Assembly (NCBI GenBank): GCA_037447655.1
Contig: JBBHKE010000827.1
Location: forward strand, 62,001-126,000
Source: Zygnema cylindricum
Lineage: Eukaryota > Streptophyta > Zygnematophyceae > Zygnematales > Zygnemataceae
DNA length: 64,000 nucleotides
Direction of reading: 5' to 3'
Every line of letters begins with the position of its first letter. Positions within the stretch are counted from its first letter, which is position 1. Of this stretch, positions 1 through 64,000 are shown one piece after another. Both the position numbers and the translations under genes were made by a program. The notes below the pieces were generated by a model that ran no database searches, was not told where the DNA came from, and worked only from the letters and a program-made list of their open reading frames with translations.

Positions 1-630
1 TCCTGGCGGCTCGAGCCCGCTGCAGAGCGTTTTTCCGGGCCAACTTGAGTGCTCGTACCTCCGGTGTAACCTCTGCCCGGGAGATGATGTCATGCAGACG
101 AACATCCCACGGGTGGTAACGGCAGAGTAACACGGGAACGTGCACCCTGTACCGCTGGTTCTCTTCGACTACCTCCACGAATGGCAGGGCACGAGGGTTT
201 AGCTGTACATAACCCTTATGGTTGTTCCCCAAGTCCTTTGTCCTCATGAAATTCCAAGCTGGGTGTGACGGCACGTCGGCGGGGATATAGATAGGGTCCC
301 CAAGTTTTCCTTTTCGCAACGTTGCAGGCCACTCCGAAGGTCCGCATCCGAAATCACATGGTCTTCCTCATCCTCCTGATCCCCTTCCTGGATTGGGTTG
401 TACTCGGGGTCTTGTGAATTTTCTGACCCCTCTCCTCCGCTGGTCTCCGCTGGGCCTGCCCCATAACTAGTTGTCTCCTCTGATTCAGGGACTGCCTCTA
501 CCTCCCTACTCCTGTCTTCCTCTACCATGGCCTCTGCCGCCTCTAACAATCTATCCGGGCGAGGTTCATCTTCTCGCCCTACTCGTACCAGTCTGCGTCT
601 TTTTGGCGGTGGAGAAGACGACGATGCCAT
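1..630 (-). pseudogene. unknown reading frame, frameshifted, runs off left edge
   Basis: I do not recognise this product. A Met at 630 opens a polar stretch beginning MASSSSPPPKRRR, with a basic patch (PKRRRLVR) that could be a nuclear localisation signal, followed by a very acidic Glu/Asp-rich segment. This frame stops at 244. A second minus-strand frame is open from 367 to the window edge and looks more protein-like (GDPIYIPADVPSHPAWN, then a basic end), so a frameshift or an intron near 345-370 probably links the two. About 200 bp upstream (minus strand, near 838) lies a TATA-like TTTTATAAT, and an AATAAA lies near 755. It is directly downstream of the Ty3 element J and could be a host gene, a gag-like gene or a transduced fragment. 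Confidence 0.35.
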
Positions 631-1136
631 GAACGTTGTGGCGTCGGATAATTCTCGTAATACGAGAAAGGAGGGTAAGCTGGCTGTGCAGAGTGAAGCA
701 CTCTCTAAGCTGCCTGGACTAGGCTGGGCGCGAGGGCGGATGGCGGCTTTATTACAGAGGGTTGAGGGTTTCACGTTTGGACTTTGTGAAGCGTCGCAGT
801 GTGCGAGGGTATCGCAGCGTCCAAGAATTATAAAACAGCGCTGGTGCGGCAAAATTGAGGGTTCGTTGTCACCAATGTGGTGAAACACGATTGCGCCGTT
901 GCGCTTTCCTATCAGCGCAGCGGTGGCGCTGCGTTCCTCTGATGGTACCGTATCCATGCTGCGCTGCGGTGGTTGCGCCGCTGATTCGCAGAAGTGAGGT
1001 AACCTGGTCGTTGCGTTTTTTCGCCGCGTCCCTAATATAATTGCGATGGTTGCGACACTGCGATTCGATCCTTTGCCGCGGCCGCTGCGATTGCCCCTCC
1101 GGTGTAGTTGAGTGTCCCCACTCATCTGAAACCGGC

Positions 1137-1877
1137 GCAGCAACTCAGGAGAATGCAGATCCTCCTCGTTCACCCAAGAGTCATCCTCAGCGTCGTAGCC
1201 CTTCCAACGCACCAGATACTGGTTGGCGTTGGAATGGTGAGAGCGACGCGACTGAAGTATCTCCTCCACCTCGTACTCGTCCGATTTATCGTGAACGGGG
1301 GGCAAAGGAGTAGTTTGCCGTCGATTAGGAAACATCGAATCAGGGTTCCGGAACGATTTAAGCCGGGAAACGTGGAAGACGTTGTGGATATGCCACTCCG
1401 TCGGAATATCCAACTTATAAGCCACCTCTCCCGCACGTGACCGTACCGTGAATGGGCGCGTGAATTTCGGTGCCAATTTCTTTGAGAGGGTGCCCGGTAA
1501 GGAGAGGTGTGCCATGTTGAGGCGAACCTTATCGCCCACGCGAAAGACAGTTACCTTCCGGTGAGAATCGGCTTGTTACTTTTGACGATCCTTTGCCAGC
1601 TGGAGCGCCTTCGCCGCCTTTTCCAGGTTCCCTTGCAACGTTGTGGCAAAATCCAGAGCTGCCGGCGTTGGGCAGTCCGCGACCAATAAGTTTAGGGGAA
1701 GAGTGGGCTGTCGTCCATTGAGGAAAAATGGCGTAGCATTCGTGGACGAGTGCACCGCACTGTTGTACGCCACCTCAATCGATGTTAGATGGTTTACCCA
1801 ATCCGTTTTGTGCACCGAAACATAAGCCCGTAACGCCTCCTCCAATGTTCGTTCACCATTTCAGTTTGACCATTCGT
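1137..1877 (-). pseudogene. J integrase C-terminus and chromodomain (broken)
   Basis: Continuation of J pol after a stop near 1875 and a frameshift between 1878 and 1845. The first part carries the end of the integrase core (VNHLTSIEVAYNSAVHSST, typical of Ty3 integrases). An in-frame TAA at 1573-1575 splits it from the rest, which reads VGDKVRLNMAHL, a GPF/Y-like module (APKFTRPFTV..YKLDIP..HNVFHVSRLK) and a chromodomain at about 1278-1137 (YEVEEILQSRR, YLVRWKGY, DDSWVNEEDL). Chromodomains at the integrase end bind modified histones and steer chromovirus insertion. The same frame then stays open for a further 290 codons to 244 with no similarity to pol. Confidence 0.85.
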
Positions 1878-4706
1878 TTAAAGGTGGTAAGCTGTGGACA
1901 TCGCTAGTTGCGTTCCACATCGCTCAAACAGACACCTCCAAAAATGACTCACAAATTTCCGATCTCGGTCGCTGACGATCCTCTTTGGGAGTCCGTAATG
2001 GTGGAATATCTCCTGAAAGAATAAGTCTGCCACATCTTGCGCTATGGCGGTGGTTGTCGTGGGTAAGAAATGAGCTATTTTTGTCAGGTAATCCACAACG
2101 ACGAAGATAAAGTCATAACCTTCCCTGGTTAACGGGAGAGCAAAGATGAAGTCCATCGAAATCGCTTCCCAAGGAACAAATGGTATCGGAAGAAGTTGCA
2201 ACAGACCGTGATGACCCGATTCCGCTTTGTTTCGATTACAGGAGTCACACGTCCGGACATACTCCGCAATGTCCGGAGTCATGTTTGGCCAATAATACGC
2301 CTCAGCGACACGTGCAGTTGTTTTATCCCGGCCGAAGTGCCCACTGAGTGGTTCATCATGACTTAATTTCAGTATCGAATGCCGTAGCTCCTGGTTTGTC
2401 GGTACGTAAAGTCTCGTCGTTTTACTTGGTCTATTTCGCCACATTCCATTGGCGGTCCGAACCAATACCTTTCGTTTTATCAGTTCTCGTAATGTCTCTT
2501 CGTCATCATATGCTGCCTTGATTCTACTTAGCCACTGCTCGTCCACTTGCATCGTACTGGTGACTGCGCTGAGTTTCAGATCTTGCGCTGTGGTCGCCGG
2601 TGCGGTGTTCTTCTTCACCGAGCTAACGTTGACATCCTGCGATGTGTGCGATCGTTGCTCTGTCAGTGGAGCAGCGACTCCGGGTCTTCTCGACAGCGCA
2701 TCTGCCGGATTCGTCTTGCCCAGCTTGTATTCAATGACAAGTTCCGGCCCGAAGGTCTGGAGAAACGTCATCCAACGCACTTGTTTCTTGGACAATTTCG
2801 GCTGTGTTTGCAGGTACTGCAGGGCGTGGTGATCCGTGATAATTTTGATCCGCTTCCCTAGAACGTAACATTTCCAAACTTCTAGCGCATTGATTATCCC
2901 AATTGTTTCCTTTTCATGGGTGGCCCAGTTAAGCTCCGCTGCCTTTAGTTTTCGACTGTCGTAGGCAATGCGTTTTAGGCCTTTCCCGTGATCCTGCATA
3001 AGGATCGCTCCAATAGCCGTATCGTTGGCGTCTGTAATTATCGTCCAAGGTAGGTCCGGGTCGGGAACAGCTAACACAGGGGCGGTAACCAACCGTTCCT
3101 TTAGCGTGTTGAAAGCTGCCCCTTGCGCCGATTTCCACTCGTAGGGCACGTCATTCTTAAGTAATTCCGTGAGTGGTGCAGCGATTTTGGCGAAACCTTT
3201 GACAAATCGTCGATAATAGGAGCATAAATCCAGAAAGCTCCGTAACTCCGTAATGTTCACCGGCTGCAGCCACTCCTTCATTGCCCTTGTTTTGTTCGGA
3301 TCTACTGCGATTCCGTCCCGGCTCACCATATGGCCCAAAAAATCAATTTTCTCCTTCAAGAAGTCACATTTGCTCCTCTTTGCGTACAACTTATTCTCCC
3401 GAAGGACTTGTAGGACAGTTCGTAGGTGCTTCATGTGTTCCTCCAATGTTCTGGTATACACCAAGATGTCGTCTAAAAATACGATTACAAATGCGTCCAG
3501 ATATTGTCGAAAGATGGAGTTCATCAAATGCATAAAAGTCGTCGGCGCATTGGTTAACCCAAACGGCATTACCCGAAACTGGAAATGACCATACCGAGTT
3601 CTAAACGCCGTCTTTTCCACATCCTCGTCAGCAATTCTAATCTGGTGATAGCCGCTCCGCAGATCTATCTTTGAGAAATATTTAGCACCTCGAAGTCGGT
3701 CTAACAATTCGTCTATTCTCGGTAAAGGGTACGCATTCTTGATCGTTAACTTGTTTAGCGCTCGGTAGTCCACACACATACGGAAACCTCCATTTTTTTT
3801 ATTCACGAAAAGAACGGGGGCTCCATACGGTGACTTACTTGGTTCTATTGCTCCGGCTTGGACCAACTCCGCGAGTTGCTTTTTGAGTTCGTCTAATTCG
3901 GTGTAACTCATCTTGTACATCCGATTAGCCGGGGGTGCCGCTCCGGGAACAAATTCTATCTTGTGGTCTACTTCGCGCTTCGGAGGTAAGCCCTCGGGGA
4001 GCTTCGGGGGAAAAACATCTACGTACTCCTCGAGAAGTTTTGTCACGACTTCCGGGGCCTCTTCGGAAGTCTTGCCGGTGTCGTCACTTTCTTTTGAGTC
4101 AAAGTCGGGATCCTTCTTCTTCCATTCCTCCATGATCTCCTCCTTCGCCTCCTCCATGGGCTGGACGACCGCTACACTAATAGTTTCCCCTTTTCTGAGT
4201 GCCCTCTTAAGCTGTAAAGCTGAAAGTAGGCGTCCCTCTTCCGATCCTTTACCAGCCGCTCCTGCTTTTACCTCAAACTCTTCTTCGCCCTTCTTCACTC
4301 TCATGGCCCCACTTCTCCAATCGATCGTCGGATTCCATTTTTGCAACCACGGCTTCCCCAAGATTACTTCATGGTCCCCAAGAGGTAATACATGAAGAGT
4401 GTCGTACCATCGGAATCTCCCGATGCCTACACGTAACCTCGGGGTACGATGGGTAATGGATAAGGAACTTCCGTCTGCCAACTGCACCGACTGCTGATTC
4501 GTAAGTCCCACGAGAGGAAGCTTCAACTTTTTCACCGTTGCCTTGTTGATGAAATTTTCCGATGCTCCGGAGTCCACCATGAAGCTGGTTACGCACACTC
4601 CGATTTGACCCCAAAATATCAAAGGGTCTCCTCCTTCACCGGCTAACCTCATGACGTTAAGTTTCCCCTTTCCTGCATATTTCCGTTTTGGACAATCACG
4701 GGCCAT
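1878..4706 (-). CDS. pol: Ty3 pol polyprotein: protease, RT, RNase H, integrase (element J)
   Basis: 942 codons open from a Met inside the CCHC knuckle (the true frame starts further upstream in gag-pol). In order: the end of the zinc knuckle ([10 protein letters not shown]), aspartic protease with [11 protein letters not shown] with [12 protein letters not shown] and [11 protein letters not shown] and the catalytic motif FLDDILVYT (FLDD variant of Y/FxDD), RNase H with [10 protein letters not shown] and THEKE, the integrase HHCC zinc domain ([22 protein letters not shown]), then the integrase core with MDFIFALP and SDRDRKF (two Asp of DDE). It ends at STAYHL followed by a stop, before the catalytic Glu. 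The reading frame is well preserved compared with gag. Confidence 0.93.
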
Positions 4707-5595
4707 ATGGTCCGGGGAACCGCACTGGAAGCATAAGCCATTTTGCCTCCTCCGTTGGAGCTCCTCAAGGATAAGTAGTTGGCCTTGGTCTTGATAGTTT
4801 TCTTCTTTTTCCGCAGTACATTGACCACTTCCTTATCCTCATTAATTGCTCCGAGCTCCATGGGAGTTGGACCATCGTCTCGACGACCCCCTCCACCGCT
4901 ACTCGACCCAAAATGATAAGGCCGTCGGAGGGTGAAGTCAACTGAATCGGTCCGCTCAGCAAACTGAATGATTGCTGAGAGACTAGGAGTTGTGCTTTCC
5001 CGAGCGAGCCATTGTTCCACATCCCTACGAATAGAGGATTTGAGCCCCTTCACATAGCGATCCACAGCTTCATCTTCCGTCATCGTAGGTATTTGAACCT
5101 TACACTCCAAAAATCGTTGCGTAAACTCCAACACTGAAGTTCGTTGCTTCAGCGCTGCGATCTTATCTCGTGCAACCTTAACCGTATTAACAGGCTACCA
5201 GGCGTCTCGGAGGAATTAGACGAAGAGAGCCCAAACGGTCGATATCTCATCATTCTCCACCAATGTCCTCCACCATGCACCCGCTGCCCCCTTAAGAAGA
5301 CCACCCGCGTAGTGAATCTTCTCTCGGTCCAACAAGCTAGGAAAATTCTCGAGAAATTCGCAACAGAGAATAGCCACGTGTTCAGGTTCTTGTGTCTTAC
5401 GGGGTCGAACTCGTCGGGAAGTCGTAATTTCGGTCTCCTGGAGTCTCTCTCCATGCCTCCATGAGGTCGCTCACCAGGACGAGATTCCAAAGCTGCGACG
5501 GTGTTGCTCAGCTGCGCGTTCTGTAATCTCACGCTTTCTAGCTCCCTGAGAACTTGCGCTAACATTTCTGTAGTAGATACGTCGTGTTCGTCCAT
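4690..5595 (-). pseudogene. gag: Ty3 gag of element J, frameshifted
   Basis: Starts MDEHDVSTTEMLAQVLREL 22 bp after the primer-binding site, with a coiled-coil-like Leu/Gln stretch and LRLPDEFDPVRHKNLNTWL, typical of Ty3 gag. The frame is lost near 5350. It resumes in another frame as VLEFTQRFLECKVQIP..RYVKGLKSSIRRDV, the conserved Ty3 capsid C-terminal half. It shifts again near 4830 into the pol frame, where the nucleocapsid knuckle [14 protein letters not shown] (C-X2-C-X4-H-X4-C) is read. At least two frameshifts mean this copy cannot make full-length Gag. Confidence 0.85.
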
Positions 5596-5616
5596 GCTGT
5601 CGGGTCACGAGAAATT

Positions 5617-5628
5617 GCTCTGATACCA
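5617..5628 (-). other. primer-binding site, 3' end of initiator tRNA-Met (element J)
   Basis: Reads TGGTATCAGAGC on the minus strand, one base after the LTR end. This is the classical plant LTR-retrotransposon site, complementary to the CCA-ended 3' terminus of initiator tRNA-Met. It contrasts with the anticodon-arm primer sites of the Copia elements in this window. Confidence 0.92.
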
Positions 5629-5629
5629 C

Positions 5630-6121
5630 TGTAAAAGGGACAAGGATTATAGGCACAGCAATACACCACCATGCACAGCGGAAAGCTCCAAAGATCTTCC
5701 CGTAGCAACAGCAGGCGCACACAGCAATAACAGACAAGATTGCGCTTTATTACTCAAAAGAGGATTACAAAATTCGGCGCTCGCTGCGAAGGTGTACTCA
5801 AAAGAGTCTGTCTCGTACTACGTCTGTCTCACTATTTAAACTTATTGCTAGTCAACCGAATACTGTACAAATGTACACGTGGACCTTCGCGGTCAACTGA
5901 GATCTATCCACAATATTATTCTAGAACTATACGGTAAAATCTACATTTCGTGGCGTTGCTATACTGCTATGCAGCGTTGCTATGCTGCGCTACGTTATTC
6001 TACTAAGTTGTTATGTTGCTATGTTGCGCTAATCTCGAATCGCAGCTGCGCTGCTCTGCAACCGCAACTATAGCAGCCTACTTTCTAGCCACTAAGTACT
6101 CAACCTTGTAACCTTGTTACA
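5630..6121 (-). repeat. 5' LTR of element J
   Basis: 492 bp bounded by TG..CA (on the plus strand TGTAAAAGG to TTGTTACA). On the minus strand a TATA-like TTTAAATA (5833-5840) and a downstream AATAAA (complement of TTTATT at 5746-5751) mark the U3/R and R/U5 zones. The U3 part is rich in repeated GCAGCATAGCAACG-type words also seen near 43080-43145. The flanking bases at 6122-6126 are CCAAC; the partner duplication is not seen. Confidence 0.85.
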
Positions 6122-7700
6122 CCAACCCACGGACAACTGCAGTAGGAGAAACGGATGGGGAAGGACAGGGATCTGGACAGTCCCGGGGTGCTGTCGTGGG
6201 TTCCGGGGAGTGAGAGGAATAAGGTGCAGGTGCAGAAGATGAGGGCTTCGGGGATTTTTTGGGAGAAGTGTGAGGAGGTGTAGGAGTCCTCAAGGGGATG
6301 TGAATCCTCTCATCAGGTTGTTACTCCACTAAAGCCTCCAGAGCAGTAGACACCTCCACCGAGACAAAGGTAGTCTCTCCACGAAGAGCCGAAGCGTTTC
6401 CAGAAGGTAGATCTGCACCCAAACCCTCCACATTAGGTCATGTGTTTTCCTCCCCTCTCCGCGGAAGGAGAGGCTCTTGGCTTAGCTCCAAAGAAGGCAT
6501 TTCAGGCTGAGTGCTGGCGCGAGGGGAAGTCCCCGCTGTTGGTGTAGGAGGAATCTTCCCGCTAAGAATCCCACTGGTCTTACGCCGAGCTTCCCTAATG
6601 AGCGTCAATTCCTGTTCCCATGCCTTTCGCCTCTCTTCCTCTAAGGCCTCCCAATCTAGCGTGACGGGTCTGGCCCCAGCCGTAGCTTGTCCCTGGGATT
6701 TTAGAACCTCCACTAGTTCCTTAGCTTTTTCCACTACTTTGGTAAGATTCGCTATCTCGATTCCCGCAATTTCGAGATCATTAGGTCTAGTACGCCACAA
6801 TCCTTCGGACAAATCTTCTGGTCCTGTACCCGAAACATCGGGATCGGTAGGTATGGATCTCCAGAGCCCTTCGGTAGGGCCGACACGAATGGTGTTGGGA
6901 GCAGGTCTCTCGGTGGAGGGTGGAATAGGAGTCGGGGACGTCTCCTCCTTGGGAAAAGGTGCAAATCTCCCCTTGCTGTCACGGTGGTCAAACTTCTTTC
7001 CACTTATTGGATTTCGTGCGCCCCTCTCAATACCCCCTTCTCCTCTACGAGGCCGAGAAGAGGTACCTTCCCGGGTGGGTCGACTGGCTGCGGTGTCCTG
7101 AGAGGAAGATGGAGGAGGGCGAGAATAGGGAGCTCTCTGGGACCGGTCTTGCACCGATTGGGAAAAGCTGCTCTCCGATGAACTACTCAAAATCTCCACC
7201 ACCCCCCCCACGGGTCTAACCACTCTGACTCGATCGGTCCGAGCCACTCTTTGTACCAGCTCCTTCTTCACCTTCAGCTCATGGAGGTCATGAAGAGCCA
7301 GGAGTTCCTTACGACCTGGTCGACGTGGGTCCGTCAAAACAGCGGGGTCAATCTGGATCTCGGCCCGGGGAATCTTGGATCGGGTATGTAGCCTGACCTC
7401 GGGAAGAGGGCCCACATGGGGCTCCCTCAGCGCCTGCCTCTTTGGCCGGGCCTTGGGAAACTCTCTATTCCTCTCCTCAGCATGGACCCTGGCGGCTTCT
7501 GCCAAAGAAGGGTAATGTTCAGGAGTCAGACTGGGAGGTGGAGGTGGAGGAGAACCACCAGACGTTTCCTTGGCTGGCGATTAAAAAACAGTCTCCATGG
7601 GCTCCGACTCCTCGGACCTCAGAGATTTCCCTTCCGGCATGGGCCTCTCCGGTCGACCTTGCTCTCCAGATCCGTTATCCGGAGTCTCTCCTCCCCCCAT
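6122..7700 (-). pseudogene. unknown Pro/Ser-rich reading frame cut by element J
   Basis: One minus-strand frame runs from a Met at 7700 to the LTR of J at 6121 with only three stops (TAA 7581-7583, TGA 6436-6438, a TAA near 6328). It reads coding-like on both sides of each, so it looks like a decayed gene of at least 525 codons, not chance. Only 356 codons (7505-6438) are now uninterrupted. The product is low-complexity and hydrophilic: PPPPPPS, SSSSESS, and a repeated GLWRS/GLWRT motif (TEGLWRSIP, SEGLWRTRP). It also has a helical charged stretch (TKVVEKAKELVEVLKS) and EALEEERRKAWEQEL near the end. I see no known domain. It could be a gag-like gene of another element or a host gene. The Met at 7505 is an alternative start. 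Confidence 0.45.
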
Positions 7701-8910
7701 GATGACAGAGGTGTAGGGGGGAAGAGTGGTGAATAGAACTTAAGCTCGCTTCCAAAAAGAGGGCTTCCAAAGTGAAAGCTCCTATCCCCTCTAATCCGAG
7801 AAGACAGGTGGGCTTTTCATTACTATGCTTTGTCCACTGGAAGTCTATAGCATTTGTTCCCTCAAAACCCACTGTTTCGATACACGGAAGTTGAAGTTTT
7901 ACTCCGGGAGGTTCACGCCAAAGCAAAAGAAACTACAAGTGAATACACAAATGCACTACCACGTTGACATATAGAAATAAATAGGAATGGCTGTTTCAGA
8001 TTTAACAATATCACCTTGACCACAGAAATAAAATATAAGATGGAAGATATAAAGATGGTGGAGCAAGCTGAACATAACCCGGCAATTTTACGATGACAAT
8101 GAGAAAAGGCGATCTCCCTCCCAATGGTTGTGTAAATAGGTATGATACTCCTTCAACCCTCGGTGTCCGCAGCTCGGAACCGACTAGACTCTTCTCAGTT
8201 TCAAGCAGCGAAAAATCCAAAATTCACCCAAAGGGAAGATAATGCCAATTACCAACCCGAACTATGATTCCCACAATGAACAGATCCAAAACAAAGATGG
8301 CAATAGAGTCAAAACAAAACAAAGATTCTTTCAAAAGAAGGTTTGTTGGATTTTTTGCGGGTTTTCACAGGTGACAGTACTGAAAAGCAACCTGTCTCCT
8401 TCGACCCCAATTGCCTTATACATCAAAGTTTGTCATCTTGCAAGTCCGAAAGTCAAAGCTACGCTATTAACCAATGAGCGGTAAACAAGTGTAATTGAAC
8501 TGACACAAGACAAATTAATCCGTACTACACTCGGGGCAAAAAGTTCTGCTCCGGACTGCGGCTACATCCCCCGCCGGAAGTATTTATTCGGTCCTCAATT
8601 ATAAGACAAGTCCAGAAAATGACACTAACTTGCCAGACTTTGACCTAACTTAATAAATGGACGAAAAGTCAGTTGAGACTGAACTAAATTTCTACTGACG
8701 GCTACCAGCATAATCTAAATGCAAATCCGAAAAGTTACGTGGCAATCCACAATGTACCCCCCAAAGGGGCTGGTGGCAAATGGTTCCGTGTAACGGAATT
8801 GCAATCTTTGAGACGGTAGAACTTTGTCATCCGGCCTCCGTTTGGCGCCAAATAAAGTGCGTTCCGCTCAGTTTAGGAAATACAAGTATTTCGTCGGGCT
8901 TGGTGCACTC
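7701..8910. other. no gene recognised
   Basis: Unassigned sequence between the unknown reading frame and solo LTR I. A minus-strand open stretch at 7926-7675 (GVKLQLPCIETVGFEG) could be an upstream exon of the neighbouring frame but has no other support. I see no repeats, LTR ends or RNA genes. Confidence 0.4.
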
Positions 8911-9103
8911 TGTTGAAATTTAAGTATTTTCTAGGTCTAGAGATTGTAAAATAAAAAGGCAAAAAGGGGACACTAACAACCTACCTCTAACTCTTCACTC
9001 AAGTCCCCACACTTGTCGCAGTCACTGAAGACTTGAAGAGGAGTTAGATCCATGGCTGCCTAGGCTGTCCAAAATGGACAGGCAATTCTTAATAGAGTTA
9101 TCT

Positions 9104-9183
9104 AAAAGGTGTGACGGACCCAGGATTTGATCCTGGTACTTGTCGTCCGTCAAACTAGCCTTTCGCTTTAACCAACAAGTCTA
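9104..9183 (-). ncRNA. antisense tRNA-like Pol III-type module in LTR I
   Basis: On the minus strand: an A-box-like TAGACTTGTTGGTTAAAGC (9183-9165) close to the tRNA D-arm consensus; about 31 bases later a B-box-like GGATCAAATCC (9133-9123) in a T-arm-like hairpin of 5 bp with a 7-base loop. An acceptor-like 8 bp stem, TGACGGAC/GTCCGTCA (9152-9145 with 9119-9112), closes it, with the 3' strand contiguous with the T-arm as in tRNA. A TTTT terminator is at 9107-9104. This is the best preserved copy. Whether it is transcribed is unknown. Confidence 0.55.
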
Positions 9184-9721
9184 AATACAGTGCTAGAGTA
9201 CAATAGGTTTGACAGATATTTATATTTGTAGACGTAGACTAGTTCGTCTAACGGGAAAAGATACGTAATGCATAGATACAGTTTTGTATAGTACGGAGTA
9301 CGATTTAATGTATTTTATGAAACGGATACCGCGCAATTGTTTCGAACACGAAACAAATATCGTACGTATATTTTCAACGGCTACAATTGTATCCGGTTTG
9401 ATCGGACAGCCACGATACGCGCCGCGATCACGGATTATGTACTTTTGGCGTTTTTCAGTCATCACCACGTCATGTGACACGTGGCGCGACAATGTTGGAA
9501 TGCGGCGACTCCGGAGATTGCGGTAACAAATCCGGCTATGACACGTGTCGACATTTTGGCCATGTTGTACAATGGCCGTACAGAAAGTACACAGGCACCT
9601 GTACTTTTCTGTACGACACACTAATTTGATTGGTGCCGTACTTCAGTAGATAGAGTTTTAGAGAGGGAATAGGACTTAGAAAATTTTGGGTAAGTAGCTG
9701 CCTCTCCCAGAGAGCACCTTG

Positions 9722-9729
9722 TATAAATG
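9722..9729 (+). promoter_or_regulatory. TATA box of LTR I
   Basis: TATAAATG, at the position where other LTRs of the family have TATAAAAG (45167-45174, 50528-50535) or a decayed TACAAAAG. It is the presumed Pol II core promoter of the LTR. Confidence 0.55.
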
Positions 9730-10204
9730 GCAAACTTTGGCCAGCCATAACTATCAATTTACTTGACCATTTTCAGTGATTCTTTTTGCTGCGGACTCAG
9801 GGGAGTCCAGGCTACACAGGGGTGTAGTCGGTCAGAGTTTTTGTCTGCCAGGGTGGCTGAATTTATAAGGGAAAGTCAAAGTGGGTGAATGTGTCCAAAT
9901 CTTATATTCTAACTTTGCATTCTGTGGTGGAACTGAGCACACAAAAAGTGTTATTTCACAGGGGTGAATCTATATTGGGGTTCTGGCTGTGAAGGGGTTG
10001 GTCATTTGGGATTATATCAAGTTTGGAGTCGGCACTATCTAGATTAGCTTCTTTGGATCTGCCTACTCTGAGGGCCAATGGAGGTCTCAGAGTTTCACAC
10101 TCACTCCTCCGTACTTTGAAGACCGTACAGAGTAAAAAGGTCCCGGAAATCCTTGGTGATATAAAGGTATGCTTGAAAAGCACCTGAGCTTGACAACCGT
10201 GGGA

Positions 10205-10800
10205 TGTTCATCCGCGAGGCGGTCGCTTCATTTTTCTTTGTAACTGTCAACCCACCTCTAGGAGGTTGGTTTGCAGATATAGAAAAATAATCATGACACG
10301 TTGGAGGATTAAGCTACGTGTCATGATGGAAAACCAGCGAAAATTGACGAAATTTGCACATGACATGCGCTTTCAAAAATACAACCGAAAAATAAAAATG
10401 TAATTTCGTAACTCTCCGTCGTCACTCTACTTTCAGTACCTTTTGTTTGTCACACTATTTCAGTCACCAAACCTTCGTTATGTTTGAAAACAATAACCCT
10501 AAAAAATGAGCTGGCATAGAAGAGTTGCGTGTGCAAAAAGTATAAAGACCTTTTGTCGTATGATGATTTCGTACGCAGATACATGGTACGCAAGTGAAGA
10601 TTTGATGTAAAATTTGTTGTTGGAAAAAATCTTAAGGATATTCAATATCGGATCGTAGCTTATGTGGTGCCAGTCAATTTAGGACACGTGGTTTATAGAC
10701 TCTTCGTGATGGAACATCGACTCAATCGACCCGTTCTGTAAAGTTGGCCGTACGATTACAGAGACGTCTGATGGAACTTCACCCTAATTGATCCATAACG
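10205..10800 (+). repeat. dispersed repeat R1 (copy of R2)
   Basis: About 590 bp, homologous in the same orientation to 20525-21412. It has a hairpin start (CAACCCACC..GGAGGTTGG, 10249-10275), shared blocks CTACGTGTCATGATG and GGAACATCGACTCAATCGACCC, and an end near GGAACTTCACCCTAAT. No coding capacity. The exact ends and class are unclear; the terminal hairpin does not match the TIR families nearby. Confidence 0.6.
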
Positions 10801-10877
10801 ATGATTTGGGTACAACGGATCTGCCATCAGGATTTTCACAATAAAATAGGTAAAAGTACAAACTATGAGAAATCGTA

Positions 10878-11262
10878 CACCGTCACGTCCTTTTACTCTA
10901 ATTTATTTATAACTCTACTTTGGGTTTTTTGCCGCATAATGAATACGCGATCAATATCTTTACACTAAAATAGGTTTGATCTCATTCCGCGTTTTATTTT
11001 GAGCACAATTTTACGTGCGATCGCGATTATTTTAATCCATGTTTTGTACTTCTTTACTTAACAAAGTACCATTTTCTACGGAATGAGACGTCCGTACATC
11101 ACACTATTCAAGAAGATCATAAATTAGAATTATTAACGCTAATTTACTAGAACCTTAATTAACGTAAAAAATAAATAGTGTTATTAATTCTATTTTAGGT
11201 ATTGGGTTCAAAATTTGGGGGTGTCGATATAGCGTTCATAACGCTAATAACGATTGGCGGTG
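10878..11262. mobile_element. possible TA-flanked MITE (M0)
   Basis: The right end CGATTGGCGGTG followed by TA is a clear family end. The left end would be TA-CACCGTCACG at 10876, which fits only the first bases of the terminal repeat. The interior shares motifs with M2 and M6 (the CCGTACATCACACTATT block, runs of ATTAGAATTATTAACGC). Confidence 0.4.
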
Positions 11263-11299
11263 TAGTTTCCATCGTGACACGGATTGATATCATCCACTA

Positions 11300-11517
11300 C
11301 ACCGCGAATCGTTATTAGTGTCAAAGTTTAAATAGCATAAAAAAATAATTATTGTTATTGATTCTAATTTAGTGCCAGAAACATGGCATATTATGGTCCA
11401 CGTACTTAAATAGCGTTGCTAATTTAATTACAAAAATCATGTATACTAATTGCGGAAAAAAATCAAAATTTTAAAAACCCTAATTAGAGTTATATACTCT
11501 TATAACGATTCGCGGTG
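11300..11517. mobile_element. MITE M1, CACCG family, 218 bp
   Basis: Ends CACCGCGAATCGTTATTAG and ATAACGATTCGCGGTG form terminal inverted repeats. TA flanks both sides (11298-11299, 11518-11519), consistent with a Tc1/mariner-type TA duplication. It is non-coding and close in length to M3, so probably an internally deleted derivative of the about 500 bp form. Confidence 0.75.
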
Positions 11518-11852
11518 TAGCAATTAAACACGGTGAATAGATGACTCGCCACCTCCCCGAGGTGGGCCACCATCAACGGTCAATGTTTGCGTCAAGACCC
11601 TTAGGAGAGTTTTGGTCAGATCGATAATGTTACTTTTCAAAATAAAAACAATACCACATGGTACGGATACGTACTGAACTCCGTAAACAACCACTTTTAC
11701 TCCGATGGACACTGGCCATTATCCATTAAAACTTTAAAAGTAGAAAGTTTAAACTGATGCGGTAATCGTAAGTCCGTAACATTTGGATTTACCGTACATC
11801 TATTGTACGGTTATCATTTATGCATTTAAACGCAACGTGGCACAGTTCAGTA

Positions 11853-12403
11853 CACCGCCAATCGCTATTAGAGTAAATAACGCCAATTCAGTGCCTTTTT
11901 TTCAAAAAAAAATACCTCAAATACAATCCATAATTCTATTTTTTCCATTATTCTAATTAGGGTTTTTTTTGTCAATTAGCGTTAATAATGGAAGTACACT
12001 GCGTTGGAAATAGTGTGGTGTACGGACAGGGTATCTCCGTATGAAATAGTACTTTTTGAATTACAAAGGCATAAAAAGACACTTAACATTATTGCGCACA
12101 CATGTGAATGTGCACTGGAAGAAAGAGACGCAAACTCGTCAAAAAAAATCACGTTCTCATATGTTCGTCCGTCGACCGTGTGAACAGTGCGACGGCGTAT
12201 GAATTGTCAGATTTTGTACGGGTACACATATTACTGTAGACATCGAAAGGGCGGGTATTTATTATTCAGGACAACCCAAATTACAGTTAGGGATTAATTA
12301 GTATATATTTTTTTTTCAAAAAAATAAAATTCCCGATTAATATTAATAACACTATTTTTTTTTTACGCTATTTATTCCTTTACTCTAATAGCGATTGACG
12401 GTG
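11853..12403. mobile_element. MITE M2, CACCG family, 551 bp
   Basis: Ends CACCGCCAATCGCTATTAGAG and CTCTAATAGCGATTGACGGTG, flanked by TA at 11851-11852 and 12404-12405. The AT-rich interior contains the family block AAATAGTGTGGTGTACGGAC and has no coding capacity. Confidence 0.75.
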
Positions 12404-12894
12404 TAGCAGATCAGCGCATGCACACGTCAGCAGTTGAGAAAAAATGTGGTTTGGCGTTGCAGTTTTGACAGTTGCTGATGCGCTGTAGACTGTAGGACAC
12501 ATTTGTCTTCTTGAGAAAGCTGCGGCGTTGCTAGGTTTTCGAAACGTTTTGTAACTTTTGTAATCCTGTCGTTTCGTTAACGACAAGGCGCAGACAGAGC
12601 CCCTTCTTGCGCCTCTTTATTTCCTTGAGTTTCGTCGTGTAGTGCCTTGGGGGTTGAAGCACGAACTTGAACGTTCTCCTATCCGGAATTTCAATCGAAC
12701 AGAAGTTCATAGCTACAAGACAAGATAGTTATTGGCAAACTTATTGCTGACAAACTCTATCTGTACGGACGGAATTTTTTAGAAATAGAGAAACACATAA
12801 ATCTTTGAAACGTTTATTAGAAACTACAGTACAGTACGTCAAAATCCAGAAAAACAAAAAGCGGAAAAAACGGAAAAAAAACAAAGCTACAGTA

Positions 12895-13111
12895 CACCGC
12901 CAATCGCTATTAGCGTTGTGTACGCTAATTCCGTCCCGCTTTTTGTTTTTTAATTCTCAAATATAATTATCCATTCTATTTAAAAGAAAACCCTAAATCT
13001 TAATTAGAGTAAACGATTTCTTCGAAAATTTCCAAATTCCCAATTAGCGTAAACCACGCTAATTATTCGTATACGCTAAAAAAACTTCTACGCTAATAGC
13101 GATTGGCGGTG
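12895..13111. mobile_element. MITE M3, CACCG family, 217 bp
   Basis: Ends CACCGCCAATCGCTATTAGCG and CGCTAATAGCGATTGGCGGTG are a perfect inverted pair. TA flanks (12893-12894, 13112-13113) lie inside a larger GTAC context (CAGTAC..GTACTG). Short form of the family. Confidence 0.8.
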
Positions 13112-13593
13112 TACTGTACTTGTATGTTCGTAAGATCAATTAAAATAAACACTCGTAAGCCTAGTCGAAAAACAATTCACCATATTAAAAAAAAGGGATA
13201 AAAGTGAAATGTTTCTAGGGTTTTAGAGAAGCCCTAATAAAAAGAATTTTCATAGCTCCTTAGTTGCAAAGCCCTTTCTGAACCCTTAACAAAGGCCTGA
13301 CAAAGCCCTTGTAAAACCCTAATTACTTCCCGCTTCCTTTAACGAGTTAAAAATAAATCTAAACCTATTTAAAATGTTCTAAACCTTATTGTTTACACCA
13401 TTGTTAAATATTTTAATGAACTATATTTTACAACATCGAGATAAATTTCTGGAATTATTTTATGCTCTACCATTTTAAGGCTCCGTCTTGCTTTCTAAAA
13501 AAATTACATTGTTTGAAACCATTCCATATTTCTATTATTTTCCAACGACTACACTATTTCTGGTGACATTATGAAGACTGCAGCTATAACTAG

Positions 13594-14036
13594 TAATGTT
13601 GGGTATCGGGTAAATTCATATCGCGATAATTGCGATATTCGATATATCGAATATCGATCGAGCAGATTCTTCGATATATCGTACCGGGACCAACATAAAT
13701 CATCGCGATATATATCCCAAAAAAATTGGGTGTCCGTACAGCCATAATACGGAAATTCGTACGAAAAATTGTACGAAAAATTGTACGGTAGATGCGCCGC
13801 TCTTTGTAAGCGAAAGAGCTTCGGCGAAGCCGAAGTGCTTTGCACGTGCTTATTGTTCGCTGCATGAATTTTTTTTTTATGGCTCGATATATTGGCGATA
13901 CGATATATCGGCAATATATCGGCAATATATCGCGATGATTTGGTTTTCGATATATCGAAGCGATATATCGATTATCGGGTACCTGAAATTCGATATATAT
14001 CGAATATCGGCAAAGGGTCCTCGATACCCAACACTA
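13594..14036. mobile_element. hAT-like MITE N with GATATATC-rich interior
   Basis: 443 bp with terminal inverted repeats TARTGTTGGGTATCG and an exact 8 bp target duplication ATAACTAG (13586-13593 and 14037-14044), the size made by hAT transposases. The interior is built from overlapping palindromes (CGATATATCG, TATCGCGATA) around a GC-richer core (GCTTCGGCGAAGCCGAAG near 13818). Non-coding. Confidence 0.85.
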
Positions 14037-14190
14037 ATAACTAGTAACCCCGTATCATATGTGTCTTTGGGATATAAATACGCTTATAATAAGAGTTTAA
14101 CCTGGTACACGTTTGCACACGTGTTTTTCCTGTGGGTCTAAAGTACGGGTTTAAGTACTATTTGTGTTATAACGTACAAAGCCCAGTACA

Positions 14191-14689
14191 CCGCGAATCG
14201 TAATTAGAGTAAATTACTCTAATTCGGTCGCTCGAAATTTCGACTCTATCACATCAAATAGAGTAAATGATTCTAATTTTTTCATTATTCTATTTAAGGT
14301 AAAGTTTAATTAGCGTTTTTAATTCTAATATATGTTCGTTTTAAATAGTGTGGAGAACGGATGACATCCATCCGTGCAAAATTGTACTTTTATAAATAAA
14401 AAAGTACAAATAATGATTTAATACAGGCCATTATCATGTAACTGCGTTTTAACAATCCGCGCAATGCAAACGTCATAGTGACGATAAACTGTACGTTTTG
14501 TCAGATTCTGTACGAATACCTTATTTACAGTAGAGGATATTAACTTGCCAAATTAGAGTACACCGCATAAATTAGAGTAAATTCCTTTCTGAAACAGTTC
14601 TATCACATAAATTAGAGTAAATTACTCTAATTATTTTTTTCTCTTTTTTTACTCTAATTTTTTCATTACTCTAATTACGATGCGCGGTG
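14191..14689. mobile_element. MITE M4, CACCG family, 499 bp
   Basis: Ends CACCGCGAATCGTAATTAGAG and CTAATTACGATGCGCGGTG with TA at 14189-14190 and 14690-14691. It has the same length as M6 (499 bp) and is its inverted copy: the GAGCGACC/GGTCGCTC and GTACGTTTTG blocks occur in opposite order. One base differs in the right end (GATGCGC for GATTCGC). Confidence 0.85.
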
Positions 14690-14691
14690 TA

Positions 14692-16141
14692 GTACGCATA
14701 TTGAGCCCAGTAGTACGCATATTGTACGGTGTGACAGCAGGTAACGTTTCCAATTCTTTTCGCACTTTAAACTCATGGTTGCGACAATTTTTTGCGGTTT
14801 TACTCTTAATGCAAACAATTCGATAATTTCATGACTTTCATCGAAATAAATTATTCGTATTTTACTACGCAATAATTATTAAGTTATAACTCTATAAATG
14901 GTAAATTGATTGCTCTAGATTTGTAATTTAATTTCCATGGCCATCTATCCTTTTTGGCAGATTGACTATGTCAATTTTTTGGTAATCTTACATCAAATGC
15001 AGTTAGTCTACTATCTAATATAAAATACTTTGAATTTGTAAAATAGTATTGATTGTAATAATGGTGTAGTTTTCTATAAATTACAACAAGTATTAGAAAG
15101 GTTTTTGGCATATCCTCCTTACATTATCCATAGAAGTTTTTTCATGTGTTTTACATGGGGGGATTTTACTTAAACTAAAAACTTACACTTTTAATGGATA
15201 ACATATTTATTAACATTCATTTTTTAGCACTATCTTCGTTATTTTTATTTCCTTTTTTAACCAGAAATATGAACACAAATAAAAGGAAAGGAATTGCAAA
15301 AAATCATATAATCATACGGATTAAATAGACGTCAACTGCATAAACACGTAGTTGAGCATTATTTTTCTTTTTCAAAGGTTGTGTTTATAACCATATTTAC
15401 ATTAAATTTAAAAACAAAAGTCTTTCAAACAAAGGTTCGAGTTCTAAAAGATCTGGAGGGAGAAAAAACCAGAGAGGGTAAAATTGGTAAAATCTAGTTG
15501 TATTTGTACCACCTCTGACAAACTTCCAACACTAATTCTTGTGAATCTTACGAGCAGAAAATTACTTTCTAGTTGAACTGAAACATTTTGAAATGAAAAA
15601 AATCTAAATCTAAATCTAAATCCAAATTCTATTTCTTAAACAAAATATGGTACAAGAATTTAAACAAAACAATAAAAAAAGGAGAAAACAATAAATGAAT
15701 TAATAGATAATGAATATCTATATTACAAAATCATTTGAGGGAACAAATAAAATAAACAAATCTCGACTGCAATAAAAAAAAATAAAAAAAATGTTGCATA
15801 TCTAACTCGAGCCCTTTTTTTTTTCCTTTCAATTTCCTTTTAGTTTCCGCTTCCAATTTTCAAACTCCGTTTCCGTCTCCGTTTTCAATTCCTTTTCAAA
15901 TTCCTTTTTACGATTTTCCTTTCATTTTTTTTCGTTTTACTAATAACAACCCGCTTCTGTTACGACTAACCCGCTTCCGTTTCGTTCCATGTCGCAGTTC
16001 CGTTATCTCAAAACCCTAAACCTCAAAAACCCAAAAAAAAATCTCATGTATACACACTTTTCTTCACCCGAGTTTTGCGCACCACAAAAGATGCGACGAA
16101 GAACAAAAAAAAACCAAAAAAAGAGGGGCGCGCGAATCGCT
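14692..16141. other. AT-rich spacer, no gene recognised
   Basis: Long A/T-rich sequence with no supported reading frame. A short tandem repeat of AATCTA units lies at 15601-15622. It is the 3' side of the minus-strand reading frame that starts at 16993; poly-A/T runs could hold its 3' UTR but no clear end is visible. Confidence 0.4.
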
Positions 16142-16993
16142 CTAAAGAGAAATGAGTGCTGCTCTAGACCCCATTGTACCCACAAAAGGTCCATTAATTT
16201 GGTTAATCTGGTTAATCTGGTTTAATCCACATCTTGGAGAAGGACCCATTTTTTTCCACCCATTTCCCCCAGAAATGGACCCAATTTGCTGTTTCCCAAA
16301 TTCTTTTACCGCCCATTTGGACCCCATCAGTTTCTTTTTGGAACCTTCCATTGTCAAAATAGAGAAATCCGCCGCCAAATTGGGCGCCGAATTTCGAGCC
16401 AATTTAGGAAACGAACCGAATTCTTTCTTCGCCTCAGCAGCTCCGAATATTCGTGAGATTTGGGGATATTCGTACACCGATTTTTCTACGTAGGTCGCCC
16501 ACTCTCCCTCGTCCAGAGTTTGACTTTTGGCTTTTTTCGTTTCTCCCAACGAATATTCGCGAATCTCCACTGAACCCCACGTCACCCTCTTCTTCCCCCC
16601 CCTGTATCTCCCTTCCAAACCGTTTGCCACGTCACCATCCGTACGACTGGCTCGCAGACAGCTTACAGTGTGGCCCACCGACATTTTGTCTTTTCTGATG
16701 GACCTTCGCACGTGTCCCATTCTGAACAGTTCCATGTCGGAAGCCAGTTCCGCCGCTCCCTGAGAATCGAATCTTCTCACGATTTGTTTTTGTCTGTAGT
16801 GACGCGTGTCACATTGTAGTTTGCCGTTCATTTCCCGTACCAGCCTCTCTAATTTGTCGTTTTCTACAGGCTGTGCCACAGGAATGTTGTCGTCTTCTGA
16901 CTGTCTCTCCATTTGTACGGCATTGGCCAACTGAAGACGGAGGAGCATGATGTTTCCATGTAAGGCAGTTTCAGTTACGCTCCTGGATGCCAT
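16142..16993 (-). CDS. unknown protein, 283 codons, best host-gene candidate
   Basis: I do not recognise the family. The reading frame is unbroken, ordinary in composition and unlike any transposon gene here. The N-terminal half is helical and charged (NIMLLRLQLANAVQMERQ, DKLERLVREMNGKLQ). The middle has a KKRVTWGSVEIREYSLG motif, followed by an acidic, then basic region (EGSKKKLMGSKWAVKEFGK). The C-terminus contains NQINQINQIN, encoded by a short GTTAATCTG repeat, so the last 30 codons may be intronic or UTR sequence. The leader directly upstream (minus strand) is a (GA)n tract, common in plant 5' UTRs. No intron signals were verified; it may be a first exon. Confidence 0.5.
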   Translation of the reverse strand: MASRSVTETALHGNIMLLRLQLANAVQMERQSEDDNIPVAQPVENDKLERLVREMNGKLQCDTRHYRQKQIVRRFDSQGAAELASDMELFRMGHVRRSIRKDKMSVGHTVSCLRASRTDGDVANGLEGRYRGGKKRVTWGSVEIREYSLGETKKAKSQTLDEGEWATYVEKSVYEYPQISRIFGAAEAKKEFGSFPKLARNSAPNLAADFSILTMEGSKKKLMGSKWAVKEFGKQQIGSISGGNGWKKMGPSPRCGLNQINQINQINGPFVGTMGSRAALISL

Positions 16994-16998
16994 TCTTG

Positions 16999-17006
16999 CT
17001 CTCTTG

Positions 17007-17068
<62 letters not shown>

Positions 17069-17080
17069 GTCTCTCTCTCT
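16999..17080. repeat. (CT)n microsatellite
   Basis: Imperfect CT dinucleotide tract with a few TATC, TTTC and TGTC interruptions, starting 6 bp upstream of the Met of the minus-strand reading frame. On the sense strand of that frame it is a GA-rich leader. Confidence 0.9.
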
Positions 17081-17084
17081 TTCT

Positions 17085-18540
17085 TCACTTTCTCACTTTC
17101 AGCCTTTTACCTCTTCCCTAGTCAAAAAATATCGGCGATTCTTCTAGTCCTTCTCTCTCTCCTTCCCTCCTCTCCCCTCTTTATCCCTCTCGAACGTTCG
17201 CAGTCGCTCGGTTTCTCTCTCCCTTACTCGCTCGCTTTCCGGGATTTGATTTAGTTCCGATTTTGTCCTTTCTGATGGCCGAGCGCTCTCCAGCTCTCTG
17301 CGGTTATCCTGGGCGGTACGGTGGCGTGCACGCATAGCCGTGACAGCTCGTTTGTCGTATTGCCCATGCCGACCTATTCCGTACATCATCGAGCGGCTAG
17401 CAGGACCCCAGCCTCGATTTGGACGAACGGGCGTCGTGGGACACGTCCGCAAAACGCGGCGTGGGAATCAGAAAAGTCGGCAACTTGTCGATATTTACAA
17501 TTTGGCCGTACAAACACCGAACCTGTGAAAAGTGTACGACATAGTACGACAAAAGAAAGGACAGTGAGGTAAAGCGAAAAGGGACTGTACCTTGGCTAAC
17601 AGAATGTCCGTACAGAAGGTTAAAACACGCGTGGAAGTCTGAAAGGCCGGCAGATCTTTGTCTAGGGCTCTCAGGATACGTCCGTACATACAAGTTCAGG
17701 ATTCGGCGTGAAAACCGAGGGATCCAAACCCTAAAAGCGGCGAAAACTTTTGGATCCGGAGAGTTGGCGGCAACCGGTCCGACGCTGGGGTGCACCAGCC
17801 GTCAGGTAGTGTGACATACGTGACGGCTTTCCGGCTCCCCCGGAACAATTCCGTCAGGTGTAGGGTCCTATGTCGGACGGCGGGGATAAGTGTACGGACA
17901 AAAGGCTGGTACTATGTGACGTGGATATCTAAGTAATTGTACGGATAGGAACTATCTAGAAGTGGGTTGTCGTTGACCGCATTCTCCGGAGAGAAGTACA
18001 ATAGAGAACGTCGGGTTTGAACTTAATTTAAATTTGAAAAGTTGTAAATAGCGTGAACAATTTGGGTACAACGGTATAGATGTGCTTATTGTTTATGGAC
18101 TTGTGGTGCATATCGAGTAGGGATTTCATGATTTTCGGTTTTCAAAATCGAGGTGGGTCCCGATCTTCACCGATATGGCGGCTGATAGAAACGTCAAATA
18201 CGTGAGCATTAAAGCTAAAACCACCCAAAAAAAAACCTCAGCAAACCATACAAAAGCCTAAAATACCCCGAAACTTTTAGAAAACCGTGAAATCACCCAG
18301 AAAATGCCAAAAAAACCTTGAAAGGACCTCAAAAAAAAAAAATGCCAAAGACTAAAGTAAGTGGTTTGAAGCAGAATTGTACGGAGAACACACGTGGGAA
18401 AAGGTATTTCTCAATAATATAGCACTTAGGGCACTTTCCCATGTAACCGAAACTTTAGTCTTGTAACTTTGTTTTTAGCGAAGATTCTACGAACTACTTT
18501 TAGAGCATTCCTATGTAAAGAAATGAAATAGTTACTCTAG
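17085..18540. other. putative promoter region and spacer, no gene recognised
   Basis: Higher GC up to about 17900, with CTCTC-rich stretches and several GTACGG words, which would fit a promoter for the 16142-16993 frame. Beyond that, A-rich low-complexity sequence (18210-18345, CCAAAAAAACC-type). Minus-strand open stretch 17795-17397 has no protein-like character. Confidence 0.35.
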
Positions 18541-18765
18541 ATTGTGACGGATGTAGACGCGGGTGACATTTGTGACGGTTGTAGACGACTACAAAACTCG
18601 CACTAATTGATGACGTTTACAAAATACTATTTTGAAAATAACGATGGTTGTAGACGTCTAGCTACTTGTGATATTATAGATGTTCTTGTGATATTGTAGA
18701 TGTTTAGGGTTTGTGACATTTAGACGTCACTCTCAAAATATGACAGTGTCGACGTCACAAATTAT
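18541..18765. repeat. left arm of a distant inverted repeat
   Basis: Contains repeated GTTGTAGACG and ATATTGTAGATG words. Its block ATTGTAGATGTTTAGGGTTT..GTGACATT recurs in inverse orientation at 25383-25560. The two arms bracket 6.6 kb holding the K, L, M5-M8, Q and R2 elements, so they may be the ends of one large non-coding DNA element. Confidence 0.45.
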
Positions 18766-18772
18766 ATAACTA

Positions 18773-20393
18773 CACCATGAATCGCTATTAGCGTAATGAA
18801 ATAGATAGCGTAATGAAACAAGGGAATTGATCATGACGGTGACTGTTTTGGTTGCGCACAGTCACTTACGTCATTTTGTCAAAAATTGTACGTTTGAAGT
18901 ACACATTGGTACAAATAAAGCACCGTTGAGTACAAATTTGACGGTCAATCGGTTAGACAACTTTGACTTTCCAAATATGGTGTCAACCGCTTAAAATTTT
19001 GCCGCGCTTGCAAACGTCGAGGGTCATAATAAAATTAGCAATTCACACGGTCGGGGAACGTTTACGGTAACAAAACTGCGGCAGCCACATGTAAATAAAA
19101 GTGTTGCATACAGTCACTTTTTGTCGTTACATGAGCCCCACGGTGAGAGCTCTTAGCCGCAAAATTGAAATTTAATCGTCTAAGTGTTACATTGAACTTA
19201 TACTCAAAACGAAACCTCTTTAAACTGAAGTACTATAAAGTCTTGTAATGAAATATTAAAACGCACAAAACGAAAAAAAACATTGTAAACTATAATAAAA
19301 CGAACCGGCGTAAAAATATCAATTGAAATTCAATGAATAAAAAACGCGTCGTCACGCGCGACGAAATCGAGCCACACTATCTACGAATCAAAATTCTTAC
19401 ATTGACAGCGAAATGTTAGGATATTGGGCGAATCAACATCGGCCGAAATCGCGCCGTCAAATGTTTTGTTCGGTTCGCGTCAGTTATGTTTTGTTTTGTT
19501 CGGTACAGTACTGTACTTTTGTGTCGGTTCGGTTTGGTGCGAGCGGTATTCATCTGTACGAATCGCACGTTGGTCACTTTCGAGGAAATGTTACGGCTAA
19601 AAGTGCTCTCACCGTGGGGCTCACGTAACGACAAAAAGTGACTGTTTGCAACACTTTTATTTACATGTGGCTGCCGCTGTTTTGTTACCGTAAACGTTCG
19701 CCGGCCGTGTGAATTGCTAATTTTATTATGACGCTCGACGTTCGCAAGCGCGGCAAAATTTTAAGCGATTGACACAATTTTTTGAAAGTCAAAGTTTTCC
19801 AACCGATTGACCGTCAAATTTGTACTCAACGGTGCTTTGTTTGTACCAATGTGTTCTTCAAACGTACAATTTTTGACAAAATGACGTAAGTGACTGTGCG
19901 CAACCAAAACAGTCACTGTCATGATCAATTCCCTGAAACAATTAGCGTTATTTGCGCTAATTGGGAATTTCAGTTTTTTCCAACAAAAGAAATAATTATA
20001 ATTTATCATTATTTTTAAACTGCTTTGTAATATTTGTCGGCACATAATATCTCCACACTAAAATATGTGCATGTACGAAATTGTTCAAATCGTACGCCGT
20101 CGCGTTTTTGTGACATCCGCGTCATTTTTTCCAGAGCACATTTACATGCGCGCGCGTTAGCGTAAACAATTTTTCTGTACTTTTTACTTGAAAAAGTACA
20201 AAATAATACGGATATGATAGTCCGTACACCACACTATTTAGAAGGACACTACATTACAGCTATGAACCCTATTAGGTGGGGTACCTCAAATAACGTTCGG
20301 AAACATTTAGAATGATTAATTCTATTTGGGAATCTGCCTACAAAAACGGGGTACCTCAATTAGAGTCATGAACGCTATTAGCGATTCACGGTG
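18773..20393. mobile_element. MITE M5, CACCG family, carrying nested element K
   Basis: Left end CACCATGAATCGCTATTAGCG after TA (18771-18772), right end GCTATTAGCGATTCACGGTG before TA (20394-20395). Subtracting K and its duplication leaves about 501 bp, matching the full-length family size. Its interior matches M7 in inverted order. Confidence 0.75.
18822..19933. mobile_element. foldback element K with about 330 bp inverted arms
   Basis: 1112 bp from GGGAATTGATCATGAC to its inverse GTCATGATCAATTCCC, flanked by the exact 8 bp duplication TGAAACAA (18814-18821, 19934-19941). The arms (about 18822-19151 and 19605-19933) are near-perfect inverted copies, including the GTGACTGTTTTGGTTGCGCAC and CGGTCAATCGGTT blocks. 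The 450 bp centre has no transposase. The 8 bp duplication suggests mobilisation by a hAT-type enzyme. RNA across it would fold into a long hairpin. Confidence 0.85.
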
Positions 20394-20397
20394 TAAT

Positions 20398-20560
20398 TCA
20401 TAGTTCAAAAGTAGGCGTTTTTATGGTAGGCCTTTGGTCGGCGCCTTTATCGTAAGTTGTGATATGGGCTTTTCATGTGATCTTCTTAGATCACTACATT
20501 GATCAGCGACCGTCCAATCTTACGAATCTAGCGGTGTAAGTAAAACATTTTTTTCTGTAA
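20398..20560 (+). repeat. partial copy of element Q
   Basis: TCATAGTTCAAAAGTAGGCG and the next 160 bp repeat the left half of Q (20569 onward), including TTTGGTCGGCG and CATGTGATCTTCTTAG. The right terminal repeat is missing. Confidence 0.6.
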
Positions 20561-21412
20561 CTTTCAACCATAGTTCAAAAGTAGGCGTTTTATGGTAGCC
20601 CTTTGGTCGGCGACTTTAGCGTAAGTTGTGTTATGGGATTTTCATGTGATCTTCTTAGGTCACTACTTTTATCAGAGACCGTCTGATCGTCCGAATCTGA
20701 CGGTGTAAAAATATATTTTTGGTTCGAATGTTTTAATTGGTCCAAGTTTTGGTCCGAATGTTTTTATTGGTCCGAATAGGTCCGAATACAATATGGGTCT
20801 TAAGGTCATATTGTATGTTTTGCATACAATAGGCATATTGTATGGGCCTACTTTCACCTACTTTTGAACTATGCTTTCAACCCACCCCGAGGAGGTGGGT
20901 TGGCAGATACAGAAAAAAAAAATCGTGACACGCTGGACGATTAAGCTACGTGTCATGATGCAAAACCAACGAAAAATCTTAAGATTTGCACATGACACGC
21001 GGTTTCCAAAATATAACCGAAAATAAAAACGAAATTTCGTAACATTCCCTCGTCACGCTATTTTCAATAATTTCTGTTCGTCACACTATTTCTCTCAAAG
21101 GACTTTCGTTATGTTCGAAAACTGAAACCCTAAAAAGTGAGCTGGCGTACAGACTGGCGTCTGCAAAATGTATAAAAGTTTTGTCGTATTATTACTTCGT
21201 ACGCAGGTACATGGTACGCAAGTCAAGATTTGAAGTTAAGTTTGTCGGTGCTAAATATCTGAAAGATATTCAATATCGGATCGTAGCTTGCGTGGCGTTA
21301 ATCAATTTAAAACACGTGGGTTACAGACTCTACGTGATGGAACATCGACTCAATCGACCCGGTCTGTAGAGTTTGCCGTACAATTACAGAAACGTATGAT
21401 GGAACTTCACCC
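20525..21412 (+). repeat. dispersed repeat R2 (copy of R1), split by Q
   Basis: Homologous to 10205-10800. Element Q (20569-20873) and its duplication split the copy between CTTTCAAC and CCACCCCGAGG. After removing Q the hairpin start CAACCCACC..GGTGGGTTGG is restored. It ends near 21412, directly beside a MITE fragment. Confidence 0.6.
20569..20873. mobile_element. hAT-like MITE Q, 305 bp
   Basis: Terminal inverted repeat CATAGTTCAAAAGTAGG at both ends and an 8 bp duplication CTTTCAAC (20561-20568, 20874-20881). Near the right end it has iterated GGTCCGAAT and CATATTGTATG words. Non-coding. Confidence 0.8.
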
Positions 21413-21416
21413 TAAT

Positions 21417-21497
21417 TCTATATTTCTATTTGGGAATTTGCCTAATAAAACGGGGTACCTCAATTAGAGTCATGAACGCTAATAGCGATTCACGGTG
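21417..21497. mobile_element. MITE fragment M8, right end only
   Basis: About 80 bp matching the right end of M5 (GGGGTACCTCAATTAGAG, GCGATTCACGGTG). The left end is absent. It abuts the end of repeat R2. Confidence 0.55.
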
Positions 21498-21662
21498 TTA
21501 TTCTTATGTTCCGTACTACAATGTACGGAGATAGTCTAGAGTCTTTCGCCAATCAGGCCGCCACTACGGGTGTACTTCTACGCGTAAAATTTTGGAAGTG
21601 CTTTCAATATCCGTACATATGCACGTGCTAAAACAAATGAGTAGGACTTCCAGTCTCCTGCA

Positions 21663-21945
21663 AGTAGTGACGTCATCACCTGTGACCCGCCCAGGTCTCG
21701 TCACCTCTATCAATGTCCTTTCTGAATATTTGGCGTTTCTGCAATTGGTGCGTCATTACCTACCGGGGTCCAATAACACCTGTCGTCACTTCTAGAGTTG
21801 TCCTTTCCTATGTTTTCCCGTTTCTGCATATGTGACATCATCACTTTTGACCCGCCCAGGTACAGAAATATTTGTCGTCACCTATATTGTAGTCCATTTA
21901 AAACTTTTGGCGTTTCTGCAATTACCATTCCATAGTGATTAGTCA
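21663..21945 (+). repeat. two-copy direct repeat, period about 170 bp
   Basis: TGACCCGCCCAGGT and GGCGTTTCTGCAATT each occur twice about 170 bp apart with similar spacing between them. This indicates a diverged tandem duplication of unknown origin. Confidence 0.5.
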
Positions 21946-22559
21946 AAGCTTCATAGCGGCTCAGGTTTCTCAGGACAAAATGTCTATTGTACGGATAGCC
22001 CTTCACTGCCCGTAAAAGTTAACCGACGCGCAAGCATTTTTTATTTTTTCCTCTCAAACGAACATTTTGACCAATAAAAATCTATTATCTGAACCATAAT
22101 GACATACGCCAAGTTCAAAATAAGGAATCGCCGTAACAAATAGACATTTTATAGGTGACAGAATCACTTCTATATCATTTTGCTTCGAAAACCAAGCTGA
22201 TTCATTGGTCCACGCGTCGAGCAGTCACTACATGTACGGAACGCAGAGCCGCCGGAAAACCTTCCTTGTATCAGGAGTCAACAACGGAGCGGTCAAATTA
22301 CAATTGTTTTTAAACTTTCATGCCGCGACAAAATAGGCCGACATCAAAAGGCGGCTACTTGTGGGAGCATCAGGATTCCGTAATTGCATTTTGAACAAAC
22401 CGTACGAAATTTTCACCAGAACAATTGGTACGGAAAGCGATTTTGTTTGTCGGACCCATGTGCGGAGAGTCACCGACTGCAGTTACACGTAGGCCTAACG
22501 GAGTAGTTACAATTTTGTCGTGATCCACAAAAAAGACTAGTTGCAGCTACAGTACAGTA
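21946..22559. other. no gene recognised
   Basis: Unique-looking sequence between the direct repeat and MITE M6. Open stretches are short and not protein-like. Confidence 0.4.
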
Positions 22560-23058
22560 CACCGCGAATCGTAATTAGAGTAATGAAAAAATTTGAGTTC
22601 AAAAACTAAAAAAAAATTAGAGTAATTAACGCTAATTTATGTGATAGAGCTGTTTCAACTATGAAGTTTACTCTAATTTATTTAATTACTCTAATTTGGC
22701 ACGCTAATATCATCTACTGTAAATAAGGTATTCGTACAGAATTTGGCAAAACGTACAGTTTATCGTCAATATGACGTTTGCACTACGCGGTTTGTTAAAA
22801 CGCAGTTACATGTTAACGGCCTGTATTAAATCATTATTTGTACTTTTTTACTTAATAAAGTACAATTTTGCACGGTCGGAGGTCGTCCGTATTCCACACT
22901 ATTTAAGACGAGCCTATATTAGAATTAAAAACGCTAATTAAACTTTACCTTAAAAAAAATAATGAAAAAGTTATAATCATTTACTCTATTTCATGTGATA
23001 GAGTCGAAATTTCGAGCGACCAAATTAGAGTAATTTACTCTAATTACGATTCGCGGTG
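22560..23058. mobile_element. MITE M6, CACCG family, 499 bp
   Basis: Ends CACCGCGAATCGTAATTAG and CTAATTACGATTCGCGGTG are a perfect inverted pair flanked by TA (22558-22559, 23059-23060). It has the same length as M4 and is inverted relative to it. Non-coding. Confidence 0.9.
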
Positions 23059-23175
23059 TAGTTTCTAGTAGAGAGCAGTTTTGTCTTCTAATGATTGGAC
23101 AAGATGGATGCAGTTTGTCTCTATGGTAAGACCGTACTTTACATAGAGAATGAGTAGAGAACACAACTTGAATAA

Positions 23176-24310
23176 GGGAATTGATCATGACAGTGACTGT
23201 TTTGGTTGCGCACAGTCACTTACATCATTTTGTCAAAAATTGTACGTTTGAAGTACACATTGGTACAAATAAAGTACACCGTGAATCGCTATTAGAGTTC
23301 ATGACTCTAACCGAGGTACCCTGTTTTTTTCGGCGAATTCTCAAATAGAATTAATGATTCTAAATGTTTCTAAAATTTATTTGAGGTACCCCATTAAATA
23401 GGGTTCATAACTCTTATAAGGTGCCATTTTAAATAGGGTGGTGTACGGACTGAGCCGTACTATTTTGTACTTTTTCAAGTAGAAAAGTACAGAAAAAATA
23501 TTCACGATGTCCCGTAGTCGCACTAACATGTAATTTTGTAAATATTTTTCGGCATACGCGGATGTCAAAAAAACGCGACGGCGTACGATTTGAACAATAA
23601 CGTACATGCACATATTTTAGTGTGGATATATTATGGCCCGAATTTTTTTACGAAGCATTTTACAAATTAGAGTTAATGATAAATTAGAGTAAAAGTTTTT
23701 TTGGAAAAATTTGAAATTCCCAATTAGCGTAAATAACACAAATTGTTCTATTACGCTATCTATTTCATTACGCTAATAATGATTCATAGTGTACCGTTAA
23801 GTCTAAATTTGACGGTCAATCGGTTGGACAGCTTTGACTTTCAAAATATTTTTTCAACCGCTTAAACTTTTGCCGCGCTTGCGAACGTCGACTCTTATAA
23901 TAAAAATAGCAATTCGGACGGTCGGCGAACGTTTACGGTAACAAAACTGCGACAACCACATGTAAATGAAATTGTTACAAACAATCACTTTTTGTCGTCT
24001 CTTTTGGTTGCGCACGGTCACTTACGTCATTTTGTCAAAAAATGTACGTTTGAAGTACACATTGATAAAAATAAAGTACCGTTGAGTCTAAATTTGACCG
24101 TCAATTGGTTCAACAACTTTGATTTTCAAAATATTGTTTCAACCGCTTAAACTTTTGCCGCGCTTGCGAAACATCGACCGTCATAGTAAAATTAGCAATT
24201 CACACAACCTACGAACGTTTACCGTAACAAAACTGCGACAACCACATGTAAATAAAAGTGTTGCAGAGAGTCATTTTTTGTCGTTATGTGAGCTCCACGG
24301 TGAGAGCACG
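23176..24310 (+). mobile_element. foldback-element copy L, rearranged, carrying M7
   Basis: Begins with GGGAATTGATCATGAC as K does and follows its left arm. MITE M7 interrupts the arm at 23277-23791. The arm then continues (CCGTTAAGTCTAAATTTGACGG), and a second partial arm copy starts near 24004 in the same direction. The expected inverse right end is missing, so this is a tandemly duplicated, truncated relative of K. Confidence 0.65.
23277..23791. mobile_element. MITE M7, CACCG family, 515 bp, nested in L
   Basis: Ends CACCGTGAATCGCTATTAG and CGCTAATAATGATTCATAGTG, flanked by TA at 23275-23276 and 23792-23793. The empty site is seen in the sister arm at 24077 (AAAGTACCGTTGAG), which confirms TA as the duplicated target. 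Confidence 0.85.
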
Positions 24311-25382
24311 TTGGATATTAACTTAGCCGCAAAATTGAAATTTAGTTGTCTAAGCGTTACATTGAACTTAGACGCAAATTGAAACAAAACCTCTTTAAAC
24401 TGAAGTACTGTAAGTCTTGTACGAAAATACTAAAACACATGAAACGAAATTTCGCTGTCAATGTAAGAATGTTGATTTGTAGATAGTGTGGCTCAATTTT
24501 GTTGCGCGTGACGACGAGCATTTTTTTTCATTTAATTTCAGTTGATATTTTTACGCCAGTTCGTTTTAAATTTTATAATAGTGTATAAAGCTTATTTCGT
24601 TTCGTGCATTTTAATATTTTCGTACAAGACTTACGGTACTTCAGTTTAAAGAGGTTTCGCTTCATTTTTCGTCTAAGTTCAATGTAACGCTTAGACGATT
24701 AAGGGTACGTCTCCATGTATTAAAGTATATAATTTTCTCTGTTTTTTTGCCCTAAAATTCAGGGAGCTTTAACAAAAAATTTAGCCGTACGAAAAAATCA
24801 TTTTTACCAAAGTAGAGTGAACAACAATTTATACTATGGATGTACGGCGTGTTTGTTGTCATGTGAATGCCTTTTGGCGTTTTCCCCTTTTCGACCCCTG
24901 GCAAGAGAATCCAGACCAAAAAAAAACTTCATCCAAAATCACCTCGAGGGGGTGATTTTAGTTAAAGTACCGCCCAAACAACGTATGAAAAATGACCCAC
25001 GCACGCGCTACAATAGTTGGAAAATTTTAGGACGAAGGAGAGTCCTCTGTATTTTTCACCATGCCAGTCACGCGCATGTACGAAAAAAGATTGCAAGGGT
25101 CTCGTACCTCCCTTTTCATTCATGAGGTCATTTTCAAAATTTTGCGCCGTCGTCGCCGCGCCTCTCCCATCCCACTCTCACACTATCGCTTTTATCTCAC
25201 ATTATTTATAATGAGACACGACAAAATTGGTATAAATGAAAGATACTTGAAAAATATTATTTTTAACAATTTTTAGGTTTTTTTTTAATGTCAAATCGAG
25301 TGAGAAATGTAGAAAAATCGAAATCTGGAAACCATGGCAGAAAGTTATTGAATCGGGGACGTCAACGTTGTCACAAGTGAGC
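24311..25382. other. foldback-like centre and spacer, no gene recognised
   Basis: 24340-24440 and 24590-24700 are inverse to each other (AAACCTCTTTAAACTGAAGTAC and its complement) and match the centre of K. Open stretches near 24817-25211 show no protein family. Confidence 0.4.
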
Positions 25383-25560
25383 ATGACGTCACAATGTCAC
25401 CAAACCCTAAACATCTACAATTTCACAAAAATTTAGACATCTACCACTCTCGCTGTTTTTGTTGGCCTCAATAATCGTCGGAAGTTTTCATAGTAGTCTT
25501 CAATCGTCAAAAGTTGTACATACGTCTACAACTGTCACATTTCAAAGTTTCAATTTCGTT
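25383..25560. repeat. right arm of the distant inverted repeat
   Basis: Inverse of the core of 18541-18765 (CCAAACCCTAAACATCTACAAT, CGTCTACAACTGTCAC). See the left arm. Confidence 0.45.
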
Positions 25561-25650
25561 GTCGCACATAGGGACTCTCTTTAAAAGTAGTACATAAAAT
25601 CATCATTACAGTCCAAAATACTTTATCAAAGTACCGATTATATAGAGACG

Positions 25651-26717
25651 TGAAACTCTAAGACCTCCATAAGTCCTCAGAGTGGACAGCTTCCAAGAAG
25701 CCTCTAGGATAACCCTGACCCCTTTGTGTTTCAACAAGAACAACTGCCACCCTGGCAGACAATAACTCTGACCACCTTCACCCCTGTAAAAGCAAGACTC
25801 CCCTGAGTCGATAGCAAAAAGAGTCTCTGAATTTGCTCGCCTGAGCAGTTAGTAATGGAGGGTCAAAGTTGACCTTTTGTACAGAAGCTCTCTTGGAGAG
25901 AGGATCCTATCTCCTAATTTTTCTAAGTCATATCTCTCTCACGGACTCTATATACTGATGTACGAAGCCAATTAGATTACACTTCCGTACACAAAAGTAC
26001 AGCTGTCGGTGTACTTTATGTACGGACAGTGTACGACATGGCCTTAATGTCGACACGTGGTATATTTGGATTCGCTCCCTTAATCCTCGGAGATGTCGCG
26101 ATCCAATGTCATCCCGCCACGTGTCATCCGATGTGGCGATGACCAAAAACCGCCGAAATCTTCTTCCGCGATCTTGGCGTTAATTCCGACCATCCGATTA
26201 AATTCACATTTAATCGTAGCCGTAATAAATACATGCGTGGTATTTGTTTCGTTAAAGAAATAAATGCGCGGTATTGGTTTCTTATCCGTAGCGTAATCCG
26301 TACTTTTACATTACTGGATCTATGTATCCCGGAAACAATTAGAGTTAAATGAATTATCCTACCTGGTAATGTTTAATTAAATATCAAACCATATAGTACC
26401 TAATACCATTTAAAGAGTTAACGGCTAAGGCTACCGGCTACCGGCTGCTTGCCGTCCGGCAGGTACCAAGATCTAATCCTGTGGCCGGCATATATCTTTT
26501 TAGTAAATAAACCCCTAACGGTAAATAAACTAATATATATTTCCCGTAAACCTCTGGATAGCCTATGTAGGCATGGCTCTAGCTTCCTCTCCAATTTCTC
26601 AGTGACTGCGACAAGTTTGAGAGTTGGAGAGAGAAGTTAGAGGTAGACTGCATCGGCTTCTTTCTATATTTCTATTTAGACCTAGAAAATAATTTAAATG
26701 GACCATTAATTTCTACA
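25651..26717 (-). mobile_element. solo Copia LTR H, family 1
   Basis: 1067 bp, inverted relative to LTR I, from TGAAACTCTAAGACC to TTAATTTCTACA, flanked by AGACG (25646-25650, 26718-26722). No internal region adjoins. It carries the tRNA-like module on the plus strand at about 26430-26497, with a damaged B box and a TTTTT run. Confidence 0.9.
26430..26497 (+). ncRNA. tRNA-like module in LTR H (decayed)
   Basis: AGAGTTAACGGCTAAGGC matches the A-box-like segment of the other LTRs. The B-box position reads AAGATCTAATCC, with changes at conserved bases. The closing stem is partly paired (TGCCG with CGGCA). TTTTT follows. Confidence 0.4.
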
Positions 26718-26751
26718 AGACGTACCCTAAATTTCAATTTTGAGGCTAAGT

Positions 26752-27771
26752 TTCGCAATCCTCCAAGGTTTGGAGGAAGCACATTCACTAGAGATGCAGA
26801 TCCATCTCCAACGGAGGAGACAAAAAAATGGGAGGTGGTGGACAAAGGAAAGGAGAAGGAGACGATCACACCTATAGCAACTAGTTCAGCATTCATGTCA
26901 CTTATTATGACGAACGAGGAGAATTATAGTGATACTCGAGACTCTAACAATATGGCGACAAAGCACTTCATCCTCCGCCACCTTACTCAAGGGCTTGCAT
27001 CTCCTCATTTGCAGGTAGAGAGAGCATCCAATCTTTGGGTGGCTCTTATAAAGATATACCGAAGTGGTACGATTTAGCAGCAGCAGTTCGCTGATCATAA
27101 AATTAATGCATATGTATACAAAGGGGGGAAGATGTTGGATTTTTGTAATGAGCTCGCAACACTTTTCATGGAGCCAGAGAGTGCTGAAAAAGTAGAATCT
27201 TAAAAAGAAAAGGTTAATTTATTGCTCATAAGTTACCAGATGATATCGAGAATATAGTCAACCGTGTGCAAGAATTCCCGGGATCAAGGTGGATATGGAA
27301 TTTAGTGGTATCGATGATTCTCGTCCAGGAGAATATGATTGACATCCGAAGGGGAGGAAAGAGTAGGCAAGCTTTCGCAGCCATGATCGAAAGGAGAAAC
27401 AAGGATTATAGAAAACCAGTCGGAAACTATGGAGGGGGGGGGGGCAAAAAAATCAGACCGATGCGTTCGAACCGAGGGCTCCCAAGGGTTTGTGTCATTT
27501 TTGTAACAAACCAAGGCACTATATGGTGGAGTGCACCTAGCTAATTGAACTTTGATTAAAGGAGGAGCATATCCGTGGACTTCCAACAGGATAGAAAAAG
27601 GAACTAGTGACACAGGTACATGAGGAGGAATCTGATGACGAGGACGATGAGCTCTTGTTGGATGAGGAGTTGGAGGCGAAGATCGAGGTCGAAATTCCTT
27701 GAAAGCAGAAATGTGCTTTTGGAGGATTAAAAGGTGAAAGAGGTTCGAATGTGGATTCAGGTGCCTCCATG
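26752..27771 (+). pseudogene. gag: Copia gag to protease start, element C
   Basis: Reads PPRFGGSTFTRD, then DKGKEKETITPIATSSAFM, NNMATKHFILRHLTQGL and LQVERASNLW, matching gag of A, B and F. Several stops and frameshifts follow, including a G10 run at 27436. A partial CCHC knuckle (CVIFVTNQGTIWWSAP frame, shifted) and an acidic linker lead to DSGASM, where element B enters. Confidence 0.8.
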
Positions 27772-27969
27772 TGTAGAAATTAATGGTTTTTAAGTATTTT
27801 CTAGGTCTGAATAGAAATAAAGAAGCCGAGGCAGTCTACCTCTAACTTCTCTCTCCAACTCTCAAACTTGTCGCAGTCACTGAGAAATTGGAGAGGAAGC
27901 TAGAGCCATGGCTACCTAGGCTATCCTCAAGTTTACGGGAAATTTATATTAGTCTATGGATTAATTACT

Positions 27970-28057
27970 AAAAGGTATGTGCCGGCGACAGGATTTGATC
28001 CTGGTACCTGCCGGCCGTCAGAGTGTAGATAGCCGGTAGCCTTAGCCGTTAAGTCTA
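27970..28057 (-). ncRNA. tRNA-like module in the 5' LTR of B
   Basis: Minus strand: TAGACTTAACGGCTAAGGC (28057-28039), B-box-like GGATCAAATCC in a CAGGAT..ATCCTG hairpin, closing stem GCCGGC with GCCGGC (28015-28010, 27986-27981), then TTTT at 27973-27970. The stem sequence differs from that in LTR I while pairing is kept. Confidence 0.5.
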
Positions 28058-28536
28058 GAAGTAGTGTTACATAGTATATAGTACGATAATGATTTAAACA
28101 TGTACACATAGGATAAATCAATTAACTATAACTGTTAACGGGATACATCGATATGGTAGTGTAAAAGTACGAATTGCGGTACGGATAAGAAATCAATACC
28201 GCGCATTGATTTCGTAAGCGAAACAAATTCCGCGCATGTATTTATTACGGCTACGATCAAATGCGAGTTTAATCGGACGGCCAGAATTAGCGCAGAGATC
28301 GCGGAAGAAGAATTTGGCGGTTTGTGGGCATAGCCACATCGGATGACACGTGGCGATGTTACATTGGAGCGCGGCATCTCCGAGGATTAAAGGAGCGAAT
28401 CCGGAATTCTACGTGTGGACATTTAGGCCATGTCGTACAATGTCCGTACATAAAGTACACCGGCACCTGTACTTTTGTGTACGGAACACTAATCTGATTG
28501 GTTCCGTACATCAGTAGATAAAGTCTGTGAGAGAGA

Positions 28537-29585
28537 TGAAACTCTGAGACCTCCATAAGTCCTCAGAGTGGACAGCTTCCAAGAAGCCTCTAGGATAATC
28601 CTGACCCCTTTGTGTTTAAGCAAAAATAACTGCCACCCTGGCAGACAAAAACTCTGACCAACTTCACCCCTGTGAAGACAAGACTCCCCTGAGTCGATAG
28701 CAAAAAGAATCTCTGAATTTGCTCCCCTGAGCAGTAAGTTATGGAGGGTCAAAGTTGACCTTTTGTACAGAAGCTCTCTGGGAGAGAGGGTCCTATCTTC
28801 TAATTTTTCTAAGTCCTATCTCTCTCACAAACTCTATCTACTGATGTACGGAACCAATCAGAATTGAGTTCCGTACGTAAAAGTACAGCTGCCGGTGTAC
28901 TTTATGTACGGACATTGTACGACATGGCCAAAATGTCGACACATGTCAAATCCGGATTCGGTGCCATAATCTCCGGAGATTCCACAATCCAACAGAATTT
29001 CGCCACGTGTCATCCGATGTGGCGATGGCCACAAACCGCCGAAATTCTCCTCCGCGATCTCGGCGCTAATCTCCGCCGTCCGATTAAATTCGGCTTTAAT
29101 CGTAGCCGTAATAAATACATGCGCGGTATTTGTTTCATTTACGAAACAAATGCGCGGTACTGATTTGTGTCCGTACCGTAAGTCGTACATTATTTATTAC
29201 TGGATCTATGTATCCCGTAATTCATTTCAGTTAAATGATTTATCGCACGTATACATATTTAAATAAATATCAAACTATATGCTATGTAACACTACTGCTA
29301 GACTTAACGGCTAAGGCTACCGGCTAATTCCTATCTGCCGGCCGGTAGGTACATGGATCAAATCCTGCCGCCGGCACATACCTTTTAAATAAATAATTAA
29401 ATCCTAACATAAAATTCCCGTAAACCTCAGGATAGCCAAGGTAGCCATGGCTCTAGCTTCCTCTCCAATTTCTCAGTGACTGCGACAAGTTTGAGAGTTG
29501 GAGAGAGAAGTTAGAGATAGACTGCCACGACTTCTATATTTCTTTTCAGACCTAGAAAATACTAATAAAACCATTAGTTTCTACA
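28537..29585 (-). repeat. 3' LTR of element A
   Basis: 1049 bp, from TGTAGAAACTAATGG (minus strand, at 29585) to GGTCTCAGAGTTTCA. Matches 33938-34986 base for base as far as I can read. It contains the tRNA-like module at 29299-29386. Confidence 0.93.
29299..29386 (+). ncRNA. tRNA-like module in the 3' LTR of A
   Basis: Plus strand (antisense to A): TAGACTTAACGGCTAAGGC at 29299, GGATCAAATCC at 29355-29365, closing stem TGCCGGC (29336-29342) with GCCGGCA (29370-29376), TTTT at 29383-29386. Confidence 0.5.
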
Positions 29586-29598
29586 CTCCCCTTATTTT

Positions 29599-31553
29599 CT
29601 AGTCAATCTTTAATTTCAGACCACACTTTTCCCTGCAGAAAATTAGCTTAGGGGAAGGCACAGGTTTGGTCATCATATCTGCTACCATCTCACTATCTGG
29701 TCGGTACTCTAAACTGATTATTTTGTTTTCTACTTTCTCTCTAACAAAGCTGAGTCTAATGTCCATGTGTTTAGCTTTAAAATGATGTTTAGGATTGGCA
29801 GAAATAGCGATTGCAGCCTGATTATCACAAAAAAAATTCTGCACACCACTCTTAAGGTGACCAAGCTCACCAAGCAAAGACTTGACCCACATCAATTTTT
29901 TTACAACAGAGCAAGAGGCCATATACTCAGCCTCCATGGTGGACTGAGCAATAAATTTTTGTTGTTTGCTACTCCAACAGCAAGCCCCATCACCCACATA
30001 TAATACATATCCAGAAGTGCATCTCCTCATAGGAGCATCACCATAACTAGCATCGCTCCAAGTAGTGATGTCAGTAATCTCCCCACCCAAATGCACCCAT
30101 AGATCCCTAGTTCCTATCAAGTATCTAAAAACTCTCTTAGGTGCCTCCCAATCCTTCTTAGTGGGAGCATTTAGACTTCTACTCAGCACTCCTACAGCTG
30201 CAGCTAAATCCGGCCGGGTATAATTCATAAAATAGATTACACTTCCCACTACTTGCCTGTAAGGAATAGTCTGCATGAACTTCTGTTCTTCTGGAGATAA
30301 TTTCTCTTCTAAGACTATGACTCCTTCTTCCTCACTCCCCTCACTTCCCTTCTTCAACTCCATTGGAGTTGTACAACTATTAGCTTTATCCATTTGAAAT
30401 TTTTCAAGCATGTTCTATATTGCTTCCTTTTGAGTCAATCTTATAATTTTTCTTTTTCGGTCTCTCTCCCCTTGAATTCCCAAAATATATTTTGCTCCAC
30501 CCATATCCTTCATTTCAAATCTCCTCTTAAGATCAGTTTTCTGTTTATTATTTTTTTCCATTGATTTACTTAAAACAAGCAAATCATCAACATAAATTGC
30601 AATGAATATGATACCTTCCTCATCTTCAAAAACATAGATTGAGTGATCTGAGCTGATCCGGATATATCCCAGACCGGTAAGAAACTCATCAAGCTTCTTC
30701 TTCCATTGTCGAGGCGCTGTTTCAAACCATAAAGAGATTTAATCAGCCGGCATACCTTACTCTCCTCTCCTTCTTCCACAAACCCTTCGGGTTGTCGCAT
30801 GAAGATCTCCTCTTCCAATTCTCCATGCAAAAAGGTTGTTTTGATGTCCATCTGGTGCACTTCCATGTCTTCCGCTGCTGCTAGGCTGAGAAGTATGCGG
30901 ACGGAGGGAAATCTGACCACCGGGGCAAAGGTTTCCTCGTAGTCAATTCCCTCCTTTTGTGTAAATCCCTTTGCCACTAGTCGGGCCTTGTAGCGCTCGA
31001 TTGTGTAATCTGGGTTCAATTTTAATTTGAAAACCCACTTACAACCGATTGGTTTTCGGTTAGGTGGACAATCCACCTGCTCCCAAGCATCGGCTGCCAT
31101 AATTGAGGCCATCTCCTCATTGATGGCTATCTTCCACCGATTTTTTTCTGGACAAGTCATCGCCTCTCCATAAGTTTGAGGTTCATCTTGATGAGATAGT
31201 TTAGTTACCTTGTTATTAATCTGTTTTTCTTGCAGTCTTTTGCTACTTCTCCTTCCCCCCTTCAAATCAGAGGCCGAAATAGATGGTTCTCGTGGATTCT
31301 TTCCAACAAACTCGGCTTCTCCCCTATCCTTTGATTCTGAATCAATTTCCACCACGTCTTCCGCTTCGGGTAGAGTTGTCACTGGAGTTTCCACAGCCAA
31401 GTCCTTTTCAGTCTGATTTGTACCTGCAAGAATGTCATCTTCTCTAAAACCTGGATAGTTAGGAAGCCCAATGTCATCGGAATTTTCTGACTCAAATCTG
31501 ATTTTTAATGACTTTGCATATTTGAAGGGATCCACAGACTTTCTTTCATCCAT
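29599..31553 (-). pseudogene. pol: Copia RT and RNase H, element A (frameshifted)
   Basis: From the linker (DERKSVDPFKYAKSLKIRFE) into RT: ARLVAKGFTQKEGIDYEETF, then IKTTFLHGELEEEIFMRQPEG, LIKSLYGLKQ, with a frame loss near 30710. The catalytic IYVDDLLVLSKS is present at about 30610-30575 but in a shifted frame. The frame returns as LEKFQMDKANSCTTPMEL and RNase H (TTWSDASYGDAPMRRC, QSTMEAEYMA, FCDNQAAIAI, HFKAKHMDIRLSFVREK), ending at a stop just before the polypurine tract. Split by at least two frameshifts. Confidence 0.88.
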
Positions 31554-31610
31554 AACTACTAGATGTTTTACAAAGATTATATCTTCCGTTTTTAGATCAT
31601 AAACTCTATA

Positions 31611-33031
31611 TCATTTAACATCCTCATCATATCCTAATAAGTATCCCGATTTTCGTTTAGGATCTAGCTTACAATTAGAATGATCTGTATCTAGACTAAA
31701 TACTTGACTGTCAAAAACCTTTAAGTGAGATATGTCTGGTTTCCGGCTTGTCCATCTCTCATAAGGTGTTTGATCTTTTATAGCTGAAGTAAGAACTCTA
31801 TTTTTGAGGTAATTAGCATAGTTCATTGCTTCTGCCCAAAACCTTTTTCCTATCTTCTTATCTGACAACATACTTCTAGCACTATCACTTAGTGTTCTAT
31901 TTAACCTTTCAGCTACCCCATTCTGTTCCGGGTTTTTGTGGAACTGTCTTTTGGTGTTGGACCCCATCTTCCCTCAGAAAATCCTCAAACTGGTTAGAAG
32001 TATACTCTCCACCATTGTCACTCCTTATTCTCTTGATTGGAGTTTCATGGAGTTTTTGGCTCCATGCTTTATATTGTCTAAAACAATCCTGAGCGTCGGA
32101 CTTGTTTTTCAAAAAATACACTCGGGAATACCGAGACCAATCATCAGTGATAGTCATCATAAATCTCTTCCCCCCCCGGTGAGGGTACTCTAGCCGGTCC
32201 CCAAATATCTGTGTGTACTTGATCTAGAATTTATTCTCCTTTATAGGTGGCTGTTTTAGAAAAGGGTAATCAGAGTGTTTTACCTTGAGCACACCCACTC
32301 TTATCACTTATATTATCACTCTCACTAAACTTAATCCCTTCCACCACTCCCATCTTTTTCATCTCTCTTAACTTGTCTAGATTCACATGCCCAAGCCTCT
32401 TATGCCACATCATAATATCATGAACACCAACATAATAAAGTTTTTTCGTTTCATTACTTAAGATCAGCCTAAACATCCCATGGTTACCTTTCTCAGCAAT
32501 GAAATAGACATCCTCCTCAAAACTAGCAGTAAAGACTCCTTCCCTAGTGCTAGTGCAAAAACCCTTATCATCTAATACGGATGTAGAGATAAGGTTTTTG
32601 TTCAGCTCCGGAATAAACAATACATCGAAGAATGTTAATATGGATGTCTTTCCTTCTACTAACACTTTCAGATCTATCGATCCTACAAGAGTAGTGGTGA
32701 CTATCCTCCCATCCCCGTACTCTATCTCTACGGTAGGAATCTTTCTTATCTTAGTGAACAGGTGCCTATCCTTACACATGTGCATGGAGGCACCTGAATC
32801 TATAATCCAGCCTGCTTCACCTTTCAATCCAGTGTAAGCACATTTCTGCCTTCGTGGAATTTCAACCTCATTTTTTTCCTCCAACTCCTCATCCAAAAAG
32901 AGTTGATCGTCTTCTTCCTCTGATTCTGCCTTAAGTACCTGTGTGACAAGGGCCTTTTTCTTTCCTCTCGGGGTACCACCGGTCTGCCCCTCTTTTAACC
33001 AAAGCTCGGTTAGCTTACTGCACTCAGCCAT
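31611..33031 (-). pseudogene. pol: Copia protease and integrase, element A (frameshifted)
   Basis: An open stretch (33031-32270) has the end of the zinc knuckle (MAECSKLTEL), an acidic linker, protease WIIDSGASMHMC and the GAG-pre-integrase motif MWHKRLGHVNLDKL. The integrase core follows in two other frames: MMTITDDWSRYSRVYF, RSDNGGEYTSNQFEDF and KNPEQNGVAERLNRT (catalytic Asp, Asp and Glu region). One frameshift lies at 32170-32177, where A has eight Cs and B has seven. Confidence 0.88.
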
Positions 33032-33957
33032 ATAGTGCCCGGTTTCTTACAAAAATGACATAAACCTTTGGGAGCCCTTGGTTCGAACTCATCAGCCTGT
33101 TTTTTTCTGCTCCCTACCCCCATAGTTTTCGACTGGTTTCCGGGAATCTTTGTTCCTCTAATAGGTCGTTGTTGCCAAGGCTTGGCCACTCTTTCCTCCC
33201 CTTCGGATCTCAATCGTATTCTCTCGAACGAGAATCATCCCTACCACTGAGTTCCATATCCACCTTGAGTCCGACAAGTCCTATACACGGTTGACTATGT
33301 TCTCGAACACATTAGGTAACTTCATAAGTAAACAATTAACCTTTTCATAATCACTAAAAACTTTTCCCTAACTCTCTAACTCCATGAAGAGTGTAGCAAG
33401 TTCATTGCAAAAATCCAACATATTTCCCCCTTTGTATACATACTCTTTAACTTTCTGATCAGCCAAATGTTGTTGCTGAATCGTACCACTTCGGTACATC
33501 TCTATGAGAGCCATCCAAAGATCGGATGCCCTTTCTACCTGCAAATGGGGACATGCAAGGCCTTGAGTGAGATGGCGTAGGATGAAGTGCTTTGCCGCCA
33601 TATTGTTGAAGTCCCAGGTTTCAGTATCATTGTACTCGTTCCTCGGAATAGGTGACATGAATGCTGAACCAGTTGCTATTGGTGTGGTCGCTTCCTTCTC
33701 CTTTCCTTTGTCCACCACCTCTCCTTCATTTGTTTCCTCCGTTGAAGGTGAATCCTCTTTCCTGGTGAATCTGCTTTCTTTAAACCCTGGAGGAATTCCA
33801 AGACTTGATGGACGCCCGATCGTCCACTCACTATCCCCCAAAACCTTTTTTCGCATAGAGCTCCTATCATCATACTTTCCCAGTATATGAAGCCAGTTCC
33901 ATTAAATATTGGCACCCTAGAGGGTGGGCCCATAACCTGAAACTCTGAGACCTCCAT
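33010..33957 (-). pseudogene. gag: Copia gag, element A (frameshifted)
   Basis: Starts MEVSEFQVMGPPSRVPIF in the last bases of the LTR and runs through the primer site. It is followed by NGTGFIYWESMMIGALCEK, typical of Copia gag. A one-base loss near 33818 (three Gs where B has four) shifts the frame. The body continues with GKEKEATTPIATGSAFM, NNMAAKHFILRHLTQGL and TIQQQHLADQKVKEYVYKG to a stop near 33368. The knuckle CHFCKKPG..MAEC is split by another shift near 33030. Confidence 0.85.
33923..33937 (-). other. half-tRNA primer-binding site of element A
   Basis: Minus strand GGTTATGGGCCCACC, directly after the LTR end. It is complementary over all 15 bases to the anticodon arm (GGTGGGCCCATAACC) of plant initiator tRNA-Met as I know it. 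Its ATG pairs with the CAU anticodon. Confidence 0.8.
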
Positions 33958-34986
33958 AAGTCCTCAGAGTGGACAGCTTCCAAGAAGCCTCTAGGATAAT
34001 CCTGACCCCTTTGTGTTTAAGCAAAAATAACTGCCACCCTGGCAGACAAAAACTCTGACCAACTTCACCCCTGTGAAGACAAGACTCCCCTGAGTCGATA
34101 GCAAAAAGAATCTCTGAATTTGCTCCCCTGAGCAGTAAGTTATGGAGGGTCAAAGTTGACCTTTTGTACAGAAGCTCTCTGGGAGAGAGGGTCCTATCTT
34201 CTAATTTTTCTAAGTCCTATCTCTCTCACAAACTCTATCTACTGATGTACGGAACCAATCAGAATTGAGTTCCGTACGTAAAAGTACAGCTGCCGGTGTA
34301 CTTTATGTACGGACATTGTACGACATGGCCAAAATGTCGACACATGTCAAATCCGGATTCGGTGCCATAATCTCCGGAGATTCCACAATCCAACAGAATT
34401 TCGCCACGTGTCATCCGATGTGGCGATGGCCACAAACCGCCGAAATTCTCCTCCGCGATCTCGGCGCTAATCTCCGCCGTCCGATTAAATTCGGCTTTAA
34501 TCGTAGCCGTAATAAATACATGCGCGGTATTTGTTTCATTTACGAAACAAATGCGCGGTACTGATTTGTGTCCGTACCGTAAGTCGTACATTATTTATTA
34601 CTGGATCTATGTATCCCGTAATTCATTTCAGTTAAATGATTTATCGCACGTATACATATTTAAATAAATATCAAACTATATGCTATGTAACACTACTGCT
34701 AGACTTAACGGCTAAGGCTACCGGCTAATTCCTATCTGCCGGCCGGTAGGTACATGGATCAAATCCTGCCGCCGGCACATACCTTTTAAATAAATAATTA
34801 AATCCTAACATAAAATTCCCGTAAACCTCAGGATAGCCAAGGTAGCCATGGCTCTAGCTTCCTCTCCAATTTCTCAGTGACTGCGACAAGTTTGAGAGTT
34901 GGAGAGAGAAGTTAGAGATAGACTGCCACGACTTCTATATTTCTTTTCAGACCTAGAAAATACTAATAAAACCATTAGTTTCTACA
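33938..34986 (-). repeat. 5' LTR of element A
   Basis: 1049 bp, the partner of 28537-29585. It contains the tRNA-like module at 34700-34787 on the plus strand and the presumed promoter. Confidence 0.93.
34700..34787 (+). ncRNA. tRNA-like module in the 5' LTR of A
   Basis: Same sequence as 29299-29386: A-box-like segment at 34700, B-box-like GGATCAAATCC, closing stem TGCCGGC/GCCGGCA, TTTT at the end. Confidence 0.5.
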
Positions 34987-35254
34987 AGAGATAGGACTTA
35001 GAAAAAATTAGAAGATAGGACCATCTCTCCCAGAGAGCTTCTGTACAAAAGGTCAACTTTGACCCTCTATAACTTACTGCTTAGGGGAGCAAATTCAGAG
35101 ATTCTTTTTGCTATCGACTCAGGGGAGTCTTGCCTTCATAGAGGTGAAGGTGGTCAGAGTTTTTGTCTGCCAGGGTGGCAGTTATTTTTGCTTAAACACA
35201 AAGGGGTCAGGATTATCCTAGAGGCTTCTTGGAAGCTGTCCACTCTGAGGACTT

Positions 35255-36400
35255 ATGGAGGTCTCAGAGTTTCAGGTTATGGGCCCACCCTCTAGGGTAC
35301 CAATCTTTAATGGAACTGGCTTCATATACTGGGAAAGTATGATGATAGGAGCTCTATGCGAAAAAAAGGTTTTGGGGGATAGTGAGTGGACGATTGGGGC
35401 GTCCATCAAGTCTTGGAATTCCTCCAGGGTTTAAAGGAAGCAGATTCACCAGGAAAGAGGATTCACCTTCAACGGAGGAAACAAAAGAAGGAGAGGTGGT
35501 GTACAAAGGAAAGGAGAAGGAGGCGACCACACCAATAGCAACTGGTTCAGCATTTATGTCACCTATTCTGAGGAACGAGGAGAATGATACTGAAACCTGG
35601 GACTTCAACAATATGGCGGCAAATCACTTCATCCTACGCCATCTCACTCAAAGACTTGCATGTTCTCATTTGCAGGTAGAAAATGCATCCGATCTTTGGA
35701 TGGCTCTCATAGAGATGTACCAAAGTGGTACGATTCAGCAACAACAGTTGGCTGATCAGAAAGTTAAGTAGTATGTATACAAAGGGGGAAATATGTTGGA
35801 TTTTTGCAATGAGCTTGCTACACTCTTCATGGAGCTACACAGTGCGGGAAAAGATTTTAGTGAAAAAGAAAAGGTTAACTGTTTACTGATGAAGTTACCT
35901 AATGAGTTCGAGACATAGTCAACCGTGTGCAAGACTTGCCGGACTCAAGGTGGATATGGAACTCAGTGGTAAGGATGATTCTCGTTTGAGAGAATATAAT
36001 TGAGATCCGAAGGGGAGGAAAGAGTGGCCAAGCCTTGGCAATAGCGACTGATTGGAGGAACAAGGATTCCTGAAAACCGGTCGAAAACTATTGGGGTAGG
36101 GAGCAGAAAAAACAGGCCGACGCGTTCGAACCTAGGGCTCCCAAAGGTTTATGTCATTTTTGTAAGAAACCGGGGCACTATATGGCAGAGTGCACTAAGC
36201 TAACCGAGCTTCGGTTAAAGGAGGGGCAGATCGGTGGTACCCTGAGAGGAAAGAAAAAGGCCCTTGTCACAGAGGTACTTGAGGCGGAATCCGAGGACGA
36301 GGACGATGAGCTCCTTTTGATTGAGGAGTTGGAGGCGAAAAATGAGGTCGAAATTCCACGAATGCAGAAATGTGCTTACGGTGGATTGAAAGGTGAAGCA
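35255..36400 (+). pseudogene. gag: Copia gag, element B (stops)
   Basis: ATG at 35255 lies in the last 20 bp of the LTR and the frame (MEVSEFQVMGPPSRVP) crosses the primer site. The body matches A: NNMAANHFILRHLTQRL, LQVENASDLW, TIQQQQLADQKVK, then a TAG near 35770. Further stops include a TGA at 35987-35989, where A has CGA. The knuckle CHFCKKPGHYMAEC (36153-36194) is intact, followed by an acidic linker (AESEDEDDELL). Confidence 0.85.
35275..35289 (+). other. half-tRNA primer-binding site of element B
   Basis: GGTTATGGGCCCACC immediately after the LTR end TTCA. Same match to the initiator tRNA-Met anticodon arm as in A. Confidence 0.8.
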
Positions 36401-37660
36401 CGCTAGATTGTAGATTCAGGTGCCTCCATACACATGTGTAAGGATAGACACCTGTTCACTAAGATAAAAAAGATTACCAACGTAGGGATAGAGTACGGAG
36501 ATGGGAGGATAGTCACCACTACTCTTGTGGGATCAGTAGATTTGAAAGTGTTAGTAGAATGAAAGACATCCATATTAACATTCTCCGATGTATTGTTTAT
36601 TCCAGAGCTGAACAAAAATCTTATCTCTACATCTCTATAAGATGATAAGGGTTTTTTCACTAGCATTAGGGAAGGAGTCTTTACTGCTAGTTTTGAGGAG
36701 GATGTCTATTTCATTGCTGAGAAAGGTAGACATGGGATGTTTAGGCTGATCTTAAGTAATGAAAAGAAGAAATTTTATTATACTGGTGTTCATGATATTA
36801 TGATGTGGCATAAGAGGCTTGGGCATGTGAATCTAGATAAGTTAAGAGAGATGAAAAAGATGGGAGTGGTGGAAGGGATTCAGTTCAGTGAGAATGATGA
36901 TATTAGTGATTGTAGTGGATGTGCTCAAGGTAAATCACACAGATTACCCTTTCCTAAAACAACCACCTATAAAGGGGAAAAAATTCTAGATCTAGTACAC
37001 ACAGATATTTGGGGACCAGCTAAAGTGCCCTCACCGGGGGGGAAGAGATTTATGATGACTATCACTGATGATTGGTCTCGGTATTCCCGAGTGTATTTTT
37101 TGAAAAACAAGTCGGAAGCTCAGGATTGTTTTAGACAATATAAAGCATGGAGCAAAAAACTTCATGAAACTCCAATCAAGAGAATAAAGAGTGACAATGG
37201 TGGAGAGTATACTTCTAACCAGTTTGAGGATTTTCTGAGGGAAGATGGGGTCCAACACCAAAAGACAGTTGCAGAATACCCGGAACAGAATGGGGTAGCT
37301 GAGCAATTATATAAGACACTAAGTGATAGTGCTAGAATTATGTTGTCGGATAAGAAGATAGGAAAAAGGTTCTGGGAAAAAGCAATGAACTGCGCTAATT
37401 ACCTCAAAAATAGAGTTCTTACCTCAGCTATAAAAGATCAAACACCTTAAGAGAGATGGACCAGTCGAATACAAGACATATCTTACTTAAAGGTTTTTGG
37501 CAGTCAAGTATTCAGTCTAGATACAGATCGGTCTAATTGGAAGCTAGATCATAAAGGAAAACCGGGATACTTATTAGGATATGATGAGGATGTTAAAAGA
37601 TATAGAGTTTATGATATAAAAAAGGGAAGATATAATCTTAGTAAAGCATCTAGTAGTTAT
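36400..37660 (+). pseudogene. pol: Copia protease and integrase, element B (stops)
   Basis: Protease IVDSGASIHMC preceded by a TAG where A has TGG. The open stretch 36737-37450 holds MWHKRLGHVNLDKL (GAG-pre-integrase, zinc), LVHTDIWGPAKVPSPGGKRF, KSDNGGEYTSNQFEDF and EYPEQNGVAEQLYKT (integrase catalytic residues). It ends at a TAA where F has TAT. Stops at LVE-stop and STSL-stop lie upstream. Confidence 0.87.
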
Positions 37661-39612
37661 GGATGAAGGAAAGTCTATGGATCCCTTCAAATATACAAAG
37701 TCACTAAAAATCAGATTTGAGTCAGAAAATTCCGATAACTTTGAGCTCCCTAACTATCCAGGTTTTAGAGAAGATGACATTCTTGAAGATACAAATCAGA
37801 CCGAAAAGGACTCGGCTGTGGAAACTCGAGTGACAACTCTACCCGAAGCGGAATACATGGTGGAAATTGATTCGGAATCAAGGGATAGGGGAGAAGCCGA
37901 GTTTGTTCGAATGAATCCACGAGAACCATCTATCCCAGCCTCAGATTTTGAGCGGGGAAGGAGAAGTAGCAAAAGACTACAAAAAAAACAGGTTAATAAC
38001 AAGGTAACTAAACTATCTCATCAAGATGAACCTCAAACTTATGGAGAGGCGATGACTTGTCCAAAAAGAAACCGGTGGAAGACAGCCATCAATGGGGAGA
38101 TGGCCTCAATTATGGCAGCCGATACTTGGGAGCTGGTGGATTGTCCACCTCACCGAAAACCAATCGGTTATAAGTGGGTCTTCAAATTAAAACTGAACCC
38201 AGATAACACAATCGAGCGCTACAAGGCCCGATTAGTGGCAAAGGGATTTACACAAAAAGAGGGAATTGACTACGATGAAACCTTTGCCCCAGTGGTCAGA
38301 TTTCCCTCCGTCCGCATACTTCTCAGCCTGGCACCAGCGGAAGACATGGAAGTGCACCAGATGGACATCAAGACATCCTTTTTGCATGGATAATTGGAAG
38401 AGGAGATCTTCATGCGACAACCCGAAGGGTTTGTAGAGGAAGGAGAGGAGAGTAAGGTATGCCGGCTGATTAAATCTCTTTATGGTTTGAAACAGGCGCC
38501 TCGGCAGTGGAATAAGAAGCTTGATGAGTTTCTTACCGGTCTGGGATATATCCGGATCAGCTCAGATCACTCAATCTATGTTTTCGAAGATGAGGAAGGT
38601 TTTATATTTATTGCAATTTATGTTAATGATTTGCTTGTTTTAAGTAAATCAATGGAAAAAATTAATAAACTGAAAACCAATCTTAAGGGGAGATTTGAAA
38701 TGAAGGATATGGGGGAAGCAAAATATATTTTGGGAATTCAAGTAGAGAGAGACCGAAAAAGAAAAATTATAAGATTGATCAAAAGGAAGCAATATGGAAC
38801 ATGCTTGAAAAATTTCAAATGGATAAAGCTAATAGTTGTACAACTCCAATGGAATTGAAGAAAGGAAGTGAGGGGAGTGAGGAAGAAGGAGTCATAGTCT
38901 TAGACGAGGAATTATCTCCTGAAGAACAGAAGTTCATGCAGACTATTCCTTACAGGCAAGTAGTGGGAAGTCTAATCTATTTTATGAATTGTACCCGGCC
39001 GGATTTAGCTCAGCTGTAGGAGTGCTGAGTAGAAGTCTAAATGCTCCCACTAAGAGGGATTGGGAGGCAGCTAAGAGAGTTCTTCGATACTTGTTATGAA
39101 CTAGGGATCTATGGTTTTATTTGGGTGGGGAGAATACTGACATCACTACATGGAGTGATGCTAGTTATGGTGATGCTCCGATGAGGAGATGCACTTCTGG
39201 ATATGTATTATATGTGGGAGATGGGGCTTGCTGTTGGAGTAGCAAACAGCAAAAGGTTATTGCTCAATCCACCATGGAGGCTGAGTATATGGCCTCTTGC
39301 TCTGCTGTTAAAGAATTGATGTGGGTCAAGTCTTTACTTGGTGAACTTGGTCATCTTAAGAGTGGTGTGCAGAAAATATTTTGTGATAATCAGGCAACAA
39401 TTACTATTTTTGCCAATCCTAAACATCATTTTAAAGCCAAACATATAGACATTAGACTTATCTTTGTTAGAGAGAAAGTAGAAAATAAAATAATCAGTTT
39501 AGAGTACCGACCAGATAGTGAGATGGTAGCAGATATGATGACCAAACCTGTGCGTTCCCCTAAGCTAATTTTCTGCAAGGAGAAGTGTGGTCTGAAATTA
39601 AAGATTGACTAG
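37659..39612 (+). pseudogene. pol: Copia RT and RNase H, element B (catalytic site altered)
   Basis: RT spans ARLVAKGFTQKEGIDYDETF, IKTSFLHG, a TAA in place of GAA at about 38391, then LEEEIFMRQPEG, LIKSLYGLKQAPRQWN and IYVNDLLVLSKS. The catalytic YVDD has become YVND, which should abolish polymerase activity. RNase H follows after frameshifts near 38800 and 39010 (TTWSDASYGDAPMRRC, QSTMEAEYMAS, FCDNQATITI). Confidence 0.88.
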
Positions 39613-39625
39613 AAAACAAAGGGAG

Positions 39626-40672
39626 TGTAGAAATTAATGGTTTTTAAGTATTTTCTAGGTCTGAATAGAAATAATGAAGCCGAGGCAGTCTACCTCTAAC
39701 TTCTCTCTCCAACTCTCAAACTTGTCGCAGTCATTGACAAATTGGAGAGGAAGCTAGAGCCATGGCTACCTAGGCTATCCTGAGGTTTACGGGAAATTTA
39801 TATTAGTCAAGGGATTAATTACTGAAAGGTATGTGCCGGCGACAGGATTTGATCTTGGTACCTGCCGGCAGTCACAAAGTAGATAGCCGGTAGCCTTAGC
39901 CGTTAAGTCTAGAAGTAGTCTTACATAGTATATAGTACGATAATGATTTAAACATGTACACGTAGGATAAATCATTTAACTATAACTTTCAACGGGATAC
40001 ATAGATATGATAGTGTAAAAGTACGAATTGCGGTACGGATAAGAAATCAATACCGCGCATTGATTTCGTAAGCGAAACAAATACGACGCATGTATTTATT
40101 ACGGCTACGATCAAATGCGAGTTTAATCGGACGGCCGGATTAGCGCCGAGATCGTGGAAGGAGAATTTGGCGGTTTGTGGGCATCGCCACATCGGATGAC
40201 ACGTGGCGATGTAACATTGGAGCGCGGCATCTCTGAGGATTAAAAGAGCGAATCCGGATATTCCACGTGTGGACATTTAGGCCATGTCGTACAATGTCCG
40301 TACATAAAGTACACCGGAAGCTGTACTTTTGTGTACGGAATAGTAATCTGATTGGTTCCATACATCAGTAGATAGAGTCTGTGAGAGAGATAGGACTTAG
40401 AAAAATTAGAAGATAGGACCCTCTCTCCCAGAGAGCTTCTGTACAAAAGGTCAACTTTGACCCTCTATAACTTACTGCTCAGGGGAGCAAATTCAGATAT
40501 TCTTTTTGCTATCGACTCAGGGGAGTCTTGCCTTCACAGGGGTGAAGGTGGTCAGAGTTTTTGTCTGCCAAGGTGGCAGTTATTTTTGCTTAAACACAAA
40601 GGGGTCAGGATTATCCTAGAGGCTTCTTGGAAGCTGTCCACTTTGAGGACTTATGGAGGTCTCAGAGTTTCA
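39626..40672 (+). repeat. 3' LTR of element B
   Basis: 1047 bp from TGTAGAAATTAATGG to CTCAGAGTTTCA after polypurine tract AAAGGGAG. The tRNA-like module is at 39835-39911 (minus), where the terminator is reduced to TTT and the T-arm has one mismatch (GATCTTGG). Confidence 0.93.
39835..39911 (-). ncRNA. tRNA-like module in the 3' LTR of B (terminator decayed)
   Basis: Minus strand TAGACTTAACGGCTAAGGC, then AGATCAAATCC and the GCCGGC closing stem. Only three Ts follow. Confidence 0.42.
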
Positions 40673-42294
40673 CCATGCACATGTGTAAGAACAAACAACT
40701 GTTCATTAAGATGAGAAAGATCCCCACCGTAGAGATAAAGTGTGGGGATGGGAGAGTAGTCACCTCTACTTTGGTAGGATCGGTAGAACTGAATGTCTGA
40801 GTGGGGGAAAAGACATCAGCAGTGATATTATTTGATGTTTTGTTTATTCCAGAGTTAAAAAAAAACCTAATTTCAACGTTGGTGTTAGATGATAACATTT
40901 TTGAGACTACCACTAGGAAGGGAACCTTTACTACTAGCTTTGAGGAGGAAGTTTATTTCACTACTAAAAAAGGTAGCCAAGGGATGATTAGGCTGATTTT
41001 AAGCAATGAAAAGAAGACTCTTTACTATGCTAGTGTTCATGATATTATGTAGTGGCATAAGAGGCTTGGACAGTTGCATTTAGATAAGTTTAAAGAAATG
41101 AAAAAGATGGGAATAGTGGATGGAATTCAGTTCGGAGAAAGTGAAAACCAATGTGACTGTAGTGGTTGTGGACAAGGTAAGGCACACATGTTACCCTTCC
41201 CAAAAGAAGCCACTTATAAAGGAGAAAATTTTTTAGACTTGGTACACACTGATATTTGGAGACTGACCAAAGTGCCTTCACCCAAGGGTAAGAGGTTTAT
41301 GATGATAATCATTGACGATTGGTCTCGGTATTCTAGAATGTATTTTTTGAAAATTAAATTTGAGGCCCAACAATTTTTAAAGGAATATAAAGCGTGGAGT
41401 GAGAAACTCCATGAAACCGCAATTAAGTGAGTAACAGTGATAATGGGGGAGAGTAAACCTCCAATCAGTTTGAGGATTTTATTAGAGATATCGAGTGCAA
41501 CATCAAAAGACTGTCCCTGAAAATCCTCAGCATAATGGTGTAGCCGAGAGGTTAAATAAAGCACTAAGTGATAGTGCATGTAGTATGTTGTTGGATAAGA
41601 AGTTAAAAAAGAGATTCTGGGCGAAAGTAATTAATTGTGCAAACTATCTCAAAAATAAAAATTTACTTCGGTAGTAAAAGGCCAAACACCTTATGAGAGA
41701 GGTAATGGATGAAGGGAAATATATAGATCCCTTTAAGCATACAAAGACAATCAAAATCAGATTTGAGTCATAAAATTCTGATTACTTTGAGCTTCCTAAC
41801 TATCTAGGTTTCGAAGAAGATAATGATATTGTTGGTACAAATCAGATCGAGAAGGATTCATCCGTGGAACTCCTAGTGCTAACTCCAACCGAAGCGCAAG
41901 ACGTGGTGGAAATAGACTCGAAATCAAGGGATAGGGGAGAAGTCGGAACTGTTCGAAAGAATCCACGAGAGCCATCTATTCCGACATCAAAGTTTGAGGG
42001 TGGAAGGAGAAGTGGCAAAATACTGCAAGAGAAACAAGTTAACAACAAGAGAACCAAACTGTCTCACCCCGATGAACCCCAGAATTATGGTGAGGAGACG
42101 AAGTGTCCTGAGAGGAACCGGTGGAAGACAACCATTAATGAGGAGATGGTTTCAATTATGGTTGCGGATACATGGGAGCTGGTGGACTGTCCTCTTGACA
42201 TAAAGCCAATTGGGTGTAAGTGGGTATTTAAATTGAAACTCAATCCGGATAATACCATTGAGAGCTACAAGGCTCGGTTAGTGGCGAAAGGATT
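40673..42294 (+). pseudogene. pol: Copia protease end, integrase and start of RT, element C
   Basis: Resumes exactly after B: HMCKNKQLFIKMRKIPTVEI, VLFIPELKKNLISTLVLDD, then integrase LVHTDIWRLTKVPSPKGKRF and SRYSRMYFLK, a broken SDNGGE and a recognisable PQHNGVAERLNK. Then the linker and RT start, KWVFKLKLNPDNTIESYKAR and LVAKGF, where element D enters. The integrase tail and linker are shortened (near 41700), and stops occur at several points. Confidence 0.83.
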
Positions 42295-43047
42295 TGTTGT
42301 TCTACAACCACCGGTGCAGGTGGAGGAGCAACAGTAGTAGTAGAAGTAGACATGATACACTCTCAGAAGCTATCAAGAATCCTTCCAAACAGATGTTTAC
42401 AAGTGCTCACCGAATCTTATACAAGCATCCAAACTTCACAATGCTCTATCAAAATATAGAGCAGGATAAACAGTAACAAATCCCAAAGTTTCAGTACAAT
42501 TGACCTCACAACACTCAAGATATAATACTCAGAAGTTTCCAAAAACTATCTGCAGTTTTACTACTTGGAAGTCTAGATACATAATGTGTTCTGAGTCCTA
42601 AGTCTTATACTTGTGTTGTACCGGCGATACCAGTGTACCTGAGAGGTACGTCAAACCACCAAGCTAACGCTAATCTGTCAAGCTACCACTAAGTTACCAC
42701 TGAGCTACCCACTAAGATGACTAGAATCGTATGTATCGCAGTTGCTTTATATTGTACAGAATCACATTAAAATATCGGACGGTGCGTTGTCTGTACGGAC
42801 CATATCAAACGTGATCGCAGTTACGTTGCCTTAACTTCGTCGCTGCCGCTTTGTTTTGACTGTTCGCAGCTGCGTTGCTGCATTGCAGCTGCGTTTTCTC
42901 CCCTTAATGTGTGACATGTATATGTGGATATAAGTGCCAATCCAAGATACCTGTAATGTGCTTTAAATGAGGACGCATGTCCTTGTAGATTTGTCTTCCT
43001 GTTTGTCACACTAATTTACTAAGACTTAAAGCTTTCCAAAATCAACA
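42295..43047 (-). repeat. 3' LTR of element D
   Basis: Carries at its end the coding start MSTSTTT (also in the 5' LTR) and, at 42681-42710, three tandem 11 bp units (AGCTACCACTA type) that on the minus strand read TAGCTCAGTGGTAA, an A-box-like motif. Preceded on the element side (43048 on) by polypurine AAGGGAG. Confidence 0.85.
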
Positions 43048-43287
43048 CTCCCTTAAAGCTTTAGACTCAATGTACCAACGCAGCTGCGATGTCACACTTA
43101 GCGCAGCATGGCAACATAGCAACGCAACATGGCAACACAGCAGTGCAGCAAACCAACTAATCACTTGGTTCCACTGCACCCTAATTTTGGCCCTGCGCAA
43201 CTTGGTTGTATCGCGGTGCAACAACTCATCTATTCACCCAATCCTACTACATCCCTACAATACTTCAGCTTGGGAGCAGGAAGAGAT

Positions 43288-43375
43288 TTAGTAAGCATAT
43301 CAACAATCATTCTTGCGTCTGGCAGATAGCATAGTTTGATCGCCATAGAGAACACTTTTTCTCTTACAAAGTGTA
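43288..43375 (-). pseudogene. pol: Copia RNase H C-terminus, element D
   Basis: Reads HFVREKVFSMAIKLCYLPD, then DMLTKSLPAPKLKYC, the conserved end of Copia pol. It joins in frame to KHMDVR at 50763 when F and one copy of ATCTT are removed, proving that F inserted here. About 240 bp of GCAGC/GTTGC-rich sequence separates it from the LTR. Confidence 0.85.
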
Positions 43376-43560
43376 ATCTTTGTTGAAATAAAATGTATTT
43401 TCTAGATTATTTAATTGATTTAATTAGAAGCAGCCTGCTTCTAGCTTCTCTCTCTAAGCCTCGATACTTGTTGTAGTCACTGAAGGTTGGAGAGGAAGCT
43501 AGAGTCATGGATGCCCATGCTCCTTATAGAGTCAGAACGAAGATCCTTGGTAATCTCACC

Positions 43561-43639
43561 AAAAGGATTAACGGACCCAAGATTTGATCCTGGTACCAAC
43601 CGTCTGTCAAAGTAGCCATTAGTCTTACCCTGTAGTCTA
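43561..43639 (-). ncRNA. tRNA-like module in the 5' LTR of F
   Basis: Minus strand TAGACTACAGGGTAAGAC (43639-43622), T-arm with one mismatch, closing stem ACGGAC with GTCTGT (one G-T pair), TTTT at 43564-43561. Confidence 0.45.
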
Positions 43640-43881
43640 AGACCAGTGTTGAAGTATATAGGGAACGATAACTACTTAAACATGACAAAATAGAGAAGTT
43701 CGGTTTTCTGACAGACGGACCACAATCACACAGACACAGTTAGATAGAGTTACACCGAAAAGTACTGATTATATATTAAACGGCTATAAATTAAGGCCGA
43801 CATAAATCTAGCGGCGGAGAAAGAAGCCGGCATCGCGAAATGGCCGATTTTGCGGTTTGCGGTCATAGCCACAACGGGTGA

Positions 43882-44919
43882 TGTTGAAATTTATAGATTT
43901 CTAGAGTATTTTCTAGGTTTAAATATGTTTTTATAAAAGGAAAAGAAAAAGGACGGACAGCCTGCCTCCACCTCCGCTCACTAGCCCCCATACTTGTTGT
44001 AGTCACTGAAGGTTAGAGAGGGAGGTTGATCCATGGCTGCCTTAGTTCAACAGACAACTATTTTTAGTAGGTTACTAAAAATATACTTGACGGACCGGAG
44101 ATTTGATCCCGGTACCTACGGTTCGTCAAGTTGGCCGGTAGCGGTCAACTTTATCCTAATAGACTAGGACCAATGTTAAGTGCTATGGTATGTGTTAGAT
44201 ATATATATACAGTTCGAGTGGATAAAATTCATTTAACTAGAACTGTATACGGCGTACATAGATTCAGTTTTAGAAAGTACATCGTACGATGCTAAATCAA
44301 AACGGATACCACGCATTTTGTTTCGACAGCGAAACAAATGCCGCGCAAGTATTTATTACGGCTAAGATTGCGTTTCGCATAAAATCCAACGGCGCACATC
44401 ATCGCCGAAATCCCGGAGTGGTCACTTTGGCGTTTTGTGACGTGGCATGACCTGGAGCCACGTGGAGAGATGACATTCGGTCATAGAAATTCCGAGGAAC
44501 GTACGGACGAGTGAAAAGCGGACACGCGTCCGCTTAATAGCCTTGTCGTACATAGGCCGTACAAAAGGTACATCGGCAGTAGTACTTTTGTGTACGGTAC
44601 AGTAATCTGATTGGTCCGTACTTCAGTAGATAGGAGTTATTAGAGAGAATCAGGACTTAGAAAATTTTGGAAGGTAGTACCTCTCCCTTTGAGAGTTTGT
44701 ACAAATTGGCATTTTTACTGCCTCATAACTTATCGGCTGGTTGGCCGTTTTCAGTGATTCTTTTTGCTACAGACTCAAGGGAGTCGGGCTGCACATGGAA
44801 GCACTCAAATTGTCAGTTTGCCTTCTTGGCCAGAAGTGGTCGTGGCTTAAAGTGGGTTAGTTAAATACTATCTAGAGGCTTCCTGTATTCTGTAGTCCAA
44901 TGGAGGACACAGAATTGCA
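43882..44919 (+). mobile_element. solo Copia LTR G inside the 5' LTR of F
   Basis: 1038 bp from TGTTGAAATTTATAG to CACAGAATTGCA, flanked by GGTGA (43877-43881, 44920-44924). The LTR of F reads on across the insertion (ACAACGGGTGA then CACGTGGCAGC), as confirmed by the 3' LTR of F near 50275-50295. Confidence 0.93.
44077..44166 (-). ncRNA. tRNA-like module in solo LTR G
   Basis: Minus strand TAGTCTATTAGGATAAAG (44166-44149), B-box-like GGGATCAAATC, closing stem of 10 pairs CTTGACGAAC/GTCCGTCAAG with one G-T, TTTTT at 44081-44077. The T-arm has shifted to a CCGG/CCGG stem. Confidence 0.48.
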
Positions 44920-45166
44920 GGTGACACGTGGCAGCATGACATTGGATGATGGCATTTCTGGGACATACAATGGCGAACCCAAAAATGGCAGGCGTCGTCT
45001 TTTTGACCATGTCGTACAAAGGCCGTACAAAAAGTACTCCGGACCAAGTACCTTTTTGTACTGTACACTCAATTAATTGGCTCAGTACATCAGGAGATGA
45101 GAGTTTAGAGAGGGGTTTAGGGTTTAGAAAATTAGAGGTAGCCGCCTCTCTCTCAGAAAGCTCCAG

Positions 45167-45174
45167 TATAAAAG
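45167..45174 (+). promoter_or_regulatory. TATA box of the 5' LTR of F
   Basis: TATAAAAG about 220 bp before the LTR end, at the same place as 50528-50535 in the 3' LTR. Presumed Pol II core promoter. Confidence 0.6.
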
Positions 45175-45377
45175 GTCATATTTGACCATTGGTAATTTAC
45201 TGCTCAGGGGAGCAAATTCAAGGATTTTTTTTGCGGCAGACTCAGGGGAGTCAGCTCTTCTAAGGAGTGCAATTTGGTGAGTCTGTTTATTGTCTAGGTG
45301 TCATCTATAGTAGTGCAAAGACTAAGGGGTTGAGGTCATCCTAGAGGCTTCTGGCAAGCTGCCTGCTCTAAGTACCA

Positions 45378-46778
45378 ATGGAGGTCTCAGAGTTGCAGGT
45401 TATAGGCCCACCCTCTAGGGTGCCCATATTCAATGGGACTGGGTTCATCTACCGGGAAAGTATGATGATAGGAGCCCTATGTGAGAAAAGATTTTGGGGA
45501 ATAGTGAGTGGGCGAGTGAAGCGCCCATCCGGTCCTACTATTCCTCCAGGGTTTGCAAGAAGCAGATTTGGTAGGAAACCAGATCCACTGCCATTAGATG
45601 ACTCAGAGGATGGAGAAAGCATCGTGATGGAAAAAGGGAAAGAAAAAGAGAAAACCACACCTATAGCAAGCGGATCTGCTTTCATGTCTCCAATTTCGAG
45701 GAATGAGGAAAATGACATCGATACCTGGGACTACAACAACATGGTGGCCAAGCATTTTATCCTCCGTCATCTCACACAAGGACTCACAGGTCCTCATTTG
45801 CAGGTGGAAAGGGCATCTGATCTGTGGGATGCGCTTATAGAGATGTATTGTAGCGGTACTATTCAAGAACAGAAGCTAGCAGATCAAAGGATCAAAGGAT
45901 ACTTTCACAAAGGAGAGAAGATGCTCGATTTCTGCAATGAGTTGGCTATACTCTTCATGAAGTTAGAGTGTGCTGGAAAAGTGGAAACCGAGAAGGCAAA
46001 GGTTCACTACTTACTCATGAAACTACCCGATGAGTATGAGAACATTGTGAACCGCGTAAAGGATCTGCCGGACTCCAGGTGGATATGGAATTCGGTAGTT
46101 GGTATGATCCTCGTCTGAGTGAACACAATCGAAATCCGGATGGGAGTAAAGTGTGGACAAGCCTTGGCGGCCGGAGAAAGTTGGAGAAACAAAGATTCAC
46201 GGAAACCCCTTGGAAGTTATGGAGGAGAAGATGAGAAAAATCACTCCGATGAGTCCGGAACAAGGGGACCAAAGAGGGTTTGTCATTTCTGCAAGAAACT
46301 CGTGCATTACATGGCAGAATGTACCAAACTGACCGAACTTCGGATAAAGGAGGGGCATACCGGGGGTCAACCACGAGGGAAGAAAAAGGCACTTATCACG
46401 CAGGTACTCGAGGAGGAATCCGATGAGGAGGACGACGAACTTCTTTTGGATGAGGAGTTGGAGGCAAAGACAGAAGTCGAAATTCGAGGAAAGCAAAAAT
46501 GTGCTTTCGGTGGACTGAAAGGTGAAGGAGGCTGGATTGTGGATTCAGGTGCAACCATGCACATGTGCAAGGATAAGCATATGTTTACTAAGCTGAGAAA
46601 GATCCCTACAGTAGAGATTGAATATGGGGATGGGAGAGTAGTGACCACCACTTATGTAGGATTGATAGATCTGAAAGTCATAGTGGAGGGAAAAACCTCA
46701 ATAGTTACGTTCTCCGATGTATTGTTTATTCCGGAGTTAAACAAAAACCTTATCTCTACATCTGTATTAGATGATTAA
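45378..46778 (+). pseudogene. gag-pol: Copia gag and protease, element F (two stops)
   Basis: Starts MEVSELQVIGPPSRVPIF in the LTR end. Gag runs 246 codons (NNMVAKHFILRHLTQGL, LQVERASDLW, EKMLDFCNELAILF) to a TGA at 46116-46118, the same codon as the TGA in B. It continues with the zinc knuckle CHFCKKLVHYMAEC, an acidic linker (EEESDEEDDELLLDEE) and protease WIVDSGATMHMCKDK, then FSDVLFIPELNKNLI, to a TAA at 46778. Confidence 0.88.
45398..45412 (+). other. half-tRNA primer-binding site of element F (ATG lost)
   Basis: GGTTATAGGCCCACC, one mismatch to the initiator tRNA-Met anticodon arm. The in-frame ATG is ATA here, so Gag can only start at the upstream LTR ATG. Confidence 0.7.
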
Positions 46779-47121
46779 AGATTTGAAACTAGCACCAGAA
46801 AAGGAGTCTTTACAGCTAGCTTCAAGGAAGATGTGTATTTCACTGCTGAGAAAGGTAACAAAGGAATGTTCAGGCTTGCTTTAAGTAATGAAAAAACTCA
46901 AACTTTACTATGCTGGTGTCAATGATATTATGTTGTGGCATAAGAGACTTGGGCATGTGAATCTAGAAAAGTTAAAAGAAATGAAAAAGTAGGGAGTAGT
47001 TGAAGGGATACGCTTTGGGGAAAATGATAATGTAAGTGATTGCAGTGGGTGTGCCCAAGGTAAAGCACACAGATTACCATTCCCAAAGGAAGCAACTTAT
47101 AAAGGAGAAAAGGTTCTTGAT
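46779..47121 (+). pseudogene. pol: Copia GAG-pre-integrase linker, element F (broken)
   Basis: FETSTRKGVFTASFKEDVYF, then a frameshift near 46890, then LWHKRLGHVNLEKLKEM with a TAG near 46989, and CSGCAQGKAHRLPFPKE (zinc-binding Cys pair). Links protease to integrase. Confidence 0.8.
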
Positions 47122-48963
47122 TTGGTACACACGGACTTTTGGGGACCGGCGAGAGTGCCATCACCCGGAGGCAAAAGATTTATGCTAACCATTACTGATG
47201 ATTGGTCCCGGTACTCCCGGGTATACTTTCTGAAAAACAAATCAGAAACTCCGAGGTATTTCAAACATTATAAGGCATGGGCCGAGAAACTTCACGAGAC
47301 CCCAATAAAGAGAGTAAGAAGTGACAATGGAGGGGAATATACCTCCAATCAGTTTGAGGAGTTCTTAAGGGAGGATGGCGTTCAACATCAAAAGACAGTT
47401 CCAAAAAACCCAGAACAAAATGGTGTTGCCGAGAGATTGAATATGACACTAAATGATAGTGCCTGGAGTATGTTGTCAGATAAAAAGATAGGAAAAAGAT
47501 TTTGGGCCGAAGCTATGAACTGTGCTAATTATTTGAGAAACAGAGTACTAACTTCGGCGGTGAAAGGCCAAACTCCATATGAGAAATGGAACGGCCGAAA
47601 ACAAGATCTATCTCACTTAAAGGTTTTCGGTAGTAAAGTCTTCAGTTTAGATACAGATAAATCAAACTGGAAACTAGATCCTAAAGGGAAACTCGGATAC
47701 TTGCTAGTATATGATGGGGATGTAAAAGGGTATAGAGTGTATGATCTAAAGAGAAAAGATATAATTTTAGTAAAGCATCTGGTAGCTATGGATGAAAGGA
47801 AGTCGGTAGATCTCTTTAAATCCTCAAAGTCAGTCAGAATCAGATTTGAGACAGACAATTCTGATGACTTTCATCTTCCTAACTATCCAGGTCTTCAAGA
47901 AGATGATACTCTTGCAGATTCATATGATATCCTGGCAGATTCAAAACATACAGAGAAAGACTTGAACCTTGAAATACTAATGACACAAGCGGAAGACGTG
48001 GTGGAAACGGATATGGATCTGAGGGACAGGGGAGAAGCCGTGGTAATTCGAAAGAATCCACGAGAACCATCTATTCCGGCCGCAGATTTTGAGGGAGGGA
48101 GAAGAAGCAGCAAAAGGCTTCAAGAGAAACAAGTTAACAACAAGGTAACTAAACTGTCTCACCCGGACGAACCTCAAACATATGAAGAAGCAATGAACTG
48201 TCCGGAAAGAAACCGTTGGAAGACGGCCATCAAGGAAGAGATGGCTTCAATCATGGCGGCTGACACATGGGAGTTGGTGGACTGTCCACCCGATAGAAAA
48301 CCAATTGGATGTAAGTGGGTTTTCAAACTAAAACTGAATCCTGACAATACTATTGAGCGGTATAAGGCTCGGTTAGTGGCGAAAGGTTTTACTCAGAAAC
48401 AGGGAATAGACTATGAAAAAACCTTCGCTCCGGTCGTCAGATTTCCCTTGGTCTGGATACTTCTCAGCCTGGCAGCTGTAGAAGACATGGAAATACACCA
48501 GATGGACATAAAGACAGCCTTTCTACATGGAGAACTAGAGGAGGAGATCTTCATGCAACAGCCGGAAGGATTCGTGGAACAAGGAGAGGAAAGTAAGGTA
48601 TGCCGGCTAATCAAATCTCTCTATGGTTTGAAACAGGCGCCCAGACAATGGAACAAGAAACTTGATGAGTTCCTTAGCGGTCTGGGATACATCCGCATTA
48701 GTTCAGACCATTCAATTTATGTTTTTGAAGAAGAGGAAGGTGTAATCCTTATAGCAATTTACGTTGATGACCTTTTTGTTCTAAATAAGTCATTAAAGAA
48801 AATTAACAAACTAAAAACAGATCTAAAGGGAAGATTCGAAATGAAGGATATGGGGGAGGCTAGATATATTCTGGGAATACAAGTAGAGAGAGATAGGAAA
48901 AAGAGGATAATTAGACTAACTAAAAAGAGGCGATTGGAAACATGCTGGAAAAATTTCAGATGA
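47122..48963 (+). CDS. pol: Copia integrase and reverse transcriptase, element F
   Basis: 613 codons open. The integrase core has the catalytic residues in VHTDFWGPARV, RSDNGGEYTSNQF and KNPEQNGVAERLN. A linker follows with KVFGSKVFSLDTDKSN and a long acidic stretch. RT includes KWVFKLKLNPDNTIERYKAR, LVAKGFTQKQGIDYEKTF, MDIKTAFLHGELEEEIF, LIKSLYGLKQAPRQWNKKL and the catalytic IYVDDLFVLNKS, then EMKDMGEARYILGIQVERD. The frame is lost just before RNase H (TCWKNFR). The active sites look intact, so this is the best preserved Copia pol segment of the window. Confidence 0.92.
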   Translation: MVHTDFWGPARVPSPGGKRFMLTITDDWSRYSRVYFLKNKSETPRYFKHYKAWAEKLHETPIKRVRSDNGGEYTSNQFEEFLREDGVQHQKTVPKNPEQNGVAERLNMTLNDSAWSMLSDKKIGKRFWAEAMNCANYLRNRVLTSAVKGQTPYEKWNGRKQDLSHLKVFGSKVFSLDTDKSNWKLDPKGKLGYLLVYDGDVKGYRVYDLKRKDIILVKHLVAMDERKSVDLFKSSKSVRIRFETDNSDDFHLPNYPGLQEDDTLADSYDILADSKHTEKDLNLEILMTQAEDVVETDMDLRDRGEAVVIRKNPREPSIPAADFEGGRRSSKRLQEKQVNNKVTKLSHPDEPQTYEEAMNCPERNRWKTAIKEEMASIMAADTWELVDCPPDRKPIGCKWVFKLKLNPDNTIERYKARLVAKGFTQKQGIDYEKTFAPVVRFPLVWILLSLAAVEDMEIHQMDIKTAFLHGELEEEIFMQQPEGFVEQGEESKVCRLIKSLYGLKQAPRQWNKKLDEFLSGLGYIRISSDHSIYVFEEEEGVILIAIYVDDLFVLNKSLKKINKLKTDLKGRFEMKDMGEARYILGIQVERDRKKRIIRLTKKRRLETCWKNFR

Positions 48964-49755
48964 ACAAAGCGAACAGTTGCACGACTCCCATGGACCTAAA
49001 GAAGGGAAGTGAGGGGAGTGAGGAAGGAGACATCCTAATTCTAGATGATGAACTGGGTCCAGAAGAAAAGAAGTTTATGTAGACTATTCCATACAGACAA
49101 GTAGTGGGCACTCTGATTTATTTTATGAATTGTACCAGACCGGATTTGGCAGCAGCTATAGGAGTACTAAGTAGGAGTCTGAATGCTCCTACCAAAAGGG
49201 ATTGGGAAGCAGCTAAAAGGGTCCTCAGATATCTCATAGGAACTAGAGATCTATGGCTGCATCTGGGTGGAGAAAACAATGACATCACCACTTAGAGTGA
49301 TGCTAGCTATGGGGATGCTCCGATGAGAAGATGTACATCTGGATATGTATTGTATGTGGGGAATGGTGCTTGTTGCTGGAGCAGTAAGCAGCAAAAGGTC
49401 ATTGCTCAGTCTACCATGGAGGCAGAGTATATGGCATCTTGCTATGCTGTGAAGGAATTGATGTGGTTCAAATCCTTGCTTGGTGAATTGGGCATCTTAA
49501 GATTGGAATTCATAAAACATTTTGTGATAATGAAGCAGCAATTGCAATTGCTGCTAATCCGAAACATCATTTTAAAGCAAAACACATGGACATCAAACTT
49601 AGCTTTGTTACGGAAAAGGTGGAGAACAAAATAATAAGCCTAGAATACAGACCAGACACTTAGATGGTGGCAGACATGATGACTAAGCCTGTACCTTCTC
49701 CTAAATTATTTTTTTGCTGAGAGAGATGTGGACTTAAAATTAAAAGTGACTAGAA
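48940..49755 (+). pseudogene. pol: Copia RNase H, element F (stops)
   Basis: LEKFQMNKANSCTTPMDLKK, then FM-TAG-TIPYRQVVG (CAG in A and B), NCTRPDLAAAIGVLSRSLN, then a TAG at 49293-49295 in place of the TGG of TTWSDASYGD, and MRRCTSGYVLYVG, QSTMEAEYMAS. A frameshift near 49500 ends it before the conserved C-terminus. Confidence 0.85.
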
Positions 49756-49962
49756 AATAAGGGGAGTGTTGAAATAAAATGTATTTTCTAGATTATTTAA
49801 TTGATTTAATTAGAAGCAAGAAAAAGCAGAGGCAACCTGCTTCTAGCTTCTCTGTCTAAGCCTCCATACTTGTCGTAGTCACTAAAGGCTGGAGAGGAAG
49901 CTAGAGCCATGGCTGCCCATGCTCCTTATAGAGTCAGAAGGAAGATCCTTTGTAATCTCACC

Positions 49963-50041
49963 AAAAGGATTGACGGACCCAGTATTTGATCCTGGTACCA
50001 ACCGTCCGTCAAAGTAGCCGTTAGTCTTACCTTGTAGTCTA
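49963..50041 (-). ncRNA. tRNA-like module in the 3' LTR of F
   Basis: Minus strand TAGACTACAAGGTAAGAC (50041-50024), GGATCAAATAC, perfect 8 bp closing stem TGACGGAC/GTCCGTCA (50011-50004 with 49978-49971), TTTT at 49966-49963. Confidence 0.5.
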
Positions 50042-50527
50042 AGACCAGTGCTAAAGTATATAGGGTACGATAACTACTTAAACATGACAAAATAGAGAAG
50101 TTCGGTTTACTGACAAACGGACCACAATCACACACACACAGTTAAATAGAGTTACATCGAAAAGTACTAATTATATATTAAATGGCTATAAATTAAGGTC
50201 GACATCAATATAACAGCGAAAAAAAAAGCCGGCATCGCAGAATGGCCGATTTGGCAGTTTGCGGTCATAGCCACAACGGGTGACACGTGGCAGCATGACA
50301 TTGGATGACGACATTTCCGGGACATACTATGGCAAATCCAGATATGGCAAGCGTCGTCTTTCTGGCCATGTCGTACAATGGCTGTATAGAAAGTACTCCG
50401 GACCAAGTACCTTTCTGTATTGTACACTCAATTAATTGGCTCCGTACATTAGTAGAAGAGAGTTTAGAGAGGGGTTTAGGACTTAGAAAATTAGAGGTAG
50501 CTGCCTCTCTCTCTCAGAGAGCTCCTG

Positions 50528-50535
50528 TATAAAAG
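50528..50535 (+). promoter_or_regulatory. TATA box of the 3' LTR of F
   Basis: TATAAAAG, followed by AGGTCATCTTTGACC, a short inverted motif kept in most LTRs of the family just downstream of the TATA position. Confidence 0.6.
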
Positions 50536-50762
50536 GTCATCTTTGACCATTGGTAATTTACTGCTCAGGGGAGCAAATTCAAGGATTTTTTTTGTGCAGA
50601 CCTAGGGGAGTCAGCTCTTCTAAGGGGTGCAATTTGGTCAGTCTATATATTGTCTAAGTGTCAGCTATACTAGTGCAAAGACCAAGGTGTTGAGGTCATC
50701 CTAGAGGCTTCTGGCAAGCTGCGTGCTCTGAGTACCAATGGAGGTCTCAGAGTTGCAATCTT

Positions 50763-52430
50763 ACATCCATGTGCTTACTCTTGAAGTGGTGACTTGGGTT
50801 AGAGGCAATGGCAATGGAAGCCTGGTTATCACACCAGATCACCTGTGGCCCAACCTGCATGTATCATAGTTCTTGCAACAAGGATTTTACCCATAAGAGT
50901 TCTTTGAGGGCCGAGCTTGCTGCCATATATTCTGACTCCATCAGCGATTCTGCTATACCTTTTGAAGTTTGCTGCTCCAGCAGTAAGTTCCGTTCCCAAT
51001 TTGCAGAATGAATCCCGTGGTGGATTTCTGGCTTGGCATGTCGCCATAGCTTGCATCACTCTACGTTTCCAACTTCACTTCTCCTCCGCCTAGTGTGAGT
51101 TTGAGGTCTTTAGTTCCTGCCAAATATCTTAAGACTCTCCTTGCTGCATCAATATCAGATTTTGTTGGATTCTCTAGACTCCTGCTTAGTACCTCGACTG
51201 TTGCAGCAATGTCAGGACGGGTACAGTTCATGAAATATATTAAGCTTCCCACTATCTGTGTGTAAGGTATTTGTGTCATAGAATCATTCTCCCTTGACTC
51301 TAAATACCGATAATAATGACACCTGGTTCTGTCTCTTCTCGCTCCAACTTTCGCCGAAACTCCATTGGAGTTAGACATCCTTTTGCCCCACGCATTCCAT
51401 ACTCATCTAACATGTTTCCAATAGCCTCTTTTTGAGTCAACTTTATTACTTTATCATTTATGTCCCTCTCTACCTAGATACCCAAAATATATTTTGCCTC
51501 ACCGAGGTCTTTCATCTCGAATCGTGAGTTTACAACAGTTTTGATTTTGTTAATTTTAGCCATTGATTTGCTAATTAATAGTAAATCATCTACATACACC
51601 GCTATATACACTATCCCATTTTCACCCTTTAGGACGTAGACAGAGTGATCAAAACTTATCCTTTGAAATCCTAGGCTGGTCAAGAATTCATCAAGCTTCA
51701 GATTCCATTGCCTAGGGGCCTGTTTTAGGCCGTACAGAGATTTTAGCAACTTGCATACTAAGTGCTATTTTCATGGTTTTGCATACTTTTCAGGTTGTTG
51801 CATGTAAATGGTCTTCTCTACTTCTCCATGCAAAAATGTTGTCTTTACATCCAATCTGATGTATTTCCATATCTTATTTAGCAGCTAGGGACAACAAAAT
51901 CCTAACTATCAGAAATCTTACAACCGGAGATAAAGATTTTTGAAAATCAATTCTTTCCTTTTGATTATACCCTTTTGCCACAAGTCTGGCCTTATATCGT
52001 TTAATGGTGTTATCGGGATTTAACTTCACCTTGAATACCCATTTGCTACCGATTGCTTTTCGATCCGGAGGAAGGTCCACAAGCTCCCATGTTTGAGCCT
52101 CCATGATGGACTTCATTTCGTCGTTTGCTGCCTCCATCTAGTGTTTCCGCTCCAGTGATGCAAAGGCATCTTGGATGGTCAAAGGCTCCCCTGAGGCTGC
52201 CGAGTAGACGAAGTGAGAGCTTGCTTGCAGGCGGCTGCTAGATCTTCTTCCCCCCGGAAATTATGAGGCTGAGATCGTTGGATGCCGCGCATTGCGCTGG
52301 TTGCGATCTGTGTGTATTGACCGCTGTAGGGCCGGTTGGAACTGGACTTGTTGAGGAACTTGGAGAGAGACGGACTTCGGAGTCACCACCGAAAATTTTT
52401 GCATCCGCGGGACAATTTCTTGCATGCAAT
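50763..52430 (-). pseudogene. pol: Copia RT and RNase H, element D (broken)
   Basis: Family 2. RT: KWVFKVKLNPDNTIKRYKAR, LVAKGYNQKERIDFQKSL, then LKSLYGLKQAPRQWNLKL, SFDHSVYVLKGENG, IAVYVDDLLLISKS (YVDD intact) and DLGEAKYILGI. Then IPYTQIVGSLIYFMNCTRPD and RNase H fragments up to KHMDVR at 50763, where F enters. Separate frames and stops (51470, 51750, 51850 and others) mean no complete product. Confidence 0.85.
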
Positions 52431-52559
52431 CTAAAATGACATACTCATGTACTTTTTGCTGCTTTTGCTGCTCTGTCATTTGAAATAAATCTTTCAAGTC
52501 AAGCTCATCCTTTACAATAATATTCCTTGTTACAATTATTTTTGTCTTTCAAACAGAAA

Positions 52560-53850
52560 GACTCTATAACCTTTTGAGTGATTATCATATCCTAACAGAA
52601 TACCCGGTAATTCCTTTGGTTTTATTTTCCATCTATCTGTAGACGTATCCAAGATAAAGCATTGACTACCAAAGACCTTGAAATGACTAACATCTGGTGT
52701 GCTACCAGTCCAGATCTCGTAAGGAGTAGTTTCTACCGATTTTGATCATATTGTATTCTTAATGTAAACTGCATAATTTAGAGCCTCAGCCCAGAATTTC
52801 GGATCCACATTTTTATCTGCGAGCATCGACCTAGAGCTCTTTGTGAGAGTTCTATTTAATCTCTCCGACACCCCATTTTGTTCTGGTGAATATGGAACAC
52901 TCAACAAATGACCTATACCCTTTTCGAGTAAAAAGTTTTCAAATTCCTTCGAAGTATATTCACCACCATTGTCTGATCTTAGCTGCAAAATAGGTAAATT
53001 ATGAAGTTTTTCAAGCCATGCTTTATAGTGTTTGAAGTGACCAAACACTTCACACTTTTCTTTCATGAAGTAAACTTTTGTTAACCTAGAGAAATCATCT
53101 GTGAAGGTGACCATATATTTCATCCCCCCGGCAGATAGAACCTTCGCAGGGCCAAAAACATCCGAATGAATTTGTTGTAAAAGTTTTGTTGACCGATGCT
53201 CAGACTCTTTAGGAAATGGCAGTCTGTGGATTTTGCCCAAAGCGCAGCCATTACACGTTTTGACCGGCTGATCATTGATTGATACACCGTCTATTTTTCC
53301 AACAAGTACCATTTTTCTCAAACTATCATAGTTTACATGTCCTAATCTCTTATGCCACAACTTATCTGAATGCAAAACACCGAAGTACAGAACATCATTC
53401 TCCTTGGTATTAGCCATATCCATGCGGTACATCTTGCTATCATCTCTAGTACTTGTAACCGCAACTTTCCTATTTTTGCTAACAACCTGCCGACCATTTT
53501 TCAGATTAACCTCAAAGCCTTTACTCTCTACCAAAGATGTAGAAAACATTGTTTTTTTTTAAGTCGGGCACAAATAAGACATTATGAAGAGTCCTTTTAA
53601 TTGCTTTTTCGTCTACATAAACTACCAAGGACACATCACCCACAACACGAGTCTGAACACTCATTCCACAAGCATAATAAATAATTTTCTTTGGCGTTGT
53701 TTTCATATTTTTGAAGATGGCCTTGTTCCAGCACATGTGGGCTGACGCTCCCGTATCCATTATCCATCTAGGGTCCTTCCCGCCCTCCATTGCTGCCGCC
53801 ATAGCGAATAGATCCGTTTTGTCCTCCTCAGAAAACGTCAAAGTTTCGTC
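52560..53850 (-). pseudogene. pol: Copia protease and integrase, element D
   Basis: Protease RWIMDTGASAHMC (53760 region) and VLFVPDLKKN, a frameshift at a T-run near 53560, then an open stretch 53549-52746 with LWHKRLGHVNYDSLRKM, CNGCALGKIHRLPFPKE, the integrase core (IHSDVFGPAKV, RSDNGGEYTSKEFENF, YSPEQNGVSERLNRT) and KFWAEALNYAVYIKN. The following linker (52730-52560) has stops. Confidence 0.87.
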
Positions 53851-54758
53851 TATGAGAGACGAAGAAGCCGAAAATAATGCATTTCCACGAGGTGTAGGCC
53901 CCGTGAAGCTTTTGTAAATCTGACTTTGTTGCCATCTCGGCCTGTATAAACCTGTATCGTTAGCTTTTTTAAATTTAGGACAGAATTTGTATTTATGACC
54001 TCTCTCACTAGAATAGAAACATGCATTGTTGGATTGTCTATTTCCACCTTGATTAAACTGTCTAAACTGATTAAATTGATTTCTTTGCTGATTAAACAGC
54101 CCTTTCCTCTCAAAGTTTGAATTAAAAGCCTCTACTTGCTCAACATTGAAAATATTAGATGTAGCTTCCTCCTCTAGTAAAATATTGATAGCTAACTGTA
54201 AAGTCTAGCTAGCTTTATCTTTTTGTTTTAGCATATCAGATGCACCTTTCATACTACGAGGGAGACCCCTCATGGGCAATGGTGCCTGTTGAAAGCGAGG
54301 AAACACCGCACCTACACAAGCATGTGCATCTATAAGGATGCAAAATTTGTTAGAATATTCAGCCATTGTACGGCTAGTGTACTTATAGTCCCAAATTTTT
54401 CAAGCCAATTGAAGTTCTTCTTGGACATTAGTTTTTTCATAATCATTTTTAAGAGATTTCTAGATATCAATTGTTTTTTTCATTTTTATCCGAGACATAG
54501 CTAAGTCCTCAGATATACATAATTTTAGGATTGAACAAGCCTGCGTATTTTTCTTAGACCATGGCGGATCAGATTCATCCAGCGAATTATCTAATATATC
54601 CAAAAGATTAACATTCTCAAAATGTGTCTCCACCATATCCGTCTAGTAAACATAATTTTCCCCGAAAAAGATAGGAATTCTTGATGAAAAGCCCATAACC
54701 TGTTGTTGTATAACCACCGGTGCAGGTGGAGGAGCAGCAATAGTAGTAGAAGTAGACA
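53851..54758 (-). pseudogene. gag: Copia gag, element D (stops)
   Basis: Met at 54758 lies in the LTR end (MSTSTTTIAAPPPAPVV, a Ser/Thr then Pro-rich start) and the frame crosses the primer site as QQQVMGFSSRIPIFFGENYVY. The body continues with stops (a TAG near 54644 and others): ESDPPWSKKNTQACSIL, YSNKFCILIDAHA, FNQQRNQFNQFRQFNQGGN. A CCHC-like region reads CFYSSERGHKYKFC, with Ser in place of the second Cys. Confidence 0.8.
54691..54700 (-). other. half-tRNA primer-binding site of element D
   Basis: GGTTATGGGC directly after the LTR end, matching 10 bases of the initiator tRNA-Met anticodon arm and then diverging (TTTTC). The same ATG is in frame with gag. Confidence 0.7.
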
Positions 54759-55483
54759 TGATACACTCTTAGAAGCTATCAAGAATCATACGATACAGCT
54801 GTTTACAATTGCTCACCAAATGTTATACAAGCATCCAAACTTCACAAAGCTCCATCAAAATATAGAGTAGCATAAACACTGACAATTCCCAAAGTTTCAG
54901 TACAAGTGACCAGACAACACTCAAGATATAATACTCAGAAGTTTCCCAAAAACTGTTTGTAGTTTTACTACTTGGAAGTCTGGATACATAATGTGTTGTG
55001 AGTCCTAAGTCTTATACTTGTGTTATACTGGCAATACAGTGTACTTGAGAGGTTCGTCAAACCACCAAGCCAACGCTAATCTGTCAAGCTACCATTGAGC
55101 TACCACTAAACTACCACTGAGCTACCCACTAAGATGACTAGAATCGTATCTATTGCAGTTGTTTTATACTGTACATAATCACATTAAAATATCAAACGCT
55201 ACGTTGTTTGTACGGACCATATCAAACGTGATCGCAGTTGCGTTGCCTTAACTTTGTCGCTGCCGCTTTGTTCTGTTTGTTCGCAGCTGCGTTGCTGCAT
55301 CGTAGTTGCGTTGCTGCATCGCTCCTGCGTTGTCTCCCCTCAATGTGTGACATGTATATGTGGATATAAGAGCCAATCCAAGATACCTGTAATGTGCTTT
55401 AAGTGACGACGCGTGTCCTTGTAGATTTGTCTTATTGTTCGTCATACTAATTTACAAAGACTTAAAGCTTTCCAAAATCAACA
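54701..55483 (-). repeat. 5' LTR of element D
   Basis: 783 bp partner of 42295-43047. It has four 11 bp units at 55087-55127 against three in the other LTR. On the minus strand these read TAGCTCAGTGGTAG repeatedly, followed about 35 bases later by GGTTTGACGAACC, resembling A and B boxes. The two LTRs differ by many substitutions, so D is older than A. Confidence 0.87.
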
Positions 55484-55488
55484 GGATT

Positions 55489-56851
55489 AACCTAGAAAGA
55501 GAGAATTGACTACGAGGAGACATTTGCCCCGGTCGACAAGTTTCCCTCCGTCCGCATACTTCTCAGTCTGGCAGCAGCAAAAGATGTGGAAGTACATCAA
55601 ATGGACAACAAGACGGCCTTCCTACATGGAGAGTTCGAAGAGAAGATCTTTATGCGAAAGCCCGAAAAATTTGTGAAGCTAGGGGAGGAGAGCAACGTTT
55701 GGCGATTGATCAACTCCTTACATGGGCTGAAACAGGCGCCCTGGCAATGGAATAAGAAGCTCGATGAGTTTCATATAGGTTTAGGATACCTTCCGATCAG
55801 CTCACATCACTCAATTTATTTGTTTGAAGATGAGGAAGGAACTATATTTATTGCAATTTATGTTGATGATTTGCTTGTTTTAAGTAGATTTATGGATAAA
55901 ATTTATAAATTGAAAACATATCTAAAAGGTAGATTTGAGATAAAGGATATGAGCGAAGCAAGGTATATTTTAGGAATTCAGGTAGAGACAAACAAAGATA
56001 GAAAGATAATTAGATTAACTCAAAAAGAGGCCATTAGAAACATGTCAAAAACATTCCAAATGGACAAGGCTAATAGTTGTACCACTCCAATGGAACTAAA
56101 GAAGCGAAATGAGGGGAATGTGGAAGAGGGAGTTCTAATATTGGATGATGAATTAGGTCCCGAAGAGAAAAGATTTATGTACACAATTCCTTATAGAAAA
56201 GTAGTTGGCAGCCTACTATATTTTATAAATTGTACCCTGCCGGATATAGCCGCAAGAGTAGGGGTACTAAGCAGGAGTTCAAATGCTCCCACTAAGAAAG
56301 ATTGGGAGGCAGCTAAGAGAGTCCTTAGATATCTCATAGGGACTAGAGATCTATGGCTGCATTTGAGTGGGAACAATAATGACATCATCACTTAGAGTGA
56401 TGCAAGCTATGGGGCTGCTCCTATGAGGAGATGCATGTCTAGATATGTAACGTATGTGGGTGACGGGGCTTGCTGCTGGAGCAACAAGCAACAAAAGTTC
56501 ATTGCTCATTCCACTATGGAGGCTGAGTACATGGCCTCTTGTTCTGCTGTAAAAGAATTAATGTGGGTCAAGTCGTTGCTTGGTGAGCTTCGTCATCTTT
56601 AAAGTGGTGTCGAAAAAGTGTTTTGTGATAATCAGGCAGCCATTGCCATTTTTGCTAATCCTAAACACCCTTTAAATCCAAACATATGGACATTAGACTT
56701 GGCTTAGTTAGAGAGAAGGTAGAAGACAAGGTAATCAGTTTAGAGTATAGACTAGACAGTGAAATGGTAGCAGATATACTGACCAAACATGTACCTTCCC
56801 CTAAACTAATTTTCAACGAGTGAGGTGTGGTCTTAAATTGAAGAGTGACTA
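55489..56851 (+). pseudogene. pol: Copia RT and RNase H, element C
   Basis: After D: KERIDYEETFAPV, MDNKTAFLHGEFEEKIFM, LINSLHGLKQAPWQWNKKL, IYVDDLLVLSRFMDK (YVDD intact), ARYILGIQVET, TIPYRKVVGSLLYFINCT. A TAG at 56393-56395 replaces the TGG of TTWSDASYGD, as in F. RNase H continues as MRRCMSRYVTYVGDG, HSTMEAEYMASCSAVKEL, with a stop near 56600 and a short deletion near 56660, to the polypurine tract AAAGGGAG. Confidence 0.86.
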
Positions 56852-56865
56852 AAAAATAAAGGGAG

Positions 56866-57923
56866 TGTAGAAATTAATGGTTCTTGTAGTATTTTATAGG
56901 TCTAAACATGTAAAATAAAATGTAGAATAGAAGCTGAGGTAGTCTGCCTCTAACTCCTCTCTTTAGCTCCCACACTTGTCGCAGTCATTGAAGGTAAGAG
57001 AGGGAGATAGAGGCATGGTTGCCTTTGGTGTCCAAAGAGAGAGAGACAAGAAGTAGATTTTGGTAGGTTTACCAAAATGTACTTGACGAACCCAAAAATT
57101 GATCACGGTACTTACCGTCCGTCAAGTCAGCAGTAGCCGTTAACTTTATCCTATAGAATACGATCTGCCCTGAGTTATATAGGGTTCGATAAGTATTTAA
57201 AGATGCACTTAACATAAATTCATTTAACGACCCGAATAGACTTGTAACATAGACACAGTTAAAATATACGCAGGACTTACTGTACTTAGTATAACGAATA
57301 CCGTGTATATATTTCGATGGCGAAACAAATACCGCTCATTGATTTTCGACGGCTAGAATCAAAAGTTGGTTTGATCGAACGACCATGATAGGTGTTGAGA
57401 TCGCGGAATAGGCGCTTTGGCGGTTTTCGGTCACCGCCACGTCAAGCGTCACGTGGCAAGACATCATTAGTTGCGGCATCTCCGGAGGATATGGGAACTA
57501 ATCCAAATATGGCAAACGTCAACATTTTAGCTATGCCGTACGATGCTCGTACTGAAAGTACTTTGACACCTGTACCTTTCTGTACAACACAATCTTCTGA
57601 TTGGTGCTGTACTCTAGTAGTAGAGGGTTAAAAGAAGGATATAAGACTTAGAAAATTTGATAGGTAGCCACCTCTCTCCAAGAGTGCTTTTGTACAAAAG
57701 GTCAACTTTGACCCTTCATAACTTACTGCTCAGGGGAGCAAATTCAAAGATTCATATTGCTATCAACTTAGGGAAGTCTTGTCTTCACAGGGGTGAAAGT
57801 GGTCACAGTTTTTGTGTTTCAGACGGGCAGTTATTTTTGTCCAAACACAAAGGGGTCAGGCTTATCCTAGCGGCTTCGTGTGAGCTGCCCATTTTGAGGA
57901 CCTATAAAGGTCTCAAAATTGCA
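56866..57923 (+). repeat. 3' LTR of element C
   Basis: 1058 bp from TGTAGAAATTAATGG to TCTCAAAATTGCA. It is the most diverged family-1 LTR of the nest. The tRNA-like module at 57074-57160 (minus) keeps 9 of 10 closing pairs and TTTT, but its T-arm is broken. Confidence 0.88.
57074..57160 (-). ncRNA. tRNA-like module in the 3' LTR of C (decayed)
   Basis: Minus strand TTCTATAGGATAAAGTTA in the A-box position, GTGATCAATTTTT in the B-box position, closing stem CTTGACGGAC/GTTCGTCAAG with one mismatch, TTTT at 57077-57074. Confidence 0.35.
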
Positions 57924-58920
57924 ACATGAATGCTACACCGGTTGTTCTAGGTGTGACCGTCTCCTTCTCCTTTCCTTTGTTCCACTACCTCCTATTCCGT
58001 TGTCTCCTCTGTTGGAGATGTATCTGCATCTATGGTGAATCTGCTTCCTCCAAACCTTGGAGGGATGCTTATACCGGATGGACGCCTCACCCGTCCAACA
58101 TTATTCCCTATAACGTTTTCTCACATAGAGCTCTTATCATTATACTCTCCCAGTATATGAAGCTTGTTCCATTAAATATGGGCACACTAAAGGGTGAGCC
58201 CATAACCTCCAATTTGAGACCTCCATAGCTCCTTAGAATGGGTAGCTCACACAAAGCCCCTATAATAAACCTGACCCCTTTGTGTTTGGACAAAAATAAC
58301 TGCCACCTTGATTGACAAAAACTTTGACCACCTTCACCCTTGTGAACAGAAGACTCCCACTGAGTCGATAGCAAAAAGAATCTTTGAATTTGCTCCTTTG
58401 AGCACTAAGTTATGAAAGGGTCAAATTTGACCTTTTGTACAAAAGCGCTTTGGGAGAGAGGCGGCTACACACCAATTTTTCTATGTCCTAAATCCCTCTC
58501 TAACCCTCTAATACTAGAGAACGGCACCTATCAGAATACTTTGTCGTACAGAAAGGTATATGTGCCGGAGTACTTTCTTAACGACCATCGTACGGTATAG
58601 CCAAAATTTTGACGCATGCTATATCCGGATTCGCTCCCATGTTCTTCGGAGATGCCCCAAGCCAATGAGGTTGTGCCACGTGACGCTTGACGTGGCGTCG
58701 ACCAAAAACCGCTAAAATGCATATTCCGCGATCTCGGCACCTATCGTGGTGGTTCGATCAAAACCGACATTCGTCTCTAGCAGTCGAAAATAAATGTGCG
58801 GTATTTGTTTTGCCGCCGAAACGAATGCGCGGTATTTGTTTTGCTATCTAAACAAATGCACGGTATTTGTTTTGCGTAGGACTGTAAGCCGTACCATAGT
58901 TCTAATTGGGTCTTTGGTTT
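57924..58920 (-). mobile_element. truncated Copia element E: partial LTR and gag start
   Basis: Minus strand: an LTR piece from about 58920 to 58208, primer site 58207-58193 (GGTTATGGGCTCACC), then gag MGSPFSVPIFNGTSFIYWES and onward to TTGVAFM, where it meets the end of LTR C. The distal third of the LTR (with the tRNA-like module) is missing. Confidence 0.8.
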
Positions 58921-60420
58921 TTTGTAGTAGCGAGCTCCTATTGGAATGATAGGTACATTCTAATTCGAATGGTAAGTTTGAAAATCATCACCTAGCGGAT
59001 TGGGTTTGAATCACACAAATATATGAAATTTATAACGCTGAGTGTACACACAATTTAAAAAAAAAAAATTAACATGTTTCAAGTACGATGAAGATGTAGC
59101 TCTACTTAATTAGGTTAACTTTTGCACAAACACTCTTCTTTTAATCTTATGAGAATCCAACAAAATTATAAAAGACTCAAAATACACACGAATAATGATT
59201 CTCTAAAGCAAATTAACATGTTAACTATAGCATTTTCGGATTCATCTCCGTAAAGTCAAATAACTCCCTTTTAGTTGGATGTGTCTACAACATATTTCAA
59301 TTGTACATTAATTATGCATAATATAACATTAAAAACTATTGAAGGGTTGTTGCAATACGATGCATGGTTGGACCAAGATACTTAAAAGATTCACGAGAGT
59401 ATGAAATGATTACATATAACTTGTCGGTTTACTTTAACAGTTAAACAATACTTACCCAAAAGAATACAAATAAGCAGAGAGATTATCGAATGTAATCGTA
59501 TCGCGAATATATAATTTCAATTTTGGAACAATTGTATAATAAACTTTGTGTGATTTTCGGATTCGCTCCCAAAAATGTAATTCATAGTTATTTTACACAA
59601 TGCAAAGTTTTTATAAAAAAAACAATTGTTTACCATTGTTATGATTGAGGCATATTAGGCCACTTTTGAGGCATGAACGGCTTGTTAATGGTTGGGTCTT
59701 TTATGGGCGTATGATAACAAAAAAAAAATGCTTAATCATTGGAAAACGTCGCAAAATAACTTGAAAATTGTATTTAATGGGTCAACGCCTTTTATGACTC
59801 CTAACCTTTTTCCTTACTTTTCAATAATAACCAAAAAATTGATATGTTTGTACTTTATTTTCTTATTATTTTTGTACCCACACATTTAACCTTATAGACA
59901 TCATATCCAATGACTAGAAAGTAAAAATAACTTTTTCGTAGAAGTTGCGATAAAATACCGTATGAACCACTAAATAATCATCTAGTACATCAACCATATT
60001 GTAATTCATAATTTTTATTGCGTAGCCTTATGACGTGACCTATTTGTGATTGTGAAACCGACAATGATGTGATTGTGGCTTCGACCCGTTAACTCATCAT
60101 TTCAACTTTCAACTATTTACATCATGACATGTCCGATGAATGCCTACACAATGTAATTTGATGACGTTACACTACAATTTTTCCTAAATTTGATACGACG
60201 ATTGAAATTTGTGGGAGTACATGAATCATTCTTCTCAACACATCTCGCTCTCCCTCCCTGAAGGTAAGTCTCATTTTCTAAATGACGCTACAATGTTGGT
60301 AATTTTCTCACTTTCACTATCCCCTTTCTTTTAAACTCCTCCCTTCTGTTTTTGAAGAAAAAAAGAGTTACTGTTGTCTCTCTCCTTTCGCCCTTCTGGC
60401 TAACACTCTATTTCAATTGT
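58921..60420. other. AT-rich spacer, no gene recognised
   Basis: Low-GC sequence with poly-A/T runs and no supported reading frame, repeat or RNA gene. Confidence 0.45.
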
Positions 60421-60490
60421 TAAGAATTTGCGACATTGAACATATCGCATGGGCGCCAAACTTTTAGCTTTTGAAAATGGCCAAGTTCAA

Positions 60491-60552
60491 TGTCGAGGAC
60501 TTCAAACCTGGTGTTTGCCGTACACTAGCTCCACTAACTGAGCTACACGACC
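60491..60552 (-). tRNA. tRNA-like pseudogene or SINE head
   Basis: Minus strand: GGTCGTG, then TAGCTCAGTTAGTGGAGC, an excellent D-arm/A box (60545-60528). Next an anticodon-like hairpin GTGT-ACGGCAA-ACAC, then a T-arm-like GGTTTGAAGTCC (60508-60497). There is no variable loop, the acceptor pairing is poor and position 33 is C, so it is not a working tRNA gene. An inverted CGACATTGAAC/GTTCAATGTCG flanks its 3' side and an AAAA (TTTT on its strand) lies near 60475. A tRNA-derived SINE head is plausible. Confidence 0.45.
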
Positions 60553-60675
60553 AATGTGTATACATGCACCTGATACCGAATTAATACGCCAAATTAGCGA
60601 CGCACTGGCAAACCAACTTGTAGCGCACACACACGTGGAGTCCAAAGTGGACAATTCTCCACACCCTTTACCTCC

Positions 60676-60750
60676 TTCGCTCCCTCCCCCTCTCTCTCTC
60701 CCTCCCTCATTCTCCCTCTCCCTCCCTCCCTCCCTCCCTCTCCCTCTGCC
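60676..60750. repeat. CCCT-type microsatellite
   Basis: Runs of CTCTC and CCTCCCTCC, imperfect. Confidence 0.9.
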
Positions 60751-60924
60751 TATCGACGAATTGATACATTGCCGAATGTGTATATCGTCACATCGAGTGC
60801 CGATTTACTCTGATTTAAGGAAACATCGTTGAATCAGAACAACAGCAATATATCGTTTCAATTGCATCATTATATCGTACATCATCAATTTACAAACCTC
60901 AAGACACCGTTAGGCCTGTTCTCC

Positions 60925-60992
60925 ATTAGGCGGTCACAGTAAACATGCGGATACGTCTATTAGGCGGTCACAGTAAACGTGCGGATACATCT
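60925..60992 (+). repeat. 34 bp tandem duplication
   Basis: ATTAGGCGGTCACAGTAAAC..TCT occurs twice head to tail with two differences (ATGCGGATACG and GTGCGGATACA). Confidence 0.9.
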
Positions 60993-60999
60993 ATTTCTA

Positions 61000-61743
61000 G
61001 TGTTTACTGGCACGGTCTTCCATTTTGTCGTGCCAGTTGTAATAGGATCTCATACCTCTCAGAAAATCCTATTACTTCAATCTATTTTCAACACACATTC
61101 CACACATTGGAAATACACATCCAGATTGGAAAGTACTCACATAACGATAAAATTTAAATTAGAAGAAGCTTTTGTCCACATAACATTAGCTCAGTCTCTT
61201 GCCCTCGTGGCTCAACCCTTCTTATTAAAGTGTTTTCCTCTACTCTCCACTCTTAATAATTCTATCTCTTAACTACTAAAACACTACTTAGTTTGTAAGA
61301 GATTTCAATGCCAAAATGCCAATGCTCCAATTTGGTTTTAATCGCTCAAGACCAAGATCAGTCAGAATTTCCACCAACTTTTCCAAAGGAAAAGATGTTT
61401 ACTCTCCTCTTAGACTTCACTATTTATCCATCATCGCCCTGGACTTGCCAGGCTAGAGTCAACGCTCTGTTGAACTGGTTTTACTTGTGCCAATCATTGT
61501 TCAGCAAGGACTCAAACTGACCAATGCAAAAACATGCGAAATCTCTTACTAACTACGTATCATTTCTAACCAATCAAACGGCACGTTTCACTACGTAACA
61601 TTTACGTGCAAAAGTGCGCGCCAAACGAAACGCGACTTCGCACGAACGTGCGTCGCAAATTTCGCACGCGAATCTTCCTACGAAATTCCATAAACTGAAA
61701 GTGACGTTTCGTACTAAAAATTGTTCGAAACGAACCATCGTGC
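61000..61743. other. no gene recognised
   Basis: AT-rich sequence. Open stretches 61308-61520 and 61614-61820 lack protein-like features. 61600-61740 is dense in TTTCG/CGAAA and GTGCG words with partial self-complementarity. Confidence 0.4.
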
Positions 61744-61775
61744 GTACCAAACGAAATATTGATTTCGTTTGGTAC
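61744..61775. repeat. perfect 14 bp hairpin
   Basis: GTACCAAACGAAAT, loop ATTG, ATTTCGTTTGGTAC. No T-run follows directly, so it is not an obvious terminator. Confidence 0.75.
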
Positions 61776-62131
61776 TTTATAAACGTACGCCTTAAATTCC
61801 GCGGAAAGTTTGACCCTTAACCCGTAACAATGAACACCTTATCGTTATTTTGACCTCACGCTGTCACCTAAATACACCATTCACTATATCTTTTGAAACA
61901 CAACCCCAAATCGTGCGATTCTTTCGCGGACGTCTTTCAAATTCAAAAATCTATTTTTGTAATGCTTAAATAACCATTTACGAACAAGTTTGATCCACTA
62001 TTACTGTTAGATCATCCCCTCCTTATATTTAACTTACTTCAGCTAAAACACATTTTATTCTCAAGACGGAACTTCTATATTATTATCCCTCCAATACCTT
62101 TGTAAAAACTCAGAATTTTTATCTTCTAAAG

Positions 62132-62821
62132 TTAACTCATCTTCTCGCCTTTGTAGATAATGCACTTGCCAGAATATAGTATTGCCGACCTAAACCGTTG
62201 ACCAACCCAATCTATTACCCATTTGTGAACCTCAGGTTCTATAATTATTGAGGGATCCAATACCAATTCTCCTTCAGTTGGTCGAAGATTTGCTGGTTTA
62301 AACTGGTTGATGTGTATCACTGGATGAATTTTTGTTGAAGGCGGAAAGTCCAATTTGGCAGCAACTGAGGATATCATCTGTATTACAGTAAATGGTCCGA
62401 TGTATTTAGGAGTTAATTTCCCAGTAGGATCCGCTTGTCCCTCGATCTTGCACCTGTAATGAGTTGTTGAAAGCGAAACCTTGTCACCTGTGCTTACCAT
62501 CCAATCACCCCGTTTGCGGTTAGCATTTAGTTCTTGCCTTCTTTGTGCCTCCACTAATGCATCCCGCACTTTTTTCCACATCGTTTGAATGTATTCCCAA
62601 AATTCCGTTTTAGAACCCCTATTCTCTTGAGTGACCCTTGTTATTAAGTCTAATGCTTCTCTTGGTTGGTATCCATATGCAACTTCAAATGGTGAGAATC
62701 TTGTACTAGCATGTTTACATGAATTGTACGCAAATTCCATTGATGGCAGTTTAGATTCCCATGTGTACTGAACTCCACTGCAAACAGTTCTAAGCATTTT
62801 TTCTAGTATACGGTTCATCAT
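62132..62821 (-). pseudogene. pol: Ty3 integrase C-terminal part, element X
   Basis: MMNRILEKMLRTV, ESKLPSMEFAYNSCKHAST, RFSPFEVAYGYQPREALDL, GDKVSLSTTHYRCK and the GPF/Y module (PKYIGPFTVIQMISSVAAKL, HPVIHINQFKPANL). After about 62200 the sequence may be a frameshifted chromodomain: another frame reads EDELTLEDKNSEFLQRYW. The Met used here is inside the domain; the true frame came from upstream. Confidence 0.82.
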
Positions 62822-63194
62822 TTCTGTCCATCTCTCTGAGGATGATAAAAATTGTACTCATTTTTAATTCAGTGCCTAAATTTTGATGGAATTCTTTCCA
62901 AAATGCAAACCTAAATTTAGAATCCCTATCACTAACTATAGACAAGGGAACTCCATGATGACTGACCACGTTGTCAAAATATAACTTTGCAATATCTACA
63001 ACTGAATGAGTAGTTTTGCAAGGGATAAAGACTGCCATTTTACTGAGCCTCTCGACTACGACCATGATACTATTATTTCTTCTACATGTAGCTGGTAAAC
63101 TGACAATAAAATCCATTGTGACATATGCCCATGGTCTTTCGGGGATATCTAAAGGTTTTAAGGGACCTCTAGGTTTTTGGTTACTAGGTTTACT
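62790..63194 (-). pseudogene. pol: Ty3 integrase core, element X (frameshifted)
   Basis: A minus-strand segment reading RPWAYVTMDFIVSLPATCRR, then VVVERLSKMAVFIPCKTT, HHGVPLSIVSDRDSKF and FWKEFHQNLGTELKMST (two catalytic Asp). The frame then breaks in the HPQxDGQTE region, where the catalytic Glu should lie. Confidence 0.82.
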
Positions 63195-63545
63195 TTATTG
63201 GCAAAGGACACAACTTTCCACGTGTTTCGACACCTCTTTTGCCATCCCTGGCCAAAACAATCTACTCTGCAACCGACTAAGAGTTTTATCTCGACTTAGA
63301 TGTCCTAAATGCTCATGGGCTTCCTGTAAATGTTGTTTTTTTAAGTCTCCCATTTCAGGATTGCATAATCTATCCCCTGTTCGCAAATACAGTAAACCAT
63401 CTTCTATTATTAAGTTTTTGACATGTCTTTCATTCAATGGGTCAGAATTCCCTCCCGAAATATTATTGCAAATCACAGCAAAATAAGGATCTTTATCATA
63501 ACCATTTCTAACAACATATAAAAACAATTCATCCCGAACCATCAA
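63195..63545 (-). pseudogene. pol: Ty3 integrase zinc domain, element X
   Basis: LIIEDGLLYLRTGDRLCNP, then EAHEHLGHLSRDKTLSRL, RLFWPGMAKEVSKHVESC and VLCQ, the H2C2 zinc-binding signature that starts Ty3 integrases. Confidence 0.85.
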
Positions 63546-64000
63546 ACTTATTTCTAAACATCTACTTAAAGGATTTGCGACTGCATTTGTCTCTCCGAAA
63601 TATGTTTGACATTAAATTTGAAATATGCTAATTTCTGCATCCACCTAACCTATATGTCAGTCATAATCTGTGCATCACTTAATCGCTGTAGATAAGAGAG
63701 TGCCTTATTATCATAGTGAACTATAAATTCTTTATTATTCAAATAAGAACGCCATTTCACCAATGCATGAACAATTGCAAGTAATTAATTTTTTTGTGCT
63801 GGATAGTTCTTTTCAGCATCATTAAATTTTTTGGACTCAAAAGCAATTGGATGAAAAAATTTGCCGACTTTTTGACTTATGATTGCACCTAGTGCTTTAT
63901 CACATGCATCAGTAGTGATCAGAATTTGAATTCCCCAACAAGATTAGAATACACCAGTGTATGGGCAGAGGTCATCTTCCGTTTTAGTTCCTCGAAAGCT
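63546..64000 (-). pseudogene. pol: Ty3 RNase H, element X (stops, cut by window edge)
   Basis: Minus strand reads FHPIAFESKKFNDAEKNYP, then VHALVKWRSYLNNKEFIVHY and LSYLQRLSDAQIMTD, with VRWMQKLAYFKFNVKHI at the end, typical of Ty3 RNase H. In-frame stops occur near 63785 and 63655. Confidence 0.8.

What the first reader, a model, noticed from the sequence alone, without database searches (positions are those of the whole stretch)
9104..57160. Antisense tRNA-like, Pol III-type module conserved in every sufficiently complete family-1 Copia LTR
Seen directly: ten LTR copies (modules at 9104-9183, 26430-26497, 27970-28057, 29299-29386, 34700-34787, 39835-39911, 43561-43639, 44077-44166, 49963-50041, 57074-57160) carry, always antisense to the element, the same ordered parts: TAGACTT..GG-TAA-GC (A-box/D-arm-like), about 30-40 bases, GGATCAAATCC (B-box/T-arm-like; consensus GGTTCRANNCC), an acceptor-like stem contiguous with the T-arm, and TTTT or TTTTT within about 10 bases (reduced to TTT in 39835-39911). 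The stem changes sequence but keeps pairing: TGACGGAC/GTCCGTCA in I and F, GCCGGC/GCCGGC in B, TGCCGGC/GCCGGCA in A, CTTGACGGAC/GTTCGTCAAG in G. Known: A box, B box and T-run define type 2 Pol III genes. Inference: the LTRs may make a small antisense RNA from a captured tRNA/SINE, which could affect reverse transcription, silencing or primer supply.
Basis: partly seen in the sequence, partly recalled or inferred. Interest (0 to 1): 0.88.

Follow-up and report, generated by a model that had tools for sequence, protein, structure and literature searches.

The report
Antisense Pol III promoter in LTRs
A very numerous family of Copia jumping genes appears to carry, backwards inside its terminal repeats, a tRNA-type promoter for RNA polymerase III next to a conserved hairpin; the promoter's B box looks kept by selection, but no transcript has been seen yet.

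Summary
The ten modules exist where stated. From the window alone the Pol III reading is weak: the modules do not stand out from other A box + B box + TTTT sites, no tRNA model passes, and the 'acceptor' arm lies between the two boxes. Copies from the host genome (353 Mb) change this. I took LTR copies by that loop (29) or by the HP1 model (3), so blind to the module. 29 of 32 have an antisense B box within one mismatch of GGWTCRANNCC, and 29 of 32 a T-run 12-18 bases on. One sister family is close to textbook. The B box changes more slowly than the surrounding LTR (3.3 against 5.2 steps, p 0.012); the outer hairpin arms do not, and in the sister family they no longer pair. Best reading: an antisense, tRNA-derived type 2 Pol III promoter in U3 of an autonomous Copia lineage. 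Transcription and function are inferred. HP1 itself shows covariation and a mild antisense bias.

The parts
9104..9183 (-). Pol III-like module, LTR I (B box 9123-9133)
   Evidence: RF00005 18.8 bits below gathering 29
26413..26497 (+). module, LTR e (B-like 26469-26479, degenerate; A-like starts about 26413)
27970..28057 (-). module, LTR c (B box 27991-28001)
29299..29386 (+). module, LTR a (B box 29355-29365)
34700..34787 (+). module, LTR b, identical to LTR a (B box 34756-34766)
39827..39911 (-). module, LTR d (B box 39845-39855; T-run broken to TTT)
43561..43639 (-). module, LTR f (B box 43580-43590)
44077..44166 (-). module, LTR g (B box 44099-44109)
49963..50041 (-). module, LTR h (B box 49982-49992)
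57074..57160 (-). module, LTR k (B-like about 57095-57105, decayed)
8977..9057 (-). HP1 hairpin, LTR I
   Evidence: R1 91.0 bits
26569..26650 (+). HP1 hairpin, LTR e
   Evidence: 98.2 bits
27832..27913 (-). HP1 hairpin, LTR c
   Evidence: 100.4 bits
29443..29524 (+). HP1 hairpin, LTR a
   Evidence: 98.5 bits
34844..34925 (+). HP1 hairpin, LTR b
   Evidence: 98.5 bits
39686..39767 (-). HP1 hairpin, LTR d
   Evidence: 99.2 bits
43431..43512 (-). HP1 hairpin, LTR f
   Evidence: 90.8 bits
43958..44038 (-). HP1 hairpin, LTR g
   Evidence: 94.6 bits
49833..49914 (-). HP1 hairpin, LTR h
   Evidence: 92.6 bits
56940..57020 (-). HP1 hairpin, LTR k
   Evidence: 87.2 bits
28537..29585 (-). LTR a of an element whose other LTR is 33938-34986 (identical, so recently inserted)
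   Evidence: 100% over 1049 bases, ends
39626..40672 (+). LTR d, 3' LTR of an element whose other LTR is about 27772-28536 + 34987-35274, split by a nested element
35275..35289 (+). PBS, complementary to the anticodon arm of initiator tRNA-Met (tRNA sequence recalled)

Best explanation
The module is a type 2 (tRNA-type) Pol III promoter, most likely of tRNA or SINE origin, fixed in antisense orientation in the U3 part of the LTRs of a large autonomous Copia lineage. TFIIIC would bind the A and B boxes, Pol III would start about 10-20 bases upstream of the A box, close to a TATA-like block that could also serve the element's own Pol II start, and would stop at the T-run, giving an antisense RNA of roughly 90-110 bases. 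The B box is better kept than any outer fold of the product, so the likeliest role is the act of recruiting TFIIIC/Pol III beside the element's own promoter (keeping it open, or tuning sense transcription), with the short antisense RNA as product or by-product. Shown: motif, place, orientation, near-canonical forms in a sister family, slow evolution of the B box. Inferred: binding, transcription, start, length, role.
For: Copies were chosen by the HP1 loop (29) or the HP1 model (3), not by the module. Of 32: B box within 1 mismatch of GGWTCRANNCC 29, exact 16; T-run of 4 or more starting 12-18 bases on 29; A box with at most 2 mismatches (loose, 46 start places) 25; all three 21. In the 200 bases beside HP1, A+B with at most 3 mismatches plus TTTT: 22 of 32 new and 4 of 9 window copies antisense, 0 of 41 sense. 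Sister family L019, L020, L022, L023, L036: GGTTAGAGC in 3 of 5, GGTTCGAGTCC in 3 of 5 (the others 1 off), T-run in 5 of 5. Over 10 clusters, no copy excluded for lack of a B box, the B box is at the 99th percentile of between-cluster identity, the T-run and the A-box 3' part at the 96th. Parsimony steps against 5.2 in the background: whole B box 3.3 (p 0.012); six of its seven fixed positions 2.0 (p 0.0018); outer hairpin arms 5.3 and 5.7. T-arm cells pair in 158 of 205. TATA-like sequence 43-71 bases from the module's arm, on the promoter side of the A box, in 9 of 9 window LTRs by a loose definition, exact TATAWA in 6 of 9.
Against: No transcript data. Window modules do not stand out among A+B+T sites. 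Most copies have GGATC, not GGTTC: only 19 of 32 new copies are within 1 mismatch of GGTTCRANNCC; A at this place is found in initiator tRNA-Met genes (recalled). The set of six fixed positions left out the last C, which I saw to vary, so its p value is partly post hoc. A-box and T-run slow-down is marginal on the tree (12-base A box p 0.11, 19-base region 0.05, T-run 0.08); the 12-base A box is only at the 82nd percentile and the TATA-like block at the 63rd. Even the sister family's A box is 2 mismatches from TRGYNNARNNGG. In one search six new copies (L024, L030, L034, L038b, L039, L040) are matched by 10% or more of their shuffles. ARAGORN: none at the module in 31 loci. Rfam tRNA: one sub-threshold hit in nine window copies. 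The 30 loci are the first in contig order, not a random draw.
Confidence: 0.6

Rival explanations
1. Ordinary U3 cis-regulatory dyad: a palindromic CGG...CCG motif upstream of the TATA box that binds Pol II activators, like the repeated motifs of Sirevirus LTRs. The tRNA likeness is accidental.
For: CGG in the 5' arm in 8 of 9 window copies (CCG in the matching 3' stretch in 5 of 9) and a TATA-like block downstream. The stem keeps pairing in most clusters (239 of 323 cells) and, in 23 distinct matches picked by the structure model, the covariation score exceeds all 500 shuffles. Sirevirus repeated motifs are palindromes, nearly all with a CGG-CCG core, a short way upstream of TATA (PMC2829016, passages); cis-regulatory palindromes are described for Copia and other elements (PMC10760457, passages).
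Against: Arm sequence evolves at background rate while the central B box is slow; in the sister family the stem is at chance (14 of 40) while near-canonical tRNA boxes sit at the same place.
Confidence: 0.2
2. Dead or decaying SINE/tRNA remnant inserted antisense into an ancestral LTR and carried along by descent, without present function.
For: Worn B boxes in e, k, L038b, L039 and broken T-runs in d, L024, L039, L040; no intact tRNA at the module.
Against: B box 3.3 against 5.2 steps (p 0.012), six fixed positions 2.0 (p 0.0018).
Confidence: 0.12
3. Sequence-specific site for another factor (for example the GATC-containing core), which happens to overlap a B-box-like string.
For: GATC core kept in all nine window copies; the neighbouring CTACCGGCTA block is also slow (p 0.04).
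Against: The sister family has GGTTCGAG or GGTTTGAG, without GATC, and L012, L018, L002 have GGTTCAA.
Confidence: 0.08

Closest known systems
Helenus / TRIMp3 (Kojima 2024, PMC10886601; outline, abstract, Results part 1 of 2, Discussion and passages read)
   Same: LTR retrotransposons with a tRNA-like A box/B box inside the LTR; most fungal ones have a PBS to a tRNA anticodon loop, tRNA-iMet the dominant type; the fungal ones probably depend on Copia.
   Different: Helenus are short non-autonomous elements (311-1263 bp) whose tRNA-like part is thought to make their own template RNA. Here the module is antisense, in LTRs of about 1 kb of elements with gag-pol, mostly with GGATC rather than GGTTC. 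A text search of the paper for 'antisense' and 'opposite' finds none.
Cassandra (as described in PMC10886601)
   Same: Pol III promoter inside an LTR, with transcripts.
   Different: 5S rRNA-derived, non-autonomous.
Simian foamy virus U3 Pol III miRNA genes (PMC7104284, passages)
   Same: A/B-box Pol III units within U3 of an LTR of an autonomous retroelement.
   Different: Animal retrovirus; the boxes lie in miRNA precursors. Here the conserved hairpin HP1 is a separate unit beyond the T-run.
BLV Pol III pri-miRNAs (PMC4267658, passages)
   Same: A box, T-run and B box needed for short RNA.
   Different: There the terminator lies between A and B; here it follows B as in tRNA genes.
Sirevirus repeated motifs and Copia LTR hairpins (PMC2829016, PMC10760457, passages)
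   Same: CGG-CCG palindromes in the LTR upstream of TATA; hairpins concentrated in Copia LTRs.
   Different: No A/B boxes in the passages read; HP1 is one long hairpin found in 37 distinct copies here.

Membership tests
Type 2 Pol III gene | B box GGTTCRANNCC | tested here: inconclusive
   within 1 mismatch in 19 of 32 new and 3 of 9 window copies; with W at position 3, 29 of 32 and 7 of 9
Type 2 Pol III gene | A box TRGYNNARNNGG upstream of B | tested here: inconclusive
   at most 2 mismatches in 25 of 32 new and 8 of 9 window copies, a loose criterion over 46 start places; slow-down only marginal
Type 2 Pol III gene | T-run shortly after B | tested here: met
   29 of 32 and 8 of 9
Type 2 Pol III gene | transcribed by Pol III | not testable with these tools
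   no expression data
tRNA | cloverleaf | tested here: not met
   RF00005 18.8 bits in one of nine window copies
Helenus (TRIMp3) | short non-autonomous element | tested here: not met
   elements with gag, integrase and RT frames
Helenus (TRIMp3) | GGTTC and TRGCY in the boxes (true of most Helenus) | tested here: not met
   window copies have GGATC, AGATC or TGATC and mostly TAGAC; the sister family has GGTTC in 4 of 5
Ty1-Copia (Pseudoviridae), half-tRNA primed | integrase before RT; PBS to an internal iMet stretch | tested here: met
   rve before RVT_2 in one frame; PBS read, tRNA sequence recalled; hemiviruses use a short tRNA segment (PMC8515867, passages)
Sirevirus | multiple PPTs and many CGG-CCG repeated motifs | not tested
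   only the terminal PPT was looked at

The most novel reading that the evidence does not exclude
A two-part antisense small-RNA gene built into a huge number of LTRs: a tRNA-derived Pol III promoter followed, beyond a leaky TTTT, by the conserved HP1 hairpin, so that read-through RNAs deliver a hairpin (as in virus tRNA-miRNA units, recalled) that regulates the element or its host.
Probability: 0.15. Interest if true: 0.85.

Novelty: new variant of a known kind. Interest (0 to 1): 0.6.

Why it matters
Pol III promoters in LTRs are described for short non-autonomous elements and for foamy viruses. An antisense one kept across several LTR subfamilies of an autonomous Copia lineage, in a genome with 15,054 HP1-loop matches, would mean that Pol III machinery is recruited at a large part of that genome's repeats. 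It makes testable whether elements use Pol III beside their own Pol II promoter, and warns tRNA and small-RNA annotation of such genomes.

Tried and rejected
tRNA cloverleaf reading: rejected. ARAGORN with lowered thresholds separates poorly: at 95% 1 of 41 copies against 0 of 820 shuffles, at 85% 2 of 41 against 9 of 820, at 75% 25 of 41 against 193 of 820, at 65% 33 of 41 against 489 of 820. My first conclusion from the window alone (chance resemblance) was given up after the genome copies. A draft statement that T-arm pairing is lost was given up. Antisense strand of HP1: in nine copies not decided (7 G-U against 6 A-C changes); with 37 copies 45 against 25, p 0.022 (the alignment was fitted to the antisense model, so it leans that way). 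In one search two of five measures do not clearly exceed the shuffles (doubly changed pairs 22 of 500, further pair types 407 of 500). Neutral simulations start from a perfect helix and ignore quasi-palindrome repair by template switching, which can imitate compensation. Self-targeting of new insertions to the module: two LTRs nested in LTRs at positions 501 and 766, others in internal parts (L038 flank by eye); not supported. Host not identified: best named Copia hits are oomycete at about 41% identity, below unnamed metagenome hits; Gypsy hits plant and metagenome. No match of one LTR in plasmids or of an HP1 pattern in viral contigs. Paper searches: no title or abstract start that I saw in these listings reports an antisense Pol III promoter in an autonomous Copia LTR; most full texts were not read. 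Also looked at by passages: PMC3601003, PMC5311732.

Rows dropped: L027 (masked) throughout; four copies without a B box at the place were left out and put back. L009 is the same place as L018 and was counted once; L039:1-60 is the same copy as the second hit of L038. L034 (below the E cut) was placed by the loop pattern. L014/L015 and L025/L026 are near-identical pairs. The 32 new copies are 29 of the 30 loci, two further HP1 hits inside L031 and L038, and L002.


Full report
What was checked. The ten modules are at the stated coordinates and antisense to the elements. LTRs run TGTWGAAA...TTKCA, with a purine tract before and a PBS (GGTTATGGGCCCACC) after; that PBS complements the anticodon arm of initiator tRNA-Met as I recall it, so these look like half-tRNA-primed Copia elements. 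Nine copies are distinct; LTR a and b are identical over 1049 bases.

What the window alone says. A box + B box + TTTT sites with at most three mismatches number 18 in the window, five of them modules, against a mean of 7.5 (5-12) in six Markov controls; the modules do not stand out from the other 13. ARAGORN and Rfam find no tRNA; close scans give RF00005 at 18.8 bits in copy I only, of nine copies examined. The stem's 5' arm lies between the boxes. Pairing of the T-arm is not better than neutral simulation (678 of 2000 runs reach it), stem plus T-arm 217 of 2000; doubly changed stem cells are unusual (9 of 2000), and the covariation score is reached by 1 of 500 shuffles. On this evidence I would have called the tRNA likeness chance.

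A second feature, HP1. The strongest structure in the LTR is elsewhere: a hairpin of about 25 pairs at LTR positions 65-145. In nine copies 94% of cells pair, with 14 doubly changed cells (0 of 500 shuffles); neutral simulation reaches the pairing in 1 of 2000 runs and the doubly changed cells in 2. In 37 distinct copies 90.6% pair with 74 doubly changed cells (0 of 500). It folds better on the antisense strand in 33 of 37 (mean -32.2 against -26.1 kcal/mol), with 45 G-U against 25 A-C changes (p 0.022; alignment fitted to the antisense model). Its conserved loop has 15,054 exact pattern hits in the genome against 33 for the backwards control.

Copies from the genome. G000 is an assembly of 352.8 Mb in 2,689 contigs. 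The 30 loci were chosen by the HP1 loop; with three HP1 hits found by model and without masked L027, 32 new copies could be examined. In the 200 bases beside HP1, 22 of 32 new and 4 of 9 window copies have A+B with at most three mismatches and TTTT on the antisense strand, 0 of 41 on the sense strand; six new copies are matched by 10% or more of their shuffles. At the aligned place, B box within one mismatch of GGWTCRANNCC: 29 of 32 new, 7 of 9 window; T-run: 29 of 32 and 8 of 9; A box with at most two mismatches: 25 of 32 and 8 of 9; all three: 21 of 32 and 6 of 9.

The sister family. L019, L020, L022, L023 and L036 carry HP1 (65-75 bits) and, in 4 of 5, the LTR start TGTTGAAA. In antisense they read a D-arm-like block (GGTTAGAGC in L022, L023, L036) and GGTTCGAGTCC (L019, L023, L036; L020 and L022 one off), then four or five T. 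Their A box is still two mismatches from TRGYNNARNNGG. L012, L018 and L002 have GGTTCAA where most copies have GGATCAA. Initiator tRNA-Met genes also have A at that place (recalled).

Constraint. On a tree built without the A, B and T columns, the B box takes 3.3 steps per column against 5.2 in the background (p 0.012). Six of its seven fixed positions take 2.0 (p 0.0018); the last C, which varies, was set aside after I had seen it, with W, R and the two free positions, and these five take 4.8. The 19-base A region takes 4.2 (p 0.05), its 12-base box 4.2 (p 0.11), the T-run 3.0 (p 0.08), the two outer hairpin arms 5.3 and 5.7.

Fold. In 41 copies T-arm cells pair in 158 of 205 and stem cells in 239 of 323, against 36% for random column pairs; in the sister family T-arm 20 of 25, stem 14 of 40. 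In 23 distinct matches picked by the structure model both helices pair at about 80% and the covariation score exceeds all 500 shuffles (the picking leans that way). So the outer stem belongs to the window's relatives, while the T-arm and the boxes are shared with the sister family. That fits a tRNA-derived promoter whose cloverleaf is gone, as in SINE heads (recalled).

Mechanism. Shown: motifs, orientation, spacing, constraint on B. Inferred: TFIIIC binding, Pol III start upstream of the A box near a TATA-like block, stop at the T-run. That block is met loosely in 9 of 9 window copies and as exact TATAWA in 6 of 9, but a TTTAAAT part of it is not more conserved than the rest between clusters (63rd percentile). 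HP1 lies beyond the T-run, so it is not in the predicted transcript unless termination leaks. Since the box is kept better than the outer fold, recruitment of Pol III factors beside the Pol II promoter is my first choice for the role.

Comparison. Kojima's Helenus (PMC10886601) is the nearest in idea but is short and non-autonomous, and most have GGTTC and TRGCY. Simian foamy viruses have A/B-box Pol III miRNA genes in U3 (PMC7104284). Sirevirus repeated motifs offer the ordinary rival (PMC2829016). In the listings of my ten paper searches I saw no antisense Pol III promoter in autonomous Copia LTRs; this rests on titles, abstract starts and passages.

Limits. One genome, unnamed host, first loci in contig order, related copies (10 clusters at 75% identity), no expression data.

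Noticed in passing
window 45365-45450 and 35250-35330: The gag frame seems to start at an ATG inside the 3' end of the LTR and to read through the PBS; LTR k has lost that ATG. Ty1 gag also starts in its LTR (recalled).
   Followed up: partly
window 28537-34986 in 27772-35274; 43882-44919 in 43381-45397: Nested insertions of the same LTR family into its own LTRs, at LTR positions 766 and 501.
   Followed up: partly
L042 (G000:C10:73400-74300): HP1 loop motifs four times in about 400 bases, including a 63-base tandem copy.
   Followed up: no
L019, L020, L022, L023, L042: Right after the T-run of the sister family a short palindromic hairpin (GAGTGAC...GTCACTC) sits between module and HP1.
   Followed up: no
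L038:1912-1983 (-): ARAGORN tRNA-Gln (CTG) near an LTR; its T-arm and 3' end resemble the module weakly.
   Followed up: partly
first 60 bases of the LTRs: A block TATTTTCTAGGTC near the LTR start recurs in most of the 25 copies printed.
   Followed up: no
window LTRs, about LTR positions 386-480 and 646-735: Further inverted repeats in the LTR by consensus folding.
   Followed up: no
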